64,000 nt of DNA, from assembly GCF_018320785.1 (NCBI RefSeq), contig NC_054886.1, positions 3,595,207 to 3,659,206 of the forward strand. The letters run 5' to 3'. The notes beneath the pieces are model-generated. The model saw only the letters and a program-made list of their open reading frames with translations. It did not search any database and had not been told where the DNA came from. The number at the start of each line of letters is the position of its first letter. Positions within the stretch are counted from its first letter, which is position 1. This DNA is from Cheilinus undulatus. Taxonomy: Eukaryota > Chordata > Actinopteri > Labriformes > Labridae. Made by a program: the position numbers and the translations under genes. This document shows positions 1-64,000 of this stretch, one piece after another.

Positions 1-684
1 GTGTTAGCTGATTTTATTAAATTACACTTTTGTTCCTTATTATGCCTTTTTGGCTGTTTCTGATGGTGTGGGAATGCGTCATTTAAATAGAAATTAAAAT
101 AAGTCATCAACATGTTTCATACAGTGTCTACTGTGTTTATTGGTGCAATGAGAGGAGAAATCTTGACAGAGATGGCTGGAGTTCATTGTGTTGAAGAATA
201 CAAACAAAAACCAAACATAAAATAAGAAAAGGTTTTCTGATATGGTCTAAATTTGACGGCACTCTCATAATCTTCAACTCCAACCTTTCTGTGCTGTCAG
301 ATGATACTGGGGATGTCTATGAGCCCCGCACTGTGAAATTACACAGTATATCAGTATTGTTGTGTAAAGGTCAAAAGGTCAAGTCACAAAGGAGCTGTGT
401 TATTGCACTGTTGCAGAGCTGCAGTCTTTAAAGAACTCCTACTTAAATATTAGGTTAGTGTTTGTCCCTCTTTCAGTGTATGTGTTCATTCAGTCTGAAG
501 GGTTAATTCCTCTGTCATAAACTGATGTCCTCATTTCTGGGCCCGGGCCTCCAACGCTGCAACGACACACTCCATAAGTTTCAGCCAGGTACTTGCATGA
601 GCATCCAGTTTCTGCAGAAGATCCTCAGCCCTCTCCAGACACTCCAGCACATCTTCCTTCCAATCTTGCTTCTTTTCTCCTGTG
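1..684. repeat. Segmental duplication, copy 1 (partner 46486-47184)
   Basis: The sequence from the window start to about 684 matches 46486-47184 in the same orientation with a few percent differences and small indels. Similarity stops just beyond the splice acceptor of the minus-strand exon it carries. The left end is cut by the window edge, so the block is longer than seen. Confidence 0.85.
531..679 (-). CDS. Terminal coding exon of an unrecognised gene, copy 1 (partial)
   Basis: Read on the minus strand, an acceptor (GAACACAG) is followed by an open stretch of 48 codons ending in TGA. It opens with EKKQDWKEDVLECLERAED and ends with ALEARAQK. The peptide is charged and leucine-rich with LxxL spacing, so an amphipathic helix or coiled coil is likely. 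A minus-strand AATAAA lies at 136-141, giving a plausible 3' UTR of about 390 bases. No upstream exons could be recognised. The same exon, acceptor and stop recur at 47030-47178. I do not recognise the protein. It could be the 3' end of a real neighbour gene or a duplicated relic. Confidence 0.45.
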
Positions 685-954
685 TTCAAAAACAACAGTT
701 GGAGAGGATGTTATTTACCTTTTTTACTGAAGAGTAAATCTGGGTGGATCAGACTGAAAGGGGGTTAGCCCCTAAAGAGCTGGTGGGCCGAGCTGTAAGG
801 CCCGGTGTGATGCAGCAATTAATAGATCAGACAGGCTGACTCTCAAAGTTTGAGTAGCATATCCCCTCACAACTACATTATCTCTGATTCTCTCCCTGTA
901 ACTCCTGACAGTAATTTTCTCCATCCAACAGCCAATCAGATAGAATATCAATTA

Positions 955-1115
955 TTGATATATATTGTTTTTTTAAATGATATATTTTATTATATATTAT
1001 ATATATTATATATTATAATATATAATATTATTATATATCATATAGATATAATATATATTAGATATATCTAATATAATAAATATCAATATTGATATATTAT
1101 TATAATATCAGATCA
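955..1115. repeat. AT-rich TATA microsatellite
   Basis: Almost pure A/T with ATATAT and TATTAT runs. The rest of 690-1286 holds nothing else I can support. Confidence 0.8.
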
Positions 1116-1286
1116 ACAATCAGATAAGCTCCTTCGAGCTTAAACAGACCGCTGAATTTAGAGGATGTGAGTGATGATGTCAGGTGTGAATCATTCAGCC
1201 TGAGTTGACATTTAAGTTTCATTTCTGACTCAATTATAGGGAAAATACTTTCCCATGATATTCTGATGTTTTAAGATGTAACTATA

Positions 1287-1911
1287 GGTTGGTCACTTCA
1301 TTAGGTACACCTGTTCAACTTCTTAGCCACTCACATGGAAGTAAGTGATGCATTTAGGCATGTAGACAAGGTCAATGCAGTGTGCTGACATTCAACATGA
1401 GCATCAGAATGAGGAAGGAAGTTGACTTTTATCAGCCATGATTGTTGGTGCCACATGGGCTGTGTATTTCAGAAACTGTTGGATCTTCTGGGATGCTCAC
1501 ACACAACCATCCCTAGTTTTTATGGTGAGGAGAAGATAACTATCCAGTAAGTCGTGGTTCTCTGAAAGAAAGGGCCTTATTGATGGAAAGGGTAGAATGG
1601 GAATGACCACACTGGTTCGAGCTGTAAAAAGGGGAACTATAACTCAAATAAGTATGCATCAAACCTTGAAGCACATGGGCTACAGCAGCATGAAGACCAC
1701 AAGTGTCACTCCTGTCAGCTTAGAACAGGAAACTGAGGCTGCAGTTCAGACATGCTCACCAAAATTAGCACGCTTAAACTCTCCTAACCACCTCTCTTCT
1801 ACATTTGATGCTTGGCTTCGACTTCTGTAGATCATCTTAGTTGCCACCATGCATTTGTCTGATTGCATTCATTAGCAGTTGGACAGGTGTACCTAATGAA
1901 GTGGTCACTGA
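1287..1911 (+). mobile_element. Internally deleted Tc1-like element with TIRs
   Basis: The ends are inverted copies of CACTTCATTAGGTACACCTG (1294-1313 and 1884-1903). The interior keeps part of the transposase DNA-binding region: the frame from 1597 reads VRAVKRGTITQIS and KHMGYSS, as in Tc1-like helix-turn-helix domains. The DDE catalytic region is gone, so this copy is non-autonomous. It lies 57 bases before the transmembrane exon of gene A. Confidence 0.75.
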
Positions 1912-1968
1912 GTTTTAATCAAAATGCAATGAATGGATATTTGTCATGATTTTCTCTTAACTCCACAG

Positions 1969-2417
1969 GAGGCTCTACCAGTGACACTCATCTCCTGGTG
2001 TATGGCCTGAGTGCAGCATTGGCAGCTTCCATCATCCTGCTGCTCATCTTGGCTTTCTTCACATACAAAGTGAATGAAAAGTCATGTTCTGTCTGCAAAG
2101 GTAAGACTGTGAAAGCACAGGCAGTTTAAACTTTTCCCCGAAGATCTTGTCTTTTCATTCTTGTACTCTTATTTACAGGAAGTGTTTCTCATCCGGCAGG
2201 TCCTGCAGCTTCTGAGGGCTCGGTAGGTGAAACACAGGCATGAAAACAGCCAAATATACCACAGATGTCTGACTTATTCTGTCCTTTCCAGAGCCAAGAT
2301 GAGAATGTTCTGCACTATGCTGCTCTGAGCCTGAAAAGAAGCAGTGATCGACATCGCCAAGGGCAGAGTGTGGAGACGGACTGTGTTTACTCCAGGGTTA
2401 AGAGCAGAAAGGAGTAA
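1969..2417 (+). CDS. nitr: NITR gene A, 3' half only (TM and ITIM tail)
   Basis: Three exons are visible: 1969-2100, 2179-2222 and 2292-2417. The first follows CTCCACAG, starts in phase 1 like the other receptors here, and encodes a short stalk, a transmembrane segment (LAASIILLLILAFF) and a basic stop-transfer region. The second is a 44-nt linker exon. The last gives SQDENVLHYAALSLKR, a canonical ITIM (VLHYAAL), and a second ITIM-like DCVYSRV before TAA. An AATAAA follows at 2473-2478. Leader and Ig exons are not present in 1-1968, so they lie before the window or are lost. By analogy with its neighbours this is an inhibitory receptor tail that would recruit SHP phosphatases. Its tail is the most diverged in the window. 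Confidence 0.75.
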
Positions 2418-2479
2418 AGAAGGCCTTTACCTTAAAATGTCTGTCTTTTTGGTTACTTTTCCTACAAGAGCAAATAAAA

Positions 2480-3059
2480 CACGACGTCTTCTTTCAATAT
2501 GTTTGCTGTATTTCTAAATAAAATATGTCTTAAGGATGTTTCATAGTCTGGATATAAAAATAGACATAAAAATCCCCTTCTATCTATAGATATCCTCTAA
2601 CAGAAACGTTAGCCTGGGTTGTTTGTGTCAACTGATCGCCGACTCTCTGCAGTGAGCTCTCACTCATGCGGTGAAGGTGGTGTGAACTACATAGTTGAAG
2701 TTTCCACTGGTGGAAACATCACTCCTAGCAGAGCTTCAGCATAGGAAGACTGGCCTGTGGCTTTCGGGCCACAGCATCTAAAACCTCTGCAAGGTTTTCT
2801 CACAGAGTTGTGTGAAACTGTGAGTCTCTGTGCAGAAAAATAACACTTGCACACACACATTGTGTTGCTGCATCCTTAAATGCAAGTTAATACCCTACTA
2901 TGCAAACAAAAGCCATACATCAACAACGTCTGCTAGTGTTGCTGACTTCTCTGGGCCTGAGCTCATCAGAGATAGACTAACGTAAGTGGAAAAGTGAGAT
3001 TTCAGATTGTTTTTGAAAATGATGACCATCAAGTCATCTAAAAAAGGCCCATTCAGATT
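2480..3059. other. Intergenic, no recognised feature
   Basis: This is 3' flank of gene A. No exon with splice sites and no clear repeat structure was seen. Confidence 0.4.
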
Positions 3060-4420
3060 GTTAGAGATGCAAAGTTCAAAAGCCAGCATCTGTGATGGTG
3101 CATGGGTGTATTAGTGCCCAGAGCATGGGTAACTTGCACATCTGTGAAGGCACCATTAACACTGAGGTGTGCATACAGGTTCTGGTGCAACATGAGACTT
3201 ATCACACAATCTACAGAGAAATGACTCCTTCAAAGTAATCCCCCCAGAGTTAATGCACTTCTGCATTCACTTCTGTCCCCATGGAAGCACTCAGCAAAGT
3301 CCTGCTCCTTCAGGTCTCTCAGCTCCCTCATCACAGTGGCCTTGATCTCTCCTACAGTGGCAAAATTACTTCCTTTGAGCACAGTCTTCAGCCTGGGAAA
3401 AAGCCAGAAGTGGCAGGGTGCAAGATCTGGGAAATAAGGAGGGTGAGGGTGTGGTGCGTGCGAGTTCGTTGTTGTGATGGAGCAGCCATGACTTGTCTCT
3501 CCACAGAGCTCACCTGCTGCCTTGTACCCAGTCATGGAGGAGATCGAGGACCTGCTGGTAGAAGTGCCGGTTGACTGTTTGATCCTGAGGCCCAAACTCA
3601 TGATGGACCTCACCCTTCTGGTCAAAGAACGCGATCAGCATGACCTTGATCTCTGAGTTGGACGCGCACGCCTTCTTGAGTCTAGGTGAATTTGTGGTCC
3701 TCCACTGCAGGATCTGTCTCTGAGATTCTGGGTCGTACTAGAAGACCCAAGTCTATCCAACTCTAGATCTTGCTTGATCTTCTCCAGCAAGTCAGGCCGT
3801 CCTGACTTGGGGTCATCCTCCACCGCCTCGCGGCCGCTCTTGAAGCTTTTGTGCCACTTGAAGACTCATGACATCTTCTTCATAAGCCTCTTGGAGAAGT
3901 CTGAGACACTCGGCTGGACCCTCCAGGAATTTCGAATCGATTCTTTGTTTCATATTCGTGCAGTTGAGTGACAAAGCGTGGCAGCAGTGTGTTACATAAA
4001 AGCATGAAAAAGAAGCTCAGAGTGAGAGACGTGAACAATATAGTGGCAGAAAAGTGGTGAGACGTTGCACAACAACTCAACTGGCATTGAGTCATGGGCA
4101 TGGCTCAATGCCAAACCACATTCAAGTTACAACAGCATGGCTTCACAATAAATGAGTCTTGGCACTCAACAGGCAGTCCAGACCTGTTTCTCATTGAAAA
4201 TGTATGATGCTGATGATGATACATTATGATGCACAAAATATGACAATGGAAACTTTCATACAGGAAGTTAAGAATGTAAAATATAAATGAAGCTTGAACA
4301 TTAAATGTACTGTCTTTGTGCCATATTCAACTGAATATAGGTGAAAGAAAAGGATTTGTACACCTCTGTACTCTGTTTTTACTTACATTTTACACAATGT
4401 TTCATCCTTTTTGGATTTAC
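3060..4420 (+). mobile_element. Tc1-like transposase remnant, interrupted by a mariner
   Basis: Around 3080-3190 the text matches the catalytic part of a Tc1-like transposase (GVLVPRAWV / HICEGTINTEVCIQVLVQ type reading with errors). It resumes near 4041-4190 with a QHGFTINESW-like reading. The stretch to about 4420 resembles the 3' end of the family seen at 41595-42115. The two halves flank a separate mariner copy. Confidence 0.6.
3195..4040 (-). mobile_element. Mariner-like element remnant nested in the Tc1-like copy
   Basis: The minus strand reads mariner transposase fragments: HEFGPQDQTVNRHFYQQ-like text near 3560-3610, then PHPPYFPDLAPCHFWLFPRL and KTVLKGSNFATVGEIKA (3230-3470). PHPPYSPDLAPCDFWLFP is a hallmark of the DD34D mariner catalytic domain. 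The reading frame is broken in several places, so the copy is dead. Confidence 0.75.
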
Positions 4421-5953
4421 GCTTGTTATTGCCATATGATTTCGTGTTTCTGTATAAAATCCACTGGAACACCAGCACCATCTGGGATCTCTTCAAACCT
4501 AAAACAGCCAGCAGGTCAAAATTTTACCCATTATTTATGTGCACTGCTTTTTAATAATAGCACTGCTTGAGAGCAGCTATTAAACTCAAAGCACTGATCA
4601 TATCTATTGACACTTCATAATCTTTCTTGATCCATGCTGAAATAAAACATGAAATAAAACAAAGGGAAAATCAGTGGTTCTCTTATGTGGTAAATTTGAC
4701 CTGCATGGCAGTTCTAGGTATAAATAACCATCTGTAACATTTTGAGGTTTGCAAACAATTGGTGCAACAAATCAAACTTTTAGGAAAAGTCAGTGACTGA
4801 CAGACTTTAAAATGTTATCAGTGAGACAGTATTGAAGCACAGCCCCAGGTACATTTTAACTGATGGCTCTAGTGTTAAACTAGAGATCTGAAAACATGAG
4901 GACTGCTCAGCTGTGTTTATTGGCTCAAGTTCTCAATGGAGGAAAACTCAGTGTGATGTAATCATTCCCTCAACTAGTTTTCAGCAGACATGACAGCTTT
5001 TAGGTTCAGAAACAACCTTAGAATTGTCATCTTGCATTAGTCAGATAGTGAGGGCCAACACAGCCCCCCTTTACTGTAAATGTGCTCATTGTTTGCTCAG
5101 ACTCAGAGGTATCAGGATTATTTTTAGCCTGGTGTGGTTGACAGTCAAAGACAGGTTCTCAGTAAACCTCGTCATGTCTTTCACAGCTCCTCTGCTGTCT
5201 TTGTCTCAGTGGTTTTAAACAGGAAGCTTCTGCAGGGTTTTTATGCAAAGCAGCATGTTAGCTTTACTCTAGTGCCCAGACTATTACAACTAAACACCAG
5301 AGGAACAATTAAAGAAATTCAGATCACATCTGGAGCTGCAAATATTTCTGGACCAGCCACACTTAAAGGAGTGAACTAATGTTGGTGTGTACTCGGTCTG
5401 CAGAGCAATCCACAGTGAAGCACAGTGTGGAGCACTACAGCATGTGCTCTGGTCCATCAGGTCCATCAGGTCCATGTGTGCAGGAAATGCCCATTTTTGC
5501 AGAATAAAGGAGGAGCTGGGGTGGAGGAGGGTTGAAAAAAGTGGTTTGCAGAGGGAGCAGGAAGAGTAGAGCAGCTTAAAAAAGCAACTTGAGTAGGATT
5601 ATTATTACTAGTTATTTTATTATTATTATTATTAAATTAAATGGCAGTGCTTGACTCAGTGGACTGCCTGAACTCAAAGTATATGCTCAACTTGTCAATC
5701 CACTGGGAATGAATGTCTGCACAGGTGGAGTATGTGAAAAACTGTTGCTGTGATATAGTTGCTGACAGAAATGTTGATTGGCTCTGGAATGATTGTATAC
5801 AGTTAGCATGCTACCTTATGTTAGCATGTGCCAGCTAATGTTAGTATCTTTTAGCTAGCTACTGTACTACTTGGTATGGCAACACATTTGATCAGGCATT
5901 AAAGTTGAGATTTTGGTTTATGTGTAATAACATGGTCATCTAATTCTGTAGAA
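4421..5953. other. Intergenic, no recognised feature
   Basis: No splice-flanked exon was found. A short TTATTATTA run occurs near 5600-5635. Short open frames here lack any family resemblance. Confidence 0.4.
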
Positions 5954-6507
5954 CAGTGGTTTTCACACTTTATTTGTCCAAGGCACACCATATTCATGAA
6001 CATAATATATAGTAGTATGCATAAGTTGAAGGCATGTAGGGTAATAAGGAGTCATGGTGGGATGATGTGCTCAGCAGCCAAGGTCAAGCTCAACAGAGTC
6101 TCTTCTGTCAGGCCTTTTCATCCCTGGATTATACGCTCAGACACCCCTGGCAGTTTTTGGGACATCCACAGCACAACCAGAGCTCCTGATAACCCTACTA
6201 CCTGCCTGGTCAGTACCATAAGCCCTGCTTACTCGACCTTACTCCACTCTAAAGGTGTGGACTTTATTATTTATTCTACAGATTATTTTCCCATTGCCCT
6301 TTGGTAACATGCAAAGACATCCAGAGCACTACTTGGGTTGTGCCAATCCTCCTTCCAGCCAGATGTTGCCCTTAGGCAGCTTACTCCCCACATCTATGTC
6401 ATACTTCAGCTTCAGTTTGGTCCAAACATGCCTAAAAGTTCTGCACAGTGCTGTATATGGTTGTACAAATCACCACGGCACACCTAAACTTTTCTCAAGC
6501 TGCACTG
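5954..6507. mobile_element. hAT-like non-autonomous element remnant
   Basis: It starts with CAGTGGTTTTCACACTTT and ends with the inverse CTTTTCTCAAGCTGCACTG. Both ends continue into a shared GGCACACC block (left) and its complement (right). This is the CAGTG...CACTG end type of hAT elements. The flanking 8 bases do not match cleanly. Confidence 0.5.
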
Positions 6508-7184
6508 CTCTACAGTAGATGTGGTCTTGACAAAGTGTAAATAGTCATAAAAATGAAGCTAGCATAGCTAGCCAAACATCTGTTTGCAATCACAGCAGTA
6601 GATGTTTTGGTACAACTCTACCCTGTCGATATTAGTGCTGTGTACTAAACAGAAGTATACTGCAGTAACGTATTCATGAAAGTATCGGTTTGGAATACAC
6701 AATTTGACTGCTGTGGGTCGTATGGATGAAATCCTGGCTGAAATAAAAGTTTTAGTTCTGTTTAAGTTTGGGAACTGCAAAAGTGAATAACATCCTGTTA
6801 CACATTAGTAACGCTGCCCAGTCTGCATGCTTTTATTGGTTGTCATGGTTATGCTTGATATCAAGTATGTTTGATATTTACAATTCAAGGTGAGGGAGGC
6901 TCTGCAGTGGTAGAGAGCAGTACTGTATAATAATCACTTTGACACTGAATACGAACATCATTTGGAAAAATATGTATATATATTGAGCCTTGACTTGTGA
7001 TATGCCACTTTAGGGGAAGCAAATCCTAAAAGTTGTACTTAAAGTTAAGAGTTTGTGGCCAGCTTAAGATATGTGTTGTTCCTGGATCTCCTTCTCCTAC
7101 ATCAGATAACAAGAATGGGACAACATTCCTCCAAAAACTCCACCTTCTGGTGTCCTCACTTCCCAAACATTCACAGACTGCTAT

Positions 7185-7700
7185 TAAGGTCAAATATTAT
7201 GCAAAATACACTTTTTAGGCTTTTCTAAAAAAAATCTGTACCCCCGGCCTGTCTACAATCCCCCCAAGAATCAGAAAAATCCATTCCTTCCTTCCTCACT
7301 TTCTCAACCTTTTAGAAAATGTGTGCTGAAATAAGGTGTTCTCAGATTTCCCCCTCATAATGTCATGTGGCGAGTTAGCCCCGCCCCCTAGGTAGGGTTG
7401 TCCCTCCCTGCTTGGAATAAATTTCTGCCCTCCCCTTCTGACCAGGAGAGTTACATCCATTAAGCCAATTCCATTTCCTGGGACGTGTTCAGGGGGCGGA
7501 GTCAGACAGCTCATTAATATTTAAAGTCACAGACACAGAAACAGCTCGTTCTGAGCAGGGCTGAAACAGAGGGTTTTTTTATACATGCAAAAATACAATG
7601 CCGGAGTGTTTATTCAGCAACAAACTTCACAGGCATGCTTTAGGGACCTCTGAGACCAATATAAACTTGTCTTTAAAGGGTGAACTATGTGACCTTTAAA
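7185..7700. mobile_element. MITE-like repeat
   Basis: The left end AAGGTCAAATATTATGCAAA and the right end CTATGTGACCTTTAAA form loose inverted termini around the body. The interior has a GC-rich patch (GCCCCGCCCCC at 7379-7389). The intervening region 6508-7184 shows nothing recognisable. Confidence 0.4.
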
Positions 7701-7704
7701 AGAA

Positions 7705-7875
7705 GATGCTACACAATGGTAAACATGGTCATGTCCCTACTTTTTTGAGACGTGTTGCTGCAAATTCAAAATGAGCTAATATTTTTCACTAAATGGTAAA
7801 AAGTCTCACCTTCAACATGTGTTGTTTATGTGCTAATGTGAATAAAATATGGGTTTATGAGACTCACAGATAACT
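7705..7875. mobile_element. Fragment of the CCAAAAAAGTTGGGAC-ended DNA element family
   Basis: The stretch with CATGTCCCTACTTTTTTGAG, GTTGCTGCAAATTC and AATAAAATATGGGTTTATGAG matches, in part and inverted, the opening of the copy at 16563. It has no coding capacity. Confidence 0.4.
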
Positions 7876-8027
7876 GCACTCAGTTTTTGTTGACTTTCAT
7901 GTAATATATGACAGAGTGAATCAATCAGGCGAGAGCAGCATGTCTGGAAACTTTTACAGTGAAGTCCATCCTGTATTGAAGATTCAGTCTCCACTTTTAG
8001 ATGGAGCTAGGCGGTACTTCTGATCAG

Positions 8028-8040
8028 CCAATCAAACGCA
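8028..8040 (+). promoter_or_regulatory. CCAAT-box block upstream of gene B
   Basis: CCAATCAAACGCA lies 63 bases before the leader ATG. The same string occurs before F, H, I and J, so it is probably a core promoter element of the cluster. Confidence 0.55.
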
Positions 8041-8102
8041 GCCTTTACATCTCCTCTTAAGAGCACAGACGCACTGAGATTCTCCTCATTCAACGCAGCA
8101 AC

Positions 8103-11100
8103 ATGCTGACTCCCCTGAGGCTGGCTCTGATTCTCTTGTGTCTTTTCTATGGAGGCTTGGGTAGGTTGTCTTTGTTTTTATATGCAGTAACTCATCTTAA
8201 TAGTCAGCATTAGTGTGATTCTGATGAAGCTAAGCCTGCTTTATCCTGGTCTCTTCTTCTTCCAGCTCAGATGACTGATCTAAAATCTTCCATATTTGTG
8301 CGACAGGACAGCGGTTACATTAGAGCTGATGTTGGTGACAGTGTGACTCTGAAATGTTTCTATGAAGGCAGTGCAGTCATGTATTTCTGGTATAAGCAAA
8401 GTCTGGGAGAGAAACCAAAGCCCATGTCATCCGTCTATCAATATAAAGACAACGCAGACTTCCTGAATGAATTCAAGGACAATCCACGCTTCAGATTAGA
8501 CACAGGAAACGGCAAAAATCACCTGACAATACTAAATCTGTCCATTTCTGACTCTGCCACCTACTACTGCTTAGGTAGCTATGGGTATGAGTTTGAGTTT
8601 GTGGAGGGTGCTACTGTGAGTGTGAGGGGTTCAGGGTTGAGTGTCCCAGCTTTGGTCAGTCAGTCTGAATCTGGAGGCTTTGAGGATCTGAGCTGTACCA
8701 TCCTCACTGGGACCTGTAATGGAGATCACAGTGTATACTGGTTCAGAACCTCTAAGGAAGCTCACCCAGGCCTGATCTACACCCATGGAGACAGGAATGA
8801 TGACTGTGAGAGAAAGGCCAACACACAAGTACACTCATGTGGCTACAACCTGCCGATGAAGAACAGGACCGGTCCTGAAGCTGAGGCTGACCTCTGTGCT
8901 GTTGTTTCATGTGGACATGTCCTGTTTGGAGACAAGATGAAGTCAGACATGGAGCGTAAGTCACATTAAAGTGGATGTTTTTACAAATTAGACTTGTGAT
9001 TGCTACCTTTGAATCTTTTCATGTGTCCTGTCTTCAGGATCTACAGATGAAACTGACCCTTTTGTCTTGGTGTTAATTTTGTCTGGAGCGTTGGCGTTCA
9101 ACATCATTCTGGTCGTTAGTCTGGTGTTTGGAGCCTACAGGAAGTACCAAAGAAACCGCTGCCTACATACAGGTAAGCTCAAGGTCATAGAATATTTTAT
9201 TTATGCATTCAAAGTTATGATGTTTAACTTTGCTTTGGATGCATAAACTGACCGGTCACTTCATTAGGTACGCCTATTCAGCTTCTCATTTGTGCAAATA
9301 TCTAATCAGCCAATCAAACTGCAGTAACCAATGCCTTTAGGGCATGTAGGCATGGCCGAGAAGATCTGCTGAAGTTCAAACTGAGCACCAGAACGGGAAA
9401 TAAAGGCTGTTTTAAAAGTTCCGTGGTTGTTAGTGATCTGGCAGGCTTTCATGATGTTTCTGACCTTCTGATTCCAATGTCACTGCAGAAATCAAGATCA
9501 GGCAATGCTTTTCAGTCTTCTATCGTCCAGTTTTGTTGAGGTTGGGTATTAACCCAAGAGCAGTGTGTAAAAATGCTTAAAATAAAGTAGATCAGCAGGT
9601 TCTGAAATATTCAGACCAGCCTTTTTGCCACCAACAATCATGGCACGTTGAAGTTACCGAAAGGAGGAGCACCGCTCTCCTTGGTGTGACTTGACACAGC
9701 TGCCCAGAGGGGCATGGCATTTGCTTTCCTACCACAATCTTGCTACCTGTTTGAGGGTGCGTCTAGAGCTGATAAAGAGGTGTTTTATACCCTCCTTGAT
9801 CTCATCCATAGTCTGAGTACATTGTTTTAAAGCAAAAGTCAAACTGTAGACTTACAGTGCCACTCTTTTCCCATTCTCTCTCCCTTTCCATGATCATCAA
9901 AGAGACAATAATTGATGCTTATCATTAAAAGAGGAGAATTTTCCAGCATAGAAGTGAAAGAACAGACTTCTGGTGATGGGTTAATGGCTCTCTAGAGAGC
10001 AGAAAATGAACACAATCATATTTTTGGATTGGGCAATAAGAACAGCATGCTTTTACTATCACCAGTTAATAAATTAAAGTTTGGCTCTTTTTGGGATAAA
10101 TATTTCAAACATCTTGAGGTTTTTCATTTTCAAAAAGTCTAGAATTTGTCTATTAAAGGGGGAAAAGGCCAAACTTTTATTAGTAGGTGCAGAAACGGTT
10201 GTAATCCTGGATCTGCCCCTGCTCCTGAGCAGGGCTATTCTCTGTGTGGCCAAACTGGTGATGGAAACGTAAATCAGCACAGCTTGCTTTGGCTCGGCTC
10301 AGCCAAAAGTAATACTGCTATGTGTTAGAACATTGATTTAGAGCATTAATAACCCACTAGGAAAAAGGGAAAGAAAGTTTGAAAAGAAAAAAAAAAAAAA
10401 AAAAAAAAGATTAAAGAAAGGGGGAAAGAAACATCCCCATTCCAGATTCCAGGTCACTGTCCCAAGCGGCAGCCTAAAAGGCTTTGAGATGTGCAGAACG
10501 CAAAAGCCAAGTCTAATATGAGGTATATTTGACACCATGTACTCTGGCTGTAGCTCGTTCTACAAGTTTGTTGACAGCCATATTTGGAAAGACAGGAGTG
10601 TTCTTTGCTGCTGTAAGACCAGCTAACAGGCTTCTGTTCTTATTGACTGTTGAACGAACATTAGAGAGATGGTTTAAAAAAAGTGTAACAGGTGACAGAT
10701 AACTTGATCTGAACATTTTTTTAAAGATTGGAGGCAACAGTCTTCAAGAATCTGGCCACTGGGGGGCATTCCTAAGACAAATGTATAAAAGTTCCATCAG
10801 CCTTCTCTGAACAAAAGGTGCAAGTTGGATCTGCAACCAATTCATTTTAATTCTCATTAATCCACTCTCTGTACCCCATCATGAAAAAGTGGAAACAGAA
10901 TATTAGAATCTATATGTAAATTTATGAAATTAAAAAAAACAAAAACTGAAATATCACATTGACATAATTATTCAGACCCTTGAATTTAACTTTGCTGAGA
11001 TGTTTCTACACCTTGACTGAAGTCCACCTGTGGTAAATAAAATAGATTGGTCATGATTTGAAAGGCAACACCTCTCTATAGAAGGCCTCACAGCTGACAG

Positions 11101-14005
11101 TGATATCAGAGCAAAAGCCAAGCCATGAGGTCAAAGGGCCGCCTGCAGAGCTCAGAGACAGGATTGCTGCACAGATTTGGAGAAGGCAAAACAAAATCTG
11201 CAGCACTGATGGTTCCTAAGAGCACAGTGGCCTCCAGAATTCTCAAATGGAAGAAGTTTGACAAAACTAGGACTCTTTCACTGGTCAAACTGAGCAGTCG
11301 GGTCCTTATGGCCTCAGTAAAAGAGCTGACCAAGAACCTGACAGTCACTCTGACTGGAGAAAGCCTGCTTGGTTTTCATGTGTTTTGCACTAAGGAGAAG
11401 CTTCTGTCTCGCCACTCTGACAAGTAACTGTATACAGCTCCAGCACTCTGGTGCGCCCCCTACAGGTATCCTGTAGTAACACATGGGCGTGTCTATTTAC
11501 AATGATGCTGCATCGTCAAAGAAAGATTAAAAACCAAGCATATGCTTGACCTAAGACCAAAACAAAGATCCTCTTTGACTATCTCTCCACTGTGCCTCCA
11601 TGTGCAGGGCTGATCTTCCTACACACTTCATACAAGTGGTCTGTTTTGTCTTCAGATACATATCTGCTACATTATTGTTTTAAATATTTTATATTGGGGC
11701 TTCAGAGGCCTTGGGGTCATGTCTGCATGTACAGAGGCGGCCCACGTTCAAACCAACCCGTTGCATCTTTCCTGAATGTCATTTAACTCTCCCTCTCTGT
11801 GTCTGACTCCTCTGTCCTGTCTGAATAAAGGCATAAAGGCGTTTCTGTGTAATGTTCTGTGTTATTATGCCATACAGCTTTGGTTAATTATCCATCAGAT
11901 TCATACATTGGTAATGATAAGCATTTTACTACAATCAGTATGTTTTTTTTTTTTCTTTTCTAAACCAGACCCAGGATCTCCAGCTGCCTCCACTCCAAAT
12001 CCAGTGGTGAGTGTTTTTAACTTATCAGTTTATAAAAATAAGAGAGAAATAAAGTTGAAGATGTGTAGGAGATTGAAAATATCAAATGTCAGTGCATAAG
12101 TTTATAGTAGCTGTTAGGTCTTCTTACCTGGTGGTTTCTGTGGGTCAGTGGTAGAGATATGTATACTTTCAGTTTTGAGAGAGACAGCTTGAGTCTCATT
12201 AGTGTCACAGTAGAGTCTCTAGGAAAGACACCACAAGCCAAATCACTCCTAATGGCATCAACATCTACATGTAAATGTTTGCTGCTTTACTAAGAAACTT
12301 TTGCTGCAAGTGTGTGAATCAGGACCTCCCACAGATCTGGCTGGACCCCTGAAAACCCAGAGAAAGTGCCCTCCCCATTAGTGGTTAATAATGACATTAA
12401 TGAATGTGTGTTGGATCAGTGGCATTGGTGCTAGCATCCTGGTTAACAGTTAGCTCATTCTGGAGCTGAAAAGTGAGTCAAACTATGTCTGTGTTCTGAT
12501 GTTGGATTTATGTATTTGCAACTTTTTAACACGATTACTGCTAGTTTTCCTTCTTCTTTTGGCCACTAAAAAACATTTTTAGCAGTTTTTTTGCCCTTTT
12601 GCCACTTTTAACCCATTTTTTGATGTTTTATGCCCATTTTGCCTCTTTATGGTCATTTTTGCTTCTGCTTTAGCACCGCTTTCCTATTTTATCACTGTTG
12701 CCACTTTTTGCCCATTTTTGCCACAGTTTCACTACTTTTAACCCATATTTGCCGTGTTGCCCATTTTTGCCACTTTTAGTCAGTTGTTGCTGCTTTTTCA
12801 CTGTCACTTCTTTTTGCCAGTTAAAACCCATTTTTTGCTGTTTGATGCCCTTTATTCACCACTTTTTTGCCACCGTTAGCCACTTTATGCCCATTTCTGC
12901 TACTGTTTCACCACTTTTAACCCATATTTCCTGCTATTTTTTAAATCAATTTTTAAGGCTTTTAGCCCACTGTTGCTGCTGTTTGTCCCCTATTTTCCCA
13001 CTTTTTGCTCATGTTTGTCACTTCCTTTTTGTCAGTTTAAACACATTGTTGCTATTGGATGCCCTTTTTTGCCACTTGTTTTTTTTTTGCTACCTTTTGC
13101 CACTTTTTGCCAATTTTTCACTGTTTCTCCACTTTAAACCCAATTTTGCTCCTTTTTGTCAATTGTTGTCACTTTTAGTTGAATGTTGCTGCTTTTCCCT
13201 CATTTTACCACTGTTTGCCACTTTGTTTTATCAGCTTTAACCCATTCTTGCATTTGGCCATTTGTGCCTCTATGTGTTTTAGAGTGAATGGTGCAGACTG
13301 AATGCTGCTCAGACTGGCTGTGAGTAAATTACAATCATAAGGTTATAAGTATGCCAATCTTTTGGCAATCTATCAAGAGAGCCTGGCAGCAGACATCAGA
13401 CATCCATACATGTATGCACACTTGGACATCAGTAAACACATACACACTTGTTATCCCACATGTTATCCAGAGTTCCTGCTCTGCCGTCTCTTGTTGCTTT
13501 CTCACCTTTTATGATTTGAGGAGCCTTTTTAATAAATAAGTATTTTTCATGGGTAGACTGTGGCAGAGTAGGTAGAATTGGTTGTCCCGCACTTGGAAGT
13601 TTATGGGACAACCGACCTCCCGCTCCTTCACTCCCATGTTCAACGATGTTTGTCTTTGGGCAAGACACTAAACCCCAGGTTGCTTCTGTGAACGTGGAGT
13701 GAATGGAGTGAAAAGCCAGATTCCTCTCCAACCTTCTGCTAACATTTTCTTGAACTGAAATTGCAAATCTCAGCAAAAGCAACAATATTGTCTGTGCTAG
13801 TGCTTTTAGACCACTCTAGGTTTATGTGCAGATTTGGTTTTGTTTTATAAAATTAGGACTCAAAGTTGTTTGTTCATTGCAGGATAACCAAGAGATAGAA
13901 AACCTCCATTACGCTGCACTGAGAGTGAAGAAGACCAACAGCAGATCAACAAGACTCAAAGACCCCAGTCTGAGTGAATGTGTGTACTCTGGTGTGAGGC
14001 AGTAG
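8103..14005 (+). CDS. nitr: NITR gene B (V + I domains, TM, ITIM tail)
   Basis: Exons 8103-8160, 8266-8955, 9038-9172, 11969-12006 and 13883-14005 join in consistent phases to 347 codons. The leader exon gives a hydrophobic signal peptide. Exon 2 encodes a V domain (LKCFYEG, FWYKQ, DSATYYC) ending in FEFVEGATVSVRG, then an I-type Ig domain with all six cysteines. Exon 3 is a transmembrane segment with no charged residue. The tail has an ITIM (NLHYAAL) and ITIM-like ECVYSGV; AATAAA is at 14139-14144. The second Ig domain looks worn. The usual GTYYC reads ADLC and the J-like FGDGTKLD reads FGDKMKSD, so folding may be impaired although the frame is open. Introns 3 and 4 are 1.9-2.8 kb and full of repeats, unlike the D-J group. 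Likely an inhibitory cell-surface receptor. Confidence 0.85.
9251..9670. mobile_element. Rearranged Tc1-like copy in intron 3 of gene B
   Basis: The left part (9251-9410) is a direct copy of the Tc1 end seen at 1287, with GGTCACTTCATTAGGTACGCC. The right part (about 9411-9670) carries the interior of the same family in the opposite orientation; on the minus strand it reads GTGCCATGATTGTTGGTGGC and ATATTTCAGAACCTGCTGAT. An internal inversion explains both. Confidence 0.55.
10860..11355 (+). mobile_element. Tc1-like 5' half in intron 3 of gene B
   Basis: The text from ATTATTCAGACCCTTG through the start of the reading frame at 11125 (MRSKGRLQSSE, then a VPKSTVASRILKWKKF segment) matches the N-terminal part of a common fish Tc1-like transposase. 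The catalytic half is missing. Confidence 0.65.
11700..11840 (+). mobile_element. tRNA-type SINE fragment
   Basis: A B-box-like ACGTTCAAACC is followed by a pyrimidine-rich body and CTGAATAAAGGCATAAAGGC. The same tail motif ends the copy at 19228-19390. Confidence 0.45.
12335..13300 (+). repeat. Repeat with unique head and TTTGCCACTTTT tail, intron 4 of gene B
   Basis: The head (12335-12480, including GTGTGTTGGATCAGTGGC) matches the head of the insert in intron 2 of gene I (55704-55830). It is followed by degenerate repeats built from TTTTGCCACTTTT and CCCATTTTTGCC. The open frame across the tail reflects low complexity and is not a gene. Confidence 0.6.
13555..13770 (+). mobile_element. SINE-like fragment
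   Basis: It contains a degraded head (GGCAGAGTAGGTAGAATTGG) and the GGGCAAGACACTAAACCCCA block often found in fish SINE copies. It lies in intron 4 of gene B. Confidence 0.35.
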
Positions 14006-14870
14006 AGCTGCACATTTTACATTTGTTTCTTCTTTCTATACAAGCTTTTTGATAAATCTAAATAATGTACAGCTTTTATAATAACAAGAGTTTCTGACCG
14101 GCTTAGACCTGTATACTAAATGTAAAACTTTGGCTTACAATAAAACCCGAGCTTTAGCAGGCATGTTTATTTGCTTATTCAGAGGGTAATGTGTTTATAC
14201 TTTAACAGAAATGTAGAGCACTATGTTTCTATGTCTGAGTTAGCCCAGTCAGAGCTTCTGCTATTGAAAATATTTTGTTTAATGCTTCATTAAATGATTA
14301 ATATGCATCTTATACTGACAAAACAAACTTTCAGAGGGTGCAGAATGTGCCCCACACACATGTGGACAGTTTTTCTTTAACACTGGTTTCCAGTGAGTAA
14401 CATGACCCTTTTTCCATCAAAGTGGGGGGAAACAGGAAGTGTGACACCACGTACAAAAGGTCTGAGCTCTCTGGTGCTCCCTCTAGAGGTATGCTCAAGT
14501 AACACACATCCTGTTGAGACGCCACATTTATACTCAGAAAGGTCAATTACAAATACATCTCTGGCTATGAAAACCAACATAAAAACAGCTGATGACAGGG
14601 ATTTCCTTAGGCACATTTATCCTTATTATACACTGTAATGTACAATTTGTGAGGTTTTTGCCTCACTACAGTTTGCAGAACTCTTTAAACGTTCATTTTT
14701 ATGGTGTTTTAATTGACTTTTTTATCTTAAGAGCATGTTTGTACTCTAATCTTGGAGGAAATCAGCAGTATGGTGTCTATTTTGTTTCCCTTTTCATGTG
14801 AACTGTGATTTCAAGCATTCACAAATGCTCATGTTTCATTGGTCACTCACTCAGAGTCACTTCTTGCTAG

Positions 14871-14886
14871 CCAATCACGTGCAGCC
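14871..14886 (+). promoter_or_regulatory. CCAAT-box block upstream of gene C
   Basis: TAGCCAATCACGTGCAGCC is the diverged counterpart of the block before the other genes; the CACGTG core within it is also an E-box. Confidence 0.4.
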
Positions 14887-14950
14887 TTCTCTAACATAAG
14901 AGGATGTACTGTATGAAAGGTCTCTACTTTCATGAAGATGTTTGATCACC

Positions 14951-17900
14951 ATGCCAGCTCTGAATGGAGCTCTTCACCTGCTTTGTTTTTGCTTGTGGAG
15001 AATGGGTAAGTTTGCCTCTTTTTGATGCAGTTTTTTTCTTTCTATCATCAGTCTCTTCCTTTTACTGCTAAATCTTACAAACATTTACTTTCAAACTTTC
15101 TTTGTCTGTTTTCTTTGCAGCTCTGACAACTGGCACCAAACTTATGACAGTACGACAGCAGGGTGATTTCATATCAGCTGATTTAGGCGCCAATGTGACT
15201 TTCAAGTGTTTTTATGAAGGTAAAGCTTCTGCAGCGTTTTTCTGGTACAAGCAAACCATAGGACAGATCCCGAGGCTCGTCTCTACCTTTTATAAATATG
15301 ATATAAAAGGTGATTTTAGTGAGGAGTTCAAGGACAATCCTCGCTTCACTCTGGAGTCTGGAAACGGTAACAATCACCTGACAATCTCAAATGTAATCCC
15401 TTCAGATTCAGCCACATATTACTGCGTCAGCAGCTATGCTTACAATTTTGACTTTGCAGACGGGACTACTCTAAGTGTTAAGGGGGGAATATCTGAGTCT
15501 GGCTGGACCATCCAAGCATTAGTCCATCAGTCAGCAGCAGAGACTAGCTCTGCAGCTCTGAGCTGTACAGTCCACACTGGGACCTGTGATGGAGAACACA
15601 GTGTTTACTGGTTCAGAAACTCTGAGGAAGCTCATCCAGGACTCATTTACACCCATGGAGGCAGGAATGATCAGTGTGAGAGGAACCCTAACACAGAAAC
15701 CAACACCTGTGTCTTCAACCTGCCACTGGATCTCCTGAATCTTTCTCATGCTGGGACCTACTACTGCGCCGTGGCCACATGTGGACACATACTGTTTGGA
15801 AACGGGACGATAGTGGACTCAGCAGGTAAGTGCAAAGTTGTAGCAAGAAATTACCAACATTTTACTTGTGGTGGAAACTGGAAACCTGAAGTTAGAGATC
15901 CATCACCATAAGCTTATTGTTTCTTACTTATTGAAAGGTTTTCTGTATAAAGGATCAACCCAGAGCTCCCATCAAGACCAGTCTTAGAGTGCTGATAAAG
16001 GCAAGGTTACTTTTGTCCCTTTCAATCTGAAAAGAGAGGCTAGCTTGCAGAAAAACAATATGAGGACAGTAAGACAAGTATATTCAGTGTGATGTATCTA
16101 AAGGTAACAGCTAAGCCTGGTCAGTACTGGATCTTTAAGGTAGATTCTGAGACTTATATTGAGGTTTAAAGTTTCTAAAATCTAGGGATGCTCTGGTATG
16201 TTTGTCCTCTAAATTCAGATCACAATCACATCTTAGACCAGCAAAGACCAATAAAACTGTGTGTTATGATGTGTACTGTGATGCCAAACACCTTGTAACG
16301 ATGAAAATATTAACAGACTGAGAAAATATTAAGCCAAGCAAATTTGACAGTGCAAATAGTGTAATGAATAAAAGTGACTAAGTTTTAGCACAATAACTCA
16401 GTTGTCAAACATTTTTTAGCTCTGATTAAAATTATTCAACTTTCTCACCAAAACGTCCTTCTTTTGAAATTACACTTGAACACATCATGATAACCTCCAA
16501 TTAAACTTAGCCTAAAAGTCATTTTACCAAACTGACACCACATCAGAATGTAACGTTTTGTCTAATACAGCCCACATTCCAAAAAAGCTGGGACACTCTA
16601 TGATATGGAAATAAAGGCAGAATGCAGTGGTTCATAAATCTCATAAATCCATAATTATCAACATATCAGATGTTGAATCTGAGACGTTTTACCATTTCAT
16701 GAGAATTTTAGCTCATTTTGATCTGATAGCAGCAACACATGTCATAAAAGCAGGGACAGGGCCATGTTTACCACTGTAACAGCAGCCTGTAAGTGTCTGT
16801 GAAGGGAGGAGACCAGTTCTGGAGTTTTGGTGGAGGAATGTTGTCCCATTGTTGTCTGATGTAGGATGATAAAATACTGGATGGTCCCTCTCCTCTCTAG
16901 TCTGCAGGACACAGCGTCTGTGGTTTCCAGGAAGAATTTAAAATTTTGACTCACCTGACCACAGAACAGTTTTCCATTTTGCCTCAGTCCATTTTAGATG
17001 TCTCTGGATCTGGTTTACAAACGGCTTCTTCTTAAAGCTTATGTCCACAAATGTGAGCTTTATCTCTCATTTCTAGATGGAACAGCCAACTGTGTTAACA
17101 GACAATGATTTCTGGAAGTGTTCCTGAGCCCATGCAGTGATTTCACCTTCAGAATCATGCCTGTTTTTAATGCGGCTGCCTGTGGGCCCTTAATAAATAA
17201 AACCATCATTTAGAAACATAGAAGTGTTTTGTGGGTTTTCTTTGTGAGAAATTAAAATTTGTTTGATGATCGGAAACATTGAAGTGTGATAAATATGCAA
17301 AAAAGATTCAGAAATCATAAAAGGGGGCAAATACTTTTTCACAGCACTGTATGAGCATAAAAGTACGGCTATCAGTCTGTTATTACTCAAACATGAGCTA
17401 GACAGTGTGGATAAAGACAATCAGTGCTTCTGTTTCCTACTACAGACCATGATTAATGCAGTCCACCTTGTTTGTTTTACCTCATATTAGCTTTACTGAA
17501 AGTTCATAACTCCTCCACATGTCTCACTAACCACAGAGAAGAAGAACCCTCCTGAATCACTCGTCTTCTTCTTAAGTGGAGCTTTGGCCTTCACCAGCAT
17601 CCTGCTTGTTGCTCTCATTATTTTAGTTTGCACCATGAACAAAAGGAGCTGTTTTAGCACAGGTCAGTGCTTCTGTTTCTATTTTACAGCTGCTATCACT
17701 AAAGATTGCTTTCATAGTGTGTTTTCTTTTTCATGACAGAGTCTCAGAGAGGGTCAGCCTCCACCACAGCAGCAGCAGAGGTAAATATCATCACTGTCTC
17801 CTTTAAAGTGCAAAAAACTTATCGTTTCTCCACAAGGTTTATTGGGTTGATAGTAAATCACTGCATCAATTAAAAGCCTGTTTGTGACAAATCAAGGGTT

Positions 17901-19045
17901 TTGTTGTATGTTAAAGGGGCTCAGCTAGCCTCTTAGCTCAGAACAAGACTCCTCCAGACTCTAGTCCAATGAGACTCAACGTGTGGCTCTAGAGCCTCAT
18001 GTGGCTCTTTAGTGAGGATTTGTGGCTCTTTTATGTCTAAATTTGAAACATGATTCCCCCAGAAAACCATTAAAAAGGGAAACTTCGACCCCAGAAATAT
18101 CCATTGTTGTTTCCCACACTTATACAGCAGGCTTTAATTCTCAAAATAACTGTCAACCTTTATTTTTGTCTGTATATTTTCATTGCCCAATTTTGGCCTT
18201 TTTTTTTTTTTTTTGGCCACTTTTTGCCCATTTAAGGTGCCTCATGCCATTATATGTTTTTCTTGCTTATGTGCCAGATTTTTGCCACTTTTTTACCATT
18301 ATTGCCACCTGTAAGTCATTTTTAGTCATGTCTCACCCATTTCTGCCACTTTTTCTCCACATTTTTTGTCACTTTTCACCCAGTCTCTGCCATTTTCTGC
18401 CTATTTTACCCCTGTTCACCCATTTTTGGCCACTTTTTTTTTCACCTATTTTGCCAGCATCAACTTTTTTTATTGCCACTTTTCACCACTTAGATTTTCG
18501 CTCTTGCAAAGGTATTTTTCAACAGTTTGGCTCTTTGGTTGAGCAGGGTTCAGTAACACTGCTCTAGTCTCTCTTTATCTGGCTAGACGACACCAGGAGT
18601 CCTGCAGGACTGAGTAAACTGTGATCTTGTAAACCAACTATGTGCGTACCGCCACCTGCTGTACCAGACTGAGTACATACGCTAGTGGGCCAGGGCACGG
18701 ACTGATGTCGGCAGAGTGAAAGCAAGCCGGGGATCGGGCCGCGGCCTGGTTCTAAACCATCAGGCCATCATAAATAAGGCCATCATGAAAACCTCCATAA
18801 CAGGACACATCCTGTTACAATCTGAGAAAATAAAATTTCTATTCATTTCAGTGAAAAACTTTAAGAAAAGAATCTAATGCTTTGATATGAATGCACTGAT
18901 CTCCTGCTATGATCCGTGTTCCCAGGGTTATGAAGAAGCAGACAGCCTCCATTATGCTGCAGTGAGGACTCAAAGGACCAACAGACCAAGAGCTCAGAGG
19001 GAAAACACCACCACTGAATGTGTGTACTCCAGTGTCAGGCAGTAG
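14951..19045 (+). CDS. nitr: NITR gene C (V + I domains, TM, ITIM tail)
   Basis: Exons 14951-15005, 15121-15825, 17537-17662, 17740-17780 and 18926-19045 join in phase to 348 codons. The leader ends in a phase-1 donor like every other gene here. The V domain has FKCFYEG, FFWYKQ and DSATYYC, and it retains a good J-like end (FADGTTLSVKG). The I domain keeps six cysteines, a tryptophan in VYWFRNSEEAHPG and a J-like FGNGT. The transmembrane helix (SGALAFTSILLVALIILVC) carries no charged residue. The tail has an ITIM (SLHYAAV) and ITIM-like ECVYSSV, and AATAAA is at 19147-19152. This is the most complete classical NITR of the window and a good reference for the others. It probably binds an unknown ligand through V and signals inhibition through SHP phosphatases. 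Confidence 0.9.
16563..17165 (+). mobile_element. DNA element remnant, CCAAAAAAGTTGGGAC family, intron 2 of gene C
   Basis: It opens with CATTCCAAAAAAGCTGGGAC and continues with CTCATAAATCCATAATTATC and AGCAGCAACACATGTCATAA, the family also seen at 7705 and 41595. Only a degenerate interior remains. Confidence 0.55.
17170..17352 (+). mobile_element. 3' end of a Tc1-like element
   Basis: The segment ends in GGGGGCAAATACTTTTTCACAGCACTGTA, which matches Tc1-like 3' termini with the end TTTTCACAGCACTGTA. It adjoins the preceding element in the same intron. Confidence 0.45.
17975..18545 (+). repeat. TGTGGCTCTTTA repeat with TTTGCCACTTTT tail, intron 4 of gene C
   Basis: Starts with repeated GTGGCTCT motifs, then GTCTAAATTTGAAACATG and a pyrimidine-rich tail. 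The same element lies inverted at 23275-23715 beyond the 3' end of gene D. Its right edge has TTTGGCTCTTTGGTTGAGC. Confidence 0.5.
18595..18780. repeat. MITE-like fragment related to 47481-48169
   Basis: ACCGCCACCTGCTGTACCAG and ACTGAGTACATACGCTAGTG match the right part of the element upstream of gene G (48040-48080). Confidence 0.45.
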
Positions 19046-19227
19046 AGCTGGACATGCTTTTAAATCTGCAGATAAACGCTGTTTCTCTGTTTAGCTCCAT
19101 GTTCTCTTTGTCCTGTAGGATGAATGTAACCCCCTAAACAAGCCTGAATAAAGACGCTGCATCTGTCTATGTACTGATCTGATGGAAAAGGAAGCAGGAA
19201 TGTCTCCTTTTTTCTGGGTAAAGTTTA

Positions 19228-19390
19228 CTGTAGGGGTGCAGATGACCTGGTGGTGAAGGCGTGTCTCCATGTACACGAGTGACCTGGGTTCAAGTCTGTC
19301 TCTCCCCCAATCTCTCATCCCTGTTTCTGACTCTATCCACTGTCCTCCTCTATGAATAAAGGCATAAATGCCCTAAAATGCATCTTAAAA
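19228..19390 (+). mobile_element. tRNA-type SINE
   Basis: The head GATGACCTGGTGGTGAAGGC fits an A-box and ACCTGGGTTCAAGTCTG a B-box. A T/C-rich body and ATGAATAAAGGCATAAATGC tail follow. This is the typical layout of a tRNA-derived fish SINE. Confidence 0.6.
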
Positions 19391-19726
19391 AGTTTACTGT
19401 AAATATTTATGTTCATTTTTTGGTCCAGTTTTGTCTGCAGTCTAAAGATGACGTCTAAATTCTACAGAAACTAAAGAACATCTTTGTTTTGTGCTCCTGT
19501 TTTTTGTTTTTTGTTTCCTGTTTAAACCAGACACAACAAATGGGAGACACTCTTCTTACTCTGTTTTTTTTTTCTTTTTCTTTTTTTTCTTTTTTTACAT
19601 AAAATAGAAAAACAAAAAATTATTTGTGTTACAAAAAATCACCAGAATCAGAAAATTGCCGCCATATCTCGTCTTCTAATACCAGAAGTCACTTGAACTG
19701 AACGTCTTCTTTGTTGTTCTCTCTGT

Positions 19727-20065
19727 GTGTCGCCGCCATGTTAATAGAGGAAAGTCCTCCACATAAAAAAATACAAGTAGATGAAAGATTTGCGAGTTTT
19801 CGGCTTAACAAGCACAGCGATAACGTTACATTAATCTGAATGAATCGATTTATGATCCAAATTCACAAATCACTGAACACAGACATAATATGCGACGAGA
19901 GATTGGCTGGCTGGCTGGACGTGGATGTCGCCGCCATGTTGCCAGAGGCAAGTCTCTACGTCATTAAATACAGTAGACAAGGATTGTGCACGTTTTTGGA
20001 ATAAAAAGTTGAAACGACGAGATTACATGGATATTAATGAATCATTTATGATAAATGATTCCTTC
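19727..20065. repeat. Diverged tandem duplication of about 200 bp
   Basis: TGTCGCCGCCATGTT followed by AGAGG and AAGTC occurs at 19727 and again at 19926, each followed by a related A/T-rich block with GAATCGATTTATGAT or GAATCATTTATGAT. The rest of 19400-21340 shows poly-T and CAAACAAACAAA low-complexity stretches and no recognisable gene. Confidence 0.45.
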
Positions 20066-21347
20066 CAGGGTGGAGATTTTAGTTCTCTGCTTCCAGTTTG
20101 TGTGTGTGGATGGGGAAAGAAAACAGGGTTCAGGATTGTAGTGTCACACTGATTTCTGTTTGATCTGTGTGCAATATTTCCACCTTTGTCCAGGAGTCTG
20201 GTGGGTCAGGGTACCAAAGTATAATTTATTTTGAAAGGGCATTTGACTGTAGGGAAATCAAGAAAATGACCAGCGTAACTTGTTTTTTGTCGCTTGACAG
20301 ACACAAAAAAAAACAAACAAACAAACAAAAAAAACAATAATGGCGGCCATTTTTCCTTTTATTTTTTTATTTTGCTGGGGTGAAAAGGCCAGTGTGTGTG
20401 CTCTCACATCTTTAATTCATTGATATTTGCTACTGATATTTGCTCTTTCTTGGTTATCGTTCCCTGTCTTCAGGGTGGTGCCTCGTTATTTATTAGTCTT
20501 GTTTGATAATGCTGTTTACATAAATTAATGATTCTAATGAAAATTATTAATATTTTAATAAAAAACAAAATCTAGCATTAAAACCCAGCAGTTTTATAAG
20601 TTTATACCAAGGTCTTTTGGTAAGAACAACATGTGTGGGCATGTCAGATTTTATCAGTGAAACAACTAAAATCAGTGTTGAATTTTTTTCTATTTCTCTC
20701 TCCATTATGCTTTTTTTCCAGAAACTTTATTAAACAATTAGGTACAAACAGACAAGTGCTCAAATACAGTAATGAAGACATGTGCATAAAAGTATAATAA
20801 TGAAAAAATAATAATAATAAATAAAATGTTGGGACATTCATAACATAGTAAAGCAGAAATGGAGAGTGTAGAAATTGTTGTCATATTTTGAGTCTACACT
20901 GCAGAAAATCAAACATGTCGCCTCTGTTCAAATGATACTGTGGCTTTTGTTGGAGCCCCATTTCCCAGTGTGCACCACGGCGTTCATGTCACATGCATCA
21001 CATGTACATAGCCTACGTCAGTGCAGCGTGGTCATCATCAGAGTTAACGTCATTATCAGTCATTTCTGCAGCAGGGGGTTAATGCTGTCAGCAACCTGCT
21101 GTTTAAGCACATTCACAACAACAGAAGCATCACAACAAGTTTAATCAGAGAAAATCAGAGCAAAAAACACAGAAAACAGTCACAGGAAAGATGTGATACG
21201 GTCTAAACCCTGATAAGTTCAGGTACATAATTCTAGACTTGATTTCAGTGCAGCGCTGCTTCATGAACGACCACAGAAGAAAACTGAATGAACATTCAAT
21301 AAAATAATAGCCTACATTGTTAGAGCTCCCCGTAAACGTCTGATTTC

Positions 21348-22671
21348 TACGGTGGCCCTGAAGGCCAACAGGAAATAAATATTTCAAAAGCGCAAAATAT
21401 ATTTCACAAAACACAAAAACATTTCACCCATCGCAAAATACATTTCACGAAACCGGAAAGGGTAGGACCACGGTGCTTGTTTGTGATTGGCTAAACCCAA
21501 GTCTGTCTGGCATCAGTCATTTATCATTTCCTGTTTACACTTCTTACCGCAATAGCTGAGCCAACGCGAAATTTCAAGTGTCTACCGGCATGGAAGAGGA
21601 ACTTGAGTTGATAGCGGAATACTTCAACAAGGGAAATACATATAGTGTGATTCTTGATATGCTCTCCTCGTATCATGACATACACATTTCAGTTGGAACC
21701 CTAAAATCGCGCTGAAAGTGTCGTGCCAAAAGAAGTACCCCCGGTAGGATTTGTATCCCCCTGCCGCCTTTGCCGAAGGAGCTGACTATCGACTATCAGG
21801 CGTAGATTTCGCCTCAGTGAATAAAAATGACAATAAAAGAATGTATAAAGCAGAAGATTAGTTTTGATCATCTGTTTTATTCATCATTATCGTGTTTTTG
21901 TCAGTAATATCTTTTAAAATAAGATCTTTTAAGTAAACGTTTTAATACTGCAGCTTGGTGCACACTCATTACGCTGAACTGAGAACGCATCTTTTTCCTC
22001 CTGCGTCCTGTCATTGTATTTTGGCGGCGTGTTGGTCATCAAATCTGGGTCCATGCTGCTGTACATGAGTAACAGACATATTTTCTTCATAACTTTTATC
22101 ATCTTCTATTAGCGCTGTTTAGCATCAAGCCGCTGACATGCACTCAACACTTCCCACTTCCGCCTTGAGGTATTTCAAAATAAAGGTCCTGCATAGCCAT
22201 TTCACTGAATATTAACTTGTCTATTGACCAGTCTGAACAAGATTTATGTACAGAGAGATCAATTTCAGACCATTTATTTCAACACATCGTCCACTTTGAC
22301 TGCATCCCACTCTAAACAAGTGTTTCACAGTGTAAAGAACTGTAAAAAACAAAGGAACATTTAATTGCGATCACATATGTCATATGTGAATGTGCACATA
22401 TTTTTTTGTTTTGTGAAATGTTTTCGTGTATTGTGAAATGTTTTTGTGTTTTGTGAAATGTTTTTGTGTTTTGTGAAATGTTTTTGTGTATTGTGAAATG
22501 TTTTCGTGTATTGTGAAATGTTTTTGTGTATTGTGAAATGTTTTCGTGTATTGTGAAATGTTTTTGTGTTTTGTGAAATGTTTTTGTGTTTTGTGAAATG
22601 TTTTTGTGTTTTCTGAAATATATTTTGCGCTTTTGAAATATTTATTTCCTTTTGGCCTTCAGGCCCCCGTA
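21348..22671 (+). mobile_element. IS3EU-like DNA transposon, non-autonomous, with 6-bp TSD
   Basis: The ends are TACGGTGGCCCTGAAGGCC and its inverse GGCCTTCAGGCCCCCGTA. The inverted similarity continues for about 80 bp through AAATATTTCAAAAGCGCAAA. GATTTC flanks both sides exactly (21342-21347 and 22672-22677), a 6-bp target duplication. At 21590-21715 a relic of the transposase N-terminus reads MEEELELIAEYFNKGNTYSV and then meets a stop, apparently through a one-base loss. That text and the 6-bp duplication suggest the IS3EU group. The rest of the coding region is deleted. Confidence 0.75.
22411..22610 (+). repeat. Ten 20-bp subterminal tandem repeats
   Basis: TTGTGAAATG recurs with an exact 20-base period from 22411 to 22591, spaced by TTTTTGTGTT, TTTTTGTGTA or TTTTCGTGTA. 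It lies just inside the right TIR of the IS3EU-like element; the left TIR has only one or two units. Confidence 0.9.
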
Positions 22672-23065
22672 GATTTCAGCTCAGCTATGCTGTAACTCAA
22701 CTATACATGTCTCTGATTTAGGACTTTATTTGCAAGTGACTCCAATTAAGTTTCATAGAATTTATCCACAGTCTTAATTCAGCCCTGGTTTTGCTCATCA
22801 ACATTTTTATTTTATACTTTAAACAGGCCAGGATGTAAACCAGAAAAACTAAAAACAACTAAACTTTGGTCTGAGAGAGAGACAGATTTAAAAAGAAATG
22901 AGACAAAACTTTGACATGAGTGAGAAAAGGACATTTTTTTTCATAGAGAGAATAGGAAATAAAATGCTTTCTGAAAATATTCAGCCCCACTTCACTTTAT
23001 TTAAATTTTCTATGTTGCAGCCTGACGCTACAGTCAGAAGAATAATCTTTATTCTCATCTATCTC

Positions 23066-23275
23066 TACGGTGGCCCTGAGAGCTCACAGCACTGCAACTT
23101 AAGAAAACACATGCAAAAAGACAAAACACAAGCAAATTAAGAAAACATCTTCATCAATTTGACAACACATGCGCAGCATTTAGAAAACACACTGCAAAGA
23201 CCAACACAACACATTAGAAAAACGCGCTGCAAATAGACCACAACACATTAGAAAAGCGCGCTGCAAATACACGTG
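23066..23275 (+). mobile_element. Second IS3EU-like terminus (left end only)
   Basis: TACGGTGGCCCTGAGAGC repeats the first bases of the element at 21348. It is followed by AAGAAAACACATGC-type repeats (GAAAACAC, GAAAAACGCGCTGCAAATA). No matching right end is visible. Confidence 0.5.
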
Positions 23276-23715
23276 GCAAAAAGTGACTATCATGGGTGAC
23301 AAATAAAAGATGAGAGGGAGAGAAATTATCTATATAAATCTATTTGGGGAAACAAAAACTATCTTATTATAGATTCTAAGTGGCGTGTATAAAATTGGCA
23401 TTTATTGGCAAAAGAAAGCTTAAATGGATGATAAGTGGGAAAAAATATTGAAAAAATTGCAAGTTTCAAAAAGCAGGATGAAAAGTGGCAAAGACAGATT
23501 ACAAGTGGCAAAAAAGGGTCAAAAATTGCAATTAAGGGCATGGAAATATACAAACTAAAGTAAAGGTTGACAAATAAAGTCAGCTGCATAAGTGTGGGAA
23601 ATAAACTGATTAATGTGAGTTGCACTGGAAAATTTCTGAGGTCAGAGTTTCCCTTTTTAAGGTTTTCAGAGGGATAAAATTTCAAATTAAGACATAAAAG
23701 AGCCACAAATCAACA
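23275..23715 (-). repeat. Inverted copy of the TGTGGCTCTTTA repeat
   Basis: On the minus strand it reads TTTGTGGCTCTTTTATGTCT, then the AAAACCTTAAAAAGGGAAAC block and a TTTTGCCACTT tail, as in intron 4 of gene C. Confidence 0.55.
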
Positions 23716-23842
23716 CGGCAGACACGACTTCCATCTTATCTGGAGGTGAATCTTTTATCTTAAATGGGCTTTAGAAAATCTGACATTGACATCAAAAACA
23801 TTGATTAAAACAGACGTAGTAAAAGATGAACCATGGTGACTT

Positions 23843-25288
23843 CTACTGCCTCACACTGGAATACACACATTCATCTCTGGCTGTGTTTCTCTGTCTTCTT
23901 GATGTGTTGGGCATGTTAACGTTCACAGTGGCATAACAGACGTCGTCTGCTCCTCTGTTAACCTAGAAAAACATACACGTCTATCACCTAATGGACCTCG
24001 AGAAATATAAAAAATGCAGGAAAAAAAGTTTGGAATTTTTATTCTTCAGTCCTAAATCTTACCTCCATGTTTGTTGTGGAGGGAGCTGAAAATCTTGCTT
24101 GTATCTCTGATGGTGAAACACAGAAATCACTCTTGAATTCAGAATGAAGACTTAGTGAAAACAGGAAGATACTAACAGTGTTAGTGATCATACCTTGAGA
24201 TAAGAAGCAGATTCTTTTGTTCATCTTGTACAATAAGAAGGCCAGGACAACTATCAGGATAACTGCAGATATCAAAGCTCCACTCAGAGAATACACCAAG
24301 ACACCAGAGCTCACCTCATCTGTGGGTACAGTCAGACAGAAGAAGCCGAGCTCAGAGCTTTATATCTGTGTTTAGTCTGATTAGAGAGTTCTCATGTGGG
24401 ATCATGTTGACAATGAAGAAACTCACCTCCAAAGTCCAGCTTGGTCCCGTCTCCAAACAGTATGTGTCCACATGAGACCACAGCGCAGTAGTAGGTCCCA
24501 GCATGAGAAAGATTCAGGCTCCTCATGGCCAAGTTGTAGACACAAGTGTGAGTGTGTGAGTGAGGGTTCCTCTCACACTGATCATTCCTGCCTCCATGGG
24601 TGTAAATGAGTCCTGGATGAGCTTCCTCAGAGTTTCTGAACCAGTAAACACTGTGTTCTCCATCACAGGTCCCAGTGTGGACTGTACAGTTCAGAGTCAC
24701 AGAGCCTCCTGGCTGGATGGTTTCAGACTCTGACTGATGGACCAGAGCTGGGACGCTCACACCTGAACCCTTCACACTGACTGTGATGGTCGCTAGAATT
24801 TGTATTATGAAAGTCTCTGCAGTAATGCAGTGAAATGTAGTCGAGTCTGACATGTGCACATCTGAGATTTTTAAGTGATTTTTAATGTTTTGACCATCCA
24901 GTTGGAAACGTGGATTTTTCTGAAACTCACCAAGAAAAGTATATCGAGTGTTGTGTTTGTTAAAAGCAGAGATCGGCTTCAGTTCCCCTCCAAGAGTTTG
25001 CTTAAGCCAGTAAACCCATGGAGATCCAATATCTTTGAAGACACATTGTAACGTCAGACTCTCTCCAGTTTCTCGTCTCTCATAATGAACAGATGAAGAT
25101 GATTTCAGAGCAACTGTCTGAGCTGAAATAGGAAGAGAGGAAAAGGTACAGTTTTCAAAAATCATCATTGCAAACTTTAAACATACTGAAATTGAAATAC
25201 ATTATAATAAAAAACAGAGCTAGAAAAACTCACCAGCTGCCACCAGGACCAAGCATGTCCATATGAAGGTGAACGTTGGAGATGTCAT
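23843..25288 (-). CDS. nitr: NITR gene D (V + full I domain, ITIM tail), minus strand
   Basis: On the minus strand exons 25288-25234, 25122-24427, 24319-24194, 24106-24063 and 23962-23843 join in phase to 346 codons. The leader MTSPTFTFIWTCLVLVAA is typical of the D-J group. The V domain has LQCVFKD, VYWLKQTLGG and DSTTFHC. The second Ig domain is full length with six cysteines and the J-like FGDGTKLDF. The transmembrane helix (LSGALISAVILIVVLAFLL) is uncharged. The tail carries VCYATV (ITIM) and ECVYSSV. The V domain ends ILATITVSVKG without the glycine motif of a J segment. It is the only inverted gene in the cluster and faces E head-to-head. Its I-domain exon end and intron 2 match E almost exactly. 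Confidence 0.9.
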
Positions 25289-25340
25289 CGTGCTCAGATC
25301 TTCATGCTGAATGAAAGACTACAGATGGTTTTTTTCCCTC

Positions 25341-25371
25341 TTCACGGACCATGCTGCGTCTGATTGGCTAA
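25341..25371 (-). promoter_or_regulatory. CCAAT-box block upstream of gene D
   Basis: On the minus strand GTTAGCCAATCAGACGCAGC is followed by ATGGTCCGTGAAGAGG. It sits about 75 bases before the leader ATG and matches the block of the other genes with a few changes. Confidence 0.6.
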
Positions 25372-25431
25372 CAAGAAATGAAAATTTAAGACGCCTCTGA
25401 CATTCTCACTGTTCTGTGCTGTTTGTTGTGG

Positions 25432-25453
25432 TGTCTCTCTCTCTCTCTCTCTC
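25432..25453. repeat. TC dinucleotide microsatellite
   Basis: An uninterrupted CT run lies upstream of gene D. Upstream of gene F a GA run (33483-33502) sits in the equivalent place, so it is an old part of the promoter flank. Nothing recognisable in 25460-25830. Confidence 0.7.
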
Positions 25454-25834
25454 CTGTGTTCACTCCTAAAGTTTCTAATTGCTGATTGTCGGCTAGACTA
25501 AAGAGATGTCACAGCTACAAGAATGTGAAGCTAACATGGCTGAGAACTGCAAGACAGTCCAGTTTTTGCTGTTACTTTGATAGAAGCATGATAGTTTCTA
25601 AAAGTTAGAGGATTTCCCTTTTGCTTTTACTTCCTTTCACAGCTGCACCATGACTAAACTGCTCACACCCTTTACTGTGATCTATACCTGGGGACACCTG
25701 TAGGGGGCACACCTGAGCTCAGCTACAAGATGTGTGGCATGAAAACTCCCTAGGCATGACAATGTCGACCCCAGGTTAATGATATACTTTGGGAAATAAA
25801 CACATATTCTAAATCAGATGCCTGCAGCATGTTC

Positions 25835-26330
25835 CAAAAAAGTTGGGACGGTGCACTTTTACCATTGTGTTATATCACTGTGAACATCTAGGGACTGAAA
25901 ACTCCAATCATTTGTACTGAATGGGCATTTTTTTTACATTCATACTTGATTTTCACATTAAGTTGCTCAGCATTGTTGCATTTTGCACTTCATAATGCGT
26001 CGTGCATGTTCGAAAGGAAGACAGGCCGGGACTGCATGTAGGCCAGCCTACTACCTATACTCTTAATGTGAAGCCAGGTTGTTGTAACACACGCTGAATG
26101 CAGCTTCACAATGCCCGTCATATGTATTGAAGTATTTGTGGCTCCTAAAACCTGTATGCACCTCTCAGTATTAATGCTGCCTTTACAGATGTGCAAGTTA
26201 CCCATGCCATGGACACTAACACACCCATCACTGCAGATGATGGCTGATGACTTCTGCCTTGATAGAAGTCTGGATGGGGCTTTTCCTCTGTAGCACAGAG
26301 GACTCAGCAGCACCTGAATGTTGTAGGCAT
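25835..26330 (-). mobile_element. Tc1-like transposase remnant
   Basis: The minus strand from 26313 reads CSDGCVSVHGMGNLHICKGS and then NTERCIQVLGATN and LHSACVTTTWLHIKSIG. These match the catalytic core of Tc1-like transposases of the HSARVTTAWLR type. The far end holds TTCCAAAAAAGTTGGGAC, an end motif seen in several copies here. Confidence 0.7.
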
Positions 26331-26339
26331 ATTCCTTTT

Positions 26340-27960
26340 ACTTTGCATGGTTGAGTCTTAACTCAGATTTGTAGAAGCAGTTTCAAACTATGCCAGCTGA
26401 CTTCTGACATGTCACTGGGCCCTCGTTGTAATACCCACCACAGAGTGATACTGGTTTTTAATGCTGTATAGCTTAAAGGATAAAAGGTCAAGGGCATTCA
26501 GTCTTAGAGTTTGACCTTTTCCTTCATAGGCACATAACCTTCCACCATCAGTGAATGGGTGAGCCCTTTCAGAGTGCTGCTTTATACCCAACCATGATAT
26601 TATCTCCTGTTATCATGAACCTACCTGCAGCTATTGCTCATGAAAGAAGCAAAGAGAACACAACATAAGATAGAAAACGCTAGCAAAAAGTTAGAAGAGA
26701 GCTGAGACAGGATGTGGGAAGCAGGGCCAGGGTTAGAAGAGATTTCAATCATGGGCATGTGTGAAATAGACCCTGTAGTGTGGTTAATGCAGGAAAGTGT
26801 ATGGTCCTGTTAAGTACTTGTAATTTTTTTGTTGTTGTGAGAAAAGCACAAATTCATTGGCTTTTATTTTGAATTGCAAGCGTTCACAGTGAACTGGGGT
26901 TTGGCCCCTGCAGACCACTGCTGTGAGACACAGCCTCTGTCAGAAAAAGAGGTTAGAACTTTCAAAATAAAATAGGATTAAACTCCTGGAAAGGTTAGGG
27001 TAACAGTTAGAATACCAAAAGTTAGATTAAACAACCCAAACTAAAAGAACTGATTACAAAATGATTAATAAAGCCCAGTAAACAGTCTGATTACAGGGAA
27101 GACACAGTGTAAAAACAAGCTAATGTAGCTAAGGCTAAAGCTAACAGAGCTAGGCTGGGCAGCAGGTAACAAAGCTGAAGTCTGTGCACCTTTTACAGTT
27201 TAACAAATCTCATGAAACTATATTTCATTTACGTTAAATAGCTACGTAGATAGTGAAGCAAAAGGAAGCTTATGCTATGTTTACTAAAGCTGATTAAGCA
27301 ATGTTAACGACATAGCTAATGTAGCTATGTAAGAGTTAGCTATGTTTGCTTGAGCTCATATTGCTAAAGCTGACGTAGCGTCAGTGGCTTATGTAGTCAT
27401 GTAAACTATGTAGCTAGCGTACCCACATAGCTTCAGCTAAAGCAAACAAATCTAAATGTTGACATATGTACTTCTTAAAGGGGTCGTTACATAATTTAAT
27501 CCCAGATTAAACCATTTTTGAAATGTTGCTCAGTCTGTTTTCATAATGTGGTTGTTTTATTAACGGAACTGCCAGACTTTGTTTTTGAGTAAAGTTGAAA
27601 TTAAAAAAAAAAAAAATCTTAAACAGGAAGTCCATTGTAAATGACATCACTTCTGTCCTGACAGAGGTGATGTCTCTCAGTAGTGGTCTGGAATAGGGGG
27701 CGTCTGAGAGCTGCAGTCTGCAGTCAGACCTCTCTCTGGGTGGGGTTGTTGCTGTGTTTATTATCTCCTTCTCTAAGAACCCTCACATTTATAGATCACT
27801 GCTCCTCCTCTGAGTGATCTCAATAAAACATGTTAGAAATGTAGCTTCATCTGTCGTCTGGTCTGTTTTTGACTATTAGCCTCAGGTGACCTCTATCACC
27901 TGACAAAGCTGAGGGAGGAGCCGCAAGACACACACCACCACAACAAAGACAAGCACAAAA
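26340..27960. other. Intergenic between divergent genes D and E
   Basis: No exon was found. 27120-27450 is rich in GCTA/AGCTA motifs (TAGCTATGTAAG and the like), a degenerate low-complexity stretch. A poly-A run lies at 27602-27616. Confidence 0.4.
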
Positions 27961-27970
27961 TAGTGAGCAT

Positions 27971-28036
27971 GTCAGTGTACTTCCTATTTATGGTTCATTT
28001 CTTGTTTGCCAATCAGATGCAGCGTGGTCTGTGAAG
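27971..28036 (+). promoter_or_regulatory. ETS-like plus CCAAT promoter block of gene E
   Basis: GTCAGTGTACTTCCTATTTA holds an ETS-type ACTTCC (27979-27984). CCAATCAGATGCAGCGTGG follows at 28009. Order and spacing match genes F and I. Confidence 0.6.
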
Positions 28037-28085
28037 AGAGAGAAACTGTCAGTTTTATTTTATTCAGCAGGAAGATCTGAGCACG

Positions 28086-29521
28086 ATGACATCTGCAGCG
28101 TCTGTCTTCATCCTGACATGTTTGATCGTAGGAGAAACTGGTGAGTTAGGTTTTCATTGCTCTGGTTTTTAAATCAATGTTTATCTTCTTACCCAATATG
28201 TTCCTGAAATTTAAACACAAAATTCTCTGTCTTTATTCTGATTTCAGCTCAGACAGTTGCTCTGGAATCATCTTCATCTGTTCATCATGAGAGACGAGAA
28301 ACTGGAGAGAATCTGACTTTACAATGTGCCATAGAAAATATTAGTTTTACTTGGCTTTATTGGTTCAAGCAAACTCTTGGAGAAAAACTGAGGCCCATCT
28401 CTTATTTCAACAAAAGTGGAAATTTCCATGGCTTCAGTGGTGAGTTTAACAATCCACGTTTCACACTGAAAAGTCAAAACAGTAAAAACGAAATAACAAT
28501 CTCAGATTTGCAAATGTCAGACTCAGCTACATATCACTGCATATGTTCAAATGAATACATGATAGAAATTCTAGCAACCATCACAGTCAGTGTGAAGGGT
28601 TCAGGTGTGAGCGTCCCAGCTCTGGTCCATCAGTCAGAGTCTGAAACCATCCAGCCAGGAGGCTCTGTGACTCTGAACTGTACAGTCCACACTGGGACCT
28701 GTGATGGAGAACACAGTGTTTACTGGTTCAGAAACTCTGAGGAAGCTCATCCAGGACTCATTTACACCCATGGAGGCAGGAATGATCAGTGTGAGAGGAA
28801 CCCTCACTCACACACTCACACTTGTGTCTACAACTTGGCCATGAGGAGCCTGAATCTTTCTCATGCTGGGACCTACTACTGCGCTGTGGTCTCATGTGGA
28901 CACATACTGTTTGGAGACGGGACCAAGCTGGACTTTGGAGGTGAGTTTCTTCATTGTCAACATGATCCCACATGAGAACTCTCTAATCAGACTAAACACA
29001 GATATAAAGCTCTGAGCTCGGCTTCTTCTGTCTGACTGTACCCACAGATGAGGTGAGCTCTGGTGTCTTGGTGTATTCTCTGAGTGGAGCTTTGATATCT
29101 GCAGTTATCCTGATAGTTGTCCTGGCCTTCTTATTGTACAAGATGAACAACAGAAACAGCAGCAAATCTGATGGTAGTATTATTTATTCTCTAAAGCTTG
29201 TTTGACTTTAATGACTTTTATTAAAAACATTTTTCTTTGTGTCTCAATCAGAGTCTTCCTCCTCTACAGCAGAGGTAAATCTGAATATCTCACATTTAAT
29301 GATTAAAGCATTATTACTAAGTAGTTTTTGCAAACTGTATACTTGAATATTTTATATTAATATAATAAGAACTAAAAATATGTAATATTTATTTATTTTT
29401 AAATCAGGATGACCAAAACCTCCAGCAGCTCTATCCTGCTGCAGTCAACGTGACCAAGAGATCAAGAAGACAGAGAGATCTGACCTGGAGTGAATGTGTG
29501 TACCACACCTTAAGGAAGTAA
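28086..29521 (+). CDS. nitr: NITR gene E (full I domain, non-ITIM tail)
   Basis: Exons 28086-28140, 28248-28940, 29048-29173, 29252-29274 and 29408-29521 join in phase to 336 codons. The V domain has LQCAIEN, LYWFKQTLGEK and DSATYHCIC, with an extra cysteine two residues after the conserved one. The second Ig domain is complete with six cysteines and FGDGTKLDF. The transmembrane exon begins exactly like D and F but switches after YKMN to NRNSSKSDG, the cassette of gene H. The linker exon is 23 nt instead of 44. The tail reads NLQQLYPAAVNV, which does not fit the ITIM pattern, and ends with ECVYHTLRK. The receptor therefore keeps at most an ITIM-like YHTL motif. An AATAAA lies at 29855-29860. 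Confidence 0.9.
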
Positions 29522-30359
29522 AACCTGACATGTTACATCTGAGCTTTGTTCTAAAGGAAGCAGATTTTCTACGTCACTCTTTCACTCTTTAAAGTAAATG
29601 TAGATCTTTGTTTTACAGTAAATGTAAAACTTGGAGTCTGTCTTTGAATTTAACCCATTAATGTCTGCTGTGTAATTTTCTGGTTTCTTCATGTTGCTTA
29701 TAGAACCAACTAGACATTCACAGTTTAATTCATTTTAATCAGGATGATGATTTTGGCCTTCCACCAATCAAAGGATCATACTGGTTATTTATAATTACTG
29801 TTATTTTAGTTGTTGTTTTAGTCAGTCAAATATCGCTTCATGGTAAATGGTTGAAATAAAAATGTGTAGACTTGGCATTTTCAGTTTTCACAGTAAACTT
29901 TGAGCTGTTACATTAGAAAAAAAACATCTGAGGAACTATTTCTTGTAAACTAAATCAATTAAGTATACTCAGTCATGAGTTAACTGGGTAAAACATCATC
30001 TAAAGGTTGTCTTTTTACTTTTACATGTGAATTTATTGTAAATAAAGAATCAATTGTTGCATATAATGAACCACAATATTCAGATGTTTCTAATAATTGA
30101 TGCTGTAGGAGCTTTACAGAGCATTGATACTCTTTCATTCAGTTATAGTCTTTATATTGTAAGTGTAACATTTATGTTTTCATGTTTTTGCTGTAAAAAA
30201 TCAATAAAACATCAAAATCAGATCCCTGTGAAGCTGAAAATAAAGTGGATGTGTCTTTGTGCTGTGTTGTTGCTGACCCTACATACATCATTTTTCTGAT
30301 TACTATCTAAATCAGTTTATTTTCATCTGTTTACAGTTAAATGTGTTGGTAGTATTTGT

Positions 30360-30560
30360 AAGGTCTAGAATACAGACTAGTACTACTAGTAAGAGTCAAA
30401 ATGTCCACTAGTACCACTACGAGGCTGTTTCACATCACTGGTAGTACTGGTGCAGCTTAAAATGCTAACCAGTACCACCATTAAGAGTCAGACATGCTCT
30501 GGTACTACTGGTTGCACTCATTGCTGATGAGGAGGCGGGGCAGATGTGAGTTTTCCTGTA
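30360..30560. repeat. Degenerate ACTAGTACTACTAG-rich stretch
   Basis: Repeated CTAGTACTACTAG, CTAGTACCACTA, GGTAGTACTGG and GGTACTACTGG motifs. Related short pieces occur near 33150-33180. Function unknown. Confidence 0.4.
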
Positions 30561-30594
30561 AGCCCCTCAGTAAGAATTACAACCAGTCAAGATG

Positions 30595-30905
30595 CAGGAT
30601 GCATGAGGGCGGTTGCCCCCCCCTCATGGCCCAATTGTTGAAAAATGCATGTTAAAGTGCCCTCATGGTTGGCAAAACACACTACACTGCCCCCTTGGCT
30701 GGTTAAAACATGACAAACTGCCCACTTGGGTGGCAAGAAGGCATGTTTAAGTACCCTCCTCATGCAAAAAAAAACACTTAATTGCCCTCTTGGCTGGTTA
30801 AAACATGATAAACCGCCCTCTTGGTTGGTTAAAACATGATAAACTGCCCTCTTGGGTGATAAAAATGGTGCTTAAGTGTCTCCTGGTTGGCAAAACACTA
30901 CTGTT
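30595..30905. repeat. Degenerate tandem repeats of roughly 35-40 bp
   Basis: Units resemble CTGCCCTCTTGGCTGGTTAA followed by AACATGATAAA. At least seven diverged copies follow each other. It is flanked on the right by a GGGGGAAGACCCCCAGACCC hairpin (31050-31070). Confidence 0.55.
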
Positions 30906-31410
30906 GCCATGACTTTTATGTTGGGCCCTTTTTGAACTATATTGAGCCAGAACTGTATCTCACAGAACCAGTTTGGATTATCTGGTGCTAATATGGTGTT
31001 AAAATGCACGAGAATACAGGAAATGGCATCTACTTAACTGAAAATGTTCTGGGGGAAGACCCCCAGACCCCCTAGGGATTTATTTATTTCTGTGTTCTTC
31101 ACAGTCCAAGGTTGAATCTACACAGTTCTTGTGGATGCTGATCCTAACAACAAACTAACTTGAGTAGTCTGTCTAGTTGGTCTGTTTTAAGGCTACATAA
31201 TGGGCTTTTTATATAACATATAAACATGTCTAAAGTGACCTCAAAACATATCATGCTTAGTTCCCTCTTCAGTGCTGAGAACGTGCTGTATGTGCCCTTT
31301 TTTTCTTTTCACCCCCTACCCTTGAAAAAGTCACTGATGCACGCCACTAATGGCCACCATGTCCTAACGAGGCTAAAACCTCAGCAAGGAGGTGATGCAG
31401 TGATGTTTAG

Positions 31411-32230
31411 TGTCATGGTCCAGGTTTTGATTTATTATGTTCTTGAGTTCCCTCGTGTTTTCCTGTGTTTATTCTGTGTATTTTGTGCTCTGTTATTTCA
31501 TGTTTCTAGTGTTTAGCTATAACCTCTCGTGTTTCTATGGTTTGTGTTTTCTCTGTGAGTTCTCTCTTTCATGTTTAGTTTTACTCCTTGTGTTTCATGT
31601 TTAGTTTTACTCCTTGTGTTTCATGTTTAGTTTTACTCCTTGTGTTTCATGTTTAGTTTTACTCCTTGTGTTTCATGTTTAGTTTTACTCCTTGTGTTTC
31701 ATGTTTAGTTGATTCCCTGTGCTTTAGTTTCCCTCCTTGTGTTTGTTTCCTTGTATCCTCCTGTGTTTTCAGTGTTTTTTTAGCTTCTAGTGTCCAGTTT
31801 TGAGTCTTTGTGTGCTTCTTGTGTACTGTTCCATGTTTCCTGTTTTATTTTGTAGTTGCCTTCCCTTGTGTGTGATTCTGGCTTTTCTTCCTGCTTCAGT
31901 TTCCCTCCTTTGTGATTACCCTCACTAGTTTCACCTGTGTCTCGTTATCCACACCTGTCTCTCCTTGTGCAATCACTCTCTGTGTTTTTAAGTTCTGTGT
32001 TTCTCCCTGTCCTTTGTCAGTTTGTCAGTGTCATCCCCAGTGTTACTTCTCTGTGTTACTCCTTGTGCTCTTAGTCGTGCTCCTGTGAAATTTTATGTTT
32101 TGATGGACTTTGATTTAAGTAAGTTTAGTTTTATGGCTTTTTCCCCTCGTGGATCCTCAGTTGCTTTTTCCTTGGACTTTATTTTATTTTATTAAATCCT
32201 TTTTGAATCAGCAGTTGGGTCCTCCTTTTG
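31411..32230. mobile_element. T-rich dispersed repeat, possibly LTR-like
   Basis: It begins TGTCATGGTCCAGG, is rich in TGTGTTT/CCTTGTG motifs and has a CTCGTTATCCACACCTGTCT stretch reminiscent of fish Ty3/gypsy-type LTRs. No internal region or second terminal repeat was seen, so the class is uncertain. It would be an old solitary remnant. Confidence 0.25.
31568..31711 (+). repeat. 26-bp tandem repeat, about 5.5 copies
   Basis: The unit TTCATGTTTAGTTTTACTCC plus TTGTGT repeats with no visible change over five copies, so it is young. It sits inside the T-rich repeat. Confidence 0.85.
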
Positions 32231-32244
32231 AGTTTTTTGCACTG

Positions 32245-32830
32245 TTTATGACATTTAGGGCAGGAATCATTGTGACTGTGCAGGAATCAAGTGAGTTGGT
32301 AGTCCCCTTTAAGGTGCCTGAAGGTGTAAAAATGGCCTCAGCAAAATATGTGGAGGTCTGAACTGCCCATTTCCTGCCATGGTACAAAAAGAAGAACCGT
32401 GCCTTCTGGAGTAAAATCATTTTCATGCATGACAACGCACCATCCCATGCTGTAAAAAACACCACAGAGGCCTTGGCTGCTGTTGGCATAAAGGGAGAAA
32501 AAAATCTACTCTATTGAGAAACTGTGGAGCTCTGTGAGGGTGGACAGCAGTTTACCGACCAAAACAGCAGCTCTGGGAGGAAATTCTGGCATTCTCAAAG
32601 AAAATACAGGTAGAAACTGTACATGGACTTAGAAGATCAAAGAATAAATCCATGTTAATATGGAACTGGATCTGTCAAGATGTTTGAGGAAAAATAACTC
32701 TAAATGCAAATTTCTGTTTTCTGTCCTTTAGAAACTATTGAGTGTTTAATTATTTGGACCACTGCATTTAAGATTATTTTTCAAGAAAATCCATCCAATT
32801 TTGTCAAATAAAATCACTATTACATTATAA
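32245..32830 (+). mobile_element. Tc1-like transposase 3' remnant
   Basis: Readable fragments are CATGACAACGCACCATCCCA (HDNAPSHA), then TATTGAGAAACTGTGGAGCT (IENLWS-like) and AACAGCAGCTCTGGGAGG (QQLWEE). These are the catalytic half of a Tc1-like transposase. It is frameshifted and dead. Confidence 0.65.
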
Positions 32831-32839
32831 ATGTTGAGG

Positions 32840-33480
32840 AATGAAAAATCCTATGGAGCTAATTATTGACTATTTAGGGAAAATGAACAAAAACAGTACA
32901 TGCATAATAGTTTAGAACACAGAGTTTATGCTTATTGACCAATATAAAGTATATTTCACATGCTGACTCTAAAGGGGAAAACTAAAGAGTTTTAATCTAA
33001 TATTTATTTTTCTGTTCCTCACAAACATGTAGTTTATTCTGAGGTCATTTTCCATGTTGACTCTGATCAGCTGGCTGTTAATAAAAGTGCACATGTGACA
33101 TTTGACTTTAGATCTGTGTTGATTTGATTAGTCCCTAGTGTTACTAGAAGGGTGTTTATGATGTTACTAGTATTACTAGTGGATAGAAATGTTGTCTTAT
33201 TATTGAACATCTCTGACTGAGCAGGTTTTCTTACATGTAGAGACTTTAACTAGTAGAGCCTTGCTGCAGGCTAGAACACAATTACAGACTACTATCAGAC
33301 AGTTGCTGTTCATGTAGGGCTTATTCCCTCACTAGTAGACATTTTAACACACTAGATGGCGACTCAACCGTAAGACTACAGTAAAACTGCTCACTGGTCA
33401 ATATGTGCCACAAGGACTACTGGTGAAATGTTGATTTTTAACAAGTGCAAACTTATAAAATCAATAGAAGAACAGGTTAA
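32840..33480. other. Intergenic upstream of gene F
   Basis: No exon and no clear element. A GA microsatellite at 33483-33502 precedes the promoter block. Confidence 0.4.
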
Positions 33481-33540
33481 CAGAGAGAGAGAGAGAGAGA
33501 AACACTCCACCACAACAAACACAGCAAACACAGTGAGCAT

Positions 33541-33600
33541 GTCAGAATACTTCCTATATCTGTCTCATTTCTTGTTAGCCAATCAAACGCAGCGTGGTCT
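33541..33600 (+). promoter_or_regulatory. ETS-like plus CCAAT promoter block of gene F
   Basis: GTCAGAATACTTCCTATATC is followed by CCAATCAAACGCAGCGTGG at 33579. This is the reference copy of the shared block; the leader ATG lies 57 bases further on. Confidence 0.6.
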
Positions 33601-33656
33601 GTGAAGAGGTGAGAAACTGTCAGTTTTCTTTCATTCAGCAGGAAGATCTGAGCACG

Positions 33657-34932
33657 ATGACATCTGCAACATTTGTCTTCATCCTGACGTGTTTGATCGT
33701 AGGAGAAACTGGTGAGTTAGGTTTTCATTGCTCTGGTTTTTAATTCAACATTTGTTATCTTCTTATCCAATATGTTCCTGTGTTTTTAACACAATATTCT
33801 TTGTCTTTATTCTGATTTCAGCTCAGACAGTTGATCTGAAATTGGCTTCATCTGTTCATCATGAGAGAAAAGAAACTGGAGAGAATCTGACTTTACAATG
33901 TGCCATAGAAAATATTAGTTTGAAAAAATATTTTTGGTTCAAGCAAACTCTTGGAGAAAAACTGAGGCCCATCTCTTATTTCGGCAAAAGTGGAAAATTG
34001 AGTGGTTTCATTCGTGAGTTTAACAATCCACGTTTCACAATGAAAATTCAAAATGGTAAAAATGAAATAACAATCTCAGATTTGCAAATGTCAGACTCAG
34101 CTACATATCACTGCATATGTTCAAATGAATACATGATAGACGTTCTAGCCACCATCACAGTCAGTGTGAAGGGTTCAGGTGTGAGCGTCCCAGCTCTGGT
34201 CCATCAGTCAAAGTCAGAAACCATCCAGCCAGGAGGCTCTGTGACTCTGAACTGTACAGTCCACAGTCGGACCTACTACAGCACTGTGGTCTCATGTGAA
34301 CACATACTGTTTGGAGACGGGACCAAGCTGGACTTTGGAGGTGAGTTTCTTCATTGTCAACATGATCCCACATGAGAACTCTCTAATCAGACTAAACACA
34401 GATATAAAGCTCTGAGCTCGGCTTCTTCTGTCTGACTGTACCCACAGATGAGGTGAGCTCTGGTGTCTTGGTGTATTCTCTGAGTGGAGCTTTGATATCT
34501 GCAGTTATCCTGATAGTTGTCCTGGCCTTCTTATTGTACAAGATGAACAAAAGAATCTGCTTCTTATCTCCAGGTATGATCACTAACACTGTTAGTATCT
34601 TCCTGTTTTCACTAAGTCTTCATTCTGAATTCAAGAGTGATTTCTGTGTTTCACCATCAGAGACACAAGCAAGATTTTCAGCTCCCTCCACAACAAACAT
34701 GGAGGTAAAATTAAATGCTGCCAACGAACCATTCATAGCATGTTTCTTTGCACGTTTTCAGCTTTTTCCAAGAGACATTTTTTGATTTTCTCCAACATAT
34801 ATATTTTTCTAGGGTAACAGAGGAGCAGACGACGTCTCTTATGCTGCTCTGAACGTTAACATGCCCAACACATCAAGAAGACAGAGAAACACAGCCAGAG
34901 ATGAATGTGTGTATTCCAGTGTGAGGCAGTAG
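33657..34932 (+). CDS. nitr: NITR gene F (V domain, truncated I domain, ITIM tail)
   Basis: Exons 33657-33711, 33822-34340, 34448-34573, 34661-34704 and 34813-34932 join in phase to 287 codons. The V domain is close to that of E (LQCAIENISLKKYFWFKQ, then DSATYHCICSNEYMIDV). The second Ig domain lacks 58 residues: LNCTVHSR runs straight into TYYSTVVSCEHILFGDGTKL. One of the three remaining cysteines is changed to serine, leaving two. The transmembrane helix is the shared SAVILIVVLAFLLY. The tail has VSYAAL (ITIM) and ECVYSSV. The result is a one-domain receptor on a short stalk unless the residual strands fold. It reads open throughout, so it may be expressed. AATAAA candidate at 35260-35265. 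Confidence 0.85.
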
Positions 34933-35532
34933 AAGTCACCATGGTTCATCTTTTACTACGTCACTTTAAACTGATGTTGGACTGATAACATTTTCAGCAA
35001 TGTGACTTTTCTGAATCAGATACGTTCTTGAGTACGTTCTGCTTTAATGAAAACATTTGCATGATTTTAGAGTGAACAAAAATCAAAGCTCTCTCTTTTT
35101 CTAAGTTTTTTTTTTATGTATTCAGTGTTTTTTTCTGTATTTTATTGCCTTTTCATAGACAGTTTCAAACTAAGGTCACGTCCTTTGCGGACTACACCCA
35201 AGAATAACCAGCAGTCCTTTACCAGCTTTTCTTCTTGTGTTATTGATTAATACAAATTAAATAAAAGCTTTTTTTAGTTAAAAAATTACAGTAATTGATT
35301 TTGTTTATAATTTTTTTTTCTTTTTCAGCATTTAGACAAAACAACATGATCAATATTCCTCTGTATAATTTCATCTCTTACTGCAGTCTGACTGGATGTT
35401 TGATTGTATTTTCAATGACTTCTAAGAGTTTTGTGAATCAAAACGTTTAAAATATGATATATTGTAATGGCAATGCTACGATGAATTGTACGTGTTTAAA
35501 CATTAAAATTAAGAAAATAAATGGTCTGTTTC

Positions 35533-35845
35533 TCAGCTCCCTCCACAAGAAACCTGGAGGTCAGATTCTTTCCTTTTTTTTTTTTCTAAGATTTATTTTT
35601 GGGTGTTTTTGTGCCTTTATTTGATAGAAGAGGACAGTTGGTAGTCGTACCACTGATATTCTTTCATCACGTTCTCAACTTTTTCCAAGTTTGATTTTAT
35701 TTTCTCCTACATTTATCTCTATAGACGGTCTCTAACAGGGGCCACCCGCTTCAAGGACAACACCCAAGAATACCCAGCAGTCCTAGACCAGCGCTTGTGC
35801 TCATGTTATTGATTAAAACAAATAAAACTATAGCTTTTTAATTGT
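35533..35845 (+). pseudogene. Relic of an NITR 3' end (linker exon, tail exon start, UTR)
   Basis: CTCAGCTCCCTCCACAAGAA and ACCTGGAGGTCAGATTC match the linker exon and its donor. CTATAGACGGTCTCTAACAG resembles the tail-exon acceptor. Then AACACCCAAGAATACCCAGC repeats the 3' flank of gene F at 35195-35225. The coding part of the tail is gone. This is a tandem duplicate of the gene F 3' end that decayed. Confidence 0.55.
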
Positions 35846-36529
35846 AAACTTACAGTAATAATTAATAATTATACTTTTGTTTTTGCCTTTTAAGGGTGTA
35901 GAAAAAACAGTGAGACTACTATTTCTGTTAAAATGTCATCTCTATATTATAATAGCAGTTCTGCTGTAGATGAATTTACATGTTTTTGACTGAACTGTGA
36001 TGTGTAGTGTAATTGAACCCAGGGATGCAGAGGCAGATGACGAGTTTTAAACAGTTTAATGAAGATAAAGTGGGGGGAAGGGGAAACTCCAGGGTCCAGG
36101 GAGGGAGAGTCTTCATGGGATCGAGAGTGCTAGACAGGCGGCAGGTGAGAGTGAGGGAGGCACTGGAAGGCAAAAAGACACAAGAGTTACAAAAGGTTCA
36201 CAGGAGGCACTGGAAATATACAAAATGTTGCGAGTGAGTCAAGAGGTGGAGTGCAGCAGTCACCACAGGTGAGTAGTCTGCAAAACTCTGACACTGTGAA
36301 GAGACAGCCGCAGCCATATGAAGGACCTTCTTAATCAGGTAACGCGCTGCAGGTGTGACTGCTCTCCACAGTGCCATGGGGGAGGGTGCAACCTCAAAAG
36401 AAGACAGGGTAAGTTGACAGCAAACACAAGTGACCAGCGGAAGCTGGAAACCGGAAGTGACTCAAAATAAAGCAATTTTTTAAATAAACACCACATGAAC
36501 ATTAGAAAAGAATAAATGTTTTTCATCAA

Positions 36530-36830
36530 GGTTAGAATAGTTTTGGATTTTTCACTGTTTTTGTTTTTATTTTGTTTTCAATTCCTGTGTTCAATTTCAC
36601 CTGGTTTTAATGAGTTTTTACTGCTGGTTTGTCAGTTTAATTTTTTTGTTTGTTTGTTTGTTTGTTTGTTTCTGTTTTAATTTTATTTTAGTTAATTTTG
36701 TAAGCGCACTATGTAGTTTTAGTTAGTTTTCTTTTTTTGGTAAAGATTAGTTTTAATTTAGTTTCAGATAACTAAAATGTTTTTTAAATGTTATCTTTAG
36801 TTATTTAGGTAGTTTTAGTTAACTATAATA
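36530..36830. repeat. T-rich TTTTAGTTA dispersed repeat
   Basis: Repeated TTTTAGTTAATT, TAGTTTTAGTTAG and AGTTTCAGATAACTAAAATG motifs and a TTTG microsatellite (36646-36672). The 53437-53918 copy upstream of gene I has complementary AACTAAAAC motifs. The preceding stretch 35970-36530 shows nothing recognisable. Confidence 0.4.
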
Positions 36831-37399
36831 ACTTTGGTCTTTATTAAAAATGTTTGTTTCTTAATTTTTATCAGTACCACATGGAGATCCTCTGTCTTTG
36901 AGACAAATATGACAGGTGGTCTAATAAATTTGTCTCAGAGACCATCCAGCATCATGAAGTGCTTTAATGCGGACTCTTTCATTTTCAGTGAGCTCTCCAC
37001 ATTTTACCATTTTGAACAGGAATGAGGAATTTCAAACTGAATTCACCCAAATTTGAGCCGGCTCACTGGGCTTCTCTGAGAAGTCAGAAATTAATCAAGC
37101 ATAACATTCAACCAATAAAACTCATTTTTTTCTCTTCAGGAATGCAAGTAAATAACTATAATTTAACATATTAATCAAGAAATAATAATGTGTTTTACTA
37201 TTTTTTCCTTTTTTTTTTTTGTAAATTGGTAAATTTGAAAAATCCGTTGAAAACAATAATAATTATATTTTAGCATTAAAATATCATTTGGGTTAAAGAG
37301 CTTCTACATATTGGTGTATTAACCATTGCAGAAACATAAAAAATGATTTTGGTAATTACCAATGCTGTTAGTTTAGGGCAGCTGTGGCATAACCCTACT

Positions 37400-37440
37400 T
37401 TGGTTAGGGTGGTCTAATAAATTTGTAAAGCACTGTATAT
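37400..37440 (+). mobile_element. Tc1-like terminal fragment
   Basis: GGTGGTCTAATAAATTTGTA followed by AAGCACTGTATAT looks like a Tc1-like 3' terminus. A related GGTGGTCTAATAAATTTGTC lies at 36916. Nothing more of the element is readable. Confidence 0.35.
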
Positions 37441-37914
37441 TATACACATATTTATTTTAACCATGCAAAGGTAAGACATGTTCAAGTTAGCATTAAATAT
37501 GCAGCAAACATTTGGAAATATAGTCATTAAAAGTGAGATATTTGGATTCACCTCTGCTGTGGTGGAGAAAGACTCTGACTGAGACACAAAGACATTCTTC
37601 ACAGAAAAAAAAAAATTAAAAAATTGAAATGGAATGTCACCTTTCTGTTGTATTTGCCTTGCACAATCTTAACAGGTAAAATAGTTATTTATAGCAGACT
37701 CCCTTAAAGAAGTTTTATACATATGAGCAGTCTCTCAAAGTTCTTGTTCCTTTAAAAGACACAAAATAGTTTTTAGTTTCAGTAGGCATGTATAAACTAC
37801 CACTTGTAGATCTCTCTTTCTCTCTATTGTTGACTGTCTCTTCATTTCACTGTGAAAACTACAAACAAACCAAACAGTCAGACTCATGTGTGCATACACT
37901 TCCAAGAGGGTCTG

Positions 37915-38345
37915 GCTGCAGCCCTCGAGCAAACCTCTACGCTGGGGCGTTCGGTTGGAGACCTCTACGCTGGGGCGAAACCTCTTTGCCGGGGCGTGAC
38001 GTCATTGCCCAAGCCTACGCTTGGGTGTGCAGCGTGTTAGCTGTTGTTAGCATGACTACAACACTGTGCTTATGACGCATTAGCATAGCCCTGTACGCTG
38101 GGGCTTTATTTGGGCGTGCAGCAACACACCCTGACCACTACGCTGGGCCCCAGCGTAGTGGTCTACGCTGGACCGTGCAGACGCCGACCCGTATGGGTCT
38201 ATGCCATGCTATGCTATGGGTCTATGCTATGCTATGCTATGCTATTAAACCCCGACTGGTTCAGTTTAGGCGTTTAAATCCGACTGGTTAGGTTTAGGGT
38301 CTGTAAGGGCTTTGGCACAGCCAAAGCCCTTTCAGGGTTTTAAGA
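37915..38345. repeat. GC-rich CTACGCTGGGGC repeat block with perfect hairpins
   Basis: CTACGCTGGGG or a close variant recurs several times between 37938 and 38170, interspersed with GGGGCGTGACGTCATTGCCC. A perfect 31-nt palindrome with 15-base arms lies at 38133-38163. A CTATG/GCTATGCTATGC run occupies 38198-38245. A perfect 12-bp stem with a 3-base loop (AAGGGCTTTGGC) is at 38305-38331. The base composition differs sharply from the AT-rich flanks. I do not recognise the element. Confidence 0.6.
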
Positions 38346-38814
38346 CTCAAGCCATAAGACCGAGGACTAAGATTTGAAGACCGATGAGCAAAGACACATG
38401 AGAGCAGGCTTCCCGGAACTCTTTTTACTCAGAGGCACGCCCCCTTATTGGATATAGACGATAGACGATACAGACGATAAACGGACTCAACGGACTCTAA
38501 GCAGAATATAAACATCAGAAGTTTAAAAGGCTCAATAACTGATGGACTGGAATTTAAAATAAGTGTTTGAAATAAGCATTTACAGTGAAATATTGAGAAT
38601 AAATAAAACCAATAAGAAAGACTAAATCAGTGTAGTTTAATATTTGATTAGTTTTCCAATTCACCTTCAAACATAAAACATGTTAAAAGCTCATAAAAGC
38701 TAAAGATTCAGATTTAAATCTTCCGACAACATTTATATGATTTTTTTCTACATTCAGTCCATCATAGCCTTAATTCAGACAAAAGATAGTCATAGGAAAG
38801 TGAGCCATGTTTTG

Positions 38815-39425
38815 TCTGTCTAATTTAGTCCAAATTTAGCCCAATAATAGTCGTTAAAAAATGACAATATTACAGCCACGTCTTTATCGAGAGGTCTGTA
38901 TAGAGACATCTTTTCAACAACCTGAAATTTACAGCATTTCACCGTTTACTTTTCTATTAAATCTAGACGTTTTTTTAAACATCTTTACCAATATTTTTTT
39001 CTAAGTGTTATAGTCTATTTATAAATTTCTGTTTATTAGATTATGAAGAGAATTAAAATCAGACAGCAGCAGTCTGTCTGATTTTAAGAAGAAACACGTT
39101 TAAATCACAGTGGTATTAATAAAGTTTCTATCAGTCTGATAGCGTCAGGTTTGATCATTAGCCTTCACACTGAATAATTATGATAATTAATAATTTGGTA
39201 ATATAGCATTTGCAGGTAGAAAGAGCCCGAATGTTTTTTGATATCAAAAAATAGTTGCAATGAAAATTAAAACGTCTCCACTCTGTCTAAACAATGTCCA
39301 GATTTAATAGAAAAGTGAAAGGTGAAAAGATGTAATTTTCATGTTGTTGTAAAGACATTTCTGTATGGTTGTACTTTAACGACTATTATTGGGCTAAAAT
39401 CAGGTGGACAGAATAATTTAATCAT
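38815..39425. mobile_element. Foldback-type inverted repeat
   Basis: The left arm (about 38815-38975) holds TTTAGCCCAATAATAGTCGT, then GACATCTTTTCAACAACCTG and ACTTTTCTATTAAATCTAGAC. The right arm (about 39270-39420) holds the complement of these in reverse order, with some mismatches. Outer CCATAAGAC motifs at 38352 and (inverted) 39438 hint at a larger element. Confidence 0.55.
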
Positions 39426-39555
39426 TTTAATCATCAGTCTTATGGCTTCAGTCTTCCATGTCAATTCCTTGGTCTCTCCATGAGTCTTTGGTGGGCGGAA
39501 CTAAGACTCAAGGAAAAGACTCAAGCCTTATAATAAGAGAAGTGAGACGCACCCC

Positions 39556-40788
39556 ATATAGAGCACCAGACACACAGCACCATAGAGAGCACCAGACACA
39601 CAGCACCATAGAGAGCACCAGACACACAGCACCATGGAGAGCACCAGACACACAGCACCATGGAGAGCACCAGACACACAGCACCATAGAAATGCCAGAC
39701 ACACAGCACCATGGAGAGCACCTGACACACAGCACTGTGGAGAGCACCAGACACACAGCACCATGGAGAGCACCAGACACACAGCACCATAGAGAGCACC
39801 AGACACACAGCACCATAGAAATACCAGACACACAGCACCATAGAAATACCAGACACACAGCACCATAGAAATACCAGACACACAGCACCATGGAGAGCAC
39901 CAGACACACAGCACCATGGAGAGCACCAGACACACAGCACCATAGAAATACCAGACACACAGCACCATAGAGAGCACCAGACACACAGCACCATAGAAAT
40001 ACCAGACACACAGCACCATAGAAATACCAGACACACAGCACCATGGAGAGCACCAGACACACAGCACCATAGAAATACCAGACACACAGCACCATAGAAA
40101 TACCAGACACACAGCACCATGGAGAGCACCAGACACACAGCACCATAGAAATACCAGACACACAGCACCATGGAGAGCACCAGACACACAGCACCATAGA
40201 GAGCACCAGACACACAGCACCATGGAGAGCACCAGACACACAGCACCATGGAGAGCACCAGACACACAGCACCATAGAGAGCACCAGACACACAGCACCA
40301 TAGAGAGCACCAGACACACAGCACCATAGAGAGCACCAGACACACAGCACCATGGAGAGTACCAGACACACAGCACCATGGAGAGCACCAGACACACAGC
40401 ACCATAGAGAGCACCAGACACACAGCACCATAGAGAGCACCAGACACACAGCACCATGGAGAGCACCAGACACACAGCACCATGAGAGCACCTGACACAC
40501 AGCACCATAGAGAGCACCTGACACACAGCACCATGAGAGCACCTGACACACAGCACCATAGAGAGCACCAGACACACAGCACCATAGAAATACCAGACAC
40601 ACAGCACCATGGAGAGCACCAGACACACAGCACCATAGAAATACCAGACACACAGCACCATGGAGAGCACCAGACACACAGCACCATGGAGAGCACCAGA
40701 CACACAGCACCATAGAAATACCAGACACACAGCACCATGGAGAGCACCAGACACACAGCACCATAGAGAGCACCAGACACACAGCACG
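39556..40788. repeat. Minisatellite with mixed 26- and 25-bp units, about 48 copies
   Basis: Unit type 1 is GAGAGCACCAGACACACAGC plus ACCATR (26 bp). Type 2 is GAAATACCAGACACACAGC plus ACCATA (25 bp). The two types alternate irregularly and a few CACCTGACAC or missing-base variants occur. Because the unit has no stop in any minus frame, all three minus frames stay open for more than 1.2 kb. This is a tandem-repeat artefact and not a gene. Confidence 0.95.
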
Positions 40789-40799
40789 CTACACACAGT

Positions 40800-41594
40800 A
40801 GGAGCCACCTTAAACTCCTATTTAACCACCAGGATCAGCCAAACAGAGAAGACACTACTTCTGGCTTACATAGGGGTGTTGCTGGGTGGAAGGTACCAAG
40901 TGTTTGTGAGCCACAAAGCTATGACACTCAAACTTTAAACAGCAGCTAAAGTATGGAGATTTTTATTCTGTTCTTTGGGGAAGCACCAGTGATTCCTACA
41001 TTACCCATAATGCAACTCTAATGACATCTTTAGAAATTATTTCAGACTTGGGAAATCAGTCAATATTAAACTTTACAGCTATTAATTATTTTTTCATGTA
41101 TTTGTTTTTTAAACTGACCCTTCAAACTGACCTCTGTTCTTTGTTACATGCAGTTCAGGTCCTGGTCTGTAGGGGGCAATAGTTCACCTACAGTAGCTGT
41201 AGCACAAGTGCCACTTCTTCATATTTACAAACATAATCAGCATATTTTTCTGACTGTATATTTTTAGCAATCAAAACTGTTTCAGCAGACCACTGCAGTA
41301 GCAACGACTGCACACATGAGATATTTATAGTGAAGTCAACACAGAGCAACACCACAGAGGTTCACTCAAGCATTTCAAGTGTGCTCTTTTGTTTTCCAAC
41401 CACATAGTGATGTGTGCAGAGACACTATTGTGGTCACCACATATATAACTGTCATGTCTAACCTAGTTCAGAGCCCTGATTGCAGGTACCACTATAATAG
41501 CAATGCTACTTCAGTGGTTTCCCCCATTCTGGTCAGATATGAACATGAACATGGCTGCTGTATAGCCACTGTAAGGGGAAAAAACTTAGCATAC
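40800..41594. other. Intergenic, no recognised feature
   Basis: No splice-flanked exon or clear repeat was seen. GGTCCTGGTCTGTAGGGGGC at 41159 resembles short motifs common in fish intergenic DNA. Confidence 0.35.
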
Positions 41595-42115
41595 AAACCC
41601 AATGCCAAAAAAGTTAGGACATTATGTAATAAAAAGAAAATAAAGTGAATTGCAATTTCATTTCAATCTTTATCCATTAAGTATTAAAACTGATCAGATT
41701 CATTGATTTATTTAAAATATACACACATCCTGAATTTGATGCCTGAAACATGTCTCGTTCCTGCCTGCACACAGAGGAACACTGTTCATCAGCTGTTGGA
41801 ATATTTGCAGCCTTTCTCAAAGTGGAGAACTTTGCAGCCTTTCAGGAGAGTTACCCAATCATGGTTCTGTTACCTCTTACCAACTAACCAGCTTACCTGT
41901 CGAATGTTCAAGGTGTTTTTGACACTTTGCAAAACTTTCCCATGTTGCAGGCATCAAATTTAGAATGTGTGTGTATTTAGAAAACATATTTTACCAGTTT
42001 GAACATTAAATATTTTGTCTTTGTGCTGAATTCAGTTGAATACAGGTTGACAAGTATTTGCAGGTCATTGAATTATTATTTTTTATTCACATTTTGCACA
42101 ACTTACCAATCTGTT
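41595..42115 (+). mobile_element. Non-autonomous member of the CCAAAAAAGTTGGGAC family
   Basis: The left end reads CCCAATGCCAAAAAAGTTAG; the right end reads TTTGTGCTGAATTCAGTTGA then TTTTTATTCACATTTTGCAC, as in the 3' part of the copy at 4240-4420. No transposase is left. Confidence 0.5.
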
Positions 42116-42119
42116 TGGT

Positions 42120-45100
42120 ACTGGTACATTGAAATGTGATCTGACAGATACAGATATTTTCACAGCCACATATTTAACCCTTTCCCCATCCCACTTCAAC
42201 GTCTAAATCAGCCTATCTGGTCTAACTACCAGGCAGAGAAAGAGATGCATTTTCAAGTGAGACAAAAACAAAAAAAAGCTTTCATCAGAGTTCCCGCTCT
42301 GGTCAAGTTCGCCTGAAATGACTTTGGCTCAAGTGGTTTTGTCACCCACCCTCCTCCCCCTGACAGGAAGTCTGTGTGGTTTTATTTGTGATGTTTGTTT
42401 CAGTTGCTGCACAGCAACACTTCTGCTCTTTCACATGATGTTGTACTTCATTTCATGCATCTGTAGTTCTGTTTGACGGCAGGTTAAAGCCCATACAAAG
42501 TCATAGTCTGGGACTTGAAGCTTGTAGGAGGAGTGACATTAACTAAAGGGGGCTGGTCTTAAGAGTCTCCCTCCTGATTTGATCATATATCTAGATAATT
42601 TTTAAAAGAATTAATCTGGAACATTTTATTATTTTAGCACCATTAAGGACCACAGCATCATAAGAATTTTATTCAACAAAGATGCATCAGTGGTGGAATG
42701 ATGATTCTGAATTCGATGATGTTCACCATCTTGGTTATCATTGATTTCACCGTAGCTCTCCAGCATAACAAACCCCCTTAGGGCCAGTGGGAGGAAATGA
42801 AGAAAAGAGACAAAAGGATAGGAGAGAGAGGAGCCAAATGTGAGAACTAAAGGCGAGAAGATGGTCAGGTTTGACTGTATGTTAATGATGAGGAGGCACG
42901 GTGAAGGTGTGGTCTTGCTTGTGAAACTCTGCAGTGTACGACACTAGTCAGGTTTACCGTTAGCCCATAGCTGGCCTACTTTATTTCCAGAGCCAGATGT
43001 AAAACATTGTGATGACACATGATATAACCACAGCCCAGTGTGGTTCTGTGGTAGCAGCTCCTCATGTTTTCGACCTATTTTAACAGTTGTCTCCAACAAA
43101 AAGAACACAATGATGTGTTTCACCTACTGTACAAGACTTTCCTTTATTACCTAACCCACACCATCAAGTCATGCTCCTTTTACCCGGCCACACTGGACCA
43201 CAATATGAAGCCTGAAAAAGTCTGCAGATAGCAGAAACTCTAAGAGCTTTTTCACCTTAGACAGGACTGTTTCACAACTACTCCAGCTGCCCCTCCCCTC
43301 TCCTACACTGATCTGCTTTCACATTTGTTCTGTGCTTTAGCACACTTGTGTATGAACACAGACTGAGACAGTAAGTAGAGGTATGACGTCTGCAAATCTG
43401 CCAAGATGAAGAAAGACGAAGAAGCAACAAAGCCAACTACTGTCATGAACTTGATGTTTGTTTGTTCCATGCAGAGAGTGGATTTCATCTGCAACTATGG
43501 AGGTTATTATTTATAGATGTAGAGATGCATCAGCTTAACATCAGTACAGGCTGATATCAGCCCTGTTTGCAGACATCGGACATCAGCCAAACTATATTGC
43601 ATCCAATCAGTTTTATGCAATTGTAGCCATTCAGTAGTATTTTTGACTTCAAAGAGTCTGTTGGACAGAGTCTAATGCTGCTACTAATGCCAAGTAGTAG
43701 CAGTACAACCCAACTTTAAAAATACTGAAATATCCCTTTAAAAGCAGTAAAGTGAGGTGTTGGATCTCTGCTTCATGTGAGCAAAAAGAGAACAGATTAT
43801 AAACAACTGAACCATGTGGCCTTCACAGTTATGAAGCTCAAAATGACAGCTTTGAATATTTACTTCACAGCAACTTTCTCCATTTAAAGACACTGGGCAC
43901 TCTTAGATTCATAAAATCAATAATGATAGATTTGAAAAGTTATTTTTTGGTCACCTAAACTATTAAATAAAATATCACATCAAGATTCATTAGAAAAAGA
44001 GGACAGTGTGAGCACGTAGCTCTAAAGACAGTGAAAGGACACTGCTGCAACTTGTGAAAACCACAGTAAACAACTCTCCTCAGCAGCACGATCCAGGAAG
44101 TTCAGGTTCATATGAGACACGTGTTGCTCAGAAGTGTCTCTTCTCTACTGAGGAAAAAACAAGAAAGCCATACAGCCTTTTCTTCTCTGTTTTTAAACAC
44201 AGACAGAAAACATCAAAGACTTGAAGTCACACAGAAGCTCATGGTTGCAGGGTTAAGGTGGACTGTGTGGTTTACAATGCTTTTACGTCTGCATGGTCCA
44301 ACACAAGCATGTGATGTGTGAAGTTTTTCAACTATGTGTGATCTGAGCCTCTGTTTCCATAATATGCTCATGTTTCTCTCTGCACTACTGCATAAAAATG
44401 GTGTATTTATAAACACAACTTATGATTACAGCACGACTCATTTTAGCACAGGAGATGTTCTGAGTTCAGTTTATGGCTCCTTTGTCACTTCTCAGCAGGC
44501 TTTGGTGCATGCAGCATTAAAGATTTTTATTTCTCACATGCTTAAACAGATGCTCAGTGAAATGCAAAGATTGTTCTGCAGGGCCATGCAGTATGTCTTA
44601 GAAACTACAATAAAACAGTCTCAGCTGGTTTAACATGAGGATCCACCACCACTTCCTCAGTGACAAACAGTGACCCCAATTTGATCAATTCTTCAATCAT
44701 GGCCAAATATTCAAACAAACACTGTACAGTAAAGAGATGAAGACATTTCCTTCAAAATGAAAGCACATAACAAACTTTGTGCCCCATATTTTTTCCAGGC
44801 TCACATCGGCAACTCACAGAAAATGGCTTCCTGACCCACCAGTTAAGGAACCAAGGCTGTAAAAGACATATTAACATAAGAACTACAATTCGAAAAAAGA
44901 TGGGACACTATAAGATTGGTCAGTGTCTGTTTTTTAATGCTAACAAACCTTCGCCAATTTTCCATGGATGTGCGGTATTACTGCCACATTATACAAGCAT
45001 TTTTCAACATGCACGTGCAAGCATGTCGAACAGAGCGTGTTCCTCTGCAGGTGTTATTCAATCCTTTTACAAAATGCTTTAGGTCTCAAAAAGGGCTATT

Positions 45101-45369
45101 ACAGAGGTGCTGGAAGTGATTTAAAGTGGTATTGTTTTCACACTTCTCAGGTAAACTGAGTAGCATCAGGACATCTCACATCCAACGTGGTTAGATCAGT
45201 TTAAATGTTTTTAAAAACTGTGCCTGATGTTGCTGCTGTAGCATATAGCATGTATGGCTAGCTTACATTGCCGTGGATCACATTAAAACCAGCCGTGCAT
45301 GTTTAAGGGTTTAACTTTAGAAAAGACCCAGCACGGTGCCAGGCCATGGCGCATGTATAAATGTACATA
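42120..45369. other. Intergenic, mostly unrecognised
   Basis: I see no exon with acceptor, frame and donor. A fragment at 44890-44990 (CGAAAAAAGATGGGACACTA, then TTTTTCAACATGC) belongs to the CCAAAAAAGTTGGGAC family. A GATGCATCAGC patch near 43520 is MITE-like. Confidence 0.35.
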
Positions 45370-45960
45370 CAGTGCTGTGAAGAACTTTTAGGCAGGTTTG
45401 GGACAAAAATTGAGGCTACAGTAAGGTGTGTAATAGTGAATAAGTCCGCCCAGGGGTACCACCGTTTGCCTGATTGGCCCAACGTAGTAGGAGAAATACT
45501 GTAGCTATTTATTGATACCTAGGGATATGGTATTACCATAATATAGTCCATTCAACAACACCTAGAAGTGCCGACAACCATTCTGGGATGGAGCTTTTCT
45601 AAGAGAGCTTAAATTGAGTAAAAGGTGTGCTATGGTTTGACATATCCACAATACAAACTGGTGAAAGGGGAAAAGAACCATCAAGATTGAAGCTCCAAAA
45701 GCCAGCATCAGTGGTGGTGTGTGGGTGTATTAGTACCCATAACATGGTTCACTTACATATCAGTGAAGACAACATTAATGATAAGAGGTACATACAGGTT
45801 CTGGAGCAATACATGCTTCCACCCAGACCATGTCTGCTTATTTCAATACCAAGCCACATTCTGCATGAGTTACAACAGCATGGCTTCACAGTTAAACAGT
45901 GCAGGTACTAGACTGGCATTCAAGCAGTCCAGACCTGGTCCTGAGTGAAGCAAAAACTGA
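45370..45960 (+). mobile_element. Tc1-like element remnant
   Basis: It starts with TACAGTGCTGTGAAGAACTT. The transposase relic from 45650 reads KLQKPASVVVCGCISTHNMV and HLHISEDNINDKRYIQVLEQ, then a LQQHGFTVKQCRY segment. Other pieces are in different frames, so the copy is dead. Confidence 0.65.
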
Positions 45961-46485
45961 AGCCTAGTTCATGCAGGATACAGTAGTCATGTACCCAGCT
46001 GTGATCAGCTAACAGCCAGCTAATCCTAATTATTGCCTCCCAGCCCCCACAGCCAATTACAGCCAATCACAGCTCTTCCTCTCATCACAGCAGTGTATTT
46101 AGATATGATGTACTTCTCTCTAATCCCTGCTTGCATTAATGCTGATGTACCACACTGCTGCTGCTGGTAACGCTTAACCTCCTCCACCCCAGCCTCCTCC
46201 TTTATAGCATAAAGCCTGTTGCACCCTCATATCCAGAAACATTCTATATACATACATGCTGTTGTCCACAACTTTTGGATTTATTATGAATCTTATGTAT
46301 AAGTGTTTTTTCACATTTACCGCTGACATTGTTGCCCATAGATAGAAGCTGTTTAGCCCCTACATTACACAGTACCACCAAGGATCCCAGCAGAAAAAAG
46401 ATGTAATAAATGGCTAAAGTCAACCTTTATTTAATGTTGAGCTCACAAGGGATTAATAAAATAAATCCTGTCAGACTCTGCTGGT

Positions 46486-47184
46486 GTGTTAGCTGATTTT
46501 ATTAAATTACACTTTTGTTCCTTATATTGAAGTCTTCACCATGTCTTTTTGGCTGTTTCTGATGGTGTGGGAATGCCTCATTTAAATAAAAATGAAAATA
46601 AGTCATCAGCATGTTTCATGCAGTGTCTACTGTGTTTATTGGTGCAATGAGAGGAGAAATCCTGACAGAGATGGCTGGAGTTCATTGTGTTGAAGAATAC
46701 AAACAAAAATCAAACATGAAATAAGAAAATGTTTTCTGATATGGCCTGAATTTCATGGCACCCTCATAATCTTCAACTCCAACCTTTCTGTGCTGTCAGA
46801 TGATACTGGGGATGTCTATGAGCCCCCCACTGTGAAATTGCACAATATATCAGTATTGCTGTGTAAAGGTCAAAAGGTCAAATGACAAAGGAGCTGTGAT
46901 ATTGCACTGTTGCAGAGCTGCAGTCTTTAAAGAACTCCTACTTAAATATTAGGTTAGTGTTTTTCCCTCTTTCAGTGTATGTGTTTATTCAGTCTGAAGG
47001 GTTAAATCCTCTGTCATAAACTGATGTCCTCATTTCTGGGCCCGGGCCTCCAACGCTGCAACCACACGCTCCATAAGTTTCAGCCAGGTACTTGCATGAG
47101 CATCCAGTTTCTGCACAAGAGCCTCAGCCCTCTCCAGACACTCCAGCGCATCTACCTTCCAATCTTGCTTCTTTTCTCCTGTGG
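46486..47184. repeat. Segmental duplication, copy 2 (partner 1-684)
   Basis: It matches the first 684 bases of the window in the same orientation, including the minus-strand exon, its acceptor and its AATAAA (46635-46640). It has a 15-base insertion (near 46525-46540) relative to copy 1. Confidence 0.85.
47030..47178 (-). CDS. Terminal coding exon of an unrecognised gene, copy 2 (partial)
   Basis: The minus-strand acceptor (TGACCACAG) and the 48-codon frame of the exon at 531-679 are kept, ending in the same TGA. It opens EKKQDWKVDALECLERAEAL and ends ALEARAQK. Six bases differ over 149: five change an amino acid and one is silent. That gives no sign of purifying selection between the copies. 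Upstream exons were not found, and similarity ends at the acceptor. It may be a relic. Confidence 0.4.
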
Positions 47185-47480
47185 TCATAGGTTTCATCAT
47201 ATATTGTCAACTTTATTGTGAAATAACACAATTCCAAGATATAACTAAAGAGTGCATCTTTCTAGCTGCCAACTGCTCTGGTTGCCTGGCAACAAATCTT
47301 GACAGATCTTTGATCAACAGATTTGACTTTATTAGTATAAAAATTGTCTCTAAAACAGACCAGTTTTGTTTTCCTCCTGCCATGTTTCTGTCTTTTCCGG
47401 AAATAAAGAAGCAGAAAGACGTCATGTCACGTGGGGCAGACATGTGCAGTCAGTAGAAATATAACTATTAGTCTCAGGTG

Positions 47481-48169
47481 GCTTCCACACTAGGGCACCA
47501 GTCCTGGAGCCGAGTGCACTTGAGCCCAAAGTCCAGTTTGTTCTGCTCAGTGTGAATGCAAACGAACCGTGCCCAGGCCCACTTGGGGAGGTAGTCTCAG
47601 GTGGACTCTGTCACGGTTCAGATGAGATGTGAATTCAACTGCGCCCAGATATGGTACAGAGTGTCATAACAGCTATGTGATGTCATCTTAAAACTACACT
47701 TCTTTCCCTGGCGCAGCATTTTGTTCACATTTTTCCTCAATAAAAGGAGGAAATCATCTGAATCAAGTCAACAAACGGTCGGTTATGACTCACCGTACGG
47801 ATAAACAAAAGTTGGAGTCAGTGAGCCCCTTTACTCTTCTGAGCTGCACGTAGATGTGTAGATATGAACAGCGGAGTTGCTGGCATCTTAAAAAAGTGAT
47901 TTTAACTCTTCCATGGTGGCAGGATGGACTTTTTAGGTGGGATAAAACATATAAAGTCTTCACTCAGCTCATGGCCCGAGTGGTTGCCATGGTAGCTTCT
48001 TCTCTCTCCTCCATGGCAGGTTTGTAAACCAGCTACGTTCAGACCGCCACCTGCTGTATCAAACTGAGTACATGCACTAGTGGGCCCAGAACTGGATCAA
48101 AAACAACTTCAGGGGGGAGAACCACATCGCAGTGCGGTTCGAAACAACAGGGCCTGATGTGAAAGCACC
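47481..48169. mobile_element. hAT-like MITE upstream of gene G
   Basis: The left end GCTTCCACACTAGGGCACC is an imperfect inverse of the right end GGGCCTGATGTGAAAGCACC. The flanks CTCAGGTG and CTTAGGTG differ by one base and could be an 8-bp target duplication. The uninterrupted paralogous sequence upstream of gene E (CCTCAGGTGACCTCTATCAC at 27880) marks the empty site. Confidence 0.6.
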
Positions 48170-48280
48170 CTTAGGTGACCTCTATCACCTGTCTTCACTG
48201 GAGAAGGGAGCTACATCCTGAGTTAACACCAAAGGCAACACCACCACCACAACAAAGACACAGCACAGAGTAGTGAGCAT

Positions 48281-48376
48281 GTCAGTGAACTTCCTATTTA
48301 TGGTTTATGTCTCATGTCTCTTAAAGAGGTGAGAAACCGTCAGTTATTTTCCATTCAGCAGGAAGCTTTCAGCACC
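48281..48376 (+). promoter_or_regulatory. Gene G upstream block, ETS-like site kept, CCAAT part lost
   Basis: GTCAGTGAACTTCCTATTTA is present, but the sequence runs through TATGTCTCATGTCTCTTAAA directly into GAGGTGAGAAACCGTCAG. The CCAATCAAACGCAGCGTGG stretch present in F, H, I and J is missing. Confidence 0.6.
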
Positions 48377-49612
48377 ATGACATCTCCAACGTTTGTCTTC
48401 TTCTTCACTCTTTTGGTCCTTGAGTACACTGGTGAGTAAAATTCATAGTGATTTGTTTTTGTTTCAATTACTTCTAATTTTATCTGTTTCAGTATTTAAA
48501 ACTCGTCTCATTTCAGCCCAGACAGATTCTCTGACCTCGTCTGATCGTCATGAGACTCCAGGAACTGGAGAGAGTCTGACTTTACAATGTGCCGTCAAAT
48601 ATGATAGTTCTACATGGTTTTATTGGTACAAGCAAACTGTTGGAGGAAAACTAGAAGAAGTCTCTCAGTTCAACAAAAAAAGCGGTCATCGCAGTCTTAA
48701 AGGCGAGAACAAACGTTTCACACTGGACACACAAAACGGTAAAAATGACCTGACCATCTCAGGTTTGATTATGTCTGACTCAGCTACATATCACTGTGCA
48801 AGTTGCTCAAACTGTGCAGTCAAAATACTAAAAACCATCACAGTCAGTGTGAAGGGTTCAGTGGTCTGCCTCCCAGCTCTGGTCCTTCAATCAGAGTCTG
48901 AAACCATCCAGCCAGGAGGCTCTGTGACTCTGAACTGTACAGTCCACACTGGGACCTACTACTGTGCTGTGGTCTCATGTGGAGACGGGACCAAGCTAGA
49001 CTTTGGAGGTGAGTTTCTTCATTGTCAACATGATCCCACATGAGAACTCTCTAATCAGACTAAACACAGATATAAAGCTCTGAGCTCGGCTTCTTCTGTC
49101 TGACTGTACCCACAGATGAGTTGAGCTCTGGTGTCTTGGTGTATTCTCTGAGTGGAGCTTTGATATCTGCAGTTATCCTGATAGTTGTCCTGGCCTTCTT
49201 ATTGTACAAGATGAACAAAAGAATCTGCTTCTTATCTCCAGGTATGATCACTAACACTGTTAGTATCTTCCTGTTTTCACTAAGTCTTCATTCTGAATTC
49301 AAGAGTGATTTCTGTGTTTCACCATCAGAGATACAAGCAAGATTTTCAGCTCCCTCCACAACAAACATGGAGGTAAGATTAGTTCCTTTAACTCTACTGC
49401 TGAAGTACCATACAAAAACATAGGTCACGCACTTTTATCATGTTAAAAATTTTCAAAGTCCATTCTGTGACAGAGTCATGCATGTTTTACAGGTTAACAG
49501 AGGAGCAGATGACGTCTGTTATGCTGCTCTGAACGTTAACATGCCCAACACATCAAGAAGACAGAGAAACACAGCCAGAGATGAATGTGTGTATTCCAGT
49601 GTGAGGCAGTAG
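48377..49612 (+). CDS. nitr: NITR gene G (V domain, truncated I domain, ITIM tail)
   Basis: Exons 48377-48431, 48517-49008, 49116-49241, 49329-49372 and 49493-49612 join in phase to 278 codons. The V domain has LQCAVKY, FYWYKQTVGGK and DSATYHCASCSNC, giving two extra cysteines in the CDR3-like loop. The I domain has the 58-residue loss (LNCTVHTG to TYYCAVVSC) and also lacks HILFG, so the J-like motif is reduced to GDGTKLDFGG. A further cysteine is created in the linker (GSVVCLPAL). The transmembrane and ITIM tail (VCYAAL, ECVYSSV) match D and F. With a reduced promoter block its expression may differ. It reads open from ATG to stop. Confidence 0.85.
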
Positions 49613-50314
49613 AAGTCACCATGGTTCATCTTTTACTACGTCACTTTAAACTGATGTTGGACCAGATTTTCAACGGTGTGACCTTTGAGAATCAGATGTT
49701 ATATGATTTCAGAGTGAACACAAGTTTTGTTTTATTGACTCTTTTCACCATTTGTCTCAATGATAATTTTATAACAGAGTTTTTTGTTACTCTATTACTT
49801 TCTTTGAGACAATAAATATTAGATATTACACAGGACTACACCCTAGACCAACCAGACCCATGACCCAGCTTTGTTTCATGTGCTGTTGATCAAAATAACT
49901 TAATAGTATACTGTTGGATATTTAAACGATACAGGGTTTGATATTTTGATTCAGTGCTTTTTTTTCTCAACTTTGTTTAAATATGTAGTCGTTACATCCT
50001 GAACAATACGTCCAAATCAAAATGTCATTCTTACTACAGTTTGACCAAATTTTCAGTTATGCAGTTTTTGTGGATTAGATATGAAAACATTTATTTTAAA
50101 TAGTTAAGATGTAATTTTAGTGCTTTTTTGATAAATCTGACATGTTTAAGATTGAAAATGAGACATGTGACATATTAATAGTTTAATGATTTCTATTTTC
50201 CATTTATTGCACATTTGGAGTTTGCTTACTCAACATGATGAAATAACTTCAGTCATATTTCCAAACTCTAAAGATAAAATATTTTTCACACAATTTGCAT
50301 TTGATATATATTAG

Positions 50315-50397
50315 GGCTGTCAAAATTGACGTGTTAATGCGGATTAATCCATCATTATGATTAATCTGATTAAAATTTTTAATCATTTGACAGCACT

Positions 50398-50400
<3 letters not shown>
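50315..50400. mobile_element. Short MITE with GGGCTGTCAAA termini
   Basis: TTAGGGCTGTCAAAATTGAC and its inverse TCATTTGACAGCACTTA frame a TTAATC-rich core. A TATA microsatellite follows at 50398-50435. The rest of 49620-51060 holds no recognised feature apart from 3' flank of gene G. Confidence 0.55.
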
Positions 50401-50430
<30 letters not shown>

Positions 50431-51097
50431 ACACACCCCGCCCCCTAACGCTACAATAGTATAAAATCACAGAGCAGTTCCTCTTAGTACAGTCTGTTGT
50501 TAGTTGATGTCACTGAAACCTTTCAATGTCACACAGACAGCTGACTTTAAAGAAATGTGCTCATATTGTTGCAGCATTATTCTTTCCTCATGTTTTCATT
50601 CAAGTAAAGGAGACAGTCTCCCATTTCTGAGTGCATTTATGCAGCAGCACCGTAACTAATCTGCTATTATTCAACATAGCTAATTCTGTTGTCACATGGT
50701 ATCATTTCATTGAGTTTAACTGTGTTGTTTAAACATAAAAGAGCATGAACTCCTCTAGTTTTAAGTACTAAGCAAGCACAATTTAGTGCTAATGTGCAAT
50801 TGCAATTACATGGACAATATTTAATTACATTATAACACATAAATGGCATCATGGTTGGAATTCAATGAAAATAGAGAGAATAATTATAGTTACTATACAA
50901 AGTTTATTCATGTTTGAACTAAATATATTTCTACTCAGTGCTAGAGTGGCTCTGTTGTAAACTTAAAGGCTTTCTGCAGGGGAGAGAAGCATCCGGAGTG
51001 AACAGATCAAACAGGAAAAGACCACACTGACAAAGCCACAGCACCTTAACATCAGAAAGTGTGAGTGTCAGTTTCCTAGAATGCTATTTATGTTTGT

Positions 51098-51120
51098 CCA
51101 ATCAAACGCAGCGTGGTCTG
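51098..51120 (+). promoter_or_regulatory. CCAAT promoter block of gene H
   Basis: CCAATCAAACGCAGCGTGG is intact, 54 bases before the leader ATG. The ETS-like site is altered to GTTTCCTAG. Confidence 0.55.
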
Positions 51121-51173
51121 TGAAGAGGTGAGAAACCATCAGTTTTCTTTCATTCCACTAAGATTTGAGCAGG

Positions 51174-52410
51174 ATGACATCTCTGACGTTTGTCTTCATG
51201 CTGATGTTTTTGGTACGGGGTAAAGTTGGTGAGTTGAGTTTATTATTGCTCCATTCTGTGGTTCAATAAATGTCAGCTTCAAATTCAGTTTGATTCATTA
51301 TTTCAAACTGAATAATCTCTTTATCTCTTCTTGTTTCAGCTCAGACAGCTGCTCTGAAATCTCCATCTGTTCATCATCAGAGACCAGGAACTGGAGAGAG
51401 TCTGACTTTACAATGTGCCATCAAAGATCATCCTTCTACATGGCTTTATTGGTACACACAAGCTTTTGGAGAAAATTTAAGTCCCATCTGTTATTTCTCA
51501 AAATATGGTACCTATTATAGATTTTTGGGGGACTTTCAGAACAATACCCACTTCACACTGGATACTGAAAATGGGGAAACCATCTTAAAAATCTCAGATC
51601 TGCAAATATCAGACTCAGCTATGTATCACTGCTTTGGCTCGGATAACTCTGTGATAGAAATTCTAGCAACCATCACAGTCAGTGTGAAGGGTTCAGGTGT
51701 GAGCGTCCCAGCTCTGGTCCATCAGTCAGAGTCTGAAACCATCCAGCCAGGAGGCTCTGTGACTCTGAACTGTACAGACAAATGCGGGACCTACGACTGC
51801 GCTGTGGTCTCATGTGGAGACGGGACCAAGCTGGACTCTGGAGGTGAGTTTCTTCATTGTCAACATGATCCCACATGAGAACTCTCTAATCAGACTAAAC
51901 ACAGATATAAAGCTCTGAGCTCGGCTTCTTCTGTCTGACTGTACCCACAGATGAGGAGATCTCGTGTATCTTTGTGTATTCTCTGAGTGGAGCTTTGATA
52001 TTTCAGACTGTCCTGATAGTTGTCCTGGTCGCTTTACTGGCCTTCACAGTTCACCAGTTGAACAAAAGAAACAGCAGCAAATCTGACGGTAGTATTATTT
52101 ATTCTCTAAAGCTTGTTTGACTTTAATGACTTTAATTTAAAATACATTTTTCTTTGTGTCTCAGTCAGAGTCTTCATCCACCACAACAGAGGTGAACCCA
52201 TTTACCTTTATTACAAGATATTTGTTTCACATTAAACACTTGCTAATTGTACTTTGCATGAAAAATAAATATATGTAAAATCAATGTTATTACCAGGATG
52301 ACCAAAACCTCCAGCAGCTCTATCCTGCTGCAGTCAATGTGACCAAGAGATCAAGAAGACAGAGAGATCTGACCTGGAGTGAATGTGTGTACCACACCTT
52401 AAGGAAGTAA
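51174..52410 (+). CDS. nitr: NITR gene H (V domain, truncated I domain, non-ITIM tail)
   Basis: Exons 51174-51228, 51340-51843, 51951-52088, 52169-52191 and 52297-52410 join in phase to 277 codons. The V domain has LQCAIKD, LYWYTQAFGEN and DSAMYHCFGSD, plus a cysteine in the C' strand (SPICYFSKYG). The usual lysine of WYKQ is threonine. The I domain carries both the 58-residue and the HILFG losses; it reads LNCTDKCGTYDCAVVSCGDG. The last codons read LDSGG instead of LDFGG. The transmembrane exon is 12 nt longer and distinct (IFQTVLIVVLVALLAF), with a glutamine inside the helix. The tail is the E type: QQLYPAAV (not an ITIM) and ECVYHTLRK. H is the source-like form of the tail that E carries. 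Confidence 0.85.
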
Positions 52411-52419
52411 AACCTGACA

Positions 52420-53430
52420 TGTTACATCTGAGCTTTGTTCTAAAGGAAGCACATTTTCTACATCACTCTTTTAATTTTTCATGTAAATGTAGATCTTTGT
52501 TTCTCCAGAGTGTATAAAACTGAGATTCTGTCTCTGAATTTAACCCTTTAATGTCTGCAGTGAATTTCAGGATTTGTTTCACAGCACTTAAGATATTAAC
52601 TGGAGAATTTATTGAATTTTTCTCAGAATGATGATTTTGGACTCCCACGAATCAAAGAAACAATCATTTTTTTTACAATTATTCTCTTTTATAACGCGTA
52701 GAAAATCCATGTGGTTGCCCATTGGAAATAAAGTTTTAAAAAATGTCAGTTTTAGTCCATTGAAATTCAGTTAAGTTGTAGAGTTCTCAAAGCTAATTAT
52801 AAAAATACTGTCAAATGTCCACTGTCAACCATGATTAAAAAAAAGTTAAAATCCCATGTTAAAAAGTAATAATTTGAATTCAGTAAATAAATAAATGATT
52901 TACTTGGACAATGTGGACCAGTTCCTGCCACTGACTTGATTCCAGAATCAGATTAACACAGAGAGATGTGTGTGAAGATGGTTTGTGACTTTATTTTGTA
53001 AATAAATGCTTCAGTGTGATCATCCTGTCAAATACAATGTTTAGGAAATAGACAGGAGTGCATGTACAAAATGACACTGACTTGATGTGACAGCATTTAC
53101 ACTTTCAGCTGGTTTTGTAATAAAACATTTAAATTTTACAATTAAGAATCTGTTCTTTTCTATGCTGTGTTTTTCATTTTGTTCTGTCTTAAGTTTCGGG
53201 TTCTTTACCTCTACTCAGTTAAAAATGTCTGTCTTTTATTTTCAAACTTCTGTTGGATTGAAAGTAATGAATTAATCTTAACCTGCCTGTAAGACCAAAT
53301 GTTATGCATTTATTTGTACTGGTTGTTTTGGTCAGTCGGACATCACTATCTACTGATAAACATGTGATAAATAGGGGAATAAAAATGTGGAGACGTGCAT
53401 TTTCAGTTTCCACAGCAAAATTTGAGCTCT
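52420..53430. other. 3' flank of gene H, no recognised feature
   Basis: A/T-rich DNA similar in part to the 3' flank of gene E (for example GGATGATGATTTTGG at 29741 against GAATGATGATTTTGG here). No exon. Confidence 0.4.
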
Positions 53431-53436
53431 TTTATC

Positions 53437-53918
53437 AGCAGTGTTAATTTCATCAACTAAAACTATGACTAGAAATATTCGTTGAAAGCTGTTTTTCATG
53501 AGAAAAACTGACCTAAGACAAGCCAAAATAGATCTTTAAAGACTAAAACTGACTAAAAGTAAGTTTGGTTCTCACCAAGATGACTGAAACGAGAGTAAAA
53601 TGTAATGTTGTTTCTGTCGGACATTCAAAATCTGTTATATTTCTCCACTGAAGGTAAATCTGTCTAAATAGAGTGCATCTGTAGCTATTCTGCCTCTCAG
53701 CTGTAGAAAGCAGGGACCCCAGGTTTGACAGAGTGCAGAGAACACAGTACCATGATTTGGTACCAGATTCAGGCAAGAGAATAAATGTTCGGACTGAAAC
53801 TAGACTAAAACGTTTTTGAGTTTTCCTCAACAAAAACTAGACTAAAACTCAAACGCTTTTAATCTAAAGACTAAAACTGAGACAGAAATATAAAATAGCT
53901 GCCAAACTAGCACTGTTT
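53437..53918. mobile_element. MITE-like repeat with CAGTGTTAATTT end
   Basis: Left end AGCAGTGTTAATTTCATCAA and right end GCCAAACTAGCACTGTTT are loosely inverse. The interior has AACTAAAAC/GACTAAAACTGA motifs, related on the other strand to 36530-36830. Confidence 0.45.
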
Positions 53919-54726
53919 ACCAGAAAAAAAAAAATCTGAGAGACTATTTCCTGTCAAATTAAATGTTAAATTGAAATTGCTGTAGAAGCTTTGCAGAACA
54001 TTATAACTGTATGATTCATTTACTTTTATATTGTATCTGGAACATTTATGTTTGCATGAATGTTTTTGTTTTTGCTGTAAATGATGCAATAAAATCATCA
54101 AAATCAAATCCCGTGTGTAGATTTAACCCTTAAATCCTTAATTTCATCTTTGTTTGCAGCACATTTTTCAGGCCATGTGAGTCCCCCTGTCTACATCCTG
54201 TAAATCCTCAAACAGAGACCAGGGTCTGTATTTACAAAACTGCAGAGGGTACCAGGCCTTTAAATGAAGGAGGCTTACTCTTTGGCCTTTCATTTCTAAA
54301 GCTCTCTCTGTGTCTGAGTAGTAGTTACATGATTTCTGTTAAGACATATATTTATTTATCTGCTTAGATGACAGTTTAGAGATAGAAAGGCAGAAAATTC
54401 CCTTTCAGATGATTCTTAGATTCATGTAAAATTAGAAATTACAGTTTTTTAAGCCCACAGCTGCCAACTCTCACCCATTAAACATGTGATGTATGACCCT
54501 GCAGAGCTGACAGCCTTACTGTGGAAGTTTCACATTCTAAATACATTTGAAACCAAAGGATGGTAATCCATAACTCTAACTAGCTGACTCAGCCGTACTA
54601 ATACAACAAAACTACTGACTAGTCAACGTTTGCATGCACAAGTACTAAAGTCACTAGAAGTAGTAGAGAAGCTTCTGGAGAAAAGAGAGAGGAACACACC
54701 ACCACATCAAACACAACAGAGAGCAT

Positions 54727-54790
54727 GTCAGTGTACTTCCTATACAAGTCTCATTTCTTGTTAGCCAATCAAACGCAGCGTGGTCTGTGA
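54727..54790 (+). promoter_or_regulatory. ETS-like plus CCAAT promoter block of gene I
   Basis: GTCAGTGTACTTCCTATACA is followed by CCAATCAAACGCAGCGTGG at 54765. Layout equals that of F. Confidence 0.6.
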
Positions 54791-54840
54791 AGAGAGAGAA
54801 ACTGTCAGTTTTCTGACATTTAGCAGGAAGATTTGAGCAC

Positions 54841-56888
54841 GATGACATCTCCAACATTTGTCTTCATCCTGACGTGGTTGGTCGTAGGGGGAAATGGTAA
54901 GTTAGGTGATTGATCTATTTTCAGTTCAACATGTGTTATCTTCTTCTTCAGCATGTTTCAGAGTTTAAATGTTATCTTCTTTATCTTTATTCTCATTTCA
55001 GCTCAGACAGCTGCTCTGAAATCTTCGTCTGTTCATCATGAGAGACGAGAAACTGGAGAGAGTCTGACTTTGAAATGTGAGATCAAAGATAATGGCTCAT
55101 GGATTTATTGGTTTAAGCAAACTCTTGGAGAGAAGCTGAGGCCGGTCTGTTCTTTTAACAAACATGGAGCTCAGAGCAGTTTGTTTGGTGAGTTTAAGGA
55201 CAATCCACGCTTCACACTGGATACTGGAAATAGTAACTTAATGATCTCTGATCTGAAAATGTCAGACTCAGCCATTTATCACTGCATCTGTTACCACTAC
55301 CCCAAATTAGAAACTCTAGAGACCATCACAGTCAGTGTGAAGGGTTCAGGTGTGAGCGTCCCAGCTCTGGTCCATCAGTCAGAGTCTGAAACCATCCAGC
55401 CAGGAGGCTCTGTGACTCTGAACTGTACAGTCCACACTGGGACCTGTGATGGAGAACACAGTGTTTACTGGTTCAGAAACTCTGAGGAAGCTCATCCAGG
55501 ACTCATTTACACCCATGGAGGCAGGAATGATCAGTGTGAGAGGAACCCTCACTCACACACTCACACTTGTGTCTACAACTTGGCCATGAGGAGCCTGAAT
55601 CTTTCTCATGCTGGGACCTACTACTGCGCTGTGGTCTCATGTGGACACATACTGTTTGGAGACGGGACCAAGCTGGACTTTGGAGGTGAGTTTCTTCATT
55701 GATGTGTCTGAGCCCCTGACAAACCCAGAGAATAGACCCTCCCCAGCTGTGAATTATGATGGTATCAGTGCATGTGTGTTGGATCAGTAGCGTTGGTACG
55801 AGCGTCCTGGCAGTTACTTCAGTTTGGTCGAACTATCATTGAGTTCTGATGTTAAAAATATTGAATCAAAGCCATTTTAACCACTTTATACACTCACTTT
55901 TCCCAGTTTTACTTGACACTTTTCATCAGTTTTTACCATTTTCAGGTCTTTCAGGACTTTCTGCCACTAATTCAACATAATGTTGTCACTTTTAACTTAT
56001 TGTTGCTCATTTCAAAATCCAGTTCACCACTTTTTCTTTGTATTTGTGCCTCTAAACTCAATTTTGCCACTTTGTCATCCAATTTTTCCTCATTTTTAAG
56101 CCCGCTTCTGCCACTTTTGACTCATTGTTGCCACTATTTTCCCCTTGTAACACTTTTAACACCCAGTTTCACCACTTGTTACCCTTTTCCACCATATTTT
56201 TCTTCCAGTTTCTGCCACAGTTTGACATTTTAAACCCATTTTAGCTTTTTTAACCCATATCTGCTACAGTTAAAAACCCTTCATTACCTTTTCTGCCAAT
56301 GTTTTTTACTCTTTTTTAATTTATTTTTAAGCAAAGAAGTTTACATTTCTTAAAAGGTTATTTACTACAGCATGCTGTCTGACTGTACCCACAGATGAGG
56401 TGAGCTCTGGTGTCTTGGTGTATTCTCTGAGTGGAGCTTTGATATCTGCAGTTATCCTGATAGTTGTCCTGGCCTTCTTATTGTACAAGATGAACAAAAG
56501 AATCTGCTTCTTATCTCAAGGTATGATCACTAACACTGTTAGTATCTTCCTGTTTTCACTAAGTCTTCATTCTGAATTCAAGAGTGATTTCTGTGTTTCA
56601 CCATCAGAGATACAAGCAAGATTTTCAGCTCCCTCCACAACAAACATGGAGGTAAAATAAAGTATTGCTGAAGCCCCTTTATAAAACCTTTTATAGCATC
56701 CTTCTTGACATGTTTTCAACTATTTTCAGGGGTAATTTTATGACATTCCTCTTCATTTTCTTACATAGGTTAACAGAGGAGCAGACGACGTCTGTTATGC
56801 CGCTGTGAACGTTAACATGCCCAACACATCAAGAAGACAGAGAAACACAGCCAGAGATGAATGTGTGTATTCCAGTGTGAGGCAGTAG
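54841..56888 (+). CDS. nitr: NITR gene I (V + full I domain, ITIM tail)
   Basis: Exons 54841-54895, 55002-55685, 56395-56520, 56608-56651 and 56769-56888 join in phase to 342 codons. The V domain has LKCEIKD, IYWFKQTLGEK, a cysteine in the C' strand (RPVCSFNKHG) and DSAIYHCICYHY in the CDR3-like loop. The C' and CDR3 cysteines could pair. The second Ig domain is complete with six cysteines and FGDGTKLDF. The transmembrane helix and ITIM tail (VCYAAV, ECVYSSV) match D. Intron 2 is 709 bases instead of about 107, because a repeat has replaced its middle while both splice sites are intact. Confidence 0.9.
55704..56330 (+). repeat. Repeat with unique head and pyrimidine tail, intron 2 of gene I
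   Basis: The head (GAGCCCCTGACAAACCCAGA to GTGTGTTGGATCAGTAGCG) matches 12335-12480 in gene B. The tail has TTTTGCCACTTT and CCCATTTT units. It replaces about 85 bases of the standard intron between TTCTTCATTG and TCTGACTGTACCCACAG. Confidence 0.65.
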
Positions 56889-57106
56889 AAGTCACCATGG
56901 TTCATCTTTTAATACGTCACTTTAAACTGATGTTGGACCAGATTCTAACATTTTCTTTGTTGAATTCACTATCACTGATTCACTGCTGTGTTTTTTTTTT
57001 ATGAATTTTAAATGATTTGAGTTGAACATAATTAATGAAAACCAAAGTCCTCTTTTAACCCAGGTTTTGTTTTGTACCTTGATCTTATTATTGTTGTGTT
57101 TTAGGG

Positions 57107-57576
57107 CAGTGGTTCTCAACTGGTCCAGCTTCTTATGAAAGATCATGACCCAAGTTTCCAAAAATTTTTTAACAAAGCATGTTTAGTGAATTTAATTTGT
57201 TGCAGTTTGGAGCATGACTGGACCAAAACAGGGACAAAACTGACAAATTTTATACCCTCTCCCCATCATTATTCGTAAATTTTTGCCAATTTCCCAGAAA
57301 CTTGTGAAATTACTTTCTTATTATGGGAAAAGTAGTCATTTATTGCAAGAAGAGGACAAAATTTAGTTGAAAAATTGATCAAACATTTAAATTTACCCAA
57401 TTTCATTGTAAAACAGTAAAAAAAAAAAAAAAAAAAGATATGCTGCATTTCAAATAAAGACTTCAGGACTTTTGCTACTATTTTTTTTTTTTTTTTTTCA
57501 GACACTTAGTCACAATTCACTGAAAACTGCTCCACTGACCATTTTTGGGTCCCAACCCATGGGTTGAGAACCACTG
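57107..57576. mobile_element. hAT-type MITE with perfect 8-bp TSD
   Basis: It starts CAGTGGTTCTCAACTGG and ends GGGTTGAGAACCACTG, giving inverted CAGTGGTTCTCAAC termini. TTTTAGGG flanks both sides exactly (57099-57106 and 57577-57584). At 470 bp it has no transposase. The clean duplication suggests a fairly recent insertion. Confidence 0.85.
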
Positions 57577-57956
57577 TTTTAGGGGTTTATTTGCATTTAT
57601 TTGAGACAAAGAGTTTAAATTTGAATGACATGCATGAACAGAGCTCCAGTTTGGCCTTGAACCCAGGCTGTCTGCATCGAGACCAACCAGTGGCCTTAGC
57701 CCAGCTTTGTTTATCAAGCATAAAACCTAAACAGTGTGCCTTAGTTAGAGTTATTATTTTGAATGGTTCAGTACGGTCCCACATAGGCAGTATTTCTAGG
57801 TCAAAATATCATCTTAACCAGTTTAACTGGATTTTTTACCATATTTTCAACAACATGATTTTCTAAATATGAATATTTTAAAATGTTGTATTTCAATAGC
57901 AGTGCTTTTTGCTTTTGGAATTTTACATTTGAAGACTAAACATGAGATAATAACAA

Positions 57957-57965
57957 ATATATATG

Positions 57966-57996
<31 letters not shown>

Positions 57997-57998
57997 TT
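57957..57998. repeat. AT dinucleotide microsatellite with poly-T
   Basis: A run of AT repeats followed by TTTTTTTTTT. The rest of 57590-58200 is unremarkable. Confidence 0.7.
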
Positions 57999-58239
57999 AC
58001 CCCCCAGAGGTTTCAGTCTGATTTCTTGACACAGTCTTGAAAGTGTAATTGATTCAAACATCTAAGCTGTAAAACTGTGACATCTTAAAACTTTAGGGTT
58101 AAACTGATAAACTGATGTATGGATTATCAGACTCCAACCATCAGGTGAATCTATCTTGCAAAACTCCAATCTACAATATCTGTAACAGAAAAAGGACCAG
58201 ACCAGTCAGCATGGGGATTAGCTGTAGTGTGAGTCGGTA

Positions 58240-58570
58240 TAAACAACGGCTGCTGGAGGAGCAGTTAGCTCAGATGTAGCCACAGCGGCAGTTTTATCAG
58301 AACTGGACCACAGTTCTTTATGAAATAAAGACAAAACAACACCACTGAAAGCTTTTGATGGCAGAAAAGATGTTTTCATGCTTCTCCTGACCTGCTTCTG
58401 CATGACTTTGAGATCGTTACAAGTGGGGTTGAGTTGTAAGCTGGTGGCTACTGCTGGTGTAGCAGTTAGCTTAGCTATGGTATGGCTGCTCTTTAACCAC
58501 ATTTCTTTATTACAACAAGAGTACAGAGCCACACTGACAGCTTCTCTTGGCAGAGAGGATGTTGACCTGC
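58240..58570. repeat. Diverged tandem duplication, unit near 200 bp
   Basis: GGAGGAGCAGTTAGCTCAG with CACCACTGAAAGCTTTTGAT and GGCAGAAAAGATG is echoed by TGGTGTAGCAGTTAGCTTAG with GCCACACTGACAGCTTCTCT and GGCAGAGAGGATG about 195 bases on. Confidence 0.5.
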
Positions 58571-59035
58571 TTTATGAATTTTATCTGCCATAGCTCGGTT
58601 CATGCAGAGCTAGCCTGTAGAGCTCAGGTTGGTCCTGGAGATGTATGTCTACGCCCTCGTCTGGTCTGTCTCTCTGATTGGCCTGTAATGAATGTGACGG
58701 ACAGGATGATCAACTAATCACCTTTTGAGAGTTATATAAAAAGTCCTGCCCTTCCCAAACACTACGTATGGAAGGAGAGTCCCTCTTTTGTTTTCCAAAT
58801 ATATGATAAATCATGATTAATTATTAACAAAAGCCTTGAAAAAATTAGATAAATCCTTTTATTGCTTGACTGATACTGTGACTGCTGGAGGTCCACAGTT
58901 AATACTAAACTGTATACTGTACTGGTTCTGATTCATGGATAGGTGTCATAGAGTGAGGGAGAGAAGCCATTTTAAATGGAGAAACAGCTTCAGGCTTCAG
59001 AGCTGGAATGACTCTGAAATGGAACAGTAGGTGGA

Positions 59036-59573
59036 TTTAAAGGGACAATGTGTAGAATTTGGCATTTTAGCGACATCTAGCGTCCAGATTTCAGAATGAG
59101 CCGATCTGTTACCAAAACGTCACATCACTAGGCGACGAGAGCATGTGAAGACCAAAAAGGATCGTGAGCCGGACATCATTTACAGCAGTGACGAGGTGAG
59201 GGTTTATTCATTCCTATTTGTAACCATTATTTTTATAGATTATAGGTCAGTCTTCTTCTCCACCTGCCTTCCAGGTAGCTTTCAGGACCAGCGGGCAGGT
59301 TCGTATTTAAAAATCGCGTTTCGCTCTTTCTGTCCCCAAAACGTTGCCATAGACAACATGGCGGTTCAATATGGCAGCCTCCGTGGGGGCGACCCGCGGT
59401 AATGTAAATTTATAAAGCTTTTTTCTAATTTTGTAAAAAGAAAATGAAAGTTTAAAGGGGATGATTGTGCACTTATTTTAACATACTTCACATAGATATA
59501 TAAACATTATATCCCATGTACACCGTTTCTGTTTGGCGAAATGCAGCCAAATTCTACACATTGTACCTTTAAA
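59036..59573. mobile_element. MITE with TTTAAAGGGACAATGTGTAG termini
   Basis: The left end TTTAAAGGGACAATGTGTAG continues to AATTTGGC; the right end GCCAAATTCTACACATTGTA continues to CCTTTAAA. These are near-perfect inverted repeats of about 28 bp. The interior has a GC-rich segment. No transposase was read. Confidence 0.75.
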
Positions 59574-59844
59574 GGGATATTTTGGTATTTTTGTAGTCTG
59601 GTTGTGGTATAAGGCACTTGGCAAAGTCGAAGTTATGGCCTCCTGTGATTTTGGTGTGCTGCCCCTTTAAGAAGGACTACTTGGTGATTCAGGCAGGGAA
59701 GCTAGGCTATACAGGGTAGCAGACAGGTACACTAGCTCTGTGTAATTTAGCACATTTTTATATATGGGCCAAGAAAAAAACAATCTTTGCTCTATCGATG
59801 TTTTTATATTAATGTTTCATTTTCCACACGTAGGCCTTTCAGAC

Positions 59845-60350
59845 TGGCAGGGCTCCGTGCCGGTTCCTGAACCTAATTTTGAACCAGCCAGCTATTACAA
59901 ACAAAGAAATATTGGTTCTGAACCTCAAAAGTTGGTTCTTAGCTGGAGCCAAAAATAGTTGGTTCTTTTTGGGAACCATGACATCATCAGTAGGCGGTTC
60001 ATATTCTAGGTTATGAAGACGAGCAGAAAGTGGAGAAAAAGTAGAAAAAGTGATCTGGTTGTAATCTGGGTATCGACAGAATTCCAGGTGAGGCTGGAGA
60101 GTAGAACAAGGAGGGGAGAAAGGCTGGGTTCACCTGAAAACCAGACCAAATAATTATTAAAAACTAGAAACTGAAGAAGGAACACCAGGACAGCAAGAGA
60201 GACTTGGGTTAAAGTGGAGCTGGGCATGGTGATACATGTTTAACATGTCAGACCACTTTGGTTCTGCTTAAACTGGTGTGAATGTGGGCTGGTTCACCAG
60301 AAAGAACCAGAGCCAAAACCAGAACCATGTCTGTCTGAAAGCACTAAAAG
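59845..60350. mobile_element. GGTTCTGAACC-rich hAT-like MITE remnant
   Basis: The left part has GGTTCCTGAACC, GGTTCTGAACC and GGTTCTTAGC motifs; the right part ends AGAACCATGTCTGTCTGAAA. Similar text is found in other fish MITEs. Ends are not precise. Confidence 0.35.
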
Positions 60351-60359
60351 AAAAAATCT

Positions 60360-61260
60360 AACACATTTTTGCAATGCAAACTACTATTATGTGTCCTCCC
60401 ACCTCAGTGTATGGTCTTTTCCTTATCAGCATTTTAGGTCTGTGGGCTTCGACAGAGACGATGACAACAAACAAAACTAAAACAAAACCAAAAGAGGGAT
60501 TTTGAGAGTGGAGATGATGAGCTGTTTACTGCAGATTTGAGGGGATACCTAATGTAAGCAGAGGAATAATTCCTACAGATGGAGACTCAGCAGGAACAAA
60601 GAGAGGAGAGAAACTTCATTGAAAACTAGAGAGCAGGTTACCTGGTGGTGTTGGTGTGTAAATTATTAGCCTATGAACTTGAAGAGCCACTGCTGTCAGA
60701 GGTGGAACCTCACAACACTTCTTCAGACATTTCTTATCAAGGATCGCGGCTCACACGCGCCTGCAGCCTGCATCACACCCCATCCAGAGTTCCCTGCCTA
60801 ACTGAACAGTGGTGTTTTATGGACTTTCTAGATCTTGAACTGGAGAAATTGACCCTGGCCTGAACAGTTGGATGGATATTTGTCATTTCTCTAAGTTTTT
60901 GTCTCTGAGCAAGCCCGCTGACCTAACAGCTGATCAGATATGCTGAGCTGGTAGCCAAAGCTTGCATAGCAATATAGTGCCACAACACAGGCTTTCTTAG
61001 AGAAAAATAAAATGCTTCAAAGATTTTTGATAGAGTGTATAATTGAGCCAATGTGGCTTTTTTGGCCCATTTTAAAAATGAAACCTGCTTGATTACATGG
61101 AAAACCCATTTCATATGCTGCAGCCCAGCCTCCCTGCTGGTATGACCAGTGAGTCCTTCTTAAAGGGGCAGCGCACACTGAAATCACTGGAGGCTAGTGC
61201 CACTAATATTGCCAAGAACTTCTTATGACCCAACTCCAAAAATACCTTTTAAAGCACGTT
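60360..61260. other. Intergenic, no recognised feature
   Basis: No exon with both splice signals or any family match was seen. Confidence 0.35.
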
Positions 61261-61264
61261 TCTG

Positions 61265-61500
61265 GTTGTCTGACTACTCAAAGATCTTTGTCACACTCAG
61301 TCATTCACACTGAGGACTGCTATGCAGAGTGGACATCAGTGTTAACTAATCCCATCCACACATTCAAACACCACTGATGCAGCAGTGGGAGCAGTTTGGG
61401 GTTCACTGTCCTGCCAAAGGACTGATAGACATGTCACTAAAGGAGCTGGGGGATTGAAGCCACAGGATTCTGGAGGCCTTTGCAGCATGGAGTCAGATGT
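61265..61500 (-). mobile_element. SINE-like fragment
   Basis: ATTCACACTGAGGACTGC, then CACTGATGCAGCAGTGGGAG and GGGGGATTGAAGCCACAGGA look like an inverted, decayed tRNA-type SINE whose B-box would lie near 61450. Confidence 0.35.
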
Positions 61501-62020
61501 GACACTGGGTGGTACTTTTAAACAGCTTTTCTCCCTTATTATGTGAGATCCATTAATGTCTAAAATTACTGGTTTCTACTGAAGACTCTTAAATCTGAAA
61601 GAAAAACTACTGAGCGCTGTCACTACAAGGCTTGGACAGATTCAGTGGGCTGTACCATGACAGAATCAAACATAGAAAGGAGGGGCGCTGTAACAAAAGG
61701 CCCCTCCATGTGATGTGATTGGACCAGCCATCTGTCATTACAGAGAGAACAACCAATGGGCTGCTGCCTCTGCTCTGTGGGTTGGCTACAGGAAATTAAA
61801 GGAAGGAAGTGTAAACAAACCATAGAGAAATAAAGTGTATTTACCTTCCAGGAAACTGCCCAGTATGCAAAATTACCACTGCAGCCCTAGCAAAGATGAG
61901 CTACATCAAGTTTCATCACTGAAGCAAAGTAGACAGATAATAGAAACATCACACTAAAAACCCACATCACAAAACTGTGAGAATGTCAGTACATGCCCCA
62001 TATAAGTTTCATTTCTTGTT

Positions 62021-62050
62021 GGCCAATCAAACGCAGCGTGGTCTGTGAAG
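62021..62050 (+). promoter_or_regulatory. CCAAT promoter block of gene J
   Basis: GGCCAATCAAACGCAGCGTG is intact, with TCTGTGAAGAG after it. The upstream ETS-like site has been lost (CATGCCCCATA in its place). Confidence 0.55.
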
Positions 62051-62100
62051 AGCTGAGACACTGTCAGTATTCTTCCATTCAGCACCAAGATTTCAGCACA

Positions 62101-63689
62101 ATGACATCTCCAACATTTGTCTTCATCCTGACATGTTTGGTCCTAAACAACATTGGTGAGTGAAGTTTGCACTACTCTACTTTTTTAGACTTAAAGTAGT
62201 AAGAGTGAATTTAACCCTTTAAGGCCTGAAAACACAATTAATAGCCAGAAAATTCTCATTTTTTGAAACTGAAATTATTATTTCACTTTCTACTGACATC
62301 CAAAAAATCAAAATTTCCTTAAAATTCAACATATATGTTTTTTGTATCTGATTTGATACATTAGGTGTTTTTGTTAATCCACTTGAGGGCATTTTGATCA
62401 TTTATCAGTTTGTGTTCATAAGTTTTTTTTTAAATTAATTTATTGATCATACTGATTAGATAGAGGTATCATGAAATTATGTATCAAATATACAACCAGT
62501 TTTAAGGGGTTAATAATAATGTTTAATATTTTAACTGTAAAATTCTTTCAAACTGAACCTTTGTCTTTCCTCTCATTTCAGCTCAGACAGTTGCTCTGAA
62601 ATCAGCTTCATCTGTTCATCACAAGGAACTCGAAGCTGGGGAGAGTCTGACACTGAAATGTGACTTCAACAATAAACAGACTACATTTAAGTATTATTGG
62701 TATAAGCAGATTCTCGGGGAGGACCTGCAGCTCATCTCTTCCTACTTCAAATATGATGAAAAAAGGTTCCACAGTAAATTTAAGGATGATCCACGTTTCA
62801 CACTGGATGCTCACGATGGGACAAATCACTTAAACATCACAGATTTACAGCTGTCAGACTCAGCTACATATCACTGCATTGTTTGCAGATCATATGAAAT
62901 TAAAATTTTAAAAACCATCGCAGTCAGTGTGAAGGGTTCAGGTCTGAGTGTCCCAGCTCTGGTCCATCAGTCAGAGTCTGAAACCATCCAGCCAGGAGGC
63001 TCTGTGACTCTGAACTGTACAGTCCGCACTGGGACCTACGACTGCACTGTGGTCTCATGTGGACACATACTGTTTGGAGACGGGACCAAGCTGGACTTTG
63101 AAGGTGAGTTTCTCCATTGTCAACATGATCCCACATGAGAACTCTCCAATCAGACTAAACACAGATATAAAGCTCTGAGCTCGGCTTCTTCTGTCTGACT
63201 GTACCCACAGATGAGGTGAGCTCTGGTGTCTTGGTGTATTCTCTGAGTGGAGCTTTGATATCTGCAGTTATCCTGATAGTTGTCCTGGCCTTCTTATTGT
63301 ACAAGATGAACAAAAGAATCTGCTTCTTATCTCAAGGTATGATCACTAACACTGTTAGTATCTTCCTGTTTTCTCTAAGTCTTCATTCTAAATTCAAGAG
63401 TGATTTCTGTGTTTCACCATCAGAGATACAAGCAAGATTTTCAGCTCCCTCCACAACAAACATGGAGGTAAGATTTAGGACTGGAGACTAAAAATTCTAA
63501 ACCTTTTTTTCTGCATTTTTACATGTTTCTCGAGGCCCATTTTGTGATAGATGTAAATGTTTTTCACAGGGTAACAGAGGAGCAGATGACGTCTGTTATG
63601 CTGCTCTGAACGTTAACATGCCCAACACATCAAGAAGACAGAGAAACACAGCCAGAGATGAATGTGTGTATTCCAGTGTGAGGCAGTAG
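62101..63689 (+). CDS. nitr: NITR gene J (V domain, truncated I domain, ITIM tail)
   Basis: Exons 62101-62155, 62582-63103, 63211-63336, 63424-63467 and 63570-63689 join in phase to 288 codons. The V domain is the most divergent of the D-J group (LKCDFNN, YYWYKQILGEDL, DSATYHCIVC), with an extra CDR3 cysteine. The I domain has the 58-residue loss (LNCTVRTG to TYDCTVVSC) but keeps HILFGDGTKLDF. The transmembrane helix and tail (VCYAAL, ECVYSSV) are the common type. AATAAA is at 63764-63769. Intron 1 is 426 bases, longer than its counterparts. The gene reads open throughout. Confidence 0.85.
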
Positions 63690-64000
63690 AAGTCACCATG
63701 GTTCATCTTTTACTACGTCACTTTAAACTGATGTTGGACCAGATTTTTAATGTTACCTTTGTGAATAAACGTCAATGATTATGTTGTGCTTTTGTGAATA
63801 AATTCTAAATGATTTTGTTTGGAACATGAGATTTTTAAATCAAAGAACTCTTTTAACCCAGGTTTTGTTTTTACATTGTTATTATCATAGATGTATATTT
63901 TGGTATTTTTGCCTCTTTGAGACGTTGAATAGAGCAGAAAATGGAGGAAATGATCAGAAGTGATATGCAGGAACAGAGCTCAGGGCTGCTCACATGGAGG

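Follow-up and report, generated by a model that had tools for sequence, protein, structure and literature searches.

One 174-base loss in receptors with distantly related V domains suggests that short and long constant parts are copied between NITR genes

Genes D to J in a window of 64,000 nucleotides from Cheilinus undulatus (contig NC_054886.1, positions 3,595,207 to 3,659,206) are teleost NITR genes and form part of a fish cluster of killer-cell-like immune receptors. Four of them (F, G, H, and J) have lost the same 174 bp, in frame, from the second Ig (I) domain, and the loss was found in 11 of the 42 exon-2 loci examined in the genome, the seven further loci outside the window lying on the same contig. 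Sequence comparisons make it likely that a deletion between two copies of a short repeat produced a truncated I segment, that this segment was spread between genes by conversion, and that the products are mostly inhibitory receptors with one V domain and a short stalk.

The 174-bp loss and its flanking repeat

A Pfam scan gave a V-set match for all seven window exon-2 proteins and a second Ig match for D, E, and I, but for none of F, G, H, and J (Table 1). Sequence and Pfam thus agree with the initial annotation, which had assigned a full second Ig domain to D, E, and I. In these three genes the V and I domains both lie within exon 2, as in the chromosome-18-type cluster. The I domain with six conserved cysteines, by which Desai et al. 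searched for two-domain NITRs (PMC2442602), is present in D, E, and I and absent from F, G, H, and J; as the family also includes NITRs with a single domain, this absence concerns the subclass and not NITR membership. The I domain is closed by a putative J-like motif, FGDGTKLDF, whose last residue differs from that of the published FGXGTXLXV. The motif is kept in F and J (in J it continues with DFE at the end) and reduced to GDGTKLD in G and H. Menin (men1) exons were located on the NITR contig (C22) at 10.50 Mb, linked to the NITR matches at 3.60–4.09 Mb on the same chromosome and not adjacent to them, and a second group of NITR matches was found on another contig (C10). A sequence search of solved structures with E returned mostly antibody fragments among the matches listed and was uninformative for the subclass.

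Table 1. NITR gene features in the window (numbered from its first letter).
Feature	Position	Strand	Description
Gene D exon 2	24427..25122	-	full I domain (Pfam)
Gene E exon 2	28248..28940	+	V domain and complete I domain; 693 nt, open; two Ig matches (Pfam); full-length reference
Gene E, 9-bp repeat CTGGGACCT, left copy	28692..28700	+	sequence
Stretch of E without counterpart in F, G, H, J	28697..28870	+	174 bases, 58 codons; translation and pairwise alignment
Gene E, 9-bp repeat CTGGGACCT, right copy	28866..28874	+	sequence; 174 bases on
Gene F, truncated receptor	33657..34932	+	open frame of 287 aa in joined predicted exons; tail VSYAAL (ITIM)
Gene F exon 2	33822..34340	+	519 nt; 174-bp deletion; junction 34266-34274 = GTCGGACCT; F-strand Cys to Ser
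Gene F last exon	34813..34932	+	ITIM VSYAAL; ECVYSSVRQ end
Gene G exon 2	48517..49008	+	174-bp and further 15-bp deletion; junction 48949-48957 = plain repeat
Gene H exon 2	51340..51843	+	both deletions (174 + 15 bp); junction changed, ACAGACAAATGCGGGACC; extra Cys
Gene I exon 2	55002..55685	+	full I domain (Pfam); then long-form intron 2, 709 nt
Gene J, truncated receptor	62101..63689	+	open frame of 288 aa in joined predicted exons; tail VCYAAL (ITIM)
Gene J exon 2	62582..63103	+	174-bp deletion only; junction 63029-63037 = plain repeat
Gene J last exon	63570..63689	+	VCYAAL; ECVYSSVRQ end

Alignment to E showed that the identical 58 codons are gone from F, G, H, and J, as had been claimed initially. 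In E these codons translate to TCDGEHSVYWFRNSEEAHPGLIYTHGGRNDQCERNPHSHTHTCVYNLAMRSLNLSHAG and contain three cysteines and the tryptophan, and exon 2 of E and that of F (693 vs. 519 nt) differ by 174. The part removed begins after the first conserved cysteine (LNC) and stops immediately ahead of the TYYC motif. The repeat CTGGGACCT does occur at both 28692 and 28866 of E, 174 bases apart. Exon 2 of E holds three 9-bp direct repeats and none longer, and CTGGGACCT alone is spaced in frame (the spacings of the other two, 199 and 8, are both out of frame). A repeat-mediated in-frame deletion is well supported as the origin of the 174-bp loss. In an ancestral gene, slippage or single-strand annealing between the two CTGGGACCT copies may have taken out the central part of the I domain, an event that would have happened once or a few times.

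The junctions are less uniform than the initial annotation had described. The jump from LNCTVHTG to TYYC/TYDC is exact in G, whereas F reads VHSR-TYYS (junction bases CACAGTCGGACC), H reads TDKCG-TYDC (junction bases ACAGACAAATGCGGGACC), and J reads VRTG-TYDC. Similarly, the common breakpoint holds for the net length lost in the four genes but not for the junction bases, which are changed in F and H. Outside the window they are altered also in O; the net length lost at this site is equal in all 11 truncated genes, those with altered junctions included. The differences in F, O, and H could reflect more than one deletion event. A donor elsewhere for the odd bases was rejected: in exact searches of the sequence examined, the full junction strings did not recur, and a 12-base part of the H junction and an 11-base part of the O junction each have one other occurrence, which we take as chance. 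Besides the altered junctions and the spread outside the window, a further finding beyond the initial annotation is a second loss of 15 bp in G and H, which turns CGHILFGDG into CGDG and results in an exon 2 of 492 nt (G) and 504 nt (H).

Descent and exchange of the I segment

The 15-bp loss was found in 7 of 11 truncated vs. 0 of 10 full genes (Fisher 0.004) and a GCT to ACT change in 6 of 11 vs. 0 of 10 (Fisher 0.012), related genes being treated as independent in both tests. A distant full gene (da, at 3946951) also reads ACT. Among the truncated genes the two markers occur together, singly, or not at all; since they nest poorly, a single origin would need several exchanges. The 15-bp deletion would have arisen on the truncated form and then travelled with it.

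Two routes of spread, duplication and conversion, had been put forward initially, and the V-domain trees reject simple duplication as the route. The initial annotation had also proposed mapping the deletion on a tree of this and related species; mapped within this genome, the deletion state does not follow V-domain descent. The V tree and the upstream-plus-V tree each require 8 changes of state (shuffled mean 8.0), and the strong (starred) branches alone force at least 5. Holding the 11 truncated genes as one clade was rejected (AU p 2e-101 and 6e-46), and full and truncated genes are mixed in the groups E/F, D/R, T/H, V/L, and AC/(Z,AB), with strong support on one or both trees.

Conversion, in turn, is supported by the linked markers, by the bounded cassettes of Z and AB, and by a sudden drop in divergence where V meets I. 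Across 21 genes, pS was 0.346 in V but 0.023 in one I flank and 0.025 in the other. Past the start of intron 2, divergence in this set climbs back to 0.18–0.32, as the set contains long-intron genes and other membrane forms; a tree of 230 bp past this point requires 6 changes of the deletion state, as many as with shuffled states. The four genes with a long intron 2 (I, Y, Z, and AB) share 65–78% identity there in five pairs and 92.5% in the pair Z/AB, and their left I flanks are 100% identical in all six pairs. The truncated cassettes of Z and AB match that of S at 99.3% over 153 bases, while their V domains reach only 74.4 and 72.6%; as Z and AB are alike (V identity 90.7%), they may count as one case. 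The longest identity run fell outside the I cassette in 6 of the 15 gene pairs tested, and the permutation values of this comparison carry no correction for how many pairs were tested. Taken together, it is strongly supported that the I segment is kept nearly uniform, that V domains and intron 1 diverge, and that the truncated segment moved between V lineages, for which gene conversion or a similar short ectopic exchange would be the mechanism.

A dispersed element was considered as an explanation for the long intron 2 and rejected, as in the DNA searched the extra sequence was found at these four loci only; it is more likely an older intron form. The truncated cassettes vary more than the full ones, and reduced conversion is a candidate cause, although silent differences are few (7 vs. 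3).

The 174 bp might instead have been lost separately in each V lineage, with CTGGGACCT acting as a hotspot and the flanks made near-identical by independent homogenisation. Both copies of the repeat are indeed found in 9 of the 12 full E-type genes, one at each end, and the F, O, and H junctions differ. Yet the 15-bp loss is confined to truncated genes, as is ACT within the E-type set, and all 11 losses have equal net length even where the junction bases differ. The 15-bp loss itself needs 5 changes on the upstream-plus-V tree or 7 on the V tree, and 4 when truncated genes alone are counted. We regard recurrent deletion as rather unlikely; the hotspot raised in the initial annotation is disfavoured as the sole cause, while one or two extra origins are possible in view of the differing junctions.

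Predicted products of the truncated genes

If the truncated copies were decaying pseudogenes, the loss would be without consequence. O, whose acceptor is changed and whose membrane exon is frameshifted, is judged from its sequence to be very probably dead, and in the I remnant residue-changing differences exceed silent ones by 38 vs. 7 in the 11 truncated genes, compared with 6 vs. 3 in the 10 full genes. Decay is nevertheless an unlikely explanation for the set: exon 2 is open in all 11 truncated genes (that of O read from the third codon) vs. 7 of 12 full genes, so that the full genes are disabled there more often (5/12); F, J, and S are open from the leader through the stop; the further indels in the remnant (15 bp and 12 bp) are in frame; and V-domain pN/pS is 0.66 in truncated vs. 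0.64 in full genes, which we take as the same. An I domain collapsed in near-identical repeats during assembly is highly improbable. The near-identity of the I segment among copies is a setting prone to assembler error, but the 11 loci carry different V domains, several junctions, a common second deletion, and open frames. Moreover, the genome is assembled in 46 contigs, and the DNA read contains one 100-base N run (3796123), with no truncated gene closer to it than about 60 kb.

The truncated genes would mostly encode a receptor with one V domain, a stalk of about 50–60 residues derived from the I remnant and probably unfolded, a transmembrane segment free of charged residues, and a tail with an ITIM. 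Most truncated products are probably inhibitory receptors: the ITIM is VSYAAL in F and VCYAAL in G and J, and the membrane segments of these three are without charge. The tails of E and H (LYPAAV and CVYHTL) do not form a strict ITIM, and Z, outside the window, has a lysine in the membrane segment and so may not be inhibitory. In predicted folds, which are shallow low-confidence models from a four-sequence alignment, pLDDT was 26–34 per block in the J remnant and 51–68 in residues 141–230 of E; residues 118–139 of E, the start of the I segment that is common to the remnant, were also below 50.

The one-Ig-domain receptor with a short stalk that had been predicted initially is well supported, but its uniform "cysteine-bearing stalk" fails, as single cysteines were lost or gained. 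Across F, G, H, and J the I remnant retains 2–4 cysteines; F lacks one (F-strand), G and H have one more each, and AD has lost the last one. A CD8-like stalk with a disulphide hinge was rejected on this pattern, which is not conserved (losses in F and AD; gains in G and H).

Comparison with known receptors and implications

Domain shuffling of KIR genes is an example of immune receptor reshaping by regional gene conversion, and the exchange proposed here is of a similar kind. Likewise, in a report on dog CEACAM1 and CEACAM28, regional gene conversion reshapes immune receptor genes; there it homogenises the leader and the ligand-binding N domain, whereas here V diverges and the membrane-proximal part is homogenised (PMC2110893).

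NITRs of medaka chromosomes 18 and 21 and of pufferfishes have the V and I domains in a single exon (Desai et al., 2008; PMC2442602). The present genes resemble them in this layout, in the six-cysteine I domain and, apart from the differing last residue, the putative J-like end, and also in the ITIM tail, the mostly uncharged membrane segment, and the presence of more than one cluster per genome; unlike them, 11 loci here retain just the ends of the I domain. NITRs without an I domain are known from medaka, zebrafish, catfish, and Tetraodon, and most of them group together, which was read as pointing to one possible ancestral gene (PMC2442602). The truncated genes share with these the single extracellular Ig domain, but they keep an in-frame I remnant and, on the V tree, are interspersed with two-domain genes. 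Nitr9S of zebrafish is likewise a NITR without part of one Ig domain within an exon; it arises from an activating receptor through cryptic splicing within the V exon, and the present loss is a genomic deletion within the I domain (PMC3463160). No description of an I-domain deletion like that of F, G, H, and J was found in the accessible parts of the open-access literature searched, a set without the pufferfish and sea bass NITR papers.

A combinatorial cluster is a tentative possibility, in which diverse V halves would be joined to a few exchangeable cassettes (full I domain, 174-bp-deleted, and 174+15-deleted) by repeated conversion from a sharp boundary within a single exon, and selection would keep long and short forms since membrane reach matters for signalling. 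Whether NITRs evolve by birth-and-death only or also in concert is a question that was left open and can now be followed at the level of single bases. Concerted evolution is seen here in the I segment, while Desai et al. judged a primary role of concerted evolution less likely (PMC2442602); the V/I boundary separates the concerted and the birth-and-death modes within a single exon. Conversion between immune receptor genes can be followed with the truncated cassette as a natural marker, and the pairs AC/Z and E/F, in which a full and a truncated gene have closely related V domains, offer a direct test of the role of the second Ig domain.

Gene organization and extent of the loss

The window carries novel immune-type receptor (NITR) genes, with a leader exon, a single extracellular exon (exon 2), a membrane exon and tail exons carrying tyrosine motifs. 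Reading of the exons confirmed the initial annotation in that genes D, E and I hold a V-type (V) and a second Ig (I) domain, both within one exon, and that F, G, H and J keep the V domain and only the start and end of the I domain, having lost 174 bp (58 codons) from between two copies of CTGGGACCT. Three 9-bp direct repeats, the longest present, occur in exon 2 of E, and only for the CTGGGACCT pair is the spacing a multiple of three. In Pfam scans D, E and I each gave a match to the second Ig domain, and F, G, H and J gave none. The window also contains a 0.7-kb stretch in two copies (1-688 and 46486-47187) of 93% identity.

In the genome (1.17 Gb, 46 contigs; window at 3595207-3659206 of contig C22), NITR matches span at least 3.60 to 4.09 Mb of C22, with a second group on contig C10 (150 of 204 candidates scored). 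The Menin gene is also on C22, at 10.50 Mb, which agrees with the linkage published for the larger medaka and zebrafish NITR cluster (PMC2442602). The 174-bp deletion was present at 11 of the 42 exon-2-like loci located, and absent from the four places examined among nine additional C22 NITR matches. Other truncations were seen as well. A B-type gene (C22:3876804-3877238), which is one of those four places, has a different I-domain truncation, after CTVHTGTCDGEHSVY, and nearly the whole I domain is gone from K (C22:3675238), where V is joined to ...GNRIKLDSG, and from W (C22:3789594, minus strand), which has a frameshift in V. The break in these two genes is unlike the 174-bp one, and a leader exon was looked for at both and found for neither.

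Loci carrying the 174-bp deletion, and the long second intron of gene I
Feature	Sequence	Position	Strand
F, G, H, J, truncated	window		
L, truncated	C22	3682131	
O, truncated	C22	3697296	-
R, truncated	C22	3732909	-
S, truncated	C22	3735970	
Z, truncated	C22	3899405	
AB, truncated	C22	3913511	
AD, truncated	C22	3929794	
I, long intron 2	window	55686-56394	

Descent of V domains and homogenization of the I segment

Some known NITRs have an I domain and others lack it; most of the latter are reported to cluster together (PMC2442602). We aligned 23 E-type genes (12 full, 11 truncated) and built trees from the V domain and from 240 upstream bases plus V. On either tree the full or truncated state required 8 changes, vs. 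8.0 for shuffled labels, and at least 5 changes were forced by the starred branches alone. Groups that mixed full and truncated genes and were strongly supported on at least one of the trees were E/F, D/R, T/H, V/L, and AC with Z and AB. Constraining the 11 truncated genes to one group was rejected (p 2e-101 and 6e-46 for the two trees). The loss was thus not simply inherited together with the V domains.

Among 21 genes, divergence per 24-base step was 0.11-0.46 (11-46%) in the upstream part and V, fell at the V/I boundary to 0.00-0.06, stayed there into the very start of intron 2, and then climbed to 0.18-0.32, because the set includes long-intron genes and other membrane forms. The I segment is thus nearly identical across these genes, at window 24427-63103 and at the C22 loci. 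Synonymous divergence was 0.346 in V vs. 0.023 in one I flank and 0.025 in the other, indicating that the I segment is homogenized between loci. For NITRs, a primary role of concerted evolution was judged less likely in the discussion of PMC2442602.

Probable spread of the truncated cassette

The extent of near-identity could be delimited in genes I and Y (full) and Z and AB (truncated), which share one kind of longer intron 2 (709-1363 nt vs. the usual 107 nt; 21 genes measured), probably the older form; the 2440-nt intron of gene X is of another kind. Pairwise identity among these four was 65-78% in the long introns (Z/AB 92.5%) and 77-80% in V (Z/AB 90.7%), but 100% in the left I flank for all six pairs. 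Likewise, over 153 bases of truncated cassette Z and AB were 99.3% identical to S, which has the short intron, vs. only 74.4 and 72.6% in V. Diverged V and intron sequence around a near-identical cassette bounds the tract on either side, the pattern expected of gene conversion. Being related, Z and AB may count only once.

Two markers were linked to the truncated state. Of the 11 truncated genes, 7 lack a further 15 bp and 6 have ACT in place of GCT; neither feature occurs in the 10 full genes compared (M and V, with broken right ends, were omitted); ACT also occurs in one distant full gene, da. When 15 chosen pairs were put to a run test, the longest identity run fell in the cassette in nine (p 0.0002-0.063, uncorrected) and elsewhere in six. 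Together with the homogenized I segment and the bounded tract, these observations make it more likely that a truncated cassette spread, from one or more origins and in either direction, than that the deletion recurred. Relative to the plain repeat, the junction has 2 changes in F, 4 in O and 6 in H, clustered (window 34266-34274 in F, 51778-51792 in H) within near-identical surroundings. Across the 11 genes, 8 codons changed in the 4 junction codons vs. 31 in the other 52. Such changes could reflect extra events, local repair errors or lost constraint.

Coding state and predicted product

Exon 2 is open in all truncated genes (11 of 11). Of the 12 full genes, 7 have it open, and the others are disabled by stops (U, AA), a frameshift (AC) or interruptions (M, V). 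Joining predicted exons gives F, J and S an uninterrupted frame from leader to stop, and their tails contain V[SC]YAAL. For G, H, L, R, Z and AD the tail was found by frame scans only, and that of AB runs off the end of the sequence analyzed. Ten of the 11 truncated genes keep the reading frame through the membrane exon; in O this exon is frameshifted and the acceptor is changed. Activating NITRs are marked by positively charged membrane residues, and the membrane segment of Z (GALIFKTVLIVVLVM) has an internal Lys. Two tail types occur among the C22 NITR genes, ending in ECVYSSVRQ or ECVYHTLRK, either one with a full or a truncated I domain. The pN/pS of the V domain (0.66 in truncated, 0.64 in full genes) gives no indication that selection there is relaxed. 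The I remnant varies more, with 38 residue-changing and 7 silent changes among the 11 truncated genes vs. 6 and 3 among 10 full ones, but its indels preserve the frame.

A partly cut Ig domain is known from zebrafish Nitr9S, in which part of the V domain is removed by cryptic splicing (PMC3463160), whereas the present loss is a genomic in-exon deletion in the I domain. According to the introduction of that paper, Western blots detected all three Nitr9 isoforms in tissues; its conclusions passage lists the long and the supershort form as detected at the surface, but omits Nitr9S. Such a domain can thus be made as protein, though it does not necessarily reach the surface. A genomic in-exon deletion common to scattered V lineages and carried along in a homogenized I segment was not found in the literature searched.

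AlphaFold2 models built from four-sequence alignments gave block means of 51-68 with strands for E residues 141-230 and of 26-34, nearly strandless, for the J remnant; E residues 118-139 were also below 50. Since these models are shallow and of low confidence, we consider the I remnant only a likely unfolded stalk. The loss would probably bring the V domain closer to the membrane, tethered flexibly, and leave the signaling tail as it was.
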